Positions 1 to 64,000 of a stretch of 64,000 bases of DNA are shown here, piece after piece. Position 1 is the first letter of the stretch, and the number at the start of each line of letters is the position of its first letter. The stretch is taken from contig OX246743.1 of the NCBI GenBank assembly GCA_945910005.1, positions 4,372,018 through 4,436,017 on the forward strand, given 5' to 3'. The notes under the pieces were generated by a model. That model saw only the letters and a list, made by a program, of their open reading frames with translations, had not been told where the DNA came from and did not search any database. Made by a program: the position numbers and the translations under genes. The DNA is from Isoperla grammatica (lineage: Eukaryota > Arthropoda > Insecta > Plecoptera > Perlodidae).

Positions 1-942
1 AGATTTTAGCTGTGGGACTGACCACTTCCTTCACTTTGTAATAATGATATCACTAATATCCACAAATAATTGTGTGAAATTAACCCATTGAATAAACAAC
101 CTGTACTCCTCCTAATACGTTCAAAAACAAGTTTAAAAATGCATGTCTTTTAAAAATCTCCTGCGGAGCTTTTTGTGGGGGGCATCCCCCCCACACCCCC
201 CATTGGCGCCGCCGTGAAGTACTTTCATTGGGAATTTATTGTGCCCCCTCATTGATCAACCTCTGCGCACGCCTATGTAAACACATGTAGGATAGGACGT
301 ACAGTTTTAAACGAAGAATATAATGAAGACTTTATGACATTCTCTAGTCATAGGAGGGTGAATGCTGAGATATGAACTACAGATTGGCGATAACTGCATT
401 TACATCGCCTGTCTACAGTTTGGTTCGGGAACAATCATAAAGCATGTTATTAATACATGTATAATAATATTATACTAGTAAAACGGTCCGCGTTGCCAGA
501 TGAGCGATTTTTTTTTCAATAAATAAAAAACTCATTATTACTCTTACAAAATAAACGATACCTTTATAATAAATATATAATTTTTGTACAAGATAGTGGT
601 TCAAGTTACAACCTTAGAATTTATGTATTTTCGTTTTTGATATGTTACTTATAATTTTATCGAAATATTATTTTAATCCGTTACGAAATTTTATTTAAAT
701 AAATCAAAACCTTCAAGTTGATTTTTCAATGGATTTCCGCATAATTTCATTCGACAGTGGTCTACTCAATAGGCTCTAATTCATACACTATCATAGTGTA
801 CCCCTTGGCTTCCTACCTTGTGACAAGCCCTCTCACTGACCTGCTTGCCACTCTCTATCTGGTGCGCTCTGTCTTGCATGGATATAGGCCTCCGACGTAG
901 ACTGTGGTACGCTCTAGCGGCGAAAAAGTGCCCTTTTGAGTG
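1..942. other. intergenic, no gene seen
   Basis: AT-rich DNA without a convincing exon. A short purine/pyrimidine-skewed stretch with a C-run around 185-205 looks like an old repeat fragment. Nothing else can be supported. Confidence 0.5.
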
Positions 943-1025
943 TGTAACTCCCAAGGTCTACTGGATTCACTCTCGCGCGCGCTGCGCGCACGCTACAAGC
1001 GATCTAGTAGACCTTGTGTAACTCC
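943..1025. mobile_element. 65-bp inverted-repeat element with 9-bp target duplication
   Basis: The segment 952-1016 begins CAAGGTCTACT and ends AGTAGACCTTG, an inverted repeat of 11 bp that extends imperfectly inward (GGATTC against GATCT). It is flanked on both sides by TGTAACTCC (943-951 and 1017-1025), a perfect 9-bp direct repeat typical of a transposition footprint. The centre is CG-rich alternating purine-pyrimidine. It is far too short to code, so it would be a minimal non-autonomous element. A 9-bp duplication is known for Mutator-like elements, but the superfamily assignment is inference. Confidence 0.6.
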
Positions 1026-1071
1026 GAGGCTCCCACGCATCAAGATGGCTACTTTACAGATAAATTAAACT

Positions 1072-1182
1072 ATGTGTTGTGTCGTAAGATGCTCGTGTTC
1101 GCCAGCAAGAAATGAAACAATATCCATGTATGCATTTCCAAATGAAAAACAGCAAAAGAACAGTAGACAACAGTGGATTTAA
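1072..1182 (+). pseudogene. THAP-type zinc-finger N-terminal fragment (broken)
   Basis: A 36-codon reading frame starts MCCVVRC and contains FPNE and QQWI before an in-frame TAA; the same frame then continues AVKRII. The order CC-x2-C, a central FPxE, then W-I-x-A-V-K-R matches the start of a THAP domain (a C2CH zinc finger in P-element transposases and many animal regulators). The later Cys/His ligands are not visible and the stop lies inside the domain, so this looks like a decayed transposase or THAP gene fragment rather than an active exon. Recognition is by eye only. Confidence 0.4.
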
Positions 1183-1379
1183 GCTGTTAAAAGAATCATA
1201 CTTGACTCACTGCATCAACACTTTGTTTACATTTTCTGGTCACGTCATTGCAGTGGCTGGAGCCTAGTCCTAACCAATAAACCTTTTGTAAATAATTAGT
1301 AGACAAATGTCCTTTGAAGTAAACATTGTAAAAATACAAAATTACATATTGCTAAAGAATTAAGCCCTATTCCCGATCT

Positions 1380-2350
1380 TGGTTAACTTTTTTTAGGCCT
1401 ACGCCATGAACATTAATAACAGCTGTCAGAATTCCTACTTCATCTAGGCCAAATCTAGGCGTAGGCCTAGGCTAGCAAACAGTTTGTTGGCGGGAAGAAG
1501 ATTTACGCAGGCCTACATGATAGTCCTACATGATAGTCCATCATACCTTCCAGTTCCCACACTATCAATATTGCCAAGGTGGTGTGGTTCTCTCATAGGC
1601 TCGTGTAACATGTATGTACTGCCATGAAGCATGGACCTAGTGTAGGGTACGGTGAGTCAAGATTTGGTTGAGAAAGCCTGGGTCGTCACCCAATAGAAAA
1701 ATGTTCTTAGAAAGATGGAGAAGTTTTTCTGTTGGCCTACTAGGGCCTATCCTGTATTTTGTATTAAGAATTACAGGTTTGGTTACTTTTGGTGTTCAAG
1801 TGTCCTAATTTTACTAAACAAAGTGTAGGCCTACACATCAAAGGTCTAGGCCTACCCGTCATGCATTATGAAGTCATAATGGTTACATTCTAAATTGATC
1901 TGACAGGTGACTTTGTGACTGTCTATGTCTTTGGATTTGAAGTAGGCCTAGGCTAGGAGCTATATTACATTTGATACATGGAAATATAAGCCTAAACCCT
2001 ACAGTGACTATTACCCGCGTAGTTTTGTAAATGAATGGTGCGAGTTTTGAACACTTTTTACTGCCAGACAAAACTCGCCCTCTTACCTCGCATTGTCCGT
2101 CTTTAAATCTATAGTCTGCAAAATCTATTAGGCCTACATGATATCTCTCGTAAAGTAACTTTCCACGGCTTAAACGCATACAAGATAATGTTAAAATTCA
2201 AAAATACACAACTGCTGACAGCTCTGGATTACATGCATTTAGATAGGCGAAGTTTTCGCGCGGTTTCAAATTACACACTCGTTAGGACGCGACTTTGCCG
2301 GTAGGAGAAAAACAGTGGCGCTGCCATCGGCTATGTCGGAGGCCTATAGG
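1380..2350. repeat. region rich in the palindrome GTAGGCCTAC
   Basis: About ten near-copies of AGGCCTA, often as TAGGCCTAC, occur in under 1 kb (near 1396, 1452, 1461, 1508, 1735, 1827, 1847, 1943, 2130, 2340). Spacing is irregular, so this is a dispersed short palindrome rather than a tandem array. No exon is seen here. Confidence 0.5.
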
Positions 2351-2734
2351 GCAACCTTATCACAAGTATTTCAAGGCTTCTTCACAGTTATCTGGTTTGA
2401 ATCCAGCACGTGAGATGTTTCATAAACAGTTCCTTACTGAAGTTTTCTTTATCTTTAGAGCTCATATATTATACATAAAAATGTGTTCATATCGGTTATG
2501 AAGAAGGGTATCAAAAATAAAATTTTTATTACTGGACTACTTGATATGTACAGCAGCAACACCACACGTGTCATTATCAACTTGGGTCGTTGCGCTCGCG
2601 GGACTTTTGGTTGTGAGCTAAAGGTTCGTAATTTGCCTTGTTATGAATTAATGTCTAGGACAAGTCTTTCGCGTTTGATTGATTCATTTAGGTTTAACAG
2701 CGTTCAACGTCACTGACTGACGTGTAACTTGGGC

Positions 2735-2915
2735 CGTATGACGTCGGGGGTGTTGAAGGTAAGAGGCTGGGCATGAAATGTGAAGGTTGAGGTAAGAGCG
2801 AAGGGGGAGGACGTGTACTGTCTTTCGTCTGACTTCTCTCCCTCGACCTGTCGAGTAGGGTGGTCCTACCAGAAGCATACGCTTCCACCGGCATAGCTCT
2901 CGGAATCGACAAAGT
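2735..2915 (-). repeat. dispersed repeat, diverged copy 1
   Basis: Read on the minus strand, this matches the segments at 15748-15966 and 38164-38392. Shared blocks are the GAGAGCTA box, GGAAGCGTATGCTTCTGGT, ACAGGTCGAGGG, the CAGACGAAAG box and GACGTCATA. It is the most diverged of the three copies and lacks any intact reading frame, so it is an old interspersed repeat of unknown class. Confidence 0.5.
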
Positions 2916-2959
2916 ACACAAACCTGCCCACAACGATGAGAATGGGCGCACAAAGACCG

Positions 2960-3786
2960 CTGCCTGGTAACCGGTGCGGGAAAACGGGTTTATTTCATTG
3001 AAGAAAACGGAACGCTGGCTATAGCTGGAGTTAGCTTAGCTTCTAGTGTGCATAGCTGCACTTCAAAGCAGCGTGCGCTATCAAACAAAGCAGTCCTTGC
3101 CTGGCCACCATATGCCATAACATATGCCAAAACAGCAAGAGATAACACAAATACAAGAAAAGATAGAAGCATATAAGCTTCGGCTTAGGTGGCGTCAGAT
3201 GTAGATGTGGATTGAATGATAAAAAAAAAAAAAAAAAAAAAATATGCCATACCACAGATAATTTGTTATCTGTGGCCATAAAATGTAACGTGCTGAAAGT
3301 GTGGTGAAATTTGAAAGCGAATTCAAGTAAGCAAAAAACAACTGCAATGGTTCTACGCCATTCTAAATTGAACCTCGTACTTCTTAAAAACAAGGTTCCA
3401 TTTTGATTTAGGTAAAAGATATTAATAATGCTCGTATAAATCAAATTAAAATCATACTGTATGACATTGAAATCATCAAAACGTAGAAATGATATCGTTT
3501 GAGATATCTGTCACGTCTGGTCTACAGTAGGCCTACAACCAGTTAAATTTTAAAATTCCTGAAATCCAGGCACCCCCCCCCCCCCTCGCACGCCCATGTA
3601 ACTATTAATTTCTTAATAGATCGAAAATAAATTATCTAGACAACCTCATGTCTTCGCGGTTGCATGTCGTATTATTCTGAAGTGGGATTTTCTTCCGCAA
3701 GTAACTGTTTAGTGAACGCGGTCCCAGTTACCCCTTTCTGTCCGATATCTCGACCGTCATGTCATGTGAGCTATCTTCTGAGTCAC
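2960..3786. other. intergenic low-complexity DNA
   Basis: Contains a poly-A run (about 3222-3242) and a poly-C run (about 3571-3586). No exon is supported. Homology with copy B begins at about 3787. Confidence 0.4.
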
Positions 3787-5300
3787 CTTCAGTTGATCGT
3801 GCGCAAGAACCAGCATTTATCACGCCAACGAAGCAGCGTGTTTCTTGCCACAACGGCTACCGATATACAACGCAAGACCCAGCATTTATCACGCCAAGGA
3901 AGCAGCGTGTTTCTTGCCACAACGACTACCGAAATACAACGCAAGACCCAGCATTTATCACGCCAAGGAAGCAGCGTGTTTCTTGCCACAACGGCTACCG
4001 AAATACAACGCAAGACCCAGCATTTATCACGCCAAGGAAGCAGCGTGTTTCTTGCCACAACGGCTACCGAAATACAAAGCAAGACCCAGCATTTATCACG
4101 CCAAGGAAGCAGCGTGTTTCTTGCCACAACGGCTACCGAAATACAAAGCAAGACCCAGCATTTATCACGCCAACGAAGCAGCGTGTTTCTTGCCACAACG
4201 GCTACCGAAATACAAAGCAAGACCCAGCATTTATCACGCCAACGAAGCAGCGTGTTTCTTGCACAACGGCTACCGAAATACAACGCAATACCCAGCATTT
4301 ATGCCACAACGGCTACCGAAATACAAAGCAAGACCCAGCATTTATCACGTAAGAAAGCAGCGTGTTTCTTGCCACAACGGCTACCGAAATACAACGCAAG
4401 ACCCAGCATTTATCACGCCAAGGAAGCAGCGTGTTTCTTGCCACAACGGCTACCGAAATACAAAGCAAGACCCAGCATTTATCACACCAACGAAGCAGCG
4501 TGTTTCTTGCACAACGGCTACCGAAATACAAAGCAAGACCCAGCATTTATCACGCCAAGGAAGCAGCGTGTTTTTTGCCGCAACGGCTACCGAAATACAA
4601 AGCAAGACCCAGCATTTATCACGCCAAGGAAGCAGCGTGTTTTTTGCCGCAACGGCTACCGAAATACAAAGCAAGACCCAGCATTTATCACGCTATGGAG
4701 AGGAAGCAGCGTGTTTCTTGCCACAACGGCTACCGAAATACAACGCAAGACCCAGCATTTATCACGCAAAGGAAGCAGCGTGTTTCTTGCCACGACGGCT
4801 ACCAAAATACAACGCAAGACCCAGCATTTATCACGCCAAGGAAGCAGTGTGTTTCTTGCCACGACGGCTACCAAAATACAACGCAAGACCCAGCATTTAT
4901 CACGCCAAGGAAGCAGCGTGTTTCTTGCCACAACGGCTACCGATATACAACGCAAGACCCAGCATTTATCACGCCAAGGAAGCAGCGTGTTTCTTGCCAC
5001 AACGGCTACCGATATACAACGCAAGACCCAGCATTTATCACGCCAAGGAAGCAGCGTGTTTCTTGCCACAACGGCTACCGAAATACAACGCAAGACCGGG
5101 CTCAGTTGGGAAGAGGATTCCTAGCTTGATTGTGAATATTTCCATACAAATTTGAGGCTGGTAGGAAACCACCAAAGTAAACCACCCTTATCAAAGTGAC
5201 AACAATAAAACATTAATGGAACTAGAAAATAAATTATATTTCAGAAGGCAATGATCGAACGACAATTTCTCGTATTTGCATTCACGAATCGGAGAATATG
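3787..5300 (+). mobile_element. LINE 3' fragment (same family and position as 31649-33600)
   Basis: Only the last part of a non-LTR retrotransposon remains: the short segment LQLIVRK, a 69-bp coding array, then the terminal GLSWEED segment and the 3' UTR (TGATCGAACGACAAT, then an AT-rich tail). Upstream of 3787 no match to the reverse transcriptase of copy B is seen, so either the LINE is 5'-truncated here or the duplication boundary cuts it. Open frames exist in all three forward frames because of the repeat and do not show a functional protein. Confidence 0.7.
3802..5091 (+). repeat. 69-bp minisatellite, about 19 units
   Basis: The unit has 23 codons and, in the LINE frame, reads RKTQHLSRQG, SSVFLATT, A/T-TEIQ. 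Most units are 69 bp; a few have short deletions or a small insertion near 4692 that shift frame. Borders carry the microhomology CGCAAG at both ends of the array. Copy B has 10 very regular units. Confidence 0.9.
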
Positions 5301-5960
5301 TAGGAATGAAGGGTAAGGAGAAGTAAAAATACTATTAATTTTCTTTGTATATATTTTATTCAATATTTTATTACACAATATTTAGACCAATATTTTAAAA
5401 GTTTAATAAAGACTATACTATTTTATGTGTTTTTTTTTTATAAGCTCTTGTGCCAAGCCATCCTTTTGTCTTACTATTCAATATATAATGGCTTCCTTTC
5501 CTGGCCTGCTCATGTCATTGGGCAGGGAGTTGATGTAAAACTTAAGGGCAGCCCATCTAAAAAGATGTACCTTGTAATATGTAACTTGTAAGATGTAACT
5601 TGTAAGCATTTTGTGTTTGCAATATTTTGAACTAGTTTTGTAAAACGATGGTTTCTTTAAATAAATCTTCGATGACAATTTTTGGATTATTTTTATAAAT
5701 TACCTACCAGGAATTAATAACTCCTTCATGTGACCTGGGTCTGGTTTTACAGAAGGTTCAAGTTAGTCTTACCATACCACCAGAAAAAGACTTAGGACCT
5801 ATTGTGAATCCGGGCCCAGTATTTAACAAAGGCTCGAGAAACAGCAAATAATGCATAACGAACAAGTTTTTTTGTTTAAAAAAAAAATTCGTTAATTTAT
5901 TTGATCGATAATCGAAATATTATCGAATATCGAACATAGTTTCCATTATCGTGTCCGTCG
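5301..5960. other. 3' flank of protease gene A
   Basis: AT-rich flank homologous to 34110-35250 of copy B (shared block around GGCAGGGAGT, 5521-5530 against 34251-34260). The insertions B carries at 33624-34097 and 35251-35570 are absent here, so this copy preserves the empty sites. Confidence 0.5.
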
Positions 5961-5965
5961 CCCTT

Positions 5966-5971
5966 TTTAAT
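5966..5971 (-). terminator. possible poly(A) signal of gene A (ATTAAA)
   Basis: ATTAAA on the minus strand about 150 bp after the stop codon of exon 6; the same hexamer is kept at 35591-35596 in copy B. No transcript-end data are available. Confidence 0.35.
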
Positions 5972-6123
5972 ATGAAACATTAAACATTTACAATGATACA
6001 CAATGACGAGCAGAAATGTCTTTCCCCAGGTCAACCCATGTTGTGTAATAACGCGAATAATGGTGCCAATATACTCATGAAATTCGTATGGACGCTCAAC
6101 TTTCAATGTGGACGCTAAGTTAT

Positions 6124-6270
6124 TTAGACGCCAGAGGTCTGTTTCACCCAGTCCCTCATGTTCGCAACGCGCGAGAAGATGCCAGGTTTTCTCACATGAG
6201 CGCAGCCACCGCCCCATGACACTACGCCCACCAGCTTCCCCCCACACAGCATGGGGCCACCAGAATCATC
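6124..6270 (-). pseudogene. gene A exon 6 (Ser195 exon, terminal copy)
   Basis: 147 nt including the TAA stop; begins right after TTTGCTTGCAG. It reads [19 protein letters not shown], a [15 protein letters not shown] helix, QTSGV and stop. It differs from B by Asp at 193 and by GGCAHVRK in the 217-223 loop. Confidence 0.75.
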
Positions 6271-8073
6271 CTGCAAGCAAACACAGACCATTAGACAGGC
6301 CACGCCCCACGACACTACCCCAACCAGCTTCCCCCCACACATCATGGGGCCACCAGAATCACCCTGCAAGCAAACACAGATCATTAGACAGCCCACGCCC
6401 CACGACACTACCCCCACCAGCTTCCCCCCACACAGCATGGGGCCACCAGAATCATCCTGCAAGCAAACACAGATCATTAGACAGGCCACGCTTCACGACA
6501 CTACCGCCACCAGCTTCCCCCCACACAGCATGAGGCCACCAGAATCATCCTGCAAGCAAACACAGACCATTAGACAGCCCACGCCCCACGACACTACCCC
6601 CACCAGCTTCCCCCCACACAGCATGGGGCCACCAGAATCACCCTGCAAGCAAACACAGACCATTAGACAGGCCACGCCCCACGACACTACCCCCACCAGC
6701 TTCCCCCCACACAGCATGGGGCCACCAGAATCACCCTGCAAGCAAACACAGACCATTAGACAGGCCACGCCCCACGACACTACGCCCACCAGCTTCCCCC
6801 CACACAGCATGGGGCCACCAGAATCATCCTGCAAGCAAACACAGACCATTAGACAAGGCCACGCCCCACGACACTACCCCCACCAGCTTCCCCCCACACA
6901 GCATGGGGCCACCAGAATCACCCTGCAAGCAAACACAGACCATTAGACAGGCCACGCCCCACGACACTACCCCCACCAGCGTCCCCCCACACAGCATGGG
7001 GCCACCAGAATCATCCTGCAAGCAAACACAGACCATTAGACAGGCCACGCCCCACGACACTACCCCCACCAGCTTCCCCCCACACAGCATGGGGCCACCA
7101 GAATCATCCTGCAAGCAAACACAGACCATTAGACAGGCCACGCCCCACGACACTACCCCCACCAGCTTCCCCCCACACAGCATGGGGCCACCAGAATCAC
7201 CCTGCAAACAAACACAGACCATTAGACAGGCCACGCCTTACGACACTACCCCCACCAGCTTCCCCCCACACAGCATGGGGCCACCAGAATCATCCTGCAA
7301 GCAAACACAGACCATTAGACAGGTCACGCCCCACGACACTACCCCCACCAGCTTCCCTCCACACAGCATGGGGCCACCAGAATCATCCTGCAAGCAAACA
7401 CAGACCATTAGACAGGTCACGCCCCACGACACTACCCCCACCAGCTTCCCTCCACACAGCATGGGGCCACCAGAATCACCCTGCAAGCAAACACAGACCA
7501 TTAGACAGGCCACGCCCCACGACACTACCCCAACCAGCTTCCCCCCACACAGCATGGGGCCACCAGAATCACCCTGCAAGCAAACACAGACCATTAGACA
7601 GGCCACGCCCCACGACACTACCCCCACCAGCTTCCCCCCACACAGCATGGGGCCACCAGAATCATCCTGCAAGCAAACACAGACCATTAGACAGGCCACG
7701 CTCCACGACACTACCCCCACCAGCTTCCCCCCACACAGCATGGGGCCACCAGAATCACCCTGCAAGCAAACACAGACCATTAGACAGGCCACGCCCCACG
7801 ACACTACCCCCACCAAGTCCCCCCACACAGCATGGGGCCACCAGAATCACCCTGCAAGCAAACACAGACCATTAGACAGGCCACGCCCCACGACACTACC
7901 CCCACCAGCTTCCCCCCACACAACATGGGGCCACCAGAATCACCCTGCAAGCAATCACAGACCATTAGACAGGCCACGCCCCACGACACTACCCCCACCA
8001 GCTTTCCCCCACACAGCATGGGGCCACCAGAATCACCCTGCAAGCAAACACAGACCATTAGACCGTCGGGTTA
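6271..8073 (-). repeat. 93-bp array of exon 6 acceptor plus exon start, about 20 units
   Basis: Each unit has about 30 bp of intron end (GGTCTGTGTTTGCTTGCAG) followed by about 60 bp of exon 6 coding for GDSGGP or DDSGGP, then [15 protein letters not shown]. Every unit therefore holds a complete 3' splice site and the catalytic serine codon. 93 is a multiple of three and most units contain no stop, so the minus strand is open for long stretches. By eye about 11 units encode GDSGGP and about 9 DDSGGP. Copy B has six or seven units at 35883-36376. Confidence 0.92.
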
Positions 8074-8450
8074 GATGAAATAAATAAAATAAATTCACAT
8101 TTAGAGTCTACCCACTCAGTAGCTAAACTGATTAGCAGTAGGGGACTTTAATTTAAAGTGAGCGATAACCAATCAACGATTGATTTTTTATATACGAAAC
8201 ATATGAATCAGTGATTGGACAGTGCGAACACCTGCGGATAAATGCCAGTATCAACAAGGCCGATTCAGAACAACTTTGAATTTATTGAGTGCTTCGTTGC
8301 TAGGACGGCTCCAAAGTCACCCTTTACTTATTCCTAAGCCAAGAAGTAATGGAATTGAATCCACATTAGAAGGTAAAAATTCTTCCTGAAGCGGGGTGAA
8401 CCCGGGACCTTCTGCATTGGAGGCAGGGATGCTAACCACTGAACCAACAA
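8074..8450 (-). mobile_element. tRNA-derived SINE in intron 5 of gene A
   Basis: Read on the minus strand from about 8450, a tRNA-like head carries an A box (TGGTTCAGTGG), an anticodon-loop-like CTCCAAT within a CTGC/GCAG stem, and a B box (GGTTCACCC). About 300 bp of unrelated body follows, ending in a TATTTTATTTATTT tail. Copy B lacks the segment: there GACCGTCGGGTT runs almost directly into AGGAGGTTCAGG. It is therefore a post-duplication insertion. Confidence 0.65.
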
Positions 8451-8544
8451 GTTCAGGAGGTTCAGGATCGAAACCCGAAATTCCGTTCGTGAATGTTTTA
8501 CCGTCTGAAATGAGTGAACAAATTGTATAGGCCCTACGTTATTA

Positions 8545-8843
8545 TACAAGGTCGAGTCAAGATGGCGACTCGCAGTGTACGCGCGCTCGGAGTGCTCCGT
8601 CTGATTATATTGTTTATAGTAGTTAAAACTGCAGTTTCTGCGTGTGTTCAAGCAAGCAGTGATCAGAAACCATGTGTTTTCTTTGTGCGAAGTGTGTTTG
8701 GGCTGAAAAGCTTTTTCGGTCCGTGCAAATGTGTGATTTATAGTTACACAATGTGCGTATCTAATTTATTTATTTATCGTATGGAAGCAACAGCTAAGAT
8801 TCAACAAAGTACAATATACATATAAAGTTATCATAAATATAAA
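8545..8843 (+). mobile_element. probable 5' part of the 2A-bearing LINE
   Basis: Lies between the empty-site junction and the minus-strand LINE. It begins GTCGAGTCAAGATGGCGAC, resembling the promoter/start region of non-LTR elements, and has an open frame from ATG 8562 with a hydrophobic start (LRLIILFIVV). I infer it to be the 5' end of the element that resumes at about 11895; the last 50 bp (TTTATG-like motifs on the minus strand) are probably the 3' tail of the inserted LINE. Confidence 0.45.
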
Positions 8844-11800
8844 TCATAAACATAAATCTAAGCCGGCCAACCAGGCCAGCGCGTCAGGTGTCGCTCTGTG
8901 GATCTCAGACCAATCCCCCTGGAAAGAGCGCAGGCGGCAATCCCTCACAATGTGGTTGATGGTCTGGCGAGGTTCGCCACAGTCACAGGCGCTGGATGGG
9001 ATCGCGCCCCATTTGAACAGGGAGTCTGCGCACCGGCCATGATTGGTTCTGATGCGGTTTAGTCTGGTCCACAGGTGTCTAGGAAGATCAAAGCCTGGAA
9101 CGGGAGTCGTTGGGTCTACAATTGGCGAGTTTGGTGCAAATTCCGACCACATTCTTTTCCACTCCATAGCACTGTCAAAGTTAGATTCTTGAAGTTTGGC
9201 AGCTTGTCTCAAAGATGGATTCCGCGACTTCAAGCGACCGCGGTACATTATGGCAGCATCTTCATGAATAGGCAAATTGTGTTTTTTGCATATTTTGTCG
9301 TATTCTCTGAGCAGCGCTTTTGAGCGCCTTAATGATGGTGGGGTGATATTGCTCAGGACAGGTAGCCATTGGGTCGGCGTTGATCTGAGTGTTCCGGAAA
9401 TCGTCCGCATTGTAATATTGAGCTGGGTATCTATAATCCGAGTATGCGTGCTTTCCAGCCAGACCGGTGCACAGTACTCTGCTGACGAGTACACCAGGCC
9501 AAGGGCAGCAGTGCGCAATGTAGCAGGCGAGGCTCCCCATGTAGTCGAAGCAAGTTTGTGAAGTAGGTTATTTCTTGTTTTAAGCTTGGCTGCGCAGTTA
9601 TGCAGATGCTGTTTAAACGTGAGAGATCTGTCCAGCGTTATTCCGAGATACTTTGGATGAAAGTTATGTTGCAGTACAGCACCATTGAAAACTACTTGAA
9701 GCGGGACGTGGGCTATTTTGTTGTTCAGATGAAACCATGCTGACTCCGTCTTACTGAGGCTGGGAGTGAGTCTCCAATTTTTGAAGTAAGCACTCAGGCC
9801 TTCAAGGTCTTGTGTAAGAACTTCTTCAGCAACGTGCATGTCCTTGTGCTGGAAGGTCAAGGCTAGGTCGTCTGCATACTGGAACTTTCTAGACTTTGTC
9901 TCCGGCATGTCGTGTATATAGAGGTTGAACATCAACGGGGCGAGAACGGATCCTTGTGGTAACCCGTTATTGAGTTGTCTCTGCTTACTTTTAGCCTCGT
10001 CCATGAAGACTTCAAAGGTGCGATTACTCAGCATATTATTGATGAGTCTGCTTATTCTTTTGCAGGGCACAACTTTGAGGAGTTTGTAGATTAGGCCCGT
10101 GCGCCACACTGTATCGTACGCCGCAGTTAGGTCCACAAATACTGCAGCTGTTTTAAGCTTTTTCTCAAAACCAGCTTCAATGTGTGTTGTTAAGGACATG
10201 ACTTGGTCTGTGCAGCTGCGTCCTTGGCGAAATCCGGCCTGCTCTACGGGGATGACTTCATTTACTGCATGCTCAATTCTGTTATAGATAAGCCGTTCCA
10301 GAACCTTGTAGCAACTGCTCAAGAGTGCAATTGGGCGATAGCTTTCCGCTATGTCAGCTGGTTTGCCAGGCTTGAGAATTGCTAGGATCTTCGATTTCCT
10401 GAATTCCCTGGGGTAACTTCCAGATATCAAAATGTCGCTGTAAAACTTACAGAGCCACCTTTTGGTGTTCTTCCCACAGGCCTTCAGGAATTCGGGGTGG
10501 ATTCCATCAGGGCCGGCTGCCTTCCCAGCTTTAGTTCTTGATATGGCTGCTTCTAGCTCAAGCATTGTAAAATCTTTGCTAAATTCTGATGAGTCAGGAG
10601 TGGTGGATCTTAAGTCTTTGAGTGATCTTCTTATCGTCCTCGTGAATTCCTTGTCGGCCTTAGCCTTGGAGGTTTCAACTATCCGGCGCGCTACCGCCTC
10701 TGGGTTGATTTTGGGCAGATGTGATGTAGTCACATTAGCGCCACCAAGTTTACGTAGGAGGCTCCAAGCTTTCCTACTTGAATGGGTGAAATCTAAGTTG
10801 TTGGTCGTGTTTTTCCATTTGTCTCGGCGTGCCGTGTCCAGCGAATATAAAAGGTCCTCAGCTATTTCTGGGTCTCCAGACTGCAGGAATTCTTGGTATA
10901 GCCTGTCGCTCTCTTCACTCCACCCCGGAATGTATTCCTTACGGTAACCACGCGGGATGTGTCTCTTGGCAGTTGAGATGACGGCTCCAACAAATCTCGA
11001 GTAGTTCTGGGCAGATGGAGGGATCCAGCGGACGTTAAAGTCTAACTCTTTGGAGAATGAACCCCAGGCAGCTTTGTTGAAATTCCATCTAGGCCGCTGG
11101 ACAGAGTTTATCAGCGGGATTTTTATACCACTTTCTATCATAACGGGCCGGTGTTGGCTCCGGGGGAAGCTTTTGAGAACTCTTCTGGACACGTGCATAT
11201 TATGTCGCTCGGTGTCACTGGTAGTTACAAAGCATAAATCAGGGTTGTAATCTCTCTGCCATCGTCCAGAGTGAAAGGTACCTTTATCTTTTGCGTCAAA
11301 TATCAGAACCATGTGGTATATATCAGCCCAGTTGGATAATCTGATGCCATTCTCGTCATTTGACTGATACCTCCACGAAGTATGGTGGCTGTTGAAATCG
11401 CCGGCATAAACCGCCGGGTGCTGGTAGACAGGGAGCGTTACCGCTGGCCAAGGAACGTTAGGTGGTTTATAGATGTTTACAATCTTAATATCAGCTACTT
11501 GAACAGTCACCAAGAAGACGTTGTCATCGCCACTCGTTTCAATGAGAATTGCATTCTCTATTGTCGACTTGACGTATGTGGCAACGCCGTACGCATGGTG
11601 GTTGACAGCCCCCACGAGGGTGTAGCCGACTATCTTGCCGCGAGCCATTAGGCTAGCGTCGTCTGGGCAGTGGGTCTCTTGGAGAAGGACAACGTCAGTG
11701 TTGTTTTCTTGTAGTACTCTGTGTAGATGGTCGCATTTAGCTCTGCTAATGCCTTCGATGTTTAGTTGGCAGATACGGACCGAGGGTCCAATATCTCTTG

Positions 11801-11894
11801 TCAGGTGGCGCTGAGAAGTGCCGGTCGGGAAGTTGGTATCCTGAGATTCTTGCATTGCGTATCTAATGTACTGGGTGGATATCAGTGCCACCAT
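8844..11894 (-). CDS. LINE endonuclease-reverse transcriptase, 1016 codons, intact
   Basis: Intact ORF of a non-LTR retrotransposon. The N-terminal third is an apurinic-type endonuclease: QLNIEG near residue 45, LLQETH near 75, VYAGDFNSHH near 165 (catalytic D and N), then an SQHRPV box near 245. The middle is a reverse transcriptase: SYRPIALLSS, QAGFRQGRS, VFVDLTAAYDTV (motif A Asp), GLPQGSVLAPLMFNLY and FQYADDLAL (YADD catalytic pair). The C terminus has a thumb region and a CDCGEP-x5-H-x4-C cluster, as in jockey-like elements. No ORF1 is seen, and the ORF start lies at the junction with the other LINE, so the copy may be 5'-truncated. It sits in intron 5 of gene A in gene-sense orientation. 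The catalytic motifs are intact, suggesting a young insertion. Clade assignment (jockey superfamily) is by resemblance. Confidence 0.9.
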   Translation of the reverse strand: MVALISTQYIRYAMQESQDTNFPTGTSQRHLTRDIGPSVRICQLNIEGISRAKCDHLHRVLQENNTDVVLLQETHCPDDASLMARGKIVGYTLVGAVNHHAYGVATYVKSTIENAILIETSGDDNVFLVTVQVADIKIVNIYKPPNVPWPAVTLPVYQHPAVYAGDFNSHHTSWRYQSNDENGIRLSNWADIYHMVLIFDAKDKGTFHSGRWQRDYNPDLCFVTTSDTERHNMHVSRRVLKSFPRSQHRPVMIESGIKIPLINSVQRPRWNFNKAAWGSFSKELDFNVRWIPPSAQNYSRFVGAVISTAKRHIPRGYRKEYIPGWSEESDRLYQEFLQSGDPEIAEDLLYSLDTARRDKWKNTTNNLDFTHSSRKAWSLLRKLGGANVTTSHLPKINPEAVARRIVETSKAKADKEFTRTIRRSLKDLRSTTPDSSEFSKDFTMLELEAAISRTKAGKAAGPDGIHPEFLKACGKNTKRWLCKFYSDILISGSYPREFRKSKILAILKPGKPADIAESYRPIALLSSCYKVLERLIYNRIEHAVNEVIPVEQAGFRQGRSCTDQVMSLTTHIEAGFEKKLKTAAVFVDLTAAYDTVWRTGLIYKLLKVVPCKRISRLINNMLSNRTFEVFMDEAKSKQRQLNNGLPQGSVLAPLMFNLYIHDMPETKSRKFQYADDLALTFQHKDMHVAEEVLTQDLEGLSAYFKNWRLTPSLSKTESAWFHLNNKIAHVPLQVVFNGAVLQHNFHPKYLGITLDRSLTFKQHLHNCAAKLKTRNNLLHKLASTTWGASPATLRTAALGLVYSSAEYCAPVWLESTHTRIIDTQLNITMRTISGTLRSTPTQWLPVLSNITPPSLRRSKALLREYDKICKKHNLPIHEDAAIMYRGRLKSRNPSLRQAAKLQESNFDSAMEWKRMWSEFAPNSPIVDPTTPVPGFDLPRHLWTRLNRIRTNHGRCADSLFKWGAIPSSACDCGEPRQTINHIVRDCRLRSFQGDWSEIHRATPDALAWLAGLDLCL

Positions 11895-11963
11895 GGTAAA
11901 CTAAATCATCAATCAACCTCAAGTCGAAGCCTTAATCTTCCTGTGGGACTTAACACATCATTA

Positions 11964-12014
11964 ATTTTATTGCTTATTGCAATGTGTGGAGATGTTCAAT
12001 TAAATCCCGGACCT
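11964..12014 (+). other. 2A-like ribosome-skipping motif
   Basis: The frame reads a hydrophobic LILLLIA, then MCGDVQLNPGP. The GDVxxNPGP core is the 2A signature at which ribosomes skip the Gly-Pro bond. 2A-like sequences at the N terminus of non-LTR retrotransposon proteins are known from other animals. Skipping activity is not shown here. Confidence 0.75.
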
Positions 12015-12986
12015 TCGCAGTCTTTTACGCTGTGCTATATGAACTCACGAGGGATATCAGGCAGCAGTAAATTGAGTGACTTTAACATGCACTTCGCAGA
12101 CAATAAAACTTACGATATAATCTGTGTTACGGAAACGTGGTTTTCTGACAAACTATTTGACGGTGAAGTCTTAAATGAGCAATATGTGGTACATAGGCGG
12201 GATCGTGGGAGCATCCCTCACTTGCGTACTAAAAAGGAGGAGGGGTCATGATTGCTGTATCAGGGGAGTTGCAGTGAGACGTAGTGGATGTTTTGAAACT
12301 GAGTGTGAGATCATTTGGTTGGAGGTCACAGTGAACCAGAGCACGCGTGTTTACGTTGGGTGTGTTTACCTACCCCCCTCCCCAACGGTTCAACTGTTGG
12401 ATGAGCTGCATACATCTGTCACGTGTTCAGTCGGCTCTACGTCACAATGACAAGATAGTGTTGTGTGGTGACTTCAATCTCCCGGCGATTACGTGGTCGC
12501 GTGGCCTCGGCTCTCCTGTGCGAGGTCTCAACCCTATTCTGGCTACAATGAGTCAGACTAATCTCATGTTTTTGGAGATGGTTACGGAGTTTAACCTTCG
12601 TCAGTTCAATCCGTTTACAACATGTAACAACCATGCGCTCGACCTTATTTTTGTAAACAGTGATGATTTGCTTGTGGACGTGTCTATAGGTCAGTCACCC
12701 GTGGCAACCGATCATACGCCCCTCTTGTGCTCTTTATCACTCCCGGCATTCAGTGGATTTGCCAAAATTCCACCCAGGACCATATTCAATTGGAATAGGG
12801 CTGACCTTGTCAAGATCAAAGCTGCGCTGCAACAGTGTAATTGGGGACTTATGGTTACCACTGAGCACGTGAATGCGTGCTGTGACGTATTTTATGACTT
12901 GTTTATGAAAGTTATTAGTGAAGTAGTACCGCAGGTTAAAGTGAACCCGAACAAGTATCCTGTATGGTATGACAGAGATGTAATTG

Positions 12987-13506
12987 ACTTGTTGTTCGCG
13001 CCATTTAGTCGTCGCTGGTGATATGTATTTTCTCGGTGTTGGTTCACCTGTATATTTATTTCATGTTTCGTTTTTCGGCCAATCACGTCATGTCTTACAG
13101 TTTTCCCGTTGTCAGCACGCAGCTTATCTCTTATCTAGTTTAGTAGTGTCCCAGTCTCCGACCTCGTCGGTCACGTCTGTAGTGTTCCAGTCTCCGACCT
13201 CGTCGGTCACGTTCAGTTTCCCGCTCTCAGTTTTTCTCTCTCGTGCGTTCCCGGACTACAACGACAACTTCTACGCCGCTGTCCTGGGTTCGATCGCCTT
13301 CCAGGCATTTTCATCTTTCCTTCTTTTCTCTTCTAAACTCGAGTTTCCTTCTTCTATCTCTTTCTCACGACGGCCTTTTTCCGCCCGTCGCTGTCATCTA
13401 CGTTTCGTCACCTTTCAAACATCATTGGGGTAAGTCTACACAAAAATATATACAGTCCACTAAAAAACTCCTCGGAGTGAGCACCCCGGCTCAAACACTT
13501 GTTGTT
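12987..13506. mobile_element. 500-bp insertion with 10-bp target duplication, inside the LINE
   Basis: ACTTGTTGTT occurs at 12987-12996 and 13497-13506; between them lie 500 bp that interrupt the LINE frame just after VIDLL. Without them the flanking codons join in frame (DLLLSKN, then AHKKWK). The insert is pyrimidine-rich, holds a duplicated 36-bp block (CCAGTCTCCGACCTCGTCGG twice, near 13150 and 13190) and has no obvious terminal inverted repeat. It looks like a non-autonomous retroposon of unknown class. Confidence 0.7.
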
Positions 13507-15523
13507 GTCTAAAAATCGCGCCCACAAGAAATGGAAGAGAAGTAATCTTCTATGTGATTACGTCGAATTTAGTGTTAAAGAAGTGAATTTAAAAAAGTTC
13601 AGAAATTGAAACATAGTGAGTACTTGGGTAACTTCGAGCGGCAATTTCTATCAAATTCTGATCCAAAGTGCCTGTGGAACTTTATCCGTAATAAGTGTAG
13701 GCAGAGTAGAGTGCCTTTAAATGTGCACTATAATGGAACTACATCGAAAAACGTACTTGAGGCCTGCAATCTCTTTTCGCAGCATTTTAAATCAGTGTTC
13801 CCGCCAAGTAGTGAATTGGCAAATCCTCCCCCGCCACTTGAAGAGGGTTCTTTAACTGCTTAGATAGTGCAACCATTTCGAGGGAGCAAGTTGAAACAAT
13901 TATTGGCAACCTCAAGACCGGTAAATCTCCGGGTAGTGATGGCGTACCAGTATCTGTAATCAAGTTCTGTGCCACTGAATTATCCGTTCCCCTAACTATT
14001 CTTTTTAATCGTATATTGTCGTCAGGAATGTACCCAGATAGGTGGAAATGTGCTAATGTAACACCTGTGTTTAAAAGTGGCGACAAAAACGACGCCTGTA
14101 ACTACAGGCCGATATCTCTACTACCCATTTTTTCTAAAATGTTTGAGAAATTTCTGCATAATTTAATATTTTCTCATGTTAAGGCTTTTATTCCTGACTC
14201 CCAGCACGGGTTTATGCCTAGTAGATCTACTGTTACAAATCTTGTTGGATATTGTAACACAATATCAGAAAGTATTGATAGAGGTGTGCAGGTGGATGCT
14301 ATTTACACCGACTTTTCTAAAGCTTTTGATTCTGTGGACCATGCTCTTCTCATTTACAAGCTTAAACATTTTGGCATATCTGGCTCTTTAATTGATTTAT
14401 TATCAAGCTATCTAACTGGCCGTAAGCAGTCTGTTGTGATTAATGGGGTTAGTTCTCTTCCCGAGGAGGTAACGTCCGGGGTTCCCCAGGGCTCTATTTT
14501 AGGGCCGTTGTTGTTCAACATATTTGTTTACGATATACCAAAAACTGTACTGTCTCAATGTCTTATGTACGCTGATGACGTCAAATTGTTTGCTCTAGTT
14601 AGATCCCTTCAAGACTGTTTACAACTTTAGGAATCTTTTTTAGCTTTATGTCGTGGTGTGCTACTTGGAATTTACATCTTAACCTCAAAAAATGTTTTGT
14701 TATATCTTTTACAACGAGGAGAAATCCAATACATTTTAATTATTCCTTTGGTGATGATACACTAAATAGAGTTTTTAGTGTAAATGATCTTGGTGTTTTG
14801 TTAACCTCAGATTTTTCTTTTAATGACCACATAACTGCAATCCTGTCAAAAGCTTATAGATTGCTTGGATTTTTTAAACGTAATCTGCACTCTGTCTTTT
14901 CTAAAGAAACTATACGACATGTTTACCTGAGTCTTGTGCGGCCTCAGGTGGAGTACGCTAGTATTATTTGGTCTCCACATCACAAGACAAGGGTGGATAT
15001 TCTAGAGCGACTCCAGCAGCGTTTTGTTAAGTGGTTGTCACGCCTGGACGACCCCACATTTGTGTACCACAGGAAGGACTATGTAAAAATATGTGAAGAC
15101 CTGCACTTGCAAACGCTGTCTGGTAGAAGACAGGCTGCTGATTTTATGTTTTTACACAAACTTTTAAACAGTGGTATAGATTGTTCTGAGGTTTTAAGAT
15201 TAATTCGTTTTAATGTACCTATTCGTAGGACAAGAAGTACCTGTTTGTTTTATCCGCCAAAGGCCAGAGTTGACATTTATAAATACTCATATCTACCACG
15301 AGTACAAACAAATTTTAATAACCTACTGTCCCAACGAGTTGACTTAGGTATAGATGTTTTTAATGACTCAACTTTTACTTTTAAGAAAAAGTGTCGTTTA
15401 TTGTAATGTGTTGTTTCTTTGTTATTTATTATTCTATGTGTCTATTTATTTTGTGATGATGTTTGTATGTTTTTTATTATATCCTGTGTTTTTCTGGTTG
15501 TATAAACTGTGCTGGGATAAATA

Positions 15524-15565
<42 letters not shown>

Positions 15566-15745
15566 TATTACTATTTTTTTTTTATTGTTGCAATACATAC
15601 AAGCTCGAGCCTGGCGTTTACAACGTGTACTGACATAAATGTCTAGCATTTCTCTGGGCTTACCTTATAAAACTCAACTGGTAACTAATTAACTAATTGT
15701 TCATATTATTTTTGGTCTACTGCTGCCTTATCGTGGTGGGCAGGT

Positions 15746-15966
15746 AAGTGTGCTTTGTTGATCTCGAGAGCTACGTCGGCGGAAGCGTATGCTTCTGGTG
15801 GGCAACCTTAGATGGACAGGTCGAGGGGGAAAAAGCCAGACGAAAGGCAGTCTACTCCCACTTATTTTCGATTCCTATGACGACCACGGCGATGGCAATG
15901 GATCTGATCCGGCCGACGTCATATGACCTTGGTGTCGGGTACGTTGTAAACACCAAATACCAATAA
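15746..15966 (+). repeat. dispersed repeat, copy 2
   Basis: Closely matches 38164-38392, which is its paralogous position in copy B, and more distantly 2735-2915 on the minus strand. It ends GTAAACACCAAATACCAAT. A short open frame spans it, but the frame is not conserved in the oldest copy, so coding is unlikely. Confidence 0.6.
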
Positions 15967-16366
15967 ACTAACTACAAAATATAATCGCTACAACTTATTC
16001 TATTCACTTATTCTACGCACAATTATGCGTGTCCTACTTGGAAACGGGTTTGGGGTTACGCAATACGAACAGCCGGGTCCAGAACGCAACGCATGAGCGT
16101 CTCCAATGTCATCATATGTGGGGAAATAATAATGGTATGTTTTGATAGAAATTGAAATTCAATTAATTCCGGCTGTCAAACACAAGAACGCAGGGTCGTT
16201 AAGGTTAGTTAGTCTTGGTGGGTCCGTGCGTTGCTTGCCTAATTCAATTGAGTAGCCCAGGTCAATAACAGGCCAAGATCAAATACCACGATGCGAGAAA
16301 ATGAAAAAAAATATCGTGGCTGTCGTTTGTGACAAAGCCTAACATCTTTGAAAATTTGTAATCTTT

Positions 16367-16434
16367 TGCCGCGCGGCAAGATAATGTGCGGTGACCAATC
16401 ACAGCGTTGTTCGTCGCGATGCTGCCGCGCGGCA
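16367..16434. promoter_or_regulatory. paired TGCCGCGCGGCA palindromes
   Basis: The 12-bp perfect palindrome occurs at 16367-16378 and 16423-16434, 56 bp apart, each followed by AAGAT, then GACCAATCACAGCG. The same pair with the same 56-bp spacing is kept at 38839-38850 and 38895-38906 in copy B, close to the exon 5 donor. Function unknown; it could be a protein-binding site or simply an old duplicated repeat. Confidence 0.45.
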
Positions 16435-16501
16435 AGATGATGGGCGGTGACCAATCACAGCGCTGTTGTGCCTGATATCAAAGACAGCGTCTCATGCGTA
16501 C

Positions 16502-16648
16502 CTCACAGGGCCCCACACCCCCTGAAGTACGCCCGGCACAGACCATCCTGTCGGTGATGTCATAAAACATGTAGGACAGCTGACAGTCAGCCTGGTCCAC
16601 CACGGGGAGAGAGGCAGCCTGCAGCTGAACGGACCGGGGCCCTGGGGT
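16502..16648 (-). pseudogene. gene A exon 5
   Basis: 147 nt, phase 0 at both ends, between acceptor TTTTCAG (16649-16655) and donor GTACGC (from 16501). It encodes [25 protein letters not shown] and GGVGPCE; Cys168, Cys182 and Cys191 are present. Its PVVDQ segment is the source-like sequence of the neighbouring 31-bp array. Confidence 0.75.
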
Positions 16649-16679
16649 CTGAAAACAAACATTGCTTCAAGTATAGACA

Positions 16680-19600
16680 GACACAATGAGTCTGGTCCAC
16701 CACGGAGACAGAGACAGTGAGCCTGGTCCACCACAGGGACAGAGACAGTGATTCTGCTCCACCACGGGGACAGAGACAGTGAGCCTGGTCCACCACAGGG
16801 ACAGAGACAGTGATTCTGCTCCACCAAGGGGACAGAGACAGTGAGTCTGGTCCACCACGGGGACCGAGACAGTGAGCCTGGTCCACCACAGGGACAGAGA
16901 CAGTGATTCTGCTCCACCACGGGGACAGAGACAGTGAGTCTGGTCCACCACGGGGACAGAGACAGTGAGTCTGGTCCACCATGGGGACAGAGACAGTGAG
17001 TCTGGTCCACCACGGGGACAGAGACAGTGACCTGGTCCACCACGGGGACAGAGACAGTGATTCTGCTCCACCACGGGGACAGAGACAGTGAGTCTGGTCC
17101 ACCACGGGGACAGAGACAGTGAGTCTGGTCCACCACGGGGACAGAGACAGTGAGTCTGGTCCACCACGGGGACAGAGACAGTGAGTCTGGTCCACCATGG
17201 GGACAGAGACAGTGAGTCTGGTCCACCACGGGGACAAAGACAGTGATTCTGCTCCACCACGGGGACAGAGACAGTGAGTCTGGTCCACCATGGGGACAGA
17301 GACAGTGACCCTGGTCCACCACGGGGACAGAGACAGTGAGTCTGGTCCACCATGGGGACAGAGACAGTGAGTCTGGTCCACCACGGGGACAGGGACAGTG
17401 ACCTGGTCCACCACGGGGACAGAGACAGTGAGCCTGGTCCACCACGGGGACAGAGACAGTGAGTCTGGTAGACCACGGGGACAGAGACAGTGACCTGGTC
17501 CACCACGGGGACAGAGACAGTGAGCCTGGTCCACCACGGGGACAGAGACAGTGAGTCTGGTCCACCACAGGGACAAAGACAGTGATTCTGCTCCACCACG
17601 GGGACAGAGACAGTGAGTCTGGTCCACCATGGGGACAGAGACAGTGAGTCTGGTCCACCATGGGGACAGAGACAGTGAGTCTGGTCCACCATGGGGACAA
17701 AGACAGTGAGTCTGGTCCACCACGGGGACAGAGACAGTGACCTGGTCCACCACGGGGACAGAGACAGTGAGCCTGGTCCACCACGGGGACAGAGACAGTG
17801 AGTCTGGTCCACCACGGGGACAGAGACAGTGACCTGGTCCACCACGGGGACAGAGACAGTGAGCCTGGTCCACCACGGGGACAGAGACAGTGAGTCTGGT
17901 CCACCACAGGGACAGAGACAGTGATTCTGCTCCACCACGAGGACAGAGACAGTGAGTCTGGTCCACCATGGGGACAGAGACAGTGAGCCTGGTCCACCAC
18001 GGGGACAGAGACAGTGAGTCTGGTCCACCACGGGGACAGAGACAGTGAGTCTGGTCCACCATGGGGACAGAGACAGTGAGTCTGGTCCACCACGGGGACA
18101 GAGACAGTGATTCTGCTCCACCACGGGGACAGAGACAGTGAGTCTGGTCCACCATGGGGACAGAGACAGTGAGTCTGGTCCACCATGGGGACAGAGACAG
18201 TGAGTCTGGTCCACCACGGGGACAGAGACAGTGACCTGGTCCACCACGGGGACAGAGACAGTGAGCCTGGTCCACCACGGGGACAGGGACAGTGAGCCTA
18301 GTCCACCACGGGGACAGAGACAGTGAGCCTGGTACACCACAGGGACAGAGACAGTGAGCCTGGTACACCACGGGGACAGGGACAGTGAGCCTGGTCCACC
18401 ACGGGGACAGAGACAGTGAGCCTGGTCCACCACGGGGACAGGGACAGTGAGCCTGGTACACCACGGGGACAGAGACAGTGAGTCTGGTCCACCACGGGGA
18501 CAGCCACATGGAGTCTGGTCCACCACGGGGACAGGGACAGTGAGCTTGGTACACCACGGGGACAGAGACAGTAAGTCTGGTCCACCACGGGGACAGGGAC
18601 AGTGAGCCTGGTCCACCACGGGGACAGAGACAGTGAGCCTGGTCCACCACGGGGACAAAGACAGTGAGCCTAGTCCACCACGTGGACAGAGACAGTGAGC
18701 CTGGTCCACCACGGGACAAGGACAGTGAGCCTGGTCCACCACGGGGACAAGGACAGTGAGTCTGGTCCACCACGAGGCCAGAGACAGTGAGTCTGGTCCA
18801 CCACGGGGACAGAGACAGTGAGCCTGGTCCACCACGGGGACAGAGACAGTGAGCCTGGTCCACCACGGGGACAGAGACAGTGAGTCTGGTCCACCACGGG
18901 GACAGAGACAGTGAGTCAGGTCCACCACGGGGACAGAGACATGGAGTCTGGTCCACCACGGGGACAGGGACAGTGAGCCTGGTACACCACGGGGACAGAG
19001 ACAGTGAGTCTGGTCAACCATGGGGACAGAGACAGTGAGTCTGGTCCACTACGGGGACAGAGACAGTGAGTCTGGTCCTCCACGGGGACAGAGACAGTGA
19101 GTCTGGTCAACCATGGGGACAGAGACAGTGAGTCTGGTCCACCACGGGGACAGAGACAGTGAGTCTGGTCCACCACGGGGACAGAGACAGTGACCTGGTC
19201 CACCACGGGGACAGAGACAGTGAGCCTGGTCCACCACGGGGACAGAGACAGTGACCTGGTCCACCACGGGGACAGAGACAGTGAGCCTGGTCCACCACGG
19301 GGACAGAGACAGTGAGTCTGGTCCACCACAGGGACAGAGACAGTGATTCTGCTCCACCACGAGGACAGAGACAGTGAGTCTGGTCCACCATGGGGACAGA
19401 GACAATGAGCCTGGTCCACCACGGGGACAGAGACAGTGAGTCTGGTCCACCACGGGGACAGAGACAGTGAGTCTGGTCCACCATGGGGACAGAGACAGTG
19501 AGTCTGGTCCACCACGGGGACAGAGACAGTGATTCTGCTCCACCACGGGGACAGAGACAGTGAGTCTGGTCCACCATGGGGACAGAGACAGTGAGTCTGG

Positions 19601-20888
19601 TCCACCACGGGGACAGAGACAGTGACCTGGTCCAACACGGGGACAGAGACAGTGAGCCTGGTCCACCACGGGGACAGGGACAGTGAGCCTAGTCCACCAC
19701 GGGGACAGAGACAGTGAGCCTGGTACACCACAGGGACAGAGACAGTGAGCCTAATCCACCACGGGGACAGGGACAGTGAGCCTGGTCCACCACGGGGACA
19801 GAGACAGTGAGCCTGGTCCACCACGGGGACAGGGACAGTGAGCCTGGTACACCACGGGGACAGAGACAGTGAGTCTGGTCCACCACGGGGACAGCCACAT
19901 GGAGTCTGGTCCACCACGGGGACAGGGACAGTGAGCTTGGTACACCACGGGGACAGAGACAGTAAGTCTGGTCCACCACGGGGACAGGGACAGTGAGCCT
20001 GGTCCACCACGGGGACAGAGACAGTGAGCCTGGTCCACCACGGGGACAAAGACAGTGAGCCTAGTCCACCACGTGGACAGAGACAGTGAGCCTGGTCCAC
20101 CACGGGACAAGGACAGTGAGCCTGGTCCACCACGGGGACAAGGACAGTGAGTCTGGTCCACCACGAGGACAGAGACAGTGAGTCTGGTCCACCACGGGGA
20201 CAGAGACAGTGAGCCTGGTCCACCACGGGGACAGAGACAGTGAGTCTGGTCCACCACGGGGACAGAGACAGTGAGTCTGGTCCACCACGGGGACAGAGAC
20301 ATGGAGTCTGGTCCACCACGGGGACAGGGACAGTGAGCCTGGTACACCACGGGGACAGAGACAGTGAGTCTGGTCCACCACGGGGACAGAGACATGGAGT
20401 CTGGTCCACCACGAGGACAAGGACAGTGAGCCTGGTCCACCACGGGGACAGAGACAGTGAGTCTGGTCAACCATGGGGACAGAGACAGTGAGTCTGGTCC
20501 ACTACGGGGACAGAGACAGTAAGTCTGGTCCTCCACGGGGACAAAGACAGTGAGTCTGGTCAACCATGGGGACAGAGACAGTGAGTCTGGTCCACCACGG
20601 GGACAGAGACAGTGAGTCTGGTCCACCACGGGGACAGAGACAGTGAGTCTGGTCAACCATGGGGACAGAGACAGTGAGTCTGGTCCACCACGGGGACAGA
20701 GACAGTGAGTCTAGTCCACCACGGGGACAGAGACAGTGAGCCTGCTCCACCACGGGGACAGAGACAGTGAGTCTGGTCCACCATGGGGACAGAGACAGTG
20801 AGTCTGGTCCACCACGGGGACAGAGACAGTGAGTCTGGTCCACCACGGGGACAGAGACAGTGAGCCTGGTCCACCACGGGGACAGCAC
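16680..20888 (-). repeat. 31-bp minisatellite in intron 4, about 135 units, exon 5-like
   Basis: The unit on the minus strand is CTGTCTCTGTCCCCGTGG followed by TGGACCAGACTCA. It corresponds to the exon 5 codons for [11 protein letters not shown] of gene B, where the 31-bp segment is bounded by CTGTC on both sides. Variants are 30-31 bp (GACC against GAGTC/GAGCC), with G/A and C/T interchanges. A section of about 0.7 kb is repeated with an offset of 1391 bp (for example 18298-18588 against 19689-19979), so the array has higher-order duplication. The long ORFs through it (up to 790 codons) are an effect of the repeat. Confidence 0.92.
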
Positions 20889-23391
20889 AGGGTCAGCTAG
20901 ATACTCACCTGTTTGGTGCCCCAGCCAGTGACGTCACAGACAGTGCCGGTCTCGACCGCTTCGTCCTGCGTGGGGAGGGTGACGGGGTAGTGGGGGGGGG
21001 GGGGGGGCAGCGAGATACTCACCTGTTTGGTGCCCCAGCCAGTGACGTCACAGACAGTGCCGGTCTCGACCGCTTCGTCCTGCGTGGGGAGGGTGACGGG
21101 GTAGCGGGGGGGGGGGGGGGCAGCTAGATACTCACCTGTTTGGTGCCCCAGCCAGTGACGTCACAGACAGTGCCGGTCTCGACCGCTTCGTCCTGCGTGG
21201 GGAGGGTGACGGGGTAGTGGGGGGGGGGGGGGCAGCTAGATACTCACCTGTTTGGTGCCCCAGCCAGTGACGTCACAGACAGTGCCGGTCTCGACCGCTT
21301 CGTCCTGCGTGGGGAGGGTGACGGGGGTAGTGGGGGGGGGGGGGCAGCTAGATACTCACCTGTTTGGTGCCCCAGCCAGTGACGTCACAGACAGTGCCGG
21401 TCCCGACCGCTTCGTCCTGCGTGGGGAGGGCGACGGGGTAGTGGGGGGGGGGGGCAGCTAGATACTCACCTGTTTGGTGCCCCAGCCAGTGACGTCACAG
21501 ACAGTGCCGGTCTCGACCGCTTCGTCCTGCGTGGGGAGGGTGACGGGGTAGTGGGGGGGGGGGGGGGCAGCTAGATACTCACCTGTTTGGTGCCCCAGCC
21601 AGTGACGTCACAGACAGTGCCGGTCTCGACCGCTTCGTCCTGCGTGGGGAGGGTGACGGGGTAGTGGGGGGGGGGGGGGGCAGCTAGATACTCACCTGTT
21701 TGGTGCCCCAGCCAGTGACGTCACAGACAGTGCCGGTCTCGACCGCTTCGTCCTGCGTGGGGAGGGTGACGGGGTAGTGGGGGGGGGGGGGGCAGCTAGA
21801 TACTCACCTGTTTGGTGCCCCAGCCAGTGACGTCACAGACAGTGCCGGTCTCGACCGCTTCGTCCTGCGTGGGGAGGGTGACGGGGTAGTGGGGGGGGGG
21901 GGGGCAGCTAGATACTCATCTGTTTGGTGCCCCAGCCAGTGACGTCACAGACAGTGCCGGTCTCGACCGCTTCGTCCTGCGTGGGGAGGGTGACGGGGTA
22001 GTGGGGGGGGGGGGGCAGCTAGATACTCACCTGTTTGGTGCCCCAGCCAGTGACGTCACAGACAGTGCCGGTCTCGACCGCTTCGTCCTGCGTGGGGAGG
22101 GTGACGGGGTAGTGGGGGGGGGGGGGGCAGCTAGATACTCACCTGTTTGGTGCCCCAGCCAGTGACGTCACAGACAGTGCCGGTCTCGACCGCTTCGTCC
22201 TGCGTGGGGAGGGTGACGGGGTAGTGGGGGGGGGGGGGCAGCTAGATACTCACCTGTTTGGTGCCCCAGCCAGTGACGTCACAGACAGTGCCGGTCTCGA
22301 CCGCTTCGTCCTGGGTGGGGAGGGTGACGGGGTAGTGGGGGGGGGGGGGGGCAGCTAGATACTCACCTGTTTGGTGCCCCAGCCAGTGACGTCACAGACA
22401 GTGCCGGTCTCGACCGCTTCGTCCTGCGTGGGGAGGGTGACGGGGTAGTGGGGGGGGGGGGGGCAGCTAGATACTCACCTGTTTGGTGCCCCAGCCAGTG
22501 ACGTCACAGACAGTGCCGGTCTCGACCGCTTCGTCCTGCGTGGGGAGGGTGACGGGGTAGTGGGGGGGGGGGGGGGCAGCTAGATACTCACCACGGTGGT
22601 GCCCCAGCCAGTGACGTCACAGACAGTGCCGGTCTCGACCGCTTCACCCTGGGTGGGGAGGGTGACGGTGTAGTGGGGGGGGGGGGGGGCAGCTAGATAC
22701 TCACCTGTTTGGTGCCCCAGCCAGTGACGTCACAGACAGTGCCGGTCTCGACCGCTTCGTCCTGCGTGGGGAGGGTGACGGGGTAGTGGGGGGGGGGGGG
22801 GGGGGGGGCAGCTAGATACTCACCTGTTTGGTGCCCCAGCCAGTGACGTCACAGACAGTGCCGGTCTCGACCGCTTCGTCCTGCGTGGGGAGGGTGACGG
22901 GGTAGTGGGGGGGGGGGGGGGCAGCTAGATACTCACCTGTTTGGTGCCCCAGCCAGTGACGTCACAGACAGTGCCGGTCTCGACCGCTTCGTCCTGGGTG
23001 GGGAGGGTGACGGGGGTAGTGGAGGGGGGGGGGGGGGCAGCTAGATACTCACCTGTTTGGTGCCCCAGCCAGTGACGTCACAGACAGTGCCGGTCTCGAC
23101 CGCTTCGTCCTGCGTGGGGAGGGTGACGGGTAGTGGGGGGGGGGGGGGGCAGCTAGATACTCACCTGTTTGGTGCCCCAGCCAGTGACGTCACAGACAGT
23201 GCCGGTCTCGACCGCTTCGTCCTGCGTGGGGAGGGTGACGGGGTAGTGGGGGGGGGGGGGGCAGCTAGATACTCACCTGTTTGGTGCCCCAGCCAGTGAC
23301 GTCACAGACAGTGCCGGTCTCGACCGCTTCACCCTGGGTGGGGAGGGTGACGGGGGGCGACGCCGACTCCAAAGACAAATGGCGTCGATAC
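20889..23391 (-). repeat. array of exon 4 end plus donor, about 112 bp, 22 copies including the exon
   Basis: Each unit on the minus strand holds GACGAAGCGGTCGAGACC, the codons for CDVTGWGT, the end ACAG, the donor GTGAGTATCTAGCTG, then a run of 10-21 C and ACTACCCCGTCACCCTCC leading to CCACGCAG. Unit length varies from about 110 to 119 bp because of the C-run. The 22nd copy (23277-23391) is joined to the true exon 4 acceptor. Copy B has three copies. Confidence 0.92.
23277..23391 (-). pseudogene. gene A exon 4 with 1-bp insertion
   Basis: Begins after CTCAG as GTATCGACGCC ([13 protein letters not shown]) and ends CAG before GTGAGT. It is 115 nt against 114 nt in gene B: the plus strand has six G at about 23352-23357 where B has five. 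The frame is lost before CDVTGWG. Confidence 0.75.
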
Positions 23392-23475
23392 CTGAGATAG
23401 ACACAGACGACAATAATTACTGAGCATCTCAAAACGCCTAATTCACATCTGTCAAACCCAGATGACAGGTCCCCT

Positions 23476-24150
23476 CACAGGCTGATACCACCCTTTACAG
23501 GCTGCTTCTAGTGCTTACAGGCTGCTACCGGCGCTTACAGGCTTCTTCCGGCCCTCACAGGCTGCTACCGGCGCTTACAGGCTGCTACCAGCGCTTACAG
23601 GCTGCTACCGGCCCTCACAGGCTGATACCACCCTTTACAGGCTGCTTCCGCCTTTTACAGGTTGCTACCAGCCCTTACAGACTGCTCCCGGCCCTCACAG
23701 GCTGATACCACCCTTTACAAGCTGCTACCGGTGCTTACAGGCTGCTACCGGCGCTTACAAGCTGCCACCGGTGCTTACATGCTGCTACCGGCGCTTACAG
23801 GCTGCTCCCGGCGCTTACAGACTGTTACCGGCGCTTACAGGCTGCTACCGGCGCTTACAGGGTAATCCCGGCGCTTACAGACTGCTACCGGCGCTTACAT
23901 GCTGCTACCGGCGCTTACAGACTGCTCCCGGCCCTCACAGGCTGATACCACCCTTTACAGGCTGCTACCGGTGCTTACAGGCTGCTACCGGCGCTTACAG
24001 ACTGCTACCGGCGCTTACAGGCTGCTCCCGGCGCTTACAGACTGCTACTGGCGCTTACAGGCTGCTACCGGCCCTTACGGGCAGATACTGGCCCTCGCAC
24101 GCTGTGACCGACCTTTACAAGCTTCTACTGGCCCTTACAGGCAGCCATGA
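23476..24150 (-). repeat. 20-bp minisatellite in intron 3, about 33 units
   Basis: The unit on the plus strand is CTTACAGGCTGCTACCGGCG with many single-base variants. Copy B has about six units at 40270-40390. On the minus strand the unit resembles the GGCCGGTAGCAGCCTG motif at the end of the neighbouring 151-bp unit, so the two arrays may share an origin. Confidence 0.88.
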
Positions 24151-24179
24151 GGGAGGCGGATAGTGACAAGAGGGGGTGA

Positions 24180-25640
24180 ACGTACCCTAAGCAGCGCCAG
24201 GTCGTAGTCCCATGTCACGGTGCTGTACCGGCTGTGGAAGATGACTTGCTGCACTGAGTGTACACTCCCCCCCGCCCCTAGCAGGCTGCTACCGGCCCTG
24301 AGGGAGGCGGATAGTTACAAGAGAGTGAGAACCTACCCTAAGCAGCGCCAGGTCGTAGTCCCATGTCACGGTGCTGTACTGGCTGTGCAAGATGACTTGC
24401 TGCACTGGGTGTACACTCCCCCCCGCCCCTAGCAGGCTGCTGCCGGCCCTGAGGGAGGCGGATAGTGGCAAGAGAGTGAGAACGTACCCTAAGCAGCGCC
24501 AGGTCGTAGTCCCATGTCACGGTGCTGTACTGGCTGTGGAAGATGACTTGTTGCACTGAGTGTACACTTCCCCCCGTCCCTAGCAGGCTGCTGCCGGCCC
24601 TGAGGGAGGCGGATAGTGGCAAGAGAGTGAGAACGTACCCTAAGCAGCGCCAGGTCGTAGTCGTATGTCGCGGGGTTGAACTGGCTGTGGAAGATGACTT
24701 GTTGCACTGAGTGTACACTCCCCCCCGCCCCTAGCAGGCTGCTGCCGGCCCTGAGGGAGGCGGATAGTGACAAGAGGGGGAGAACGTACCCTAAGCAGCG
24801 CCAGGTCGTAGTCCCATGTCACGGTGCTGTACTGGCTGTGGAAGATGACTTGTTGCACTGATTGTACACTTCCCCCCGCCCCTAGCAGGCTGCTGCCGGC
24901 CCTGAGGGAGGCGGATAGTGACAAGAGGGGGAGAACGTACCCTAAGCAGCGCCAGGTCGTAGTCCCATGTCACGGTGCTGTACTGGCTGTGCAAGATGAC
25001 TTGCTGCACTGGGTGTACACTCCCCCCCGCCCCTAGCAGGCTGCTGCCGGCCCTGAGGGAGGCGGATAGTGACAAGAGGGGGAGAACCTACCCTAAGCAG
25101 CGCCAGGTCGTAGTCCCATGTCACGGTGCTGTACTGGCTGTGGAAGATGACTTGTTGCACTGAGTGTACACTTCCCCCCGCCCCTAGCAGGCTGCTGCCG
25201 GCCCTGAGGGTCGCGGATAGTTACAAGAGAGTGAGAACGTACCCTAAGCAGCGCCAGGTCGTAGTCCCATGTCACGGTGCTGTACTGGTTGTGGAAGATG
25301 ACTTGCTGCACTGAGTGTACACTTCCCCCCGCCCCTAGCAGGCTGCTACCGGCCCTGAGGGAGGCGGATAGTGACAAGAGGGGGAGAACCTACCCTAAGC
25401 AGCGCCAGGTCGTAGTCCAATGTCACGGTGCTGTACTGGCTGTGGAAGATGACTTGTTGCACTGAGTGTACACTTCCCCCCGCCCCTAGCAGGCTGCTAC
25501 CGGCCCTGAGGGAGGCGGATAGTGACAAGAGGGGGAGAACCTACCCTAAGCAGCGCCAGGTCGTAGTCCAATGTCACGGTGCTGTACTGGCTGTGGAAGA
25601 TGACTTGTTGCACTGAGTGTACACTTCCCCCCGCCCCTAG
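24180..25640 (-). repeat. 151-bp array of exon 3 end plus donor, 10 copies including the exon
   Basis: Donor-side junctions recur every 151 bp (near 24183, 24334, 24485 and so on to 25541). Each unit on the minus strand has the last 112 nt of exon 3 ([30 protein letters not shown], so the Asp102 codon is included), a donor GTACGT or GTAGGT, and 39 bp of intron ending CCTCCCTCAG. The unit is bounded by CTCAGGGCCGG, present both inside exon 3 and 39 nt into the intron. Copy B has one copy only. Confidence 0.92.
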
Positions 25641-25769
25641 AAAGGTGCTGCCGGCCCTGAGAGTGATGTTGACGTAAGGGCCTAAGCTGCAGTGGGCGGC
25701 CGTGATGGCCCAGTGGGCGCTGATGATGGAAGCTCCGCAGAGTGGGAACCCATTGGACTCCAGCGACAG
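25545..25769 (-). pseudogene. gene A exon 3 (His57/Asp102)
   Basis: 225 nt (75 codons), phase 0 at both ends, after acceptor GTTTAG. It encodes [26 protein letters not shown] and DYDLALLR. Open throughout, with no defect of its own. Confidence 0.82.
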
Positions 25770-26699
25770 CTAAACAGTGAGACGTCATCATTACAATTTC
25801 TGTTCACCATGTTTTCAGGCCTACCTTGGCTATCACAAACCTCGTTTTGTTGTATATATAAAAATATTTTTAGTTTTAATTTGATTACAAAAAATGAACC
25901 GATCCTATTCAAGTTTTAAAATAGTGTACAGTTTGTTGTTTGAAAGTTTGAGCGTTGACTGGCTTCGACTAACTCATCTATGGCGTCCGGATTAAATTGT
26001 GAGACCTTATTACTTAATTTACCCTTTTAGTCATGACTTTTTTTTTAGCAGAATAAGTTTATTGAAAAAAGTATTATTTAAATGGTTGATTTTTTAAAGT
26101 TTTTTTTTAATTAAAAAAAAATTAATATCATCATGTTTGTTTTTTTTTTTTATTTTTTTTGTGCATAATGCATTTTTTCAAAAGTATCAGAATCTAGTTT
26201 TCTTTCCTTTTTTGAATTAACTTAAGTTTTAATAAATGGAATTTCTAAAATGACATTTTATATTTTTACTTTTGCAAGTTTCAATTTTGAAAGGGTTGTA
26301 AAACATTATATTATTTAGACAATTGACGCGAGAAAAAAACATTTGATTTCCTTTAAATATTCATTATTCTGAAACCGGGGTCCAAGTAAACTAGTGCCAG
26401 ATATTTTCATTGTCCGACTATGCACTACATTTTAGTTTTCAACCCTAAATAAACGGAGGCGCAAAGATACAACTTGCACACGGATCTCGTCATTTTGAGT
26501 AACACCCCTGTTTAGGTATCTCACGTATAAGTTAAGAACAGTTGTTTTCTTTTTATGTAAGTTATATCTATTTTTTTTTTAATTACACAATGAAATATGT
26601 TCAAAAGATTTATCATCAAGAAAATATCAAAGTCGATATACAGATAAATGAACAAGGGGTCTTAGAGGTACCAGGAATTATGTAACCGCCTCATCTGAG
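25770..26699. other. intron 2 of gene A, AT-rich
   Basis: No exon seen. From about 25955 it is homologous to 43430-44160 in copy B; B has an extra 2.6 kb (40845-43425) at the corresponding point. Confidence 0.5.
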
Positions 26700-27490
26700 T
26701 TAAAGTATTACTAGAGTAGTGCCTCAGTGCTGTAAACCCAACTTGCCTGGTGTGGGTATTGTTCAATACTGGCTGAGTAGTACCTCAATTCTATACACCC
26801 AACTTGCCTGATATGGGTATTGTTCAATACTGACTGAGTAGTGCCTCAATACTGTACACCCAACTTGCCTGATATGGGTATTGTTCAATACTGAATGAGT
26901 AGTACCTCAATTCTATACACCCAACTTGCCTGATATGGGTATTGTTCAATACTGATTGAGTAGTACCTCAATACTTTACACCCAACTTGCCTGATATGGA
27001 TATTGTTCAATACCGACTGAGTAGTGCCTCAATACTTTACACCCAACTTGCCTGATATGGATATTGTTCAATACTGACTGAGTAGTGCCTCAATACTATA
27101 CACCCAACTTGTCTGATATGGATATTGTTCAATACTGGCTGAGTAGTACCTCAATACTATACACCCAACTTGTCTGATATGGATATTGTTCAATACTGGC
27201 TGAGAAGTGCCTCAATACTATACACCCAACTTGCCTGGTATGGGTATTGTTCAATACTGACTGAGTAGTGCCTCAATACTATACACCCAACTTGCCTGAT
27301 ATGGATATTGTTCAATACTGGCTGAGTAGTACCTCAATACTATACACCCAACTTGTCTGATATGGATATTGTTCAATACTGGCTGAGTAGTACCTCAATA
27401 CTATACACCCAACTTGTCTGATATGGATATTGTTCAATACTGGCTGAGAAGTGCCTCAATACTATACACCAACTTGCCTGATATGGGTAT
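26700..27490 (-). repeat. 61-bp array of exon 2 end plus GC donor, about 13 copies including the exon
   Basis: The period is exactly 61 bp. The unit on the minus strand has TCAGTATTGAACAATACC, CATATCAG (VSIEQYPYQ), then GCAAGTTGGGTGTATAG and TATTGAGGCACTACTCAG. Several units have CAGACAAGT rather than CAGGCAAGT, which removes the GC donor. Copy B has a single unexpanded copy at 44166-44245. Confidence 0.92.
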
Positions 27491-27551
27491 TGTTCAATAC
27501 TGACGGGCCTCCCATAAACGATTCTTCCATCGAAGGTTTTCGAGAAATCAC
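27478..27551 (-). pseudogene. gene A exon 2 (activation site)
   Basis: 74 nt; the acceptor CTCTTTTAG precedes GTGATTTCTCG. It encodes [24 protein letters not shown]. The predicted donor is CAG then GCAAGT (GC-type), which joins in phase 0 to LSLE of exon 3. Residue 18 is Tyr rather than Gly. Confidence 0.72.
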
Positions 27552-27720
27552 CTAAAAGAGAAACATAGTATTGTCCAAATTAACATTTTACCCGATTTCG
27601 TAAATAAATTGACAAATGTGTATGAATCTACGTTGTAGTATACTATATATTGATTTATTTTATTATAACTTGTAACTGTACTATATGTTTTTGGGTCTAA
27701 GATAAAGTTATAAGATACAA

Positions 27721-29340
27721 ACGTGCGTGTGTGTGCGTGAGTGTGCGTGAGCGTGCTGCGATATTACACTAACGTGCGTGAGTGTGCGTGAGCGTGTTGA
27801 GATATTACACTAACGTGCGTGAGTGTGCGTGAGCGTGTTGCGATATTACACTAACGTGCGTGAGTGTGCGTGAGCGTGTTGCGATATTACACTAACGTAC
27901 GTGAGTGTGCGTCAGCGTGTTGCGATATTACACTAACGTGCGTGAGTGTGCGTAAGCGTGTTGAGATATTACTCTAACGTGCGTGAGTGTGCGTGAGCGT
28001 GTTGCGATATTACACTAACGTACGTGAGTGTGCGTGAGCGTGCTGCGATATTACACTAACGTGCGTGAGTGTGCATAAGCGTGTTGCGATAATACACTAA
28101 CGTGCGTGAGTGTGCGTGAGCGTGTTGCGATATTACACTAACATGCGTGAGTGTGCGTGGGCGTGTAGCGATATTACACTAACGTACGTGAGTGTGCGTG
28201 AGCGTGTTGCGATATTAAACTAACGTGCGTGAGTGTGCGTGAGCGTGTTGTGATATTAAACTAACGTGCGTGAGTGTGCGTGAGCGTGTTGCGATATTGC
28301 ACTAAAGTGCGTGAGTGTGCGTGAGCGTGTTGAGATATTACACTAACGTGCGTGAGTGTGCGTGAGCGTGTTGCGATATTACACTAACGTGCGTGAGTGT
28401 GCGTGAGCGTGTTGCGATATTACACTAACGTGCGTGAGTGTGCGTGAGCGTGTTGCGATATTACACTAACGTGCGTGAGTGTGCGTGAGCGTGTTGAGAT
28501 ATTACACTAACGTACGTGAGTGTGCGTGAGCGTGTTGAGATATTACACTAACGTACGTGAGTGTGCGTGAGCGTGTTGCGATATTACACTAACGTGCGTG
28601 AGTGTGCGTGAGCGTGTTGCGATATTACACTAACGTACGTGAGTGTGCGTGAGCGTGTTGCGATATTACACTTACGTACGTGAGTGTGCGTGAGCGTGTT
28701 GCGATATTACACTTACGTACGTGAGTGTGCGTGAGCGTGTTGCGATATTACACTTACGTACGTGAGTGTGCGTGAGCGTGTTGCGATATTACACTAACGT
28801 GCGTGAGTGTGCGTGAGCGTGTTGCGATATTACACTTACGTACGTGAGTGCGCGTGAGCGTGTTGCGATATTGCACTTACGTACGTGAGTGTGCGTGAGC
28901 GTGTTGCGATATTACACTAACGTGCGTGAGTGTGCGTGAGCGTGTTGCGATATTACACTAACGTGCGTGAGCGTGTTGAGATATTACACTTACATGCGTG
29001 AGTGTGCGTGAGCGTGTTGCGATATTACACTAACAAGCGTGAGTGTGCGTGAGCGTGTTGCGATATTACACCAACGTGCGTGAGCGTGTTGAGATATTAC
29101 ACTTACATGCGTGAGTGTGCGTGAGCGTGTTGCGATATTACACTAACAAGCGTGAGTGTGCGTGAGCGTGTTGAGATATTACACTAACGTGCGTGAGTGT
29201 GCGTGAGCGTGTTGCGATATTACACTAACGTGCGTGAGCGTGTTGAGATATTACACTTACATGCGTGAGTGTGCGTGAGCGTGTTGCGATATTACACTAA
29301 CGTGCGTGAGTGTGCGTGAGCGTGTGGCATGTGTGCGTGA
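27721..29340 (-). repeat. 41-bp minisatellite in intron 1, about 38 units
   Basis: The unit on the plus strand is ACGTGCGTGAGTGTGCGTG, AGCGTGTTGCG, ATATTACACTA. A few short units lack the middle block (near 28965, 29075 and 29230). Copy B has about six units at 44778-45020. Unlike the other arrays in this gene, it shows no exon match. Confidence 0.92.
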
Positions 29341-29394
29341 GCGTATCTTGACTTTGAGTCACGCGCTCACCGCTACAATATACTCAGTACTCAC

Positions 29395-29440
29395 CCCAGC
29401 TGCCGGCGATCTGGCAAACGAGTAAGGCGAGTACAAACAT
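29395..29440 (-). pseudogene. gene A exon 1 (signal peptide)
   Basis: ATG at 29440. It encodes [15 protein letters not shown] plus one base, then donor GTGAGT. Hydrophobic core [15 protein letters not shown] box lies 56 bp upstream. Confidence 0.8.
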
Positions 29441-29495
29441 TTTCAAGAGCGATCAGGTTTCTGTCAACGTAGTAGCTGGTGGAAGCACCGACCCG

Positions 29496-29502
29496 TTTTA
29501 TA
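29496..29502 (-). promoter_or_regulatory. TATA box of gene A
   Basis: TATAAAA on the minus strand, 56-62 bp upstream of the start codon, implying a 5' UTR of about 30 nt. Identical in gene B (45179-45185). Confidence 0.7.
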
Positions 29503-29904
29503 CCACGTGAAGTATGTCATCTAATCAGATTATTTTTATTTTTTTGTAATGTTAATAATCAGAAACAGATACTATTTTGTGGTATCATTTTCTAATCTAA
29601 CGTTGGATGAAATTCAAGTATCTTCTTATTAATGGATTCATTCACCTATCGCAATAATTAGTGCACAAAATATGACCTACCTTAGATTAAGAACCTTTGA
29701 GTAGTGTGTTATTGGTTTTTGTGTCATTGTTATTGGTGTTATTGGTCAATTGAGAATATTACGTATATATTTTATGCCGTTTTTGCACTAAAGGCCAAGT
29801 ACTACACTAATTTTGACGTTTGCGTTATTTGTTTCTGTTATTTCTTATTTGTTTGAATTCGTTATTAAAATATCCAGGTCGTAGCCATATCTCCGGTGTT
29901 ATAA

Positions 29905-30150
29905 GGGTTGAATCGGTCTCCTATAATAAACAACGTGTGCCTTTTTTGCCGTTTTCTGGTTCTTAGCACCAAGGGCTATGATTTCGGCGTTTTCACTAAT
30001 TTGTATGCCTTTGTCTGAAATATAGAATGTTTTGCCGCCTCTCTCAGTCTTATAGCAAGGTCCACTAATGCTCTAAATGATGAATATGTGCCCTTTATTT
30101 ACCGTTTTTTGCTCTATGCCAAACAGTACCGATTATCATTGCTAGATTGC
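29905..30150 (-). pseudogene. upstream conserved segment, disrupted in copy A
   Basis: Counterpart of the 68-codon frame at 45564-45770. Here the frame starts MIIGTVWHRAKNGK and hits a stop at once; after an indel-rich part it resumes as KTFYISDKGIQIS, AEIIALGAK, KAHVVYYR. Protein function not recognised. Confidence 0.35.
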
Positions 30151-30599
30151 CTTTTAACTATATATAAAATTTGGAATTGTTAGACACCTTTCCCAGCGTT
30201 GTCGATCAAATTCTTCGTAGTTTTTTAAATTTCCCTTTTTACCGGTTCTTAATTGGTTATAAAAGTAAAAGCTACCGACTTCGATCACCACGTTGCCTTT
30301 ACTGTAATAAGGAATTTAATGAGTCAACTTTGAGCTTGTCCGACGAGAGTGAGACCATTCTACAAGATTTGGAGGCATACCAAACCGTCTATTCAGTATA
30401 CGTATATCATTTAGAAGAATCAAAGAGCTCCTTATCTCTATAATTATATTTGTTATCAGGCAGAGGTTATTTTTGTGAGATATTTGTTTGGAAGGAGACT
30501 ATCTAAGTCAAAAAACTTGCTGTATCAATAATGCATAGATTCCCAAATAGGTCAATAAAGAATGTATTACATATCTTGTACGACTGCATTAGATCGACA

Positions 30600-30833
30600 C
30601 GGTATGGGTGGGCGGTAGGTACGAGGGGGGGGGGTGTAGTCCATCTCTAGGAAGTTCTGACCGCAACGCTAAGCTATTGTGGTTGTTGCTATAAATGCAC
30701 ACAGAACATTCGTAGCGCAAATATTACCCAACGGCCCAATCCGAGCATTTGCAACAAGTTGTCTGATTGCCGGTAGCGGGAATCGAACCAGCGATCTCTC
30801 CATGATGTCTGGCGTTATTTCAATTTTATAGCA
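30600..30833 (-). mobile_element. tRNA-derived SINE at the edge of copy A
   Basis: Minus strand: B box CTGGTTCGATTCCCGC at about 30776-30791, followed by TACCGGCAATCAGACAACTT and a body that includes a G/C-run near 30627-30637. The same SINE is at 46235-46463. Homology between A and B stops within its tRNA-like head, so the head is cut in at least one copy. Confidence 0.6.
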
Positions 30834-31640
30834 GTGGTCTCGTCAACATTATAGTTTTCAGACTACGCCAACATTGTTAATATTCAAGCTATTTTTAAAA
30901 TTCAAAGCCAATTTCATATCAATTTTTCATGATTAATCTATATAACTGAGAGTAATTGATAAATTGTAACTTTTAACTACTTTAAATTTCTTCCTTACTT
31001 CCTATTGCCTAACCTTCTGATTATAACCAGGTATAAGTATAATAATAAACCTATAAAACATTATAATAAAGCAGAGAAAAGATTCAACGAATATAAAATG
31101 GTATATTAAGTAAATGGTTTATAGATTTATAATAACAAAAGATATTGCGTTCAATGGATCTCTGAATGTCATCTTCAACATCACAAAGACAACATATTAT
31201 TACAGATAGGGCTAAACGTCAGCCAGCAACAAGAGGTGTCTGCAATCATTGCCCTCGAGTCCACAGTCCAACCCTTCACTCCCAGACTGATAACATATTG
31301 TCATTGAACCTGCGGGCTTATCTGAGCACTGATAATGCACTCAATTTCAGTACACAAATGAATCACTACAAAGTTGAAAACAGATTCCAAGGCTACCGAG
31401 TCAGGTGCATGGTCTAAGTACAACAAACATCCTTATACCATGAGTCAGGTGCATGTTTGATCGTTGCACAGGTAGTCGAGTCACAAGGTCAACGAATGAC
31501 AACCGCTGGGGGTTCTTGGTTGAGACCATTGTTACGCTTACATTGCCCATGATTAAGTGAATGAGACTCTTATGTGTGGTTGACGCAATTGAGCTGAGGA
31601 TTACAAATAGTTACTAAACTCTTTATTAATCCAGCCCGGC
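30834..31640. other. spacer between copies A and B
   Basis: AT-rich; small open frames only (for example 31166-31417), with no recognised domain. The paired blocks AGTCAGGTGCATG near 31399 and 31443 form a short direct repeat. Confidence 0.4.
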
Positions 31641-31648
31641 ATGTCGGC

Positions 31649-33484
31649 ATGTCGGCACCCATTTATAAGAGTAAAGGTAAGAAAGATGATAGAAATTCTT
31701 ATCGGCCAATTTCTACTCTTCCGATATTGGGTAAAATAATAGAAAAATTTTTGTATAAAAGATTGCTGATTGAAATTGATTTATCTGTAGGTTTAAGTAC
31801 TAATCAGCATGGTTTCAGAAAAGGACGATCGACTCAGAGTGCTCTCTTAGCGTTCACTGATTTCATTTCGAAGAAGATTGACCGTCGAAATGGCAAGGTA
31901 GGTGCTGTGTTTGTTGATCTTAGAAAAGCTTTTGATTCGGTACCCATTTTACCTCTTTTAAAAAAGTTGAAAGCTAGATATAGTGTTAGCCCACATTTGT
32001 TAGCTATTCTCTCAGATTATTTTCTAAATAGGCAAATGTTTATAAATGTACCGAATTATTCGTCAGATTTTATAGATATTCTGTGTGGAGTTCCCCAAGG
32101 TTCAGTTTTGGGGCCACTTTTATTTATTCTTTACATTGATGATGTATCTGGTATAATGTCTGGTATATCTTATTTGTTGTATGCTGATGATTTGGTTTTT
32201 TATTTAGAAGGTACAAATACCGAAGAAATTGTCAGGAGGCTTCAAGAAATTTTAAGAAGAATGGATAACTGGTTTATGAGTCAGGAACTCAATATTAATT
32301 ATAGTAAAACTAATTTTATGATTTTTCATAAGGCTTATGATAGTACTGTGAATAGATTTCCTCAAGTGTTAACTTGTAATGGTAACATTATTTCTAGAGT
32401 ATTTGAATTTAAGTATTTTGGTGTTTATTTAGACTGTAGTCTTACTTTTAAAAGGCACTATGAATATGTTTGTAATAGGGTGTCTTCAGCAATAGGTATG
32501 ATTGTAAGAATGAAGAGATTTGTGACTGAGAGAATGCTGAGATTACTTGTTGATTCGTATGTTCACTCTATAATTGATTATTGTTTAGTTGTGTGGGCTG
32601 TTCGGCCATCTGCAGATTATATTGTGCGCCTTCAGTTGATCGTACGCAAGACCCAGCATTTATCACGCCAAGGAAGCAGCGTGTTTCTTGCCACGACGGC
32701 TACCGAAATACAACGCAAGACCCAGCATTTATCACGCCAAGGAAGCAGCGTGTTTCTTGCCACGACGGCTACCGAAATACAACGCAAGACCCAGCATTTA
32801 TCACGCCAAGGAAGCAGCGTGTTTCTTGCCACGACGGCTACCGAAATACAACGCAAGACCCAGCATTTATCACGCCAAGGAAGCAGCGTGTTTCTTGCCA
32901 CAACGGCTACCGAAATACAACGCAAGACCCAGCATTTATCACGCCAAGGAAGCAGCGTGTTTCTTGCAACAACGGCTACCGAAATACAACGCAAGACCCA
33001 GCATTTATCACGCCAAGGAAGCAGCGTGTTTCTTGCCACAACGACTACCGAAATACAACGCAAGACCCAGCATTTATCACGCCAAGGAAGCAGCGTGTTT
33101 CTTGCCACAACGGCTACCGAAATACAACGCAAGACCCAGCATTTATCACGCCAAGGAAGCAGCGTGTTTCTTGCCACAACGGCTACCGAAATACAACGCA
33201 AGACCCAGCATTTATCACGCCAAGGAAGCAGCGGGTTTCTTGCCACAACGGCTACCGAAATACAACGCAAGACCCAGCATTTATCACGCCAAGGAAGCAG
33301 CGTGCTTCTGGCCACAACGGCTACCAAAATACAACGCAAGTCAGGGCTCAGTTGGGAAGAGGATGCCTTTCGTGATTGTGAATTTGAGGAAGGTGGTAAT
33401 AATAAAGGAAACCACTCTCATGAAAATGACAGCAATAAAACTTTGACGGAACTAGAAAATAAATTATATTTTAGAAGGCAATGA
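31649..33484 (+). CDS. LINE reverse transcriptase ORF with embedded 23-aa repeat, 611 codons
   Basis: Partial non-LTR reverse transcriptase, lacking endonuclease and N-terminal regions (5'-truncated). Motifs in order: NSYRPISTLPILGK near residue 17, QHGFRKGRSTQSAL near 53, GAVFVDLRKAFDSV near 83 (motif A), GVPQGSVLGPLLFILYIDD near 143, LLYADDLVFYLEG near 173 (YADD), NINYSKTNFMIFHK, KYFGVYLDCSLTF. From about residue 333 the C-terminal region becomes ten copies of a 23-residue unit (RKTQHLSRQG...TEIQ), followed by GLSWEEDAF and a Lys/Asn-rich end. The ORF is uninterrupted. The minisatellite lies inside coding sequence and the downstream protein stays in frame. The same family, with 19 units, is at 3802-5091. 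Confidence 0.85.
   Translation: MSAPIYKSKGKKDDRNSYRPISTLPILGKIIEKFLYKRLLIEIDLSVGLSTNQHGFRKGRSTQSALLAFTDFISKKIDRRNGKVGAVFVDLRKAFDSVPILPLLKKLKARYSVSPHLLAILSDYFLNRQMFINVPNYSSDFIDILCGVPQGSVLGPLLFILYIDDVSGIMSGISYLLYADDLVFYLEGTNTEEIVRRLQEILRRMDNWFMSQELNINYSKTNFMIFHKAYDSTVNRFPQVLTCNGNIISRVFEFKYFGVYLDCSLTFKRHYEYVCNRVSSAIGMIVRMKRFVTERMLRLLVDSYVHSIIDYCLVVWAVRPSADYIVRLQLIVRKTQHLSRQGSSVFLATTATEIQRKTQHLSRQGSSVFLATTATEIQRKTQHLSRQGSSVFLATTATEIQRKTQHLSRQGSSVFLATTATEIQRKTQHLSRQGSSVFLATTATEIQRKTQHLSRQGSSVFLATTTTEIQRKTQHLSRQGSSVFLATTATEIQRKTQHLSRQGSSVFLATTATEIQRKTQHLSRQGSSGFLATTATEIQRKTQHLSRQGSSVLLATTATKIQRKSGLSWEEDAFRDCEFEEGGNNKGNHSHENDSNKTLTELENKLYFRRQ
32645..33334 (+). repeat. 69-bp coding minisatellite, 10 units
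   Basis: Exactly 10 x 69 bp, highly uniform, in frame within the reverse transcriptase ORF. Bounded by CGCAAG at 32645 and 33335. Confidence 0.93.
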
Positions 33485-33615
33485 TCGAACGACAATATCC
33501 CACATTTGCATTCACGAATCGGAGGATATGTAGGAATGAAGGGTAAAGAGAAGTAAAAATACTATTAATTTGCTTTGGATATATATTTTATATTTTATTC
33601 AATATTTTATTATAC

Positions 33616-34105
33616 AATATTTACGATAAAAAAATTCATATCGATATCGCGGATATAATTATCGATATCATATCGCGATATGGACTTTTTTGAACACGGT
33701 ATCGATATCGCCGATATCGTAATTTTTTCTTCAAACCAGCTAGAGGCCACTCATTATAAACAATTTAATGTAAATAATTTTACGTCGAAATGTTTTACTA
33801 TGTGCGTCAATTTGTGTGTTGTATTATTAAAAATGTATCCACAAAACAGCGATGTTGTGATTGGCGTGACGTGACGTGAGTGAGTCCGCGCGACGAAAGG
33901 CGAGTAGGTACCAACGCGAATGTTGCAGTGTATGTATCACAAAGATGCAGAACCACAACACTACCTGACTTTTTTTATTGACGATAGTTGACACTTGATC
34001 GATATCGCGAAACGTACGATATATTAATTCTATATCGATATCGAATTAATTTTCTATTATCGATATCGTATCGAATTATCGATATCGTTGGGCAGTCATT
34101 ATTTA
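33616..34105. mobile_element. ATCGATATCG-rich foldback insertion, 474 bp
   Basis: The segment 33624-34097 interrupts sequence that is continuous in copy A (near 5384). It starts and ends with blocks of TATCGATATCG in opposite orientation and finishes CGTTGGGCAGTC. Flanks AATATTTA and ATTATTTA (one mismatch) suggest an 8-bp target duplication, so a hAT-type MITE is plausible. Confidence 0.6.
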
Positions 34106-34109
34106 GACC

Positions 34110-35250
34110 AATATTAAAAATGTTTAGTATAGGCTACTCTATTTTGCGTGTTTTTTTTAAGCTCTTATGCCAAGATGGCTATTTAAGCCATCCTTTTGAC
34201 TTACTATTCAATATATAATGGCTTCCTTTTCTGGCCTGCTCATATCATTGGGCAGGGAGTCAATATAAAACATAAAGGCAGCACATCTAAAAAGATGTAA
34301 CTTGTTAACATTTTGTGCTTACAATATTTTGAACAAGTTTTGGATAACGATAATTTCTTTAAATAAATTGTCGATGACAATAATGACAATTTTTGGATTA
34401 TTTTTTATAAATTACTAGATTCAGCAAAGGTACTTGATATGGACTAGACAATCCAATACAAGAATATAAACAAACACATAACTGAATGTAATTGCTTTGT
34501 GAAACAATCATTTCACATAACCCAAGAAAACACAATCCATTTCAATTATTTGAACAAAGTGTTTCTCAAGCTTCAAAATTGTTGCTTCTTTTAAAATTTG
34601 AGTCTTAACACATTCCTGTAATAATTAATTAATAAATATAATATAATATTACGAGCAAATGCTCATTTATAATATATCTACAGTTATGTCCGTCACTATT
34701 TCGATTAATATGTCATATTATTTTCGTTTTTGAAATACCCATAGAGATATCAAAAACACGTGTTCAAAGATCACGCCTTCATAGACAAGTCAACATATAA
34801 TATAACAAATCAATTTTAATCATCCGTCCAAAGATGAAGATTTCTGCTTTTATGCTTCAGTTCAGAGGATACCTACTAAGGATGCACAAAGTTAAAATAG
34901 CAATTATCGATAATGGAAAAAATGACTGCATTATCGACCGATAATATTGAGCGATAATAAAATTACAAACATGAATCATCATGAACATCATCAACATCTT
35001 TTACAGATTCCGTGTATGTGAATTGGTTCGCCTAGCCGAGCGCATAACAATATAGCAACATTCATGGACACATCTCACGTGATACTGTCTAGAGTAACCA
35101 CACATGAGGCCCGAGGCCCAGTATCTTACAAAGGCTCTAGAAAAAGAAAATAATGCATAACGAACATGTTTTTTTGTTTAAAAAAAAACCAACCACTCGT
35201 TAGTGTTTATATTATCGATTATCGAAATGTTATCGAATATCTAACTATTG
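34110..35250. other. 3' flank of protease gene B
   Basis: AT-rich; the block 34140-34400 matches 5430-5690. TTATCG-type short repeats occur at 34895-34950. No exon seen. Confidence 0.4.
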
Positions 35251-35576
35251 GCCCCTCAAAATAGACTAGACGCATTCTGGTGGCAAGACAATAAACTACT
35301 ATAAGGATGAGTTTATCTGTCAATTGTTCATTGTTGCTTTATTGTTAAATCATCAATGGCGCAGATAAGGGTGTTGCTTAGCAGCGCTATCTATGTGTTA
35401 GTTTGAGAAGAGGACTCAAAACTAACATAGATAGCGCTGCTAAGCAACCTCCTTTCAGCGCCATTGATGAATAATAACAATACAACAACAATGAAAATTG
35501 ACAGCTAGACCACTCCTAATAGAAGTTTATTTTCTTGCCACCAGAATGCGTCTAGTGTATTTTGAGTGCTCTATTG
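35245..35576. mobile_element. 320-bp foldback element with CTATTG flanks
   Basis: The ends (CTCAAAATAGACTAGACGCA on the left; TGCGTCTAGTGTATTTTGAG on the right) are inverted copies. A second inverted pair (TTGCTTAGCAGCGCTATCTA with its complement) occupies the centre. CTATTG lies on both sides (35245-35250 and 35571-35576). Copy A lacks it near 5935. Confidence 0.7.
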
Positions 35577-35590
35577 TGTGCGTCGCCCTT

Positions 35591-35596
35591 TTTAAT
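35591..35596 (-). terminator. possible poly(A) signal of gene B (ATTAAA)
   Basis: ATTAAA on the minus strand about 140 bp beyond the stop codon; conserved in copy A. Confidence 0.35.
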
Positions 35597-35735
35597 ATTA
35601 AACATTTGCAATGATACACAATGATGAGCGGAACCTCTTTCCCCAGGTCCACCCAAGTTGTTTAATAACGCAAATCATTGACCCCAATATCCACATGAAA
35701 TTTTGTATGGACGCTCAGCCTTCAACGTGGACGAT

Positions 35736-35882
35736 TTAGACGCCAGAGCTTTGTTTCACCCAGTCCCTCAAGTTGGCAACGCGCGAGAAGACGCCAGGTC
35801 GGCCCGCCAGAGCGCAGCCCACGCCCCACGACACTACCCCCACCAGCTTCCCCCCACACAGCATGGGGCCACCAGAATCACC
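35736..35882 (-). CDS. gene B exon 6 (Ser195 exon)
   Basis: 147 nt including TAA. It follows TTTGCTTTCAG. Reads [20 protein letters not shown], then [30 protein letters not shown] supplies Ser214-Trp215-Gly216. Confidence 0.88.
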
Positions 35883-38800
35883 CTGAAAGCAAATACAGAC
35901 CGTTAGACAGGCCACGCCCCACGACACTACCCCCACCAGCTTCCCCCCACACAGCATGGGGCCACCGGAATCACCCTGCAAGCAAACACAGACCGTTAGA
36001 CAGGCCACGCCCCACGACACTACCCCCACCAGCTTCCCCCCACACAGCATGGGGCCACCGGAATCACCCTGCAAGCAAACACAGACCATTAGACAGGCCA
36101 CGCCCCACGACACTACCCCAACCAGCTTCCCCCCACACAGCATGGGGCCACCAGAATCACCCTGCAAGCAAACACAGACCATTAGACAGGCCACGCCCCA
36201 CGACACTACCCCCACCAGCTTCCCCCCACACAGCATGGGGCCACCAGAATCACCCTGCAAGCAAACACAGACCATTAGACAGGCCACGCCCCACGACACT
36301 ACCCCCACCAGCTTCCCCCCACACAGCATGGGGCCACCAGAATCTTCCTGCAAGCAAACACAGACCAATAGACCGTCGGGTTCTTTCCTGCTTTCACTGC
36401 AGGAGGTTCAGGCATCGAATCCAGAAATTCCGTTCGTGTTTTTTTAACCGTCTGAAAAAAGTGTTCAAATTGTATAGGTCCTACGTTATTATTAATATTT
36501 TTTTTTTTTGTTGTTGCAATACATACAAACTCGAGCCTGGCGTTTACAACGTGTACTGACATAAATGTCTAGCATTTCTCTGGGCTTACCTTATAAAACT
36601 CTACTGGTTACTATTTAATTTATTGTTTATATAACTTTTTCCAAAACCAACTGTTGATGCTATGTACGGTCGTCAACAATTTATACTCATCCCAGCATTC
36701 GCTCTACTGCTGCCTTATCGTGGTGGGCAGGTTAGTAAAGTTTATGTTTATTTGTTTGTTGGCTCATTTAGCCATTTTTTACATTCAGATACAATTATGA
36801 CCTTGATACAACACACTCCCAATTACAATATCACACTTACAATATTTGATTAAGATTAAAAAGACCCAATTTGGAACTCACACAACTTACTTTTTCCATT
36901 GCTTCAAACACATTAAGGCAGGGGTGCCCAACTTAATTTAGAAGTGGGCCACATGGCATAATTATTCAAAGTTGGCGGGCCACATATATACACGTATATA
37001 GTCTGGTTATTCTATGTCCTTACCAATTTTCCCGTGTGAAAGTGGTCTCTCCCCCACTGCTAGTAATTGTGTGCAACAAGAAAACTAGCGCGGACAGACG
37101 CTTGATTCTGATTTGGGGTTGTACCTTCTTTTTAAACATACTGTGCTGCGATACAAAATTTTTCATAAGTTAATTTGCCTTTTCAATTCGAATTAATCCT
37201 TTATTTATGTATTTATCACACTCGTTTTTGTGCTTCGAGTCATGATACCTTTGCAAGATCACAACTAAAAGGGTGAAACATATTTGCGGGGACATTTGGT
37301 TAACCAGTAGCATTGGTTGTCTGTGCCAGACTCCTCGCCAATTAGTAAATCGGACGTCGCCACAGAAAACAATAATACCACCCGTTCCTCGGCTTCCAAG
37401 AAACTTGGCTTGACCGAAAACAAAACTAGAAGTACAAAAGAATTCTGATAATTGTTCGCTGCGAAGTCTAAAATATAGTTATGCACATATCTACCGAATA
37501 AATTTCAAAACGATCTGCTTTCAGATAAAACTGATTTTTTTTTCGTGGGTTTAGTCGTGAGACAAGAAAGTAAATGGGAGGTGTGGGCCAGATGAAATGG
37601 CTTGGCGGGCCGCATGCGGCCCGCGGGCCGTATGTTGGGCACCCCTGCATTAAGGTATTGGCATAGGCCTAATATTACATAGAAAAATAAACAAATCAAA
37701 ACCACTGTATAAACCTAAGATACTTAAATTACATCCATCATATCATTAATCTAGTTAGTACATTTTAATTTAAATAAGCCCAGACTCTTTATATCCTTTA
37801 TTACACTTGGTAATTTGTCAAACTCCTTGCCACCCGCTATACATACCGAGTTTTGCCATTTGCTTACTATTACATGTAACCCTAAAAGCGTTGCCTTCCT
37901 TCGGCTCCCCTCGTATTTATATTATGAACCTGTCTGATACATCTCATTTCAGCAAGATAACCTGGCATCATAATGTTTCTAATTTTAAATATAAAAACTA
38001 ACACTAAGAAGATTTATTAATTTTTTGCACTTAGCCATTCTAAAGCACCTAGCATCTGTGCTATTGGAGTTACTTCCCTACATCTAATTATTCACCTCAT
38101 GGCTTTGTTTTGTAGCACCTGTAGTCTATACACATCATTTTTTCCTATAGTTGGAGTTTCCTAGTGTGCTTTGTTGATCTCGAGAGTTACGTCGGCGGAA
38201 GCGTATGCTTCTGGTATAGGGCCACCTTAGATGGACAGGTCGAGGGGGAAAAAGCCAGACGAAATGCCGTCTACTCCCCCGTATTTTCGATGCCTATGAC
38301 GACCACGGCGATGGCAATGGGACTGATCCGGCCGACGTCATATGACCTTGGTGTCGGGTACGTTGTAAACACCAAATACCAATGAACTAACTACAAAATA
38401 TAAACACTTATACTATTCACTTATTCTATGTAGTCGGAACGTCCGGTCACATTATATCTTATGTTGTCGGATTCACCACGCACAATTACGCGTGTCCTAC
38501 TTGGAAACGGGTTTGGGGTTACGCAACACGAACAGCCGGGTCCAGAACGCATCGCAGGAGCGTCTTCAAAGTCATCATATGTGGGGAAAAAATGACGATT
38601 GTCTGTTTTGATAGAAATTGAAATTCAATTAATTCCGGCTGTCAAACACACGAACGCAGGTTCGAGGTTAAGGTTAGCTAGTCTTACAGGTGGGTCCGTG
38701 CGTAAGTTGCCTAATTCAATTGAGTAGCCCAGGTCAATAACAGGCCAGGATCAAATACCACGATGCGAGGATATGATAAAAACTATCGTGGCTGTCATTT

Positions 38801-41800
38801 GTGACTAGGCCTAACATCTTTGAAAATGTGTAGTCTTTTGCCGCGCGGCAAGATAATGCGCGGTGACCAATCACAGCGTTGTTCGTCGCGATGCTGCCGC
38901 GCGGCAAGATAATGCGCGTTGACCAATCACAGCGCTGTTGTGACTGATATCAAAGACAGTGTGTGCGTACCTTACACGACCCCACGCCCCCTGAAGTACG
39001 CCCGGCACAGACCATCCGGTCAGTGATGTCATATGACATGTACGACAGCTGACAGCGAGTCTGGTCTACCACGGGGACAGGGACAGCCTGCAGCTGAGAG
39101 GACAGGGACCCTCCGGCCTGAAAACAAACGTTGCTTCAATTCGGGACAGCGACAGTGAGCCTTGACCACCACGGGAACAGAGACAGTGAGCCTTGCCACC
39201 AGAAGGACAAGGACAGTGAGCCTAGACCACCACGGGAATAGGGACAGTGAGTCTAGTCCACCACGGGAATGGGGACAGTGCACGGGGATAGGGAGAGTGA
39301 GCCTGGACAACCACAGGGCAGGTACAGAGACAGTTAGTCCTCCACGGGGACAGAGACAGTGAGCCTGGTCCACCACGAGGACAGAAACAGTGCATCTGGT
39401 CCACCACGAGGACAGAGACAGTGAGTCTGGTCCACCACGAGGACAGAGACAGTGAGCCTGGTCCACCACGAGGACAGAAACAGTGAATCTGGTCCACCAC
39501 GAGGACAGAGACAGTGAGTCTGGTCCACCACGAGGACAGAGACAGTGAGCCTGGTCCACCACGAGGACAGAAACAGTGAATCTGGTCCACCACGAGGACA
39601 GAGACAGTGAGTCTGGTCCACCACGGGGACAGAGACAGTGAGTCTGGTCAACCACGGGGACAGCACAGGGTCAGCGAGATGCTCACCTCGGTGGTGCCCC
39701 AGCCAGTGACGTCACAGACAGTGCCGGTTTCGACCGCTTCACCCTGGGTGGGGAGGGTGACGGGGTAGTGGGGGGGGGGGGGGCAGCTAGATACTCACCT
39801 GTGTGGTGCCCCAGCCAGTGACGTCACAGACAGTGCCGGTTTCGACCGCTTCACCCTGGGTGGGGAGGGTGACGGGGTAGGGGGGGGGGGGGGGGCAGCT
39901 AGATACTCACCTGTGTGGTGCCCCAGCCAGTGACGTCACAAACAGTGCCGGTTTCGACCGCTTCACCCTGGGTGGGGAGGGTGACGGGGGCGACGCCGAC
40001 TCCAAAGACAAATGGCGTCGACACCTGAAAGAGACAGACGACAATAATTGAGCATCTCAAAACGTCTAACAGATGGCAGGACGGTTTATTGCTGCCAAGT
40101 CCGGCCGTACTACACTTTGTACGCAAAGCAACTAAACTCACTTTGCAGCTTTTCGGATCCAGCAACGAGAGATCCCGCCATCTCTGGTACTGGTACTAAT
40201 AGCCTTTATCTTCGATGAGTTCCCCCGTCATAGCTTACTAGAGTTACACAAGTAATGGCGCACCCATTTTACGCCCTTTACAGGCTGCTACCTGTGCTTA
40301 CAGGCTTCTACCGGCGCTCACAGGCTGCTACCGGCCCTCGCACGCTGATACCACCCTTTACAGGCTGATACCGGCCCTTACAGGCTGCTACCGGCCCTGA
40401 GGGAGGCGGATAGTGGCAAGAGAGTGAGAACGTACCCTAAGCAGCGCCAGGTCGTAGTCGAATGTCGCGGGGTTAAACTGGCTGTGCGTGATGACTTGTT
40501 GCACTGAGTGTACACTCCCCCCCGCCCCTAGCAGGCTGCTACCGGCCCTGAGAGTGATGGAGCTGGAAGGGCCGGCGCTGCAGTGGGCGGCCGTGATGGC
40601 CCAGTGGGCGCTGATGATGGAGGCTCCGCAGTTCGGGAACCCATTGGACTCCAGCGACAGCTAAACAGTGAGACATCATCATTAGAAACCTCTGTTCACC
40701 GTGTTTTCAGGCCTACCTTGGCTATCACGACACACGTTTTGTTATACATATTAAAAATAGTTTCAGTTTCAATTTTAATAGAAATAACTAACCGACCTAA
40801 TTCAAATTAAAAAAATTTTACGGTTTGATGTTTGTAAAAGCGTGTTCGTTAATCGTTATTCTCGGGCCTCATGTTATGATTGTGTTCCGTAATGTCGACC
40901 GTTCTCGACCAGCGCGACCGTAGTACCTGATACTATGGACCTTACTTTATGATCTTACTGAATGCAACCAGCTTGATTACCCTCACACATTGTCACGCCA
41001 GATGTATCCAAGTAATGTGGCTAAATCGTTATGCGCTCGGTTATAGTTGAGTTGAGATACTGTAAGAATGACGACCCCCTTCTTATCCCCTCCACAGCTA
41101 CCCGACCCCCCTCAACTCCGTGACAACCTGACAAAATGAAATACGTAACTGAAAATCAGTTTGTTTCAATTATTCAGTTTTTTGGCTCACGGCGTTGAGG
41201 GGGGTCGGGTAGCAGGGGAGGGGATAAGGAGGGGGCTGTCATTCTTATGGTTTCTCAACTATAGCGACGCAATATCGCGGTATCTCATGTGGGTAAATTT
41301 ACTATTGATCGATAATGCAGTCATATTTTCGATTATAGGTATTTTATATGTTATCGTTGTGCATCGCTAATTTCTTCTCAACTCTAACCCTGTATACTAC
41401 AGTGGAATCAGCGTTGGGAAACATAGTGGATGAATGGAGCCTCGACCTGTTGTTCCCTCTCGTCCCATGCTCTTTCCACCCCACTCAAACGGCATCTAGA
41501 AAACATTGACTCTACCCATTGTAACATTTTAGTGCTCTGTAATTGTTCGCACTTCGATTACCGTAGACTTATGTTTCTGAGATTTCTGTAATCCTTTTTT
41601 ATGGCCGCTTCTAGCGGGTACAATAGGGTCCGACTGCATTCATCTACTGTGGTTCTCAAGGATGATTGAACTTTAGGGCCTAGACTGCATTAAAAACATC
41701 TGTACTACTCTGGTCTGGCCGTATTGATAGTTTGCATGTGATGTCACAGCGACCATACTGGTCTCATTAATCATTAAAGAAGATGAACGGGCATGATTTT

Positions 41801-44800
41801 TAAATTACATAAAAGCAATGTTTATGATTAAAAATATACGTTAAATTACGATAAAAGTCACATATTCACAAACAAATCATATTTTTTTTTAAACCACTTC
41901 TAAATTAGTTTTTCGTTCCTAACACAATTGGCTTTAACTGTTTCTCCATGGCAACATAAAGATAGCACCAGTATGGCCGCCAAGCACATACATTGTTGTA
42001 AGTGTCCTGCAAACCATCTGATGTTTTTTATGTGTTAACCTATATTCTTTATCTCTTACACTGATTTACTTGGTAAAAATCAATAACGTAAGCCAGTCGG
42101 CCCCTACACCTAGGGGCACCCATTATTGCTATGGATTTGTTTTGTTTATGGGAAATAACATGCAAACAACTGTTACCTTGGTAACAATGGGCGCCCCTAG
42201 GTGTAGGGGCCGACTATGAATTCCAACCTTGTCTTAATATAAAAGATGTGTTTCAAACAATGTCATTTTGTTAAAGAAACAAGGCAAAATAAATAAATAA
42301 ATAAATAAAATACAAACACTCAACGTAGCCCTAAAAATAGCTGTGTGTGTTGAAGGCCATGGCCGTGTTCTCATTACTGTCTGAGAGCGTTCACAAATCA
42401 CTAATCACCCGCTTATTTGCAACTAATCTGAAACTGCGTTCAGTGCTTGCTGAGTTATTCGTTCAGTCTATACTACGCATTATGGAAACGTTTCTTTGGA
42501 AGTTGGAACAACTTGTAGGCCTATGTGACATTGCACACAACCAAATCGTAGCCGTTGTTTAGCTCGCAATATTAAACTTATTATTATTAACGGTATTTGA
42601 ATGATATAATCAATATATTAATCAGCTAAATGGTCACTTAGTTAAATTTGATGTGATTGCCAACATAACCATGCACGTGCCATTGTAATTGTAATTGTGA
42701 TCTTGAACTAAGATAAATGTAAAAAGAAATTAAAATAAAAAAATTATGTAAATGTTGTATGTAAAATGAAATGTAATGTAATGTAATGATAATAATAAAT
42801 AAAAAAAATAAAATAATAATAAATCTGTGCAAAAAAAATTGGCTTACGAACGTTTCAAGATATGGAAATAACGATTAATACTGCTACTTGGTTTTGTATC
42901 AGCTAAAATAATGATGAATGTGAAACCTGTACAATATTGAAACTATTACGGTTGGCATTTTTTTTTTAATCAATTCAAAACTGTATAAATGCGCTAAGGA
43001 AAAAACAATCATAACAATTGGAATGTTTGAAATTTTGTCAATTCATTGTTTCTGATACAAAACCAAATCATCGCTATGAATCACCTCTTAAAAATCTACA
43101 AGCGTTCTCAATATATCAATAAAAAACTTTTACTTAGCGAGTTAGGTACCCGATCTAATTCTTTTCGGCCTTTTTCTGATGTTTTATAATTTCATCTCAC
43201 GTTGAGTTGACAGCGGGTAACAAAAAGCTTCATTGTTCAAACAACCTTACAGGAGTTAATATTCGGCAAAAAAAGTTGTGTAATGATACCCATGATCATT
43301 ATCTTTAGGCCTCCCTGCTGTGCACCAGCTTCAAAGTCGTTCCACAGCGACCTTGTGGATACTGACGTCATAGATGAGTGAGACAAAGACCAACCACATG
43401 TCAGTATTTAAGATAACCACTCGTTGACTGGCTTCGACTAACTCATTTATGACGTCAGGATTCAATTGTGAGACCTAATTACTTAATTTACCCTTTCAAT
43501 CCTGACTTTTTTTCAGCAGATTTACTTTATTGAAAAAATGTTTTATTAAATTGTTTGATTTTTTACGTATTTTTTTAATTTAAAAACATAAATTTGTGTC
43601 ATCATGTTTTGTTTTTTTTGTTAATTTTTGTTGCATAATACATTTTTTTCAAAAGTATTTGAAACTAGTTTTGTTTCCTTTTAAGAATTAAATTAAGTTT
43701 TAATAAATGGAATTTCTAAAATTTTCTTCTTTCATATTTTTACTTATGCAAGTTTCAATTTTGAAAGGGTTGTAAAATGTTATATTATTTACACAATTGA
43801 CGCGAGAAAAAAATATTTGATTTCCTTTAAATATTCATTATTCTGAAACCGGGGTCCAAGTTATCTAGTGCAAGAAATTTTTATTGTCCTACTATACACT
43901 ACATTTTAGTTTACAACCCTTAACAAGTGGGGGCGCAAATATCCAACTTGCACACGGGCCCCGTCATTTTGAGTAACGCCAATGTTTAGATATGTCACGT
44001 ATAAGTTAAGAGAAGTTGGTTTCTTTATATGTAAGTTAAATCTATTTCTTTTCACGGAAAATGACACAATGAAATATGTTCAAGAGATTTATCATCAACA
44101 AAATATCAAAGTCGATGTACTGATAAATGTACCAGGGGTCTGAGGGGCACGAGGAGTTATGTAATCGACTCATCTGAGCTGTAGTATTACTTGAGTAGTG
44201 CCTCAATGCTGTAAACCCAACTTGCCTGATATGGGTATTGTTCAATACTGACGTCACTTCCACCAATGATTCTTCCGTCGAAGGTTTTCGAGAAATCACC
44301 TAAAAGAGAAACACAGTATTGTCCAAATTAACATTTTACCTGATTTCGTAAAAAAATTAACAAATGTGTGAATCTACGTTGTAGTATACTACATAATGAG
44401 TAATATTTAAAAACGGTACTTTATATTTATTTAAATTGAGTATTTTTAGTTATAAAAATGATATACGTTGGACAATAAACACCATCACATATTAAACAAA
44501 ACACAATCTATATAGCTTTTAATAATCTTAAATTATATAATAATGTACATAACCATATCACAAGGTAAATTAATGTTAATGGAAAATATGTCAACAAAAT
44601 TATGCAACACAAAATCATTATTTTATGCTGAATTAAGAATGTTTGACAAATTGCCAATACATTTAAAAAATATTAAAATAAAAAACTTTCAAAACAATAT
44701 TGAAATTATTATGAATTGTAATAAGTTGTAACTGTACTATATGTATTTGGGTCAACGATAATGTTATCAGATACTTACGTACGCGAGTGTGCGTGAGCAT

Positions 44801-45123
44801 GTTGCGATATTACACTAACGTGCGTGAGGGTGCGTGAGCATGTTGCGATATTAATCTAACGTGCGTGAGTGTGCGTGAGCGTGTTGCGATATACCACTAA
44901 CGTGCGTGAGTGTGCGTGAGCGTGTTGAGATATAACACTAACATGCGTGAGTGTGCGTGAGCGTGTTGCGGTATTAATCTAACGTGCGTGAGTGTGCGTG
45001 TGCGTGTGGCAAGTGTGCGTGAGCGTATCTTGACTTATGAGTCACGCGCTCACCGCTACAATATACTCAGTACTTACCCCAGCTGCCGGCGATCTGGCAA
45101 ACGAGTAAGGCGAGTAGGAACAT
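35736..45123 (-). CDS. secreted S1 (chymotrypsin-fold) serine protease, gene B, six exons, intact
   Basis: Coding exons 45123-45078, 44299-44226, 40660-40436, 40024-39911, 39117-38971 and 35882-35736 total 753 nt (250 codons plus stop), the normal S1 length. All joins are in phase. The product is a secreted endopeptidase zymogen: signal peptide [16 protein letters not shown], propeptide DFSKTFDGR, then the mature N terminus [15 protein letters not shown]. Triad: His57 in AITAAHC, Asp102 in DYDLALL, Ser195 in GDSGGP; Gly193 intact. Disulfide Cys pairs 42-58, 136-201, 168-182 and 191-220 are all present. Residue 189 is Gly, with Gly216 and Gly226, so it is not a classic trypsin (Asp189); an open, chymotrypsin/elastase/brachyurin-like pocket is inferred. 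Intron 2 appears to use a GC donor. Use of upstream exon 6 acceptors could add 31-residue repeats in frame. A digestive role is plausible but not shown. Confidence 0.88.
35883..36376 (-). repeat. 93-bp array of exon 6 acceptor plus exon start, copy B
   Basis: Five to six units upstream of the terminal exon copy, each with TTTGCTTGCAG and a GDSGGP codon block (one is EDSGGP at about 36350). Open in frame through to the stop at 35736. Confidence 0.9.
36911..37655. mobile_element. 729-bp hAT-like non-autonomous element with 8-bp TSD
   Basis: The element 36919-37647 begins CAGGGGTGCCCAAC and ends with the exact inverse GTTGGGCACCCCTG, flanked by CATTAAGG on both sides (36911-36918 and 37648-37655). 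A CAGGGG terminus and an 8-bp duplication are hAT hallmarks. Inside, GTGGGCCACAT and GCGGCCCGCGGGCC are typical subterminal motifs. No transposase frame is present. It lies in intron 5 of gene B and is absent from A. Confidence 0.88.
37660..38160. other. intron 5 of gene B, unassigned
   Basis: AT-rich with no counterpart in copy A, so part of a B-specific insertion that also hosts the hAT element. No coding signal. Confidence 0.35.
38164..38392 (+). repeat. dispersed repeat, copy 3
   Basis: Paralogous to 15748-15966, more than 90% identical by eye; ends GTAAACACCAAATACCAAT. Confidence 0.6.
38839..38906. promoter_or_regulatory. paired TGCCGCGCGGCA palindromes, copy B
   Basis: Perfect 12-bp palindromes at 38839-38850 and 38895-38906, 56 bp apart, as in copy A. 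Conserved sequence and spacing; function unknown. Confidence 0.45.
38971..39117 (-). CDS. gene B exon 5
   Basis: 147 nt, 49 codons, phase 0. Acceptor TTTTCAG, donor GTACGC. Encodes [37 protein letters not shown]. Cys168, Cys182, Cys191; residue 189 is Gly. Confidence 0.86.
39150..39664 (-). repeat. 31-bp exon 5-like minisatellite, about 17 units, copy B
   Basis: Same unit as 16680-20888 but short. The units nearest exon 5 are degenerate; those nearest exon 4 are regular, in threes with a period near 93 bp (AGAGACAGTG, AGAAACAGTG alternation). Confidence 0.88.
39665..40024 (-). repeat. exon 4 end plus donor array, 3 copies, copy B
   Basis: Three copies of the 108-112-bp unit (donors at about 39684, 39798 and 39910) separated by runs of 12-14 G on the plus strand. 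The one at 39911-40024 is the true exon. Confidence 0.9.
39911..40024 (-). CDS. gene B exon 4
   Basis: 114 nt, 38 codons, in frame. [38 protein letters not shown], then donor GTGAGT. CDVTGWG is the conserved Cys136 / Gly140-Trp141 region. Confidence 0.88.
40270..40390 (-). repeat. 20-bp minisatellite, about 6 units, copy B
   Basis: Short version of 23476-24150, unit CTTACAGGCTGCTACCGG, in intron 3. Confidence 0.8.
40436..40660 (-). CDS. gene B exon 3 (His57/Asp102)
   Basis: 225 nt, 75 codons. [49 protein letters not shown]; donor GTACGT. Not amplified in this copy, although the intron retains the CTCAGGGCCGG microhomology 39 nt downstream. Confidence 0.9.
41043..41264. repeat. long foldback (222 bp)
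   Basis: The left arm TATAGTTGAG...GTAAGAATGAC, CCCCTTCTTATCCCCTCC, CTACCCGACCCCCCTCAAC and the right arm are inverted copies with an AT-rich loop of about 60 bp. Likely a MITE; no clear target duplication seen. Confidence 0.7.
42095..42215. repeat. 121-bp foldback
   Basis: Starts AGTCGGCCCCTACACCTAGG and ends with its inverse, CCTAGGTGTAGGGGCCGACT; arms of about 30 bp with internal CCCATT and TTACC homology. Confidence 0.75.
44226..44299 (-). CDS. gene B exon 2 (activation site) with GC donor
   Basis: 74 nt. Acceptor [33 protein letters not shown]. The end CAG is followed by GCAAGT, a good GC-type donor that gives a phase 0 join to LSLE. A GT nine bases downstream (TTGG, GTTTAC) is also in frame here but is out of frame in copy A. 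Confidence 0.8.
44778..45020 (-). repeat. 41-bp minisatellite, about 6 units, copy B
   Basis: Short, diverged version of 27721-29340 in intron 1. Confidence 0.85.
45078..45123 (-). CDS. gene B exon 1 (signal peptide)
   Basis: ATG at 45123; [15 protein letters not shown] plus one base; donor GTAAGT. Differs from A by Leu for Val at residue 3. Confidence 0.85.
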
Positions 45124-45178
45124 TTTCAAGAGCGATTAATGTTCTGTCAACGTAGTAGCTGGTGGAAGCACCCACCCG

Positions 45179-45185
45179 TTTTATA
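45179..45185 (-). promoter_or_regulatory. TATA box of gene B
   Basis: TATAAAA on the minus strand, 56 bp upstream of the ATG, conserved with surrounding sequence in gene A. Confidence 0.72.
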
Positions 45186-45563
45186 CCACGTGAAGTATGT
45201 CATCTAATCAGATTATTTTTTGTAATGTAAATAATCAGAAAAAGATACTATTTGATGGCATCATTTTGTAATCTAACGTTGTATGAAATACATGTATCTT
45301 CTTATAAATGGATTCATTTACCTATCGCAATAATTAGGGCAAAAAATATGACCTACCTTAGATTACGAATCTTAAAGTAGTGTGTTATTGGTTTTGGTGT
45401 TATTGGTCAATTGATCTTCTACAGTAAGAATATTACGTAGCCTATATATCTTTGGTTTTTTGCACTAAAGGCCAAGTACTACACTAATCTCGACGTTTGC
45501 GTTATTTGTTTGAATTCGTAATAAAATATCCAGGTCGTAGCCTTATCTCCGGTGTTAAAAGAG

Positions 45564-45770
45564 TTAAAACGGTATCCTATAATAAACTACGTGTGCCCTT
45601 TTTGCCATTTTCTTGGTCTTAGCACCAAGGGCTATGATTTCGGCTTTTCCACTAATTTGTATGCCTTTGTCTGAAATATAGAATGTTTTGATACCTCTTC
45701 CAATGTTGTAGCCCAGGTATGTGCCTTTTTTACCGTTGTTGGCTCTATACCAAACAGTACCGATTATCAT
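45564..45770 (-). CDS. hypothetical 68-residue segment, conserved with copy A
   Basis: Frame starts MIIGTVWYRANNGKKGTYLG and contains KTFYISDKGIQISGKAEIIA and KRAHVVYYRIPF. The diverged copy upstream of gene A keeps much of the peptide (YISDKGIQIS, AEIIALGAK, AHVVYYR) but has a stop. No family recognised. It could be the last exon of a neighbouring minus-strand gene, or non-coding. It ends about 380 bp upstream of the gene B TATA box. Confidence 0.3.
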   Translation of the reverse strand: MIIGTVWYRANNGKKGTYLGYNIGRGIKTFYISDKGIQISGKAEIIALGAKTKKMAKRAHVVYYRIPF

Positions 45771-46234
45771 AGCTAGATTGTCTTTTAACTATATATAAAA
45801 TTTGGAATTGTTGTAAACCTTTCCCAGCGTTGTCGATCAAATTGTTTCGAAGTTTTTTAAATTTCCCTTTTTACCGGTTCTTAATTGGTTATAAAAGTAA
45901 AAGCTACCGACTTCGATTACCAGGCTGCCTTTACTGTAATAAGGAATTTAATTAGTCTACTCCGAGCTTGTCCGACGAGTGTGAGCCCATTCTACAAAAT
46001 TTGGAGGCATACCAAACCGTCTATTCAGTAAGGTACGTATATTATTTAGAAGAATTAAAGAGCTCCTTATCTCTATAATTACATTTGTTATCAGGCAGTG
46101 TTTTTTGTGAGTTATTTGTTGGAAGGAGACTATCTAGGTCAAAAAACTTGCTGTATAAATAATGCATAGATTCACACTATTAGGTCAATAAAGAATGTAT
46201 TGCATATCTTGTACGGCTGCATTAGATCGACACG

Positions 46235-46463
46235 GTATAGGTGGGCGGTAGGTACGAGGGGGGGGGGGGGGGGGTAGTCCATCTCTAGGAAGTTCTAAAC
46301 GCAACGCTAAGCTATTGTGATTGTTGCTATAAATGCACACAGAACATTCGTAGCGCAAATATAACCCAACGGCCCAATCCGAGCATTTGCAACAAGTTGT
46401 CTGATTGCCGGTAGCGGGAATCGAACCAGCGATCTCTCCATGAAGTCTCGCGTTATTTAATTC
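46235..46463 (-). mobile_element. tRNA-derived SINE at the edge of copy B
   Basis: Minus strand B box CTGGTTCGATTCCCGC near 46415-46430, then TACCGGCAATC and a body with a G-run (46258-46274). Orthologous to 30600-30833. The A/B homology ends at GCGTTATTT within its head. Confidence 0.6.
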
Positions 46464-46680
46464 TAATCATTAATAAGACAAAGACTTATGATGAGTTGAC
46501 AACCCGAACAAATCATTCTCCTTATTTGATGTAACAACTTTCGTGGACAATGTATCATGATTTGTGGACCAAGGGCAACTGGTTCCGAATTACAAGTTCT
46601 CCTACCCACAGTGAAGAATAGCGGTCACTCAAGGCGTTGGAATGAAAGTGATTCCTTGTTATTACTTAACCGACACAAAC

Positions 46681-47968
46681 CCCTAGGAAGTGCAGCTGGC
46701 GTTGTGTCTCGTAGACTGACATGGCACGGGTGAAATAAGACATGCCAAGCTGGGACCCAAGCCCGTAGGAAGTGCATCTTGCATTGTGTCTCGTAGACTG
46801 ACATGGCACGGGTGAAATAAGACATGCCAAGCTGGGACCCAAGCCCGTAGGAAGTGCAGCTGGCGTTGTGTCTCGTAGACTGACATGGCACGGGTGAAAT
46901 AAGACATGCCAAGCTGGGACCCAAGCCCGTAGGAAGTGCAGCTGGCGTTGTGTCTCGTAGACTGACATGGCACGGGTGAAATAAGACATGCCAAGCTGGG
47001 ACCCAAGCCCGTAGGAAGTGCATCTTGCATTGTGTCTCGTAGACTGACATGGCACGGGTGAAATAAGACATGCCAAGCTGGGACCCAAGCCCGTAGGAAG
47101 TGCAGCTGGCGTTGTGTCTCGTAGACTGACATGGCACGGGTGAAATAAGACATGCCAAGCTGGGACCCAAGCCCGTAGGAAGTGCATCTTGCATTGTGTC
47201 TCGTAGACTGACATGGCACGGGTGAAATAAGACATGCCAAGCTGGGACCCAAGCCCGTAGGAAGTGCAGCTGGCGTTGTGTCTCGTAGACTGACATGGCA
47301 CGGGTGAAATAAGACATGCCAAGCTGGGACCCAAGCCCGTAGGAAGTGCAGCTGGCTTTGTGTCTCGTAGACTGACATGGCACGGGTGAAATAAGACATG
47401 CCAAGCTGGGACCCAAGCCCGTAGGAAGTGCAGCTGGCATTGTGTCTCGTAGACTGACATGGCACGGGTGAAATAAGACATGCCAAGCTGGGACCCAAGC
47501 CCGTAGGAAGTGCATCTTGCATTGTGTCTCGTAGACTGACATGGCACGGGTGAAATAAGACATGCCAAGCTGGGACCCAAGCCCGTAGGAAGTGCATCTT
47601 GCATTGTGTCTCCTAGACTGACATGGCACGGGTGAAATAAGACATGCCAAGCTGGGACCCAAGCCCCTAGGAAGTGCATCTGGCGTTGTGTCTCGTAGAC
47701 TGACATGGCACGGGTGAAATAAGACATGCCAAGCTGGGACCCAAGCCCGTAGGAAGTGCATCTGGCGTTGTGTCTCGTAGACTGACATGGCACGGGTGAA
47801 ATAAGACATGCCAAGCTAGGACCCAAGCCCGTAGGAAGTACAGCTCTCGTAGACTGACATGGCACGGGTGAAATAAGACATGCCAAGCTGGGACCCAAGC
47901 CCGTAGGAAGTGCATCTTGCATTGTGTCTCGTAGACTGACATGGCACGGGTGAAATAAGACATGCCAA
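46681..47968. repeat. 82-bp minisatellite, about 15.7 units
   Basis: The unit on the plus strand has GTAGGAAGTGCAGCTGGCG, TTGTGTCTCGTAGACTGAC, ATGGCACGGGTGAAATAAG, ACATGCCAAGCTGGGACCC, AAGCCC. Units differ mainly at CAGCTGGCG against CATCTTGCA. One unit near 47839 has a deletion. The minus strand is open in all three frames because 82 is 1 mod 3 and the unit lacks stops there; no evidence of a gene. Confidence 0.92.
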
Positions 47969-47979
47969 GCTTGCACTCG

Positions 47980-48358
47980 TTACACCGTGGTTTAATCAAA
48001 CTGCCGCGGCAAGTATGACATGCAGTTTCATAACAATGAATCATTCCTCAGGTGTCAATTGTCTCAGTTGATTTGTTTGTAATCAAGGCCACAACATTAT
48101 CAACGTTTATCCACGCCCAAAAATAAAAACGGAATCGTAATTAGTTTTTATATAAGCGTAGTTTTGTATACCCTTGACATATTCTACCCCGGAACCGAAC
48201 GCGAGAGGAGATTGGAGAGAATGGATTAGTGGATAGAACAAGACTATTGGCAGAGTCATCCACCGCAAATTCTACCCCCCGGCTCCAACGGGGATTGAAA
48301 ATGCCAGGAGTGGCTGATATTTCTGGTGATTCGTCATCATTGATAATGTAACGATTCA
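47980..48358. other. spacer between two arrays
   Basis: No exon, RNA or transposon recognised. The last bases (ATTCATGCTGGTAATGCGTGG at its right edge) already belong to the next array. Confidence 0.3.
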
Positions 48359-50420
48359 TGCTGGTAATGCGTGGACACGTAGGTGGTCATAGTGAGTCAA
48401 TGGATTCATGCTGATAATGCGTGGACACGTAGGTGGTTATAGTCAGTCAATGGATTCATGCTGATAATGCGTGGACACAGGTGGTCATAGTCATGTCAAT
48501 GGATTCACGCTGATAATGCGTGGACACGTAGGTGGTTATAGTGAGTCAATGGATTCATGCTGATAATGCGTGGACACGTAGGTGGTTAAAGTCAGTCAAT
48601 GGATTCATGCTGATAATGCGTGGACACAGGTGGTCATAGTCATGTCAATGGATTCATGCTGATAATGCGTGGACACAGGTGGTCATAGTCATGTCAATGG
48701 ATTCATGCTGATAATGCGTGGACACAGGTGGTCATAGTCATGTCAATGGATTCATGCTGATAATGCGTGGACACGTAGCCAATGGATTCATGCTGGTAAT
48801 GCGTGGACACGTAGGTGGTTATAGTGAGTCAATGGATTCATGCTGATAATGCGTGGACACGTAGGTGGTTATAGTCAGTCAATGGATTCATGCTGATAAT
48901 GCGTGGACCCAGGTGGTCATAGTCATGTCAATGGATTCATGCTGATAATGCGTGGACACGTAGGTGGTCATAGTGAGTCAATGGATTCATGCTGATAATG
49001 CGTGGACACGTAGGTGGTTATAGTCAGTCAATGGATTCATGCTGATAATGCGTGGACACGTATAGGTGGTCATAGTGAGTCAATGGATTCATGCTGATAA
49101 TGCGTGGACACGTAGGTGGTCATAGTTAGTCAATGGATTCATGCTGATAATGCGTGGACACGTAGGTGGTCATAGTCATGTCAATGGATTCATGCTGATA
49201 ATGCGTGGACACAGGTGGTCATAGTTAGTCAATGGATTCATGCTGATAATGCGTGGACACGTAGGTGGACATAGTTAGTCAATGGATTCATGCTGATAAT
49301 GCGTGGACACAGGTGGTAATAGTTATAGTCAATGGATTCATGCTGATAATGCGTGGATACGTAGGTGGACATAGTTAGTCAATGGATTCATGCTGATAAT
49401 GCGTGGACACGTAGGTGGTCATAGTCAGTCAATGGATTCATGCTGATAATGCGTGGACACGTAAGTGGTCATAGTCAGTCAATGGATTCATGCTGATAAT
49501 GCGTGGACACAGGTGGTCATAGTCATGTCAATGGATTCATGCTGATAATGCGTGGACACAGGTGGTCATAGTTAGTCAATGGATTCATGCTGATAATGCG
49601 TGGACACGTAGGTGGACATAGTCAGTCAATGGATTCATGCTGATAATGCGTGGACACGTATAGGTGGTCATAGTCAGTCAATGGATTCATGCTGATAATG
49701 CGTGGACACGTAGGTGGACATAGTTTGTCAATGGATTCATGCTGATAATGCGTGGACACGTAGGTGGTCATAGTCAGTCAATGGATTCATGCTGATAATG
49801 CGTGGACACGTAGGTGGTCATAGTCAGTCAATGGATTCATGCTGGTTATGCGTGGACACGTAGATGGTCATAGTCATGTCAATGGATTCATGCTGGTTAT
49901 GCGTGGACACGTAGATGGTCATAGTCAGTCAATGGATTCATGCTGGTTAGGCGTGGACACGTAGGTGGTCATAGTCAGTCAATGGATCCATGCTGATAAT
50001 GCGTGGACACAGGTGGTCATAGTTAGTCAATGGATTCATGCTGATAATGCGTGGACACGTAGATGGTCATAGTCAGTCAATGGATTCATGCTGATAATGC
50101 GTGGACACGTAGGTGGTCATAGTCAGTCAATGGATTCATGCTGATAATGCGTGGACACGTAAGTGGTCATAGTCAGTCAATGGATTCATGCTGATAATGC
50201 GTGGACACGTAGGTGGTCATAGTCAGTCAATGGATTCATGCTGATAATGCGTGGACACGTAGATGGTCATAGTCAGTCAATGGATTCATGCTGATAATGC
50301 GTGGACACGTAGGTGGTCATAGTCAGTCAATGGATTCATGCTGGTTATGCGTGGACACGTAGATGGTCATAGTGAGTCAATGGATTCATGCTGGTTATGC
50401 GTGGACACGTAGGTGGTCAT
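48354..50420. repeat. 47-52-bp minisatellite, about 41 units
   Basis: The unit on the plus strand has TCAATGGATTCATGCTGATA, ATGCGTGGACACGTAGGTGG and TCATAGTCAG. Length variants come from ACACAGG against ACACGTAGG and from CATG/CAG changes. No open frame of note. Confidence 0.92.
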
Positions 50421-50429
50421 TGTCAATTT

Positions 50430-51170
50430 ATTGTCATTTATAATTTTAAGTAGTAAATAAAATCGCATTGATGTTTCTTCCAATTACCTTGTTACGAAGC
50501 TATATACGTTACTTTATTTATTTGGTTGTAATGAATCCTATTTAGAAGTCATGTTACATTAAAATATTGTTTTGTTTAATATAAAGTTAATATTATAACT
50601 CACTTATAAATAACACAAGTTTGCTGCTTTGCTAAAAATTCTCAATTTCAGTTAAAAGTTTTTTAATCCGAATTTTCCAGAATCTGTTTCCATTATTTGA
50701 ACTCGCGTGAAGGTATTTTGTTATTTTGACAGCCGAAAACGAGTTTAATTTGTCGACGAACTATTTTCCTGAAACGTTGTGACATACAAATTTGCTATAC
50801 AGATAGAAATATTAACTAAATTACTTTTATTTCATCAACGTTGATTTAACATAAGTATCGGCCACAAAAGTGTTAAATTAAAATACCTTTCCTATAAATT
50901 GTCGATACGTTATTACTAAAATATTCTAACAATCAAAACTCAAAGTGTGTTATGACATTGATTGATATTATACTTCACCATCCTTCAACCTTGTTAAAAA
51001 AAGAGAACTATCAACAATGCCTCGTCTGTTGTCCAAGTCAGTAGCTAGTCCTCACTTTCCTGCGGCGCGAGCTGGTTGTGTTACTGCACTCGTGTGCTAT
51101 CAGTGTCTGAGCCAATCAGCGTTCAGTCTAGTGCTACAAGTGTTGTGTGTTATATAATATATAATATAAT
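50430..51170. other. AT-rich spacer
   Basis: No exon or repeat unit recognised apart from short TATA-type runs near 51155. Confidence 0.35.
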
Positions 51171-51174
51171 AATA

Positions 51175-51355
51175 GTAATTATAACAAAATATAGCATAAA
51201 TAAATAAATAGTATGACTGTGACTCAGTCCCAGATTTCACTTTTACGACCGAGGAAAACCTTCGAAAAAACCTTCAGTCAGAACTATCGGTGGCCGGAAT
51301 CGATCTAGCGATCTCCCGAATTAGAGTCTCGCGTCTTACCGCTGAGGCACCTCTA
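51175..51355 (-). mobile_element. tRNA-derived SINE, older copy
   Basis: The minus strand head (AGAGGTGCCTCAGCGGTAAG, ACGCGAGACTCTAATTCGGG) and body (CTGAAGGTTTTTTCGAAGG) match the better copy at 56365-56640. The B box is mutated. Confidence 0.65.
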
Positions 51356-51500
51356 TACTTGGATCTCTTACTACAGTTCATTTAACCCCAAAAGGTAGGC
51401 CTATTTTGACTACAGAAAGTTGACAGCCGTTGTGAGTGTACGGTTGGACTCTGTCCGCCCCGCCAGTAGCTTATATCGGCGAGCAGTGCGTTATCTCATC

Positions 51501-53053
51501 TTTTTAAGCGAGCAAAGCGAGCGTCTCCACTAGACTCTAATGGCACTTCGTTCTGTTTTTTTTTTTTTTTTTTTTTTTTTTATGTCTGTCGATAGCGGCC
51601 GAACGGAAAGTCCGATCAACTTGAAATTTGGACCATCTACAAGCCTCGATGTGGATTGAAGGTGTATAGTTTTGAGGTGAAATCGTACGAAAAGTTACAA
51701 AGTTACACCATAGTTACTGCAAAATATTTTTCTGAAACAAAATGGCGGCAAACTGTGAGATAGCCAGATTTTTTTTACAGATTTTTCCGGTTACGAATAT
51801 GTTTACTTTATGGCGATTTAATAAATATTGGCAAAGTTACACAAAAGTTACGCGAAAATATTTTTCTGGAACACAGTAACAGCAAAATGTGAGGTGGCTA
51901 TCTTATAGTAAATTTTTGTCCGGTTACGAATATTTTAATTTAAACGCGATCTGATACGTATTTGAGGCAGAAATCACATTTCTATTGCTGTCAATAAGTG
52001 TTAGTAACGGTGGCGGACCGTGTTGAAAACATGACGTCGAAAATTCTTAGCAACGCACATTGCACTGCATCCAACAATGTCGGGAAGTATAATAGCTATG
52101 GAAATTAGAACAAATTTTGCAATGCGCATTCTTGAATTGTTGTTAATTGTTGTTTGTATTAGCCTTGAAAACTTTTCGCCAGAAAGTTCGTAGATATTGA
52201 CGCGCTCGCTTATCAACGCGTCAAACAGAGCGTTTTCCTAGTAAAGGACCACTAAACCCAAACATACACGTCGAGTTATTAGACGCTGACGCTTTTTAAG
52301 CGAGAGAAGTGAGCGTCCCCACTAGACTCTTATGGCACTTCGTTCTGTTTTTTTTGTTTTTTGTTTTTTATGTCTGTCGATTGCGGTCGAACGGAAAGTC
52401 CGATCAACTTGAAATTTAAACCATCTACAAGCCTTGATGTGGATTGAAGGTGTATAGGTTTGAGGCAAAATCGTTCGAAAAGTTACAAAGTTACACCATA
52501 GTTACTGCAAAATATTTTTCTGAAACAAAATGGCGGCAAAATCTGAGATAGCCAAATTTTTTTACAAATATTTCCGGTCACGAATATGTTAATTTAATGG
52601 CGATCTGATAAGTATTGACAGAGTTACACGAAAGTTACTCCAAAATATTTTTCTAAAACGCAGTAACGGCAAAATGTGAGGTAGCTATCTTATCGTAAAT
52701 GTTTGTCCGGTCACGAGTATACTAATGTTAACGCGATCCGATACGTATTAGAGGCAGAAATTACATTTCTATTGCTGTCAATAAGTGTAAGTAACGGTGG
52801 CGGACCGTGTTGAAAACATGACCACGAAAATTCTTAGCAACGCACATTGCACTGCATACAACAATGTCGTAAAGTATAATAGCCATGGAAATAAGAACAA
52901 TTTTTGCAGTGCGCATTCCTGAATTGTTGTTAATTGTGGTTCGTATTAGCAAATCAGTTGTCTGTGGTATTTGCATTGACAACTTTTCACCAGAAAGTTC
53001 GTAGATATTGACGCGCTCGCTTATCAACGCGTCAAACAGAGCGTTTTCCTAGT
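51501..53053. repeat. tandem duplication, two copies of about 0.75 kb
   Basis: 51501-52245 and 52293-53053 match along their length: TTTTTAAGCGAG start, TGGCACTTCGTTCTG, a T-run, CGAACGGAAAGTCCGATCAA, AAAATGGCGGCAAA, and the end GCGCTCGCTTATCAACGCGT. Two weak minus-strand frames (71 and 88 codons) correspond to each other but carry indels. Possibly a Helitron-like or other non-autonomous element; class not determined. Confidence 0.7.
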
Positions 53054-53312
53054 AGGCCTACGTAAGTATTATGAAAGTCCCACCGCTCAACGAGGCTTCG
53101 TTCGCCCTACAGCGCAGGTTTCGTTTTGTCTGTGACGTAGACCGATAGGGGTTCGATCGTGTGGCTGAAATTCCCATTAAAATTAAACGCGAGAAACAAC
53201 GTCTCACTTCCACGTCTCGTAACTCACTCAATTGAAGCCCGATTTCAAAATAAATGACATCAACGTAATCTGTGAATCATTGTGAGTTTTTTAGTGGTTG
53301 TTATTTTAAATT

Positions 53313-53657
53313 TTGATATATGCGAGCTTTTTATGATGATGGAAACAAAACCTTGTAATCGCCCGCCCGCTAAAAGCACGCTTTCCCGCTACGCCCGGTT
53401 AATTGCGACAACTCGGTTTCAAATAACAAGTCGTAAATAATTTGTTTGTAGCTGCATCTAAAATCTTTTTCCATGATATTATGAAAGATGAAAGTTTCAT
53501 ACAGGATTTGTTTTCAAATTCAATTGTCTTATTACTATTAATTCAGTCGTTTGAAGCCTTGTGCGTGGTCTCGCGAACGCCGTTAGCGGGCGGGCCATTA
53601 CAAGGTTTTGTTTCCATTGGAATTTCCATCATCATAAAAACCTCGCATATATCAGAA
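53313..53657. mobile_element. foldback element (345 bp)
   Basis: The left arm GATATATGCGAG...TTTTATGATGATGGAA, ACAAAACCTTGTAAT, CGCCCGCCCGCTAA is repeated inverted on the right (53578-53657). The right arm carries about 13 extra bases. Non-coding. Confidence 0.7.
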
Positions 53658-53759
53658 TCGAAAAACACCACCCTTTCACACTGCAACTCGGGAAAATATG
53701 AACTGTTTCTTTTATTCAAGACCACTCAACTAAGCTTCCATTAAATGATGGATGTGAAA

Positions 53760-55250
53760 AACAAAAAACAAAACGAAATTAATATTATGCATTCACTATA
53801 TCTTTAATTCAAGGTCACAGCCGACGAACTGTCTTCAGATAGAAACCTTTCGGTAAAACAATGAGGAACGCGCCTGGTTTTAGAATTCTATTTTTATTAA
53901 TTAGAGAATTGGTACTAAATATACAAAAATATTTCAATTTCAAATTTTATAAAAGATTTCCTTTCAGAAAAGATTGCTGAAAATCCCATCAAACGATTAC
54001 GGCTGGAAAACAGGGCACGACTTCCTAGTGTGGTGACTAATCACATTCAATTACTTACATAGTGTTTTAGGTTAAGAGTACTTGAATTTTAAGAACATAT
54101 TCAAAGGAAATAAGTTACAAATTTCTCAACTTAATAAGTACATTTACACATTCAGGAAGTGCAGTACAAAATATACATTCAAAATTCAATGTGTGAATTT
54201 GTTTTATTAGCAGAGGAAGAAGAAAGTGAAGACGAGGAGCCGGAGGAAGTTAACATGAGGGAAGCGTCAGGCATGGCCAGCCGGCTTCGATGTACCTAGG
54301 GGCCAGAATATGATGGGATGAAGTTCCTATCCCCTACCCGACTTCATTGTTGGACACAGGGAGCAGATATAAAAAAAAAAAATAATGAAACTATAGATAA
54401 AGAAAGATATACAACGGCTCTGAAATTACATGTCATGTCTAGTTTAAATTGTTGAGCTACTAGTTGGTTTAGTAGTAGACCCTGTTACACACCGTTTTGT
54501 TCCATTTCAGTGGGAGAGAAAATATGTCGAACTTTGTAACTAAATATATACTAAACGATTTGCTTCAGAATAAATAAATATATATACAATTATGTTCATG
54601 TGATTTTAAGATGATCTTGTTGCATACTTGTACATACTTGTACGTATATTGAAAACGAAGGCCAGTTTCTTTATCAACATAACGATGTCTGAATGAATTC
54701 ATATCTGCGTTCCTTCATTGTCTACGAATTGTTTCGTACGCTGCTACAAACCTCGTTTTGTAGTGTGTATGTTAAAAACAGGAGACCTTGGGAGAAACAT
54801 CTTCAGCCCTGACAGAATCAGAATTTACGGTAGCGACTTTCGGGATACGCTTTAAATTGTACCATTCAACGCTATCTTTGGAATCCATAAACGAAAAGTA
54901 CATAAATGATTTTTAATTGTTGAAAATGTCAAATAACTTTAACAACTAATGTTGGTGTTCAATTTAAAACACCCGCCTCTGTCACTTTAATGTTGTTGAC
55001 ATCTAGTATATATTATATATTACAGGAGAAAGTCATTCCAATTCAAATATAGAACTCGTTTTCGTTTTGTTCCGTTATGTGATGAGTATTTATAGTACCG
55101 CGCTCGAGGGCCAGACAATCAATTAGTCTGAAAGTTTCCACGTTCACATTAATAAATAACCCAACCGTCATCACGATAACCATCATTGCCAAAATATCAT
55201 ACGTAAATACTCGAATTCATAGTCAATCCTGTTGTGTACTTGCACACATT
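53760..55250. other. AT-rich region, one possible exon
   Basis: Mostly without structure. At 54211-54298 a stretch after TTTTATTAG reads EEEESEDEEPEEVNMREAS and stops after RLRCT; it could be a terminal exon of an acidic protein, but nothing nearby supports it. Confidence 0.3.
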
Positions 55251-55309
55251 GTTGCTAAACATTTTATTATTTACTAGCACTTGCCCGTCGTGGATTTCAG
55301 AATGTTTGT

Positions 55310-56010
55310 ACAACTTATTGTGGCATACAAAATGGTAAAACAGGTATTTCTTTATTTTTAAAGGACAATCTTAATACCAATTTTCAAGTCTGTAACGTAT
55401 ATTTATAAAAAAAATCACCCCCACCCTATTTCACACCACTTAATTTGATTTTTGGAAAACGGTAAAACAAATGTTTGTTTATTTAAAGGAGAATGTCAGA
55501 ATATAAATATCAACTTTCACGTCTGTAACATCTTCTGCGTTTTTAGGTTTATGTGACTTATAATAAAATTCACCCCACATTTTCAACTCCCTCAACTGGA
55601 TTTTCAGAAAATGGTAAAACTTGGGTTTTTTTATTCTAAAAAGATAATCCAATTGCCGAGTTTGACGTCTATAACATTTTCAGTAACTGAAATAAACTTT
55701 TTCACCATCTGTGACTGGTTTTTAGAAAAACGGTAAATACATGTTTCGTTATTTTCAAAGAAAAATAGATATACCAATTTTCACGTCTAGAATATCTTCG
55801 GTTTTTGTGTTACAAAATTCACCCCCACGAATCCACTACCGATTTTCACCCTCATTGACAATTTTAGGAAAATAGTAAAAAACGTACTCCTTTATTTTTA
55901 ATGGAGAATCTAACCACTAATTTTAACGTATGAAACATTGTTAGTTTCTGAGATGTAGCGTTCCTCATAAAAAATTCACCCCCTCTTTTCACCCCCGTCA
56001 ACTCGATTTT
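55310..56010. repeat. degenerate tandem repeat, about 5 units of 145 bp
   Basis: Recurrent order of TTTTCACGTCT, TAACAT, AAATTCACCCCC, TCAACT, TTTTTGGAAAA, GGTAAAAC and TTTATTT near 55380, 55515, 55660, 55785 and 55925. Old and diverged. The left end ACTAGCACTTGCCCGTCG resembles a motif common at the ends of insect repeats. Confidence 0.6.
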
Positions 56011-56356
56011 TTAAATAAAAATAAACTAATAAATAATTTAAAAAAAATTTATTAAAATAAAAAATATAATATGATAAATAATAACATAACATAAAGGTTT
56101 AACTTATTCTAAATATGTCAAAACAAAGTAATTAACTAAATAATATTTTTTTAAATACTGTTTCTACGTTTTGATGATGTACATGTCATACAGTACGTAC
56201 TACGTACGAAGTTGTTAATGTACTTGGTCACTTCATTGCATTCAGAACTTACTTTAACATCCCAAACTAGGATAAAAAGTGTTGCAAATACAAAAGACGC
56301 CCTGGAGCGCAGGCGCCCATGCATGCATGCTCTGTGTAAAGTGCCCACATTACTTT

Positions 56357-56657
56357 AGTCTATAATAATAATAATTTTTGTAGGAATACCCGTTCTAGGG
56401 TGCACACCAGCTTTACCTGATGTGCCCCTCTTCAGGTGACTAACTAGGTTATAAGGAAGTTAGGATAGTTGGGAAGGATTGTCCGAGGGCTGATAGTATG
56501 ACTCAATCCCAGCATACGCTTTTTCGACTGAGGAAAACCTCGGAAAAAACCTTCAGTCAGGACTGCCGGTGGCCGGAATCGAACCGGCGACCTCCCGAAT
56601 TAGAGTCTCGCGTCTTACCGCTGAGCCACCTCTATCGGTTATGGTAATAGTCTATAG
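56357..56657 (-). mobile_element. tRNA-derived SINE, full copy with TSD
   Basis: Minus strand: A box TGGCTCAGCGG and perfect B box GGTTCGATTCC in a tRNA-like head (56563-56633), then a body with CCGAGGTTTTCCTC, GATTGAGTC and GGGGCACATCAGG, and a TTATTATTATTA tail. TAGTCTATA is present on both sides (about 56358 and 56648), consistent with a target duplication. Confidence 0.78.
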
Positions 56658-56699
56658 TACCTCTGTCCTGAGTGAGCCTGGGTTCATCACGATGTCCAC

Positions 56700-56800
56700 A
56701 TTACTATAGTCTATAGTCTATACTAGTCTATAGTCTATACTAGTCTATAGTCTATACTAGTCTATAGTCTATAGTCTATAGTACCTCTGTCCTCTGTCCT
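56700..56800. repeat. TAGTCTATA short tandem repeat
   Basis: Eight or so copies of AGTCTATA with C/G junction variants; the same word flanks the adjacent SINE. Confidence 0.7.
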
Positions 56801-57113
56801 GAGTGAACCTGGATTCATCACGATATAGTCTATATTATGATCGACTATGAATAGCTGAATACGGCCCAGCTAATAGTCAACGCACGAACAGAAACGAACC
56901 CAACTCATAGTAGAATAACGGCAATTCAAACTACGCAAAACCAAATTTCAGAAAACTGGTGCGGTTGGTATTTTCCTATTCTAAATGTGAGGTACATACT
57001 TCGTATATACACATTTTGCTTTTATATAACACCGTTCCAGGTTCGAATCCTGGCTTGTGAATGATTGTGATGTGGCGTTTTGTCGTCTTCATAAATCAAC
57101 CACTCGGCATCAT

Positions 57114-57226
57114 TAGGTTTGTTTGATTTAGCCACACCTTGTGTACTTTTGTGCACTCTACCCCATTGTAGAGAATGAAGGACATTGCAAAAAGTACAAA
57201 AAGTGTCGATAAATCAAACACACCTA
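57114..57226. mobile_element. 109-bp foldback with TA flanks (mariner-type MITE)
   Basis: 57116-57224 starts GGTTTGTTTGATTTA and ends TAAATCAAACACACC; arms of about 40 bp (with ACACTTTTTGTACTTTTTGC on the right arm). TA on both sides. Non-coding. Confidence 0.7.
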
Positions 57227-57539
57227 TTGACGAACTGAGACTTGAACGTCAGATAAATCTTCAACTGGTTGCATATTTACAGCATTAAAATCTCCTAATT
57301 TCTTCCAAAGCGCAGATGTTTCTGAGCCCTGGAAGTTCGCCCACCGTTTAGTCAGTGACTCACTCTATCAGTATCCATGCGAGAAACACACAGACATGTG
57401 ATATGACAACATTCGTCATAATATTACATGAAAAAAATATTTGTTTCATGTAATATTATTTTATACTTTTTAGTCTTAAAGAATCTTGCAATCGAATATA
57501 TATATCGAATATCGATTAATTTACTATCATGGTTTGATT

Positions 57540-57950
57540 GATTATTTAGTAAATATGACAATTGATTCATGTATTGTCATTAAGAATACGTCTGTGTGAA
57601 AACTTTCAGCTCAATTCGACGTTCGAAAGTGGGTGTTTTATCGATTCCCATATAAAACATCAATTAATTAATTATGATGGCTTAATTGATTATTTAGTAA
57701 ATATGACAATTGACTTATGTATTGCCGTTAAGAATACGTCTGTGTGAAAACTTTCAACTCGATTCGACGTTGGGAAGTGGGTGAAACATCGATTCCCATA
57801 TAAAACATTAATTAATTATGATGAATTAATTGAATATTTAGTAAATATGACAATTGATTCGTATATTGTTATTAAGAATACGTCTGTGTGCAAACTTTCA
57901 GCTTGATCGGACATCTAGAAGTAGGTGGAATGTCGATTCAAAGATTCCGT
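57540..57950. repeat. 146-bp tandem repeat, about 3 units
   Basis: ATATGACAATTGA recurs at 57553, 57701 and 57845, followed by AAGAATACGTCTGTGTG and the block from ACTTTCAGCT through TCGACGTT. Short frames only. Confidence 0.75.
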
Positions 57951-58289
57951 CCAGACAAACAAGGCAAGCTAATATAAGCGTTGTAAATAATAATAAAATA
58001 GCGATTAGTAAATCGCCCTTCAGACAAATAGTTGTGGAAAGTGAAACACGGACTCCCCTACTTTTCAAACAAACACAAAAGAAAGTCTCATTTGTGCGTG
58101 TTAACTTGAAGTGTCAACATCCAGTGTCTTCAAACCGAACCAGTTTGTTTTTCTTGAACATTTATTGAACTGAACATTCCATTGTCTTCTACAGGCGGTA
58201 AATGTAAACAACTCGTGAGGATAACATGCTTATTTACATATCGTATGTGTGATCACTATTAAGTAATAAATAACATTATTTTTACTGAA

Positions 58290-58488
58290 ATGTCAAAATT
58301 GTTAGTAATTTTGTGGTTGTGTGTGTGCGCGATACAAGGCTTTGACGAGTTCAAACAAGTCAGTGATGATGCAGAGATCTTTCCGACGTTGCCGATTGTG
58401 GCTTTGTGGTCCAACAACGAACTGTGTCGCAACGACAGTCAACGGCTGCTGGAGAATCTACGGAACTCTACAACATGGGCTGTGCAAA
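58290..58488 (+). CDS. NRF-like gene exon 1
   Basis: ATG at 58290 in context TGAAATGTC. 66 codons plus one base; ends GTGCAAA before donor GTAAGT. A short open frame past the donor (SK, stop) is read-through. Confidence 0.78.
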
Positions 58489-61400
58489 GTAAGTAGCTAA
58501 GTAAATCCCTCCATAGAAATATTATATTTGTGTTGATATATTCAATCAACTGTTTATGTTACTCCCTGAAAATAACATAAAAAGGGGTACAAAAGCCGCA
58601 TGAAAATAGCGTTTTTATATCATGTATCATTATCATGAACGCCAAACAACATTGAAAAACACATGAACAATTTGGTTTCGTAACAAGGTCCGTAAATCCC
58701 CTGGTGTGGCTCGTCGAGCTCCCAAGTCAGGTCGTCCCAACCATTTCCACAATTTTAAAAATCACATGATGAATTGATGCACAAATGAATTGATCTGTCA
58801 AAACCAATTCTGGCGCAGAACCGCATTACATCTAATTGAAATAATTTAATAATACTTGTATTTTAAGTAAAGTATTCTGAAATCAAAATTTGCATACTAA
58901 ATTAGTAAATTTAAGTAAAAAAAAAAAAAAAAGTTTTTGTAGTGGGCACGAGAATGGCGATTTTCGTGCACATGAGAAGACCTTACTTTAAGGTTAACCG
59001 AACCTCCGCCAGGGGATCGACGGACCTTGGTTTCGTAGGAACTCAATATTGTATGAAAACAATTCTTAGTTTGTAACAATAGACGACCTTCAATAATTAA
59101 TCTAGGACCCATAGATGGAGTTAATTACACAAGTGACAACAGTGTACAACAATACGAACTAGTTTTCAAAAGTCATATCAAGGTGCATTGTTGTCAATGG
59201 CGATTAAAGCCGCGTACACACAAATGACTATTGACTATTGACTATTGACTGTTGACTATTGACTAGTGATTAAGCGAATTGAACCATAGGCGTATACGTG
59301 CTGACGTTCACACAACTTTACTTTTGACTTTGATTATTGACTATTGACTAACGAAAGGAAAATATCTCAAAGTCATAGTCACAACCAATCAGAACGTTCG
59401 CGTTCAGCCAATGAATGTGGAGCAACGGAAGTCAATACCACTACTCAATTACTGTCAAGTGTATAATATTTGTTTTTGACTATTTCCGGCGAATATTATT
59501 TATTTATTATTTTTATGAAGCTGTCAAACAATAAAATATTCTTATTTTGAAAACAAATCTTCAAAACAAACAAGAAACATACAAAACCTTCACAACTTGG
59601 TTGTCCATCATTAAACGTTTTAACTGTTGAGCAGTTACTATCGCCATAGCTCGTTTTCTTCATAATGTTGCAATTTTATTATTTTGACAGCTCGTTGTTT
59701 GTCAATCAGTTTGATTCATTTGTTCTAGGTGGCAGATCATACGTGTCAAAGAACTTAGTTGTGTAGTGTTCATATCTTTCTTTGGGTAGTCAATAATCAA
59801 TAGTCAATAGTCAATAGTCAATAATCAATAGTCATTTATGTAAATGCGGCTTTAGAATACCGTTACTAACTCCGTCTTATGCTGTCGTTACTGTGGAGCG
59901 CTGCTCGCGACGCGTTAGCTGCGTTACGTGCGTTGCTCGCGTCGAGTGTTTACAGTAGCGCGATCTTTGGTAGACCTAACGCGAACAACGCGAGCAAACA
60001 ACATGACAACTGTCATAACATGTTCATAATCTAAATGTATATGTGATCTATTATCTACCTACTTACAAATAAATTTCGCTATAGACCCCATTTGGCCGAG
60101 ACAAATTGCAGCTCTTGTTTACCTCGAAATGTGGAAGTAAAATTGTTATTTGTAGGTTATAGATTCCATCTTCAATCAAAACACAGGAAATAAAGAAGTT
60201 TTGCATTGTTGCATTTTTCATAGTTAGTTTCGCGAACAACGCGGCTGAAGCGCCAAACTCGCAATCAGATTGGTCGACGCGACTGACGCGTCGGTCCCAA
60301 CGCTCTACAGTAACGGCAGCTTAAGGGTTCTAGATCAATTTAAAAAATCGTCTAATTAAAAATAACAGTTTTATTTACTAAAAACTATCAAAAGCTGTTC
60401 ATGTAGCACTGAGTGTTTGCAAAACCAAATTGTGCATACTTTCACTTTTCCAATGTTGTTTAGCGTTCTTTACCAATAATACATTGTATTCACCTTTTTG
60501 TAGTGGTGGAGGCGTCCGCCCGCAGCGCCGTGGGGGTGCTAAAGGGGCGTGTCTACCAATAATACATTGTATTCACCTTTTTGTAGTGGTGGAGGCGTCC
60601 GCCCGCAGCGCCGTGGGGGTGCTAAAGGGGCGTGTCTACCAATAATACATTGTACCCACCTACTTGCAGTGGTGGAGGCGTCCGCCCACAGCGCTGTGGG
60701 GGTGCTAAAGGGGCGTGTCTACCAATAATACATTGTATTCACCTACTTGCAGTGGTGGAGGCGTCCGCCCGCAGCGCAGTGGGGGTGCTAAAGGGGCGTG
60801 TCTACCAATAATACATTGTACCCACCTACTTGCAGTGGTGGAGGCGTCCGCCCGCAGCGCAGTGGGGGTGCTAAAGGGGCGTGTCACCCAATAATACATT
60901 GTATTCACCTACTTGCAGTGGTGGAGGCGTCCGCCCGCAGCGCAGTGGGGGTGCTAAAGGGGCGTGTCTACCAATAATACATTGTACCCACTTACTTGCA
61001 GTGGTGGAGGCGTCCGCCCGCAGCGCAGTGGGGGTTCTAAAGGGGCGTGTCTACCAATAATACATTGTATTCACCTACTTGCAGTGGTGGAGGCGTCCGC
61101 CCGCAGCGCCGTGGGGGTGCTAAAGGGGCGTGTCTACCAATAATACATTGTACCCACCTACTTGCAGTGGTGGAGGCGTCCGCCCGCAGCGCAGTGGGGG
61201 TGCTAAAGGGGCGTGTCTACCAATAATACATTGTATTCACCTACTTGCAGTGGTGGAGGCGTCCGCCCATAGCGCAGTGGGAGTGCTAAAGGGGCGTGTC
61301 TACCAATAATACATTGTACCCACCTACTTGCAGTGGTGGAGGCGTCCGCCCGCAGCGCAGTGGGGGTGCTAAAGGGGCGTGTCTACCAATAATACATTGT

Positions 61401-62037
61401 ACCCACCTACTTGCAGTGGTGGAGGCGTCCGCCCGCAGCGCAGTGGGGGTGCTAAAGGGGCGTGTCACCCAATAATACATTGTATTCACCTACTTGCAGT
61501 GGTGGAGGCGTCCGCCCGCAGCGCAGTGGGGGTGCTAAAGGGGCGTGTCTACCAATAATACATTGTACCCACTTACTTGCAGTGGTGGAGGCGTCCGCCC
61601 GCAGCGCCGTGGGGGTTCTAAAGGGGCGTGTCTACCAATAATACATTGTATTCACCTACTTGCAGTGGTGGAGGCGTCCGCCCGCAGCGCCGTGGGGGTT
61701 CTAAAGGGGCGTGTCTACCAATAATACATTGTATTCACCTACTTGCAGTGGTGGAGGCGTCCGCCCGCAGCGCCGTGGGGGTGCTAAAGGGGCGTGTCTA
61801 CCAATAATACATTGTACCCACCTACTTGCAGTGGTGGAGGCGTCCGCCCGCAGCGCCGTGGGGGTGCTAAAGGGGCGTATCTACCAGATGGGCGACTACG
61901 ACGAGTGTGTGGAGACCGTTACCCCCATACAGGGCCGGTACTGTCTCACTACTGTCACACTGTCCCCTCCTCAAGCCGGGACAGACTCGGACGCAGACTT
62001 CTACAACCCCACTCGGCCGGCCTGGGACAAGATTCGT
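58290..62037 (+). CDS. NRF-6-like (nose resistant to fluoxetine) gene, first two coding exons, partial
   Basis: Exon 1 58290-58488 (199 nt) and exon 2 61832-62037 (206 nt) join in phase 1 to give 135 codons, continuing beyond the window. Exon 1 has a signal peptide (MSKLLVILWLCVCAIQG) and an ectodomain start with CRNDSQRLLENLRNST; exon 2 gives MVEASARSAVGVLKGR, QMGDYDECVE, GRYCL, PAWDKIR. The order W-A-x-Q-M, ASA, GVLxG, GDxDEC, GxYCL is that of the N-terminal NRF domain found before a multi-pass acyltransferase-3 domain; family members act in lipid or drug uptake and yolk transport in nematodes. Intron 1 (3.3 kb) contains two MITEs and an 83-bp array made from its own acceptor and exon 2. 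The donor GTGAGT after exon 2 is followed by a CTCA microsatellite. The acyltransferase part is not seen here. Confidence 0.8.
58490..59204 (+). other. intron 1 of the NRF-like gene, first part
   Basis: AT-rich. Holds a CCCTGGTGTGGCTCGTCGAG block (58697-58716) and a near-inverse region around 59005-59025, plus an A-run (58918-58932). No exon. Confidence 0.4.
59205..59854. mobile_element. 646-bp MITE with repetitive ends and TA flanks
   Basis: 59207-59852 begins AAGCCGCGTACACACAAATG followed by ACTATTGACTATTGACT repeats, and ends with the inverse: GTCAATAGTCAAT repeats, then CATTTATGTAAATGCGGCTT. TA on both sides. The ends are therefore subterminal 7-bp tandem repeats in inverted orientation. 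Non-coding interior. Confidence 0.8.
59878..60323. mobile_element. 440-bp CG-rich MITE with TTA flanks
   Basis: 59881-60320 starts GCTGTCGTTACTGTGGAGCG and ends CGCTCTACAGTAACGGCAGC, inverted ends of 20 bp with two mismatches. TTA lies at the left (one base away) and directly at the right, as in PIF/Harbinger elements. The interior holds GCGTTGCTCGCG blocks in both orientations. Confidence 0.72.
60468..61862 (+). repeat. 83-bp array of exon 2 acceptor plus exon start, about 17 copies including the exon
   Basis: Unit: CCAATAATACATTGTACCCA, CCTACTTGCAG, then exon codons TGGTGGAGGCGTCCGCC, CGCAGCGC, GTGGGGGTGCTAAAGGGG, CGTGTCTA. Each unit has a full 3' splice site. The first two units have TTTTTGTAG acceptors; the others TACTTGCAG. 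The last copy (from 61832) runs into the true exon. TACCA bounds the unit both in the intron and in the exon. Confidence 0.93.
61832..62037 (+). CDS. NRF-like gene exon 2
   Basis: 206 nt, starting in phase 1 (A of exon 1 plus TG gives Met). Three Cys-containing boxes (DYDECVE, RYCL) and the AGTDSDADFYNPTRPAW linker. Donor GTGAGT at 62038. Confidence 0.8.
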
Positions 62038-62049
62038 GTGAGTCACCCT

Positions 62050-62245
62050 CTCACTCATCACTTACTCACTCACTCACTCACTCACTCACTCACTCACTCA
62101 CTCACTCACTCACTCACTCACTCACTCACTCACTCACTCACTCACTCACTCACTCACTCACTCACTCACTCACTCACTCACTCACTCACTCACTCACTCA
62201 CTCACTCACTCACTCACTCACTCACTCACTCACTCACCCTCTCAC
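62050..62245. repeat. CTCA/ACTC tetranucleotide microsatellite, about 45 units
   Basis: Almost pure ACTC repeats starting 12 bp after the exon 2 donor. The long THSL-type frame through it is an effect of the repeat. Confidence 0.95.
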
Positions 62246-62379
62246 TCATCACTTACTATGTATACAAGCAGATAGAAGGGAGCAACCAAGTAGATACTTG
62301 ACAGTCGGGATACGGAGACTGTCTCAACAATACCTTCACCTGTATGTGAGGTTATTGATTGGCAGGGTGTTAGTGCATT

Positions 62380-62832
62380 CGCGCACTAGGATACTCGCAC
62401 AATAGGATACTCGCGCAATAGGATACTCGCGCACTAGGATACTCGCGCACTAGGATACTCGCGCAATAGGATACTCGCGCAATAGGATACTCGCGCAATA
62501 GGATACTCGCGCACTAGGATACTCGCACAATAGGATACTCGCGCAATAGGATACTCGCGCACTAGGATACTCGCGCACTAGGATACTCGCGCAATAGGAT
62601 ACTCGCGCAATAGGATACTCGCGCAATAGGATACTCGCGCAATAGGATACTCGCGCAATAGGATACTTGCGCACTAGGATACTCGCGCACTAGGATACTC
62701 GCGCAATAGGATACTCACGCACTAGAGTACTCACACACTAGGGTACTCGCGCACTAGGATACTCGCGCAATAGGATACTCGCGCAATAGGTTACTCACGC
62801 ACTAGAGTACTCACACACTAGGGTACTCGGTC
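62380..62832. repeat. 16-bp minisatellite, about 28 units
   Basis: Unit GGATACTCGCGCAATA or GGATACTCGCGCACTA; the last units vary (GAGTACTCACACACTA). A diverged outlier CACTCGCGCACATTGG lies at about 63040. Confidence 0.93.
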
Positions 62833-62834
62833 AC

Positions 62835-64000
62835 AAGGCCATTAGAGGAATTGTTCCCGATCTAATATACATTCATATGCAACCACCCAATGAGGGGTGA
62901 TACAGTGATAAAGTTCATTGGAGTGTAATATTAAGCCTACAGTGTATTCCACGGAGAGATTGCAGTAGGTAGTTGTATTTCTCTGCCACTGTCTACCCCT
63001 ACCCACCCCTTGTGGCGAGTGATTGGCAGCGTGTAAGTGCACTCGCGCACATTGGGGTGTTCACGCACTAGGTATTTTAGGGTTTAGCATAGTTTAGAAA
63101 AAAACGATTATAATAAAAATTAATTTTATATCGATTCCTTCTGGATGAATTGTTTTGTTTTTTTTATTCAGAGCGTGCAAAATCAAGATTGATGTAACGT
63201 TTCTGAGTGGTGTGGTGTAGCTGGCGAAGTGCAATTAGATGCCTTATGATTGTGTCTGGCTGGCTTCATTTGCTCTGCTCCCATTGTTATCGGGATCGCA
63301 ATATACTCATTTGTCTGTCTATTGTCTAGCCTACAATGACTTGGCGTTAATAACGAATAAGAAATAGTCACTCCACAGGTTTTTGTCTGACGAACAATGA
63401 ATGTGCGCGAATTAAAGAAAGAAGTGTAATAACACTACCTACAGTAGCAACCGATTGTTTGTTCGACCTTTGTCGTCACAGCCAGACGACCCATTGGAAA
63501 TCCAAGACTGCCATCCAATAGGGAAGTCTCATCAAAAATAAATATTCCTCAAAGCACTTAAAAATGGAAGATCATCATCTAAAAATACGGGCGGTATAAT
63601 TTTTATATCTGAGAAGCGTATATTTCCAATTCTATTAGCATTTTAAGTTTGAAATTTGGAACTTTCCGTTCCGTAATTGAAAAACGGCTCTTTACGTCAT
63701 AACTCATGTAAACAACTGCCTCCTTGAAGTATTCTTAATAATATCAACGATATTAAGTTGGATATTTTACAATATCTAGGATGCAGTGACTTTACTACAA
63801 TGCCTTTTATACCACTATTTTCTTCAGAAAATACATTTTGATACAGTATTTACCAAAACGTGTTTAAAATAATGCAATTATTTAACATATTGTTGTTAAT
63901 TAATGTTGAGCAGTGTTCATTTACTAACTACAAATAAACGTTGGTTCAGTTAAAGTCTTATGAGAGCAATAATCTACTAAAGGGTGGGATTTCAGCACTA
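62835..64000. other. right-hand AT-rich region, no gene seen
   Basis: Expected to be intron of the NRF-like gene if that gene is intact. No further NRF exon could be recognised before the window ends. Confidence 0.4.

What the first reader, a model, noticed from the sequence alone, without database searches (positions are those of the whole stretch)
6124..29440. Minisatellites built from exon-intron junctions at nearly every splice site of one gene
In protease gene A, arrays in four of five introns are made of the gene's own exon edges: exon 2 end plus donor (61 bp x13), exon 3 end plus donor (151 bp x10), exon 4 end plus donor (about 112 bp x22), exon 5 coding (31 bp x135), exon 6 acceptor plus exon start (93 bp x20). 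Intron 1 has a further unrelated array. Minisatellites are common, but repeated, independent amplification of splice junctions within one gene is unusual and surrounds each true junction with many decoys. It looks like a locus- or genome-wide process rather than chance.
Basis: partly seen in the sequence, partly recalled or inferred. Interest (0 to 1): 0.93.

Follow-up and report, generated by a model that had tools for sequence, protein, structure and literature searches.

The report
Repeated splice junctions in insect genes
An insect digestive-enzyme gene carries long tandem arrays made of its own exon-intron borders, so real splice sites sit beside many copies; this resembles the 'mirages' described in amphioxus and is most likely ordinary repeat growth tolerated because the extra copies can be spliced out.

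Summary
In trypsin gene A (minus strand, 6124-29440) arrays copy the exon 2, 3 and 4 donor borders and the exon 6 acceptor border; a 31-bp array copies exon 5 coding sequence without its border. Two additions: paralogue B (35736-45123) has five of A's seven arrays, with one full copy at the exon 2 and 3 borders; and an unrelated NRF-domain gene has 17 copies of its exon 2 acceptor border. Junction arrays exceed uniform placement (7 of 14 genic arrays, mean 1.1; 1 of 10,000 placements), but A and B are not independent, and trypsin exons are GC islands (59-61% against 37-42%), which explains much of the excess, not the AT-rich 61-bp unit. In A and the NRF gene 72 of 77 decoys keep their core dinucleotide. 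Real borders share variants with decoys, and exon 6 units are undifferentiated between A and B, so copies probably exchange. Such arrays are known in amphioxus ('mirages'); seven paper searches listed none in an insect. Best reading: tandem duplications that crossed a junction, tolerated because the exon-nearest site can still be used, then expanded. No RNA, reads or whole genome could be examined.

The parts
6124..29440 (-). Trypsin gene A, six exons (29440-29395, 27551-27478, 25769-25545, 23391-23277, 16648-16502, 6270-6124); as assembled the frame is broken in exon 4 (115 nt against 114 in gene B)
26714..27504 (-). 61-bp array x13: 27 nt of exon 2 end + GC donor + 34 nt of intron 2 in all; true donor in the exon-nearest copy (intron starts 27477); 9 of 13 copies keep GC, 4 have AC
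24144..25661 (-). 151-bp array x10: 112 nt of exon 3 end + 39 nt of intron 3; true donor in the exon-nearest copy; GT kept in 10 of 10
23477..24142 (-). 20-bp array x33 in intron 3, derived from exon 3 sequence through a partial 151-bp copy
   Evidence: best match 21/22, in the partial copy of gene B intron 3
20890..23355 (-). 112-bp array x22: exon 4 end + donor + intron 4 start; each unit also holds a CAG acceptor-like site, so each is a 57-nt, phase-0, stop-free potential exon; GT kept in 21 of 22
16676..20885 (-). 31-bp array x136 in intron 4, derived from exon 5 coding sequence, no splice junction in the unit
6205..8063 (-). 93-bp array x20: end of intron 5 + acceptor + exon 6 start; true acceptor in the last copy (exon 6 starts 6270); AG kept in 20 of 20
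27733..29325 (-). 41-bp array x40 in intron 1, no match to the exons tested
35736..45123 (-). Paralogous trypsin gene B (250 aa, PF00089), exons 45123-45078, 44299-44226, 40660-40436, 40024-39911, 39117-38971, 35882-35736
35815..36373 (-). Gene B 93-bp array x6 at exon 6 acceptor; AG kept in 6 of 6
39668..39989 (-). Gene B 112-bp array x3 at exon 4 donor; GT kept in 3 of 3
39142..39663 (-). Gene B 31-bp array x17
40273..40398 (-). Gene B 20-bp array x6
44773..45007 (-). Gene B 41-bp array, 5.7 copies, in intron 1
58290..62037 (+). 5' part of an NRF-domain gene (PF20146): exon 1 58290-58488, exon 2 61832-62037
60471..61886 (+). 83-bp array x17: end of intron 1 + acceptor + exon 2 start of the NRF-domain gene; AG kept in 17 of 17; true acceptor in the last copy; TACCA at both outer ends

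Best explanation
These are mirage-type minisatellites. A short tandem duplication, perhaps founded at short matching sequences, happened to span a splice junction. It did no harm because the spliceosome can keep using the copy next to the exon (first copy for donors, last copy for acceptors), so all further copies lie in the intron and are discarded. The unit then grew, probably by unequal exchange, which still passes variants between decoys and the real exon border and, in the exon 6 array, between the two paralogous genes. Junctions are over-represented mainly because repeat founders here are GC-rich, trypsin exons are GC islands in AT-rich introns, and founders wholly inside exons are removed by selection. 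Shown: the arrays, their anatomy, shared variants, the paralogue comparison. Position of the true site follows from the gene models. Inferred: splice choice, founding and exchange mechanism, selection.
For: By the gene models the true site is in the exon-side end copy in 5 of 5 junction arrays of A and the NRF gene and 2 of 2 in B. Gene B has introns 2 and 3 with one full copy of the border, so these introns do not depend on arrays. Decoys keep the core dinucleotide in 72 of 77 (A and NRF gene) and 7 of 7 (B); variable exon columns by codon position are 15 of 110, 20 of 110 and 23 of 112 (summed over five arrays, true copies included, not tested), with no strong codon pattern. Short matches at outer ends: TACCA (83 bp), CTCA (151 bp), TCA for the 61-bp unit using gene B's single copy as the unexpanded state. 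GC: trypsin exons 59-61%, introns 37-42%; among windows of GC at least 0.58, junction-spanning ones are 36, 46 and 66% (93, 112, 151 bp; gene A) and 44, 58 and 84% (gene B). Exon 6 units: between A and B 3.5%, within 3.6 and 2.8%, two identical unit types, against 9.0% substitutions in alignable non-array sequence. Amphioxus precedents with regular splicing reported (passages of PMC3087553 and PMC3902484).
Against: The 61-bp unit is 39% GC, so GC does not explain it (junction-spanning windows with GC at least 0.36: 6.6% in A, 12% in B). Conditioning on unit GC partly conditions on the outcome, since units are GC-rich partly because they are exonic; arrays without exon matches have GC 0.46 to 0.54. 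In the NRF gene only 27% of windows with GC at least 0.55 span a junction (20% at 0.46). No RNA evidence on splice choice. Matches of 3 to 5 bases at ends can be chance and had no control; gene A's own last 61-bp copy reads TCT where B reads TCA, and the 93-bp array shows no clear match. B may have lost copies rather than A gained them: its intron 3 holds a 28-nt partial second copy.
Confidence: 0.62

Rival explanations
1. A process that prefers splice junctions: something tied to transcription or splicing (for example breaks or R-loops at exon borders) duplicates junction DNA across this genome.
For: 7 of 14 genic arrays hold a junction in a terminal unit (mean 1.10; 1 of 10,000 placements); for A alone 4 of 7, 3.1e-4; an unrelated gene has one too; the AT-rich 61-bp unit is not explained by GC.
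Against: A and B share arrays, so distinct junctions are five; B alone gives 2 of 5, 0.04; GC-matched windows give 36-84% junction-spanning for the three GC-rich trypsin units; units contain intron, so spliced RNA is not the template; no genome-wide data.
Confidence: 0.16
2. The decoys have a role: extra cassette exons, splicing control, or a store of exon variants that can be copied into the coding exon of the protease.
For: All 22 exon 4 copies in A, the true one included, are 57-nt, phase-0, stop-free stretches between an acceptor-like CAG and a donor position (21 of 22 with GT). Gene A's real exon 3 border reads YSTVT as do 8 of 9 decoys, while one decoy (24750) keeps the gene B-like FNPAT; exon 6 of A starts DDSGG like 8 of 19 decoys.
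Against: No strong codon pattern in decoy variation; 3 of 20 exon 6 copies in A carry a stop in the exon frame, one of them after a 1-base deletion; a 151-bp unit used as an exon (112 nt) would shift the frame; gene A is itself frame-broken as assembled; the direction of exchange is not determined.
Confidence: 0.1
3. Assembly artefact: reads from a few real copies were stacked into long arrays.
For: Reads are not available, so copy numbers cannot be checked; C-runs of 12-21 bases are hard to sequence, and gene A's exon 4 frameshift lies in a C-run.
Against: Copies differ by their own variants, arrays recur in B with other numbers, and the NRF array is a separate case.
Confidence: 0.07
4. The introns themselves were born from the tandem duplications (intron gain by duplication of AGGT-bearing exon sequence).
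For: Exon 3 and exon 4 units carry AG and GT signals; intron gain by junction-crossing duplication is reported in potato (abstract of PMC4974935).
Against: Gene B has introns 2 and 3 with one full border copy; the arrays lie at one end of introns that hold other sequence.
Confidence: 0.05

Closest known systems
Amphioxus 'mirage' minisatellites (Adh3, troponin C, globins BflGb6 and BflGb9, PGBD5)
   Same: Tandem units crossing exon-intron borders at donor or acceptor ends, decoy AG/GT signals, units of 10-160 bp (passages of PMC3087553, PMC3902484).
   Different: Host is an insect by protein similarity, not a cephalochordate; four junctions plus an exon-derived array in one gene; shared with a paralogue; up to 22 junction copies. 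Splicing and instability not tested here.
Polyubiquitin-type arrays with dual-specific AGGT splice sites (PMC10809524, abstract and passages)
   Same: Tandem units each carrying splice signals.
   Different: There the units code and the sites are used; here copies look non-coding and no use is shown.
Intron gain by junction-crossing tandem duplication (potato RdRp, abstract of PMC4974935)
   Same: The duplicated segment crosses an intron-exon border.
   Different: Here copies are many, and introns 2 and 3 exist in gene B without an array.
Internal tandem repeats altering human paralogue structure (PMC2812944, listing only)
   Same: Tandem repeats inside genes of recent duplicates.
   Different: Only the start of the abstract was seen; no closer comparison made.
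Ordinary minisatellites
   Same: Unit sizes, local homogenisation, variant end copies.
   Different: Founders are exon borders of the gene itself.

Membership tests
Mirage minisatellites (as described in PMC3087553) | Tandem repeat unit crosses an exon-intron boundary | tested here: met
   5 distinct junctions (A: 4, NRF gene: 1) and 2 of A's again in gene B
Mirage minisatellites (as described in PMC3087553) | Many but not all repeats carry AG/GT signals | tested here: met
   72 of 77 decoys in A and NRF gene, 7 of 7 in B (GC counted as a donor for the 61-bp unit)
Mirage minisatellites (as described in PMC3087553) | Regular splicing of the mRNA is undisturbed | not testable with these tools
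   No RNA data
Mirage minisatellites (as described in PMC3087553) | Length instability, somatic in Adh3 | not testable with these tools
   One assembly; A and B differ in copy number (22 and 3, 20 and 6, 13 and 1, 10 and 1), but that is between paralogues
Mirage minisatellites (as described in PMC3087553) | Host is a cephalochordate (the taxon of the reported cases, not a structural criterion) | tested here: not met
   The ten best protein matches of gene B are insect trypsins at 46-55%; so mirage-like by structure, not an amphioxus mirage
Trypsin family (PF00089) | Pfam model match above its cut-off | tested here: met
   Gene B 209.5 bits, cut-off 20.6; gene A not scanned
Dual-specific splice-site arrays | Same site used as donor and acceptor | not testable with these tools
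   No RNA data

The most novel reading that the evidence does not exclude
In this insect, decoy exon borders act as a store that rewrites the coding exon: variants built up in non-coding copies are exchanged into the real exon border, within a gene and between paralogues, so that splice-junction arrays speed up change in digestive proteases; and the same process acts on many genes.
Probability: 0.13. Interest if true: 0.78.

Novelty: new member of a known kind. Interest (0 to 1): 0.52.

Why it matters
Junction arrays set a natural test of how the spliceosome picks one site among 10 to 22 near-identical ones: an exon-nearest rule, first in the transcript, or exon definition. The paralogue with one full copy at two of the borders gives a comparison for how a junction repeat begins or is lost. 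The arrays also offer a route by which exon sequence, and possibly new exons or introns, could arise. A second animal phylum would show that mirages are not a peculiarity of amphioxus.

Tried and rejected
Rejected: the 31-bp array as a junction array (its unit lies inside exon 5); the 41-, 69-, 82-, 50- and 16-bp units as derived from exons of the three genes modelled here (each below its shuffle maximum; genes not recognised were not tested); the 69-bp arrays as trypsin-gene arrays, since one lies in a reverse-transcriptase reading frame; introns 2 and 3 as products of arrays.

One search counted copies with a fuzzy pattern that missed many; its counts were dropped and replaced by a cyclic alignment. 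One search stopped on an error and was rerun as with the minimum overlap lowered from 40 to 30 columns. In one search gene B's exon 6 was first set one unit too far upstream; one search corrected it, since the last acceptor reads TTTCAG.

In the placement tests I used 19 arrays chosen from the 53 rows: overlapping rows merged, periods under 16 and arrays under about 2.5 copies dropped; two short 17-bp arrays (56042-56095, 56707-56773) and the (CTCA)n run beginning 13 bases into the NRF intron after exon 2 were also left out. Junctions were 23: ten each in A and B, three in the NRF gene.

Species: not identified. Among the 120 listed of 632 protein matches to trypsin B none exceeds 55%; matches to a retrotransposon protein in intron 5 are mostly unnamed, best 80% (120 of 258 listed). 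Pattern scans of genome contigs and viral contigs, one exact pattern each, found nothing. The 2002 amphioxus Adh paper is recalled; the identifier I tried was recalled too and is not held; what I say of it comes through PMC3087553. Passages on intron minisatellites in earthworm metallothionein genes (PMC12783039) did not show junction units.
Full report
What is there. The window holds two tandem trypsin genes on the minus strand and the start of an NRF-domain gene on the plus strand. Gene B encodes an intact 250-residue trypsin (PF00089, 7.3e-62); its ten best protein matches are insect trypsins at 46-55% identity (Anabrus simplex and Onthophagus taurus first). Gene A has the same six exons but one extra base in a C-run of exon 4, so as assembled its frame is broken there; this may be a dead gene or a sequencing error. 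The species is unknown.

The arrays. One search matched each unit to the exons of all three genes with 30 shuffles per test: the 61-, 151-, 112- and 93-bp units of gene A cross the exon 2, 3 and 4 donors and the exon 6 acceptor; the 31-bp unit comes from inside exon 5; the 20-bp unit comes from exon 3 sequence through a partial 151-bp copy; the 41-bp unit of intron 1 matches no exon above shuffles. The 83-bp unit of the NRF gene crosses its exon 2 acceptor. By the gene models and the unit-by-unit alignment the true site is in the copy next to the exon: the first for donors, the last for acceptors, 5 of 5 in A and the NRF gene, 2 of 2 in B.

Decoys. In gene A and the NRF gene the core dinucleotide is kept in 77 of 82 copies, true sites included: 9 of 13 (61 bp, GC donor), 10 of 10 (151 bp), 21 of 22 (112 bp), 20 of 20 (93 bp), 17 of 17 (83 bp), which leaves 72 of 77 decoys; in gene B 7 of 7 decoys. 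Four of the five losses are the same change, GC to AC, in the 61-bp array. Variable exon columns fall at codon positions 1, 2, 3 in 15 of 110, 20 of 110 and 23 of 112 (summed over the five arrays, true copies included, no test made): no strong codon pattern. I saw no sign that decoys are maintained or removed. All 22 exon 4 copies in A, the true one included, are stop-free 57-nt stretches in the right phase; whether any decoy is used is unknown.

Chance. Under uniform placement 7 of 19 arrays hold a junction in a terminal unit against a mean of 0.94 (14 of 10,000 rotations), and 7 of 14 genic arrays against 1.10 (1 of 10,000). A and B share arrays, so this overstates the evidence; A alone gives 4 of 7 (3.1e-4) and B alone 2 of 5 (0.04). 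Composition matters: trypsin exons have 59-61% GC and non-array introns 37-42%; among windows with GC of at least 0.58, 36, 46 and 66% cross a junction in gene A for 93, 112 and 151 bp, and 44, 58 and 84% in gene B. In the NRF gene (exons 55%, rest 37%) 27% of windows with GC of at least 0.55 do. The 61-bp unit (39% GC) is not explained this way: 6.6% in A, 12% in B. I therefore regard composition, plus the expected removal of exon-internal duplications, as covering much, not all, of the excess. The caveat is that conditioning on GC partly conditions on being exonic.

History. Gene B has the 112-, 93-, 31-, 20- and 41-bp arrays at lower copy number, one copy of the exon 2 border, and one full copy plus a 28-nt piece of the exon 3 unit. 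So the shared arrays probably predate the gene duplication, or passed between the genes, and the 61- and 151-bp arrays grew in A or shrank in B. The outer ends of the 83-bp array share TACCA and those of the 151-bp array in A share CTCA; for the 61-bp unit gene B's single copy has TCA at both places while gene A's last copy reads TCT; the 93-bp array shows no clear match. Matches this short had no control, so a microhomology-founded start is only suggested.

Exchange. The real border of exon 3 in A reads YSTVT as do 8 of 9 decoys, while decoy 24750 reads FNPAT as gene B does. The real exon 6 start of A reads DDSGGP; 8 of its 19 decoys start DDSGG (7 of them DDSGGP); gene B's real exon reads GDSGGP. 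Exon 6 units of A and B are not differentiated (between 3.5%, within 3.6 and 2.8%; 1052 of 2000 label shuffles as large; two identical unit types), although alignable non-array sequence, some exon included, differs by 9.0% (443 of 4937 aligned columns). The 20-bp units are likewise undifferentiated (1121 of 2000), while 112-, 31- and 41-bp units are differentiated (3, 0 and 2 of 2000); the 61- and 151-bp units could not be tested, B having one copy. So real exon borders seem to take part in array turnover; the direction is not determined.

Known kind. Amphioxus genes carry 'mirages', tandem duplications of exon-intron borders with decoy splice signals, length instability and, as far as reported, regular splicing (PMC3087553, passages of the abstract and of the section on intron evolution; PMC3902484, one passage). 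Related: tandem arrays with dual-specific splice sites in polyubiquitin (PMC10809524, abstract and passages), intron gain by junction-crossing duplication in potato (PMC4974935, abstract), and internal tandem repeats in human paralogues (PMC2812944, listing only). Seven searches of the paper library (capped listings) showed no such array in an insect; most subscription papers are not held there.

Mechanism offered. A junction-crossing duplication leaves the protein unchanged if the exon-nearest site is used; later copies are intronic and free to grow. Shown here: anatomy and variant sharing. Inferred: splice choice, founding at short matches, exchange by unequal crossing or conversion, selection against exon-internal founders. 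A junction-preferring process remains possible and needs the genome-wide count, which I could not run.

Noticed in passing
3802-5097 and 32644-33340 (+): A 69-bp (23-codon) array lies in frame at the end of a reverse-transcriptase reading frame (31598-33484, RVT_1 in its first part), and the same array occurs downstream of gene A: a minisatellite apparently carried by a retrotransposon or duplicated with the genes.
   Followed up: partly
8844-11900 (-) and 11766-15406 (+): Intron 5 of gene A holds an open 1018-residue endonuclease/reverse-transcriptase frame and, on the other strand, several frames one of which matches RVT_1; these account for much of its 10.2 kb against about 3 kb in gene B.
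   Followed up: partly
62050-62257 (+): A (CTCA)n run of about 52 units begins just inside the intron after NRF-gene exon 2, followed by a 16-bp array at 62379-62829.
   Followed up: no
46672-47971 and 48353-50425: 82-bp x16 and 50-bp x42 arrays upstream of gene B; they match no exon of the three genes modelled, but could be borders of genes not recognised.
   Followed up: partly
27478 and 44226 (-): The exon 2 donor of both trypsin genes reads CAG|GCAAGT, a GC donor (uncommon, from general knowledge), and it is the one present 13 times in gene A.
   Followed up: partly
23391-23277 (-): Gene A exon 4 carries one extra C in a C-run near the array boundary, breaking the frame as assembled.
   Followed up: no
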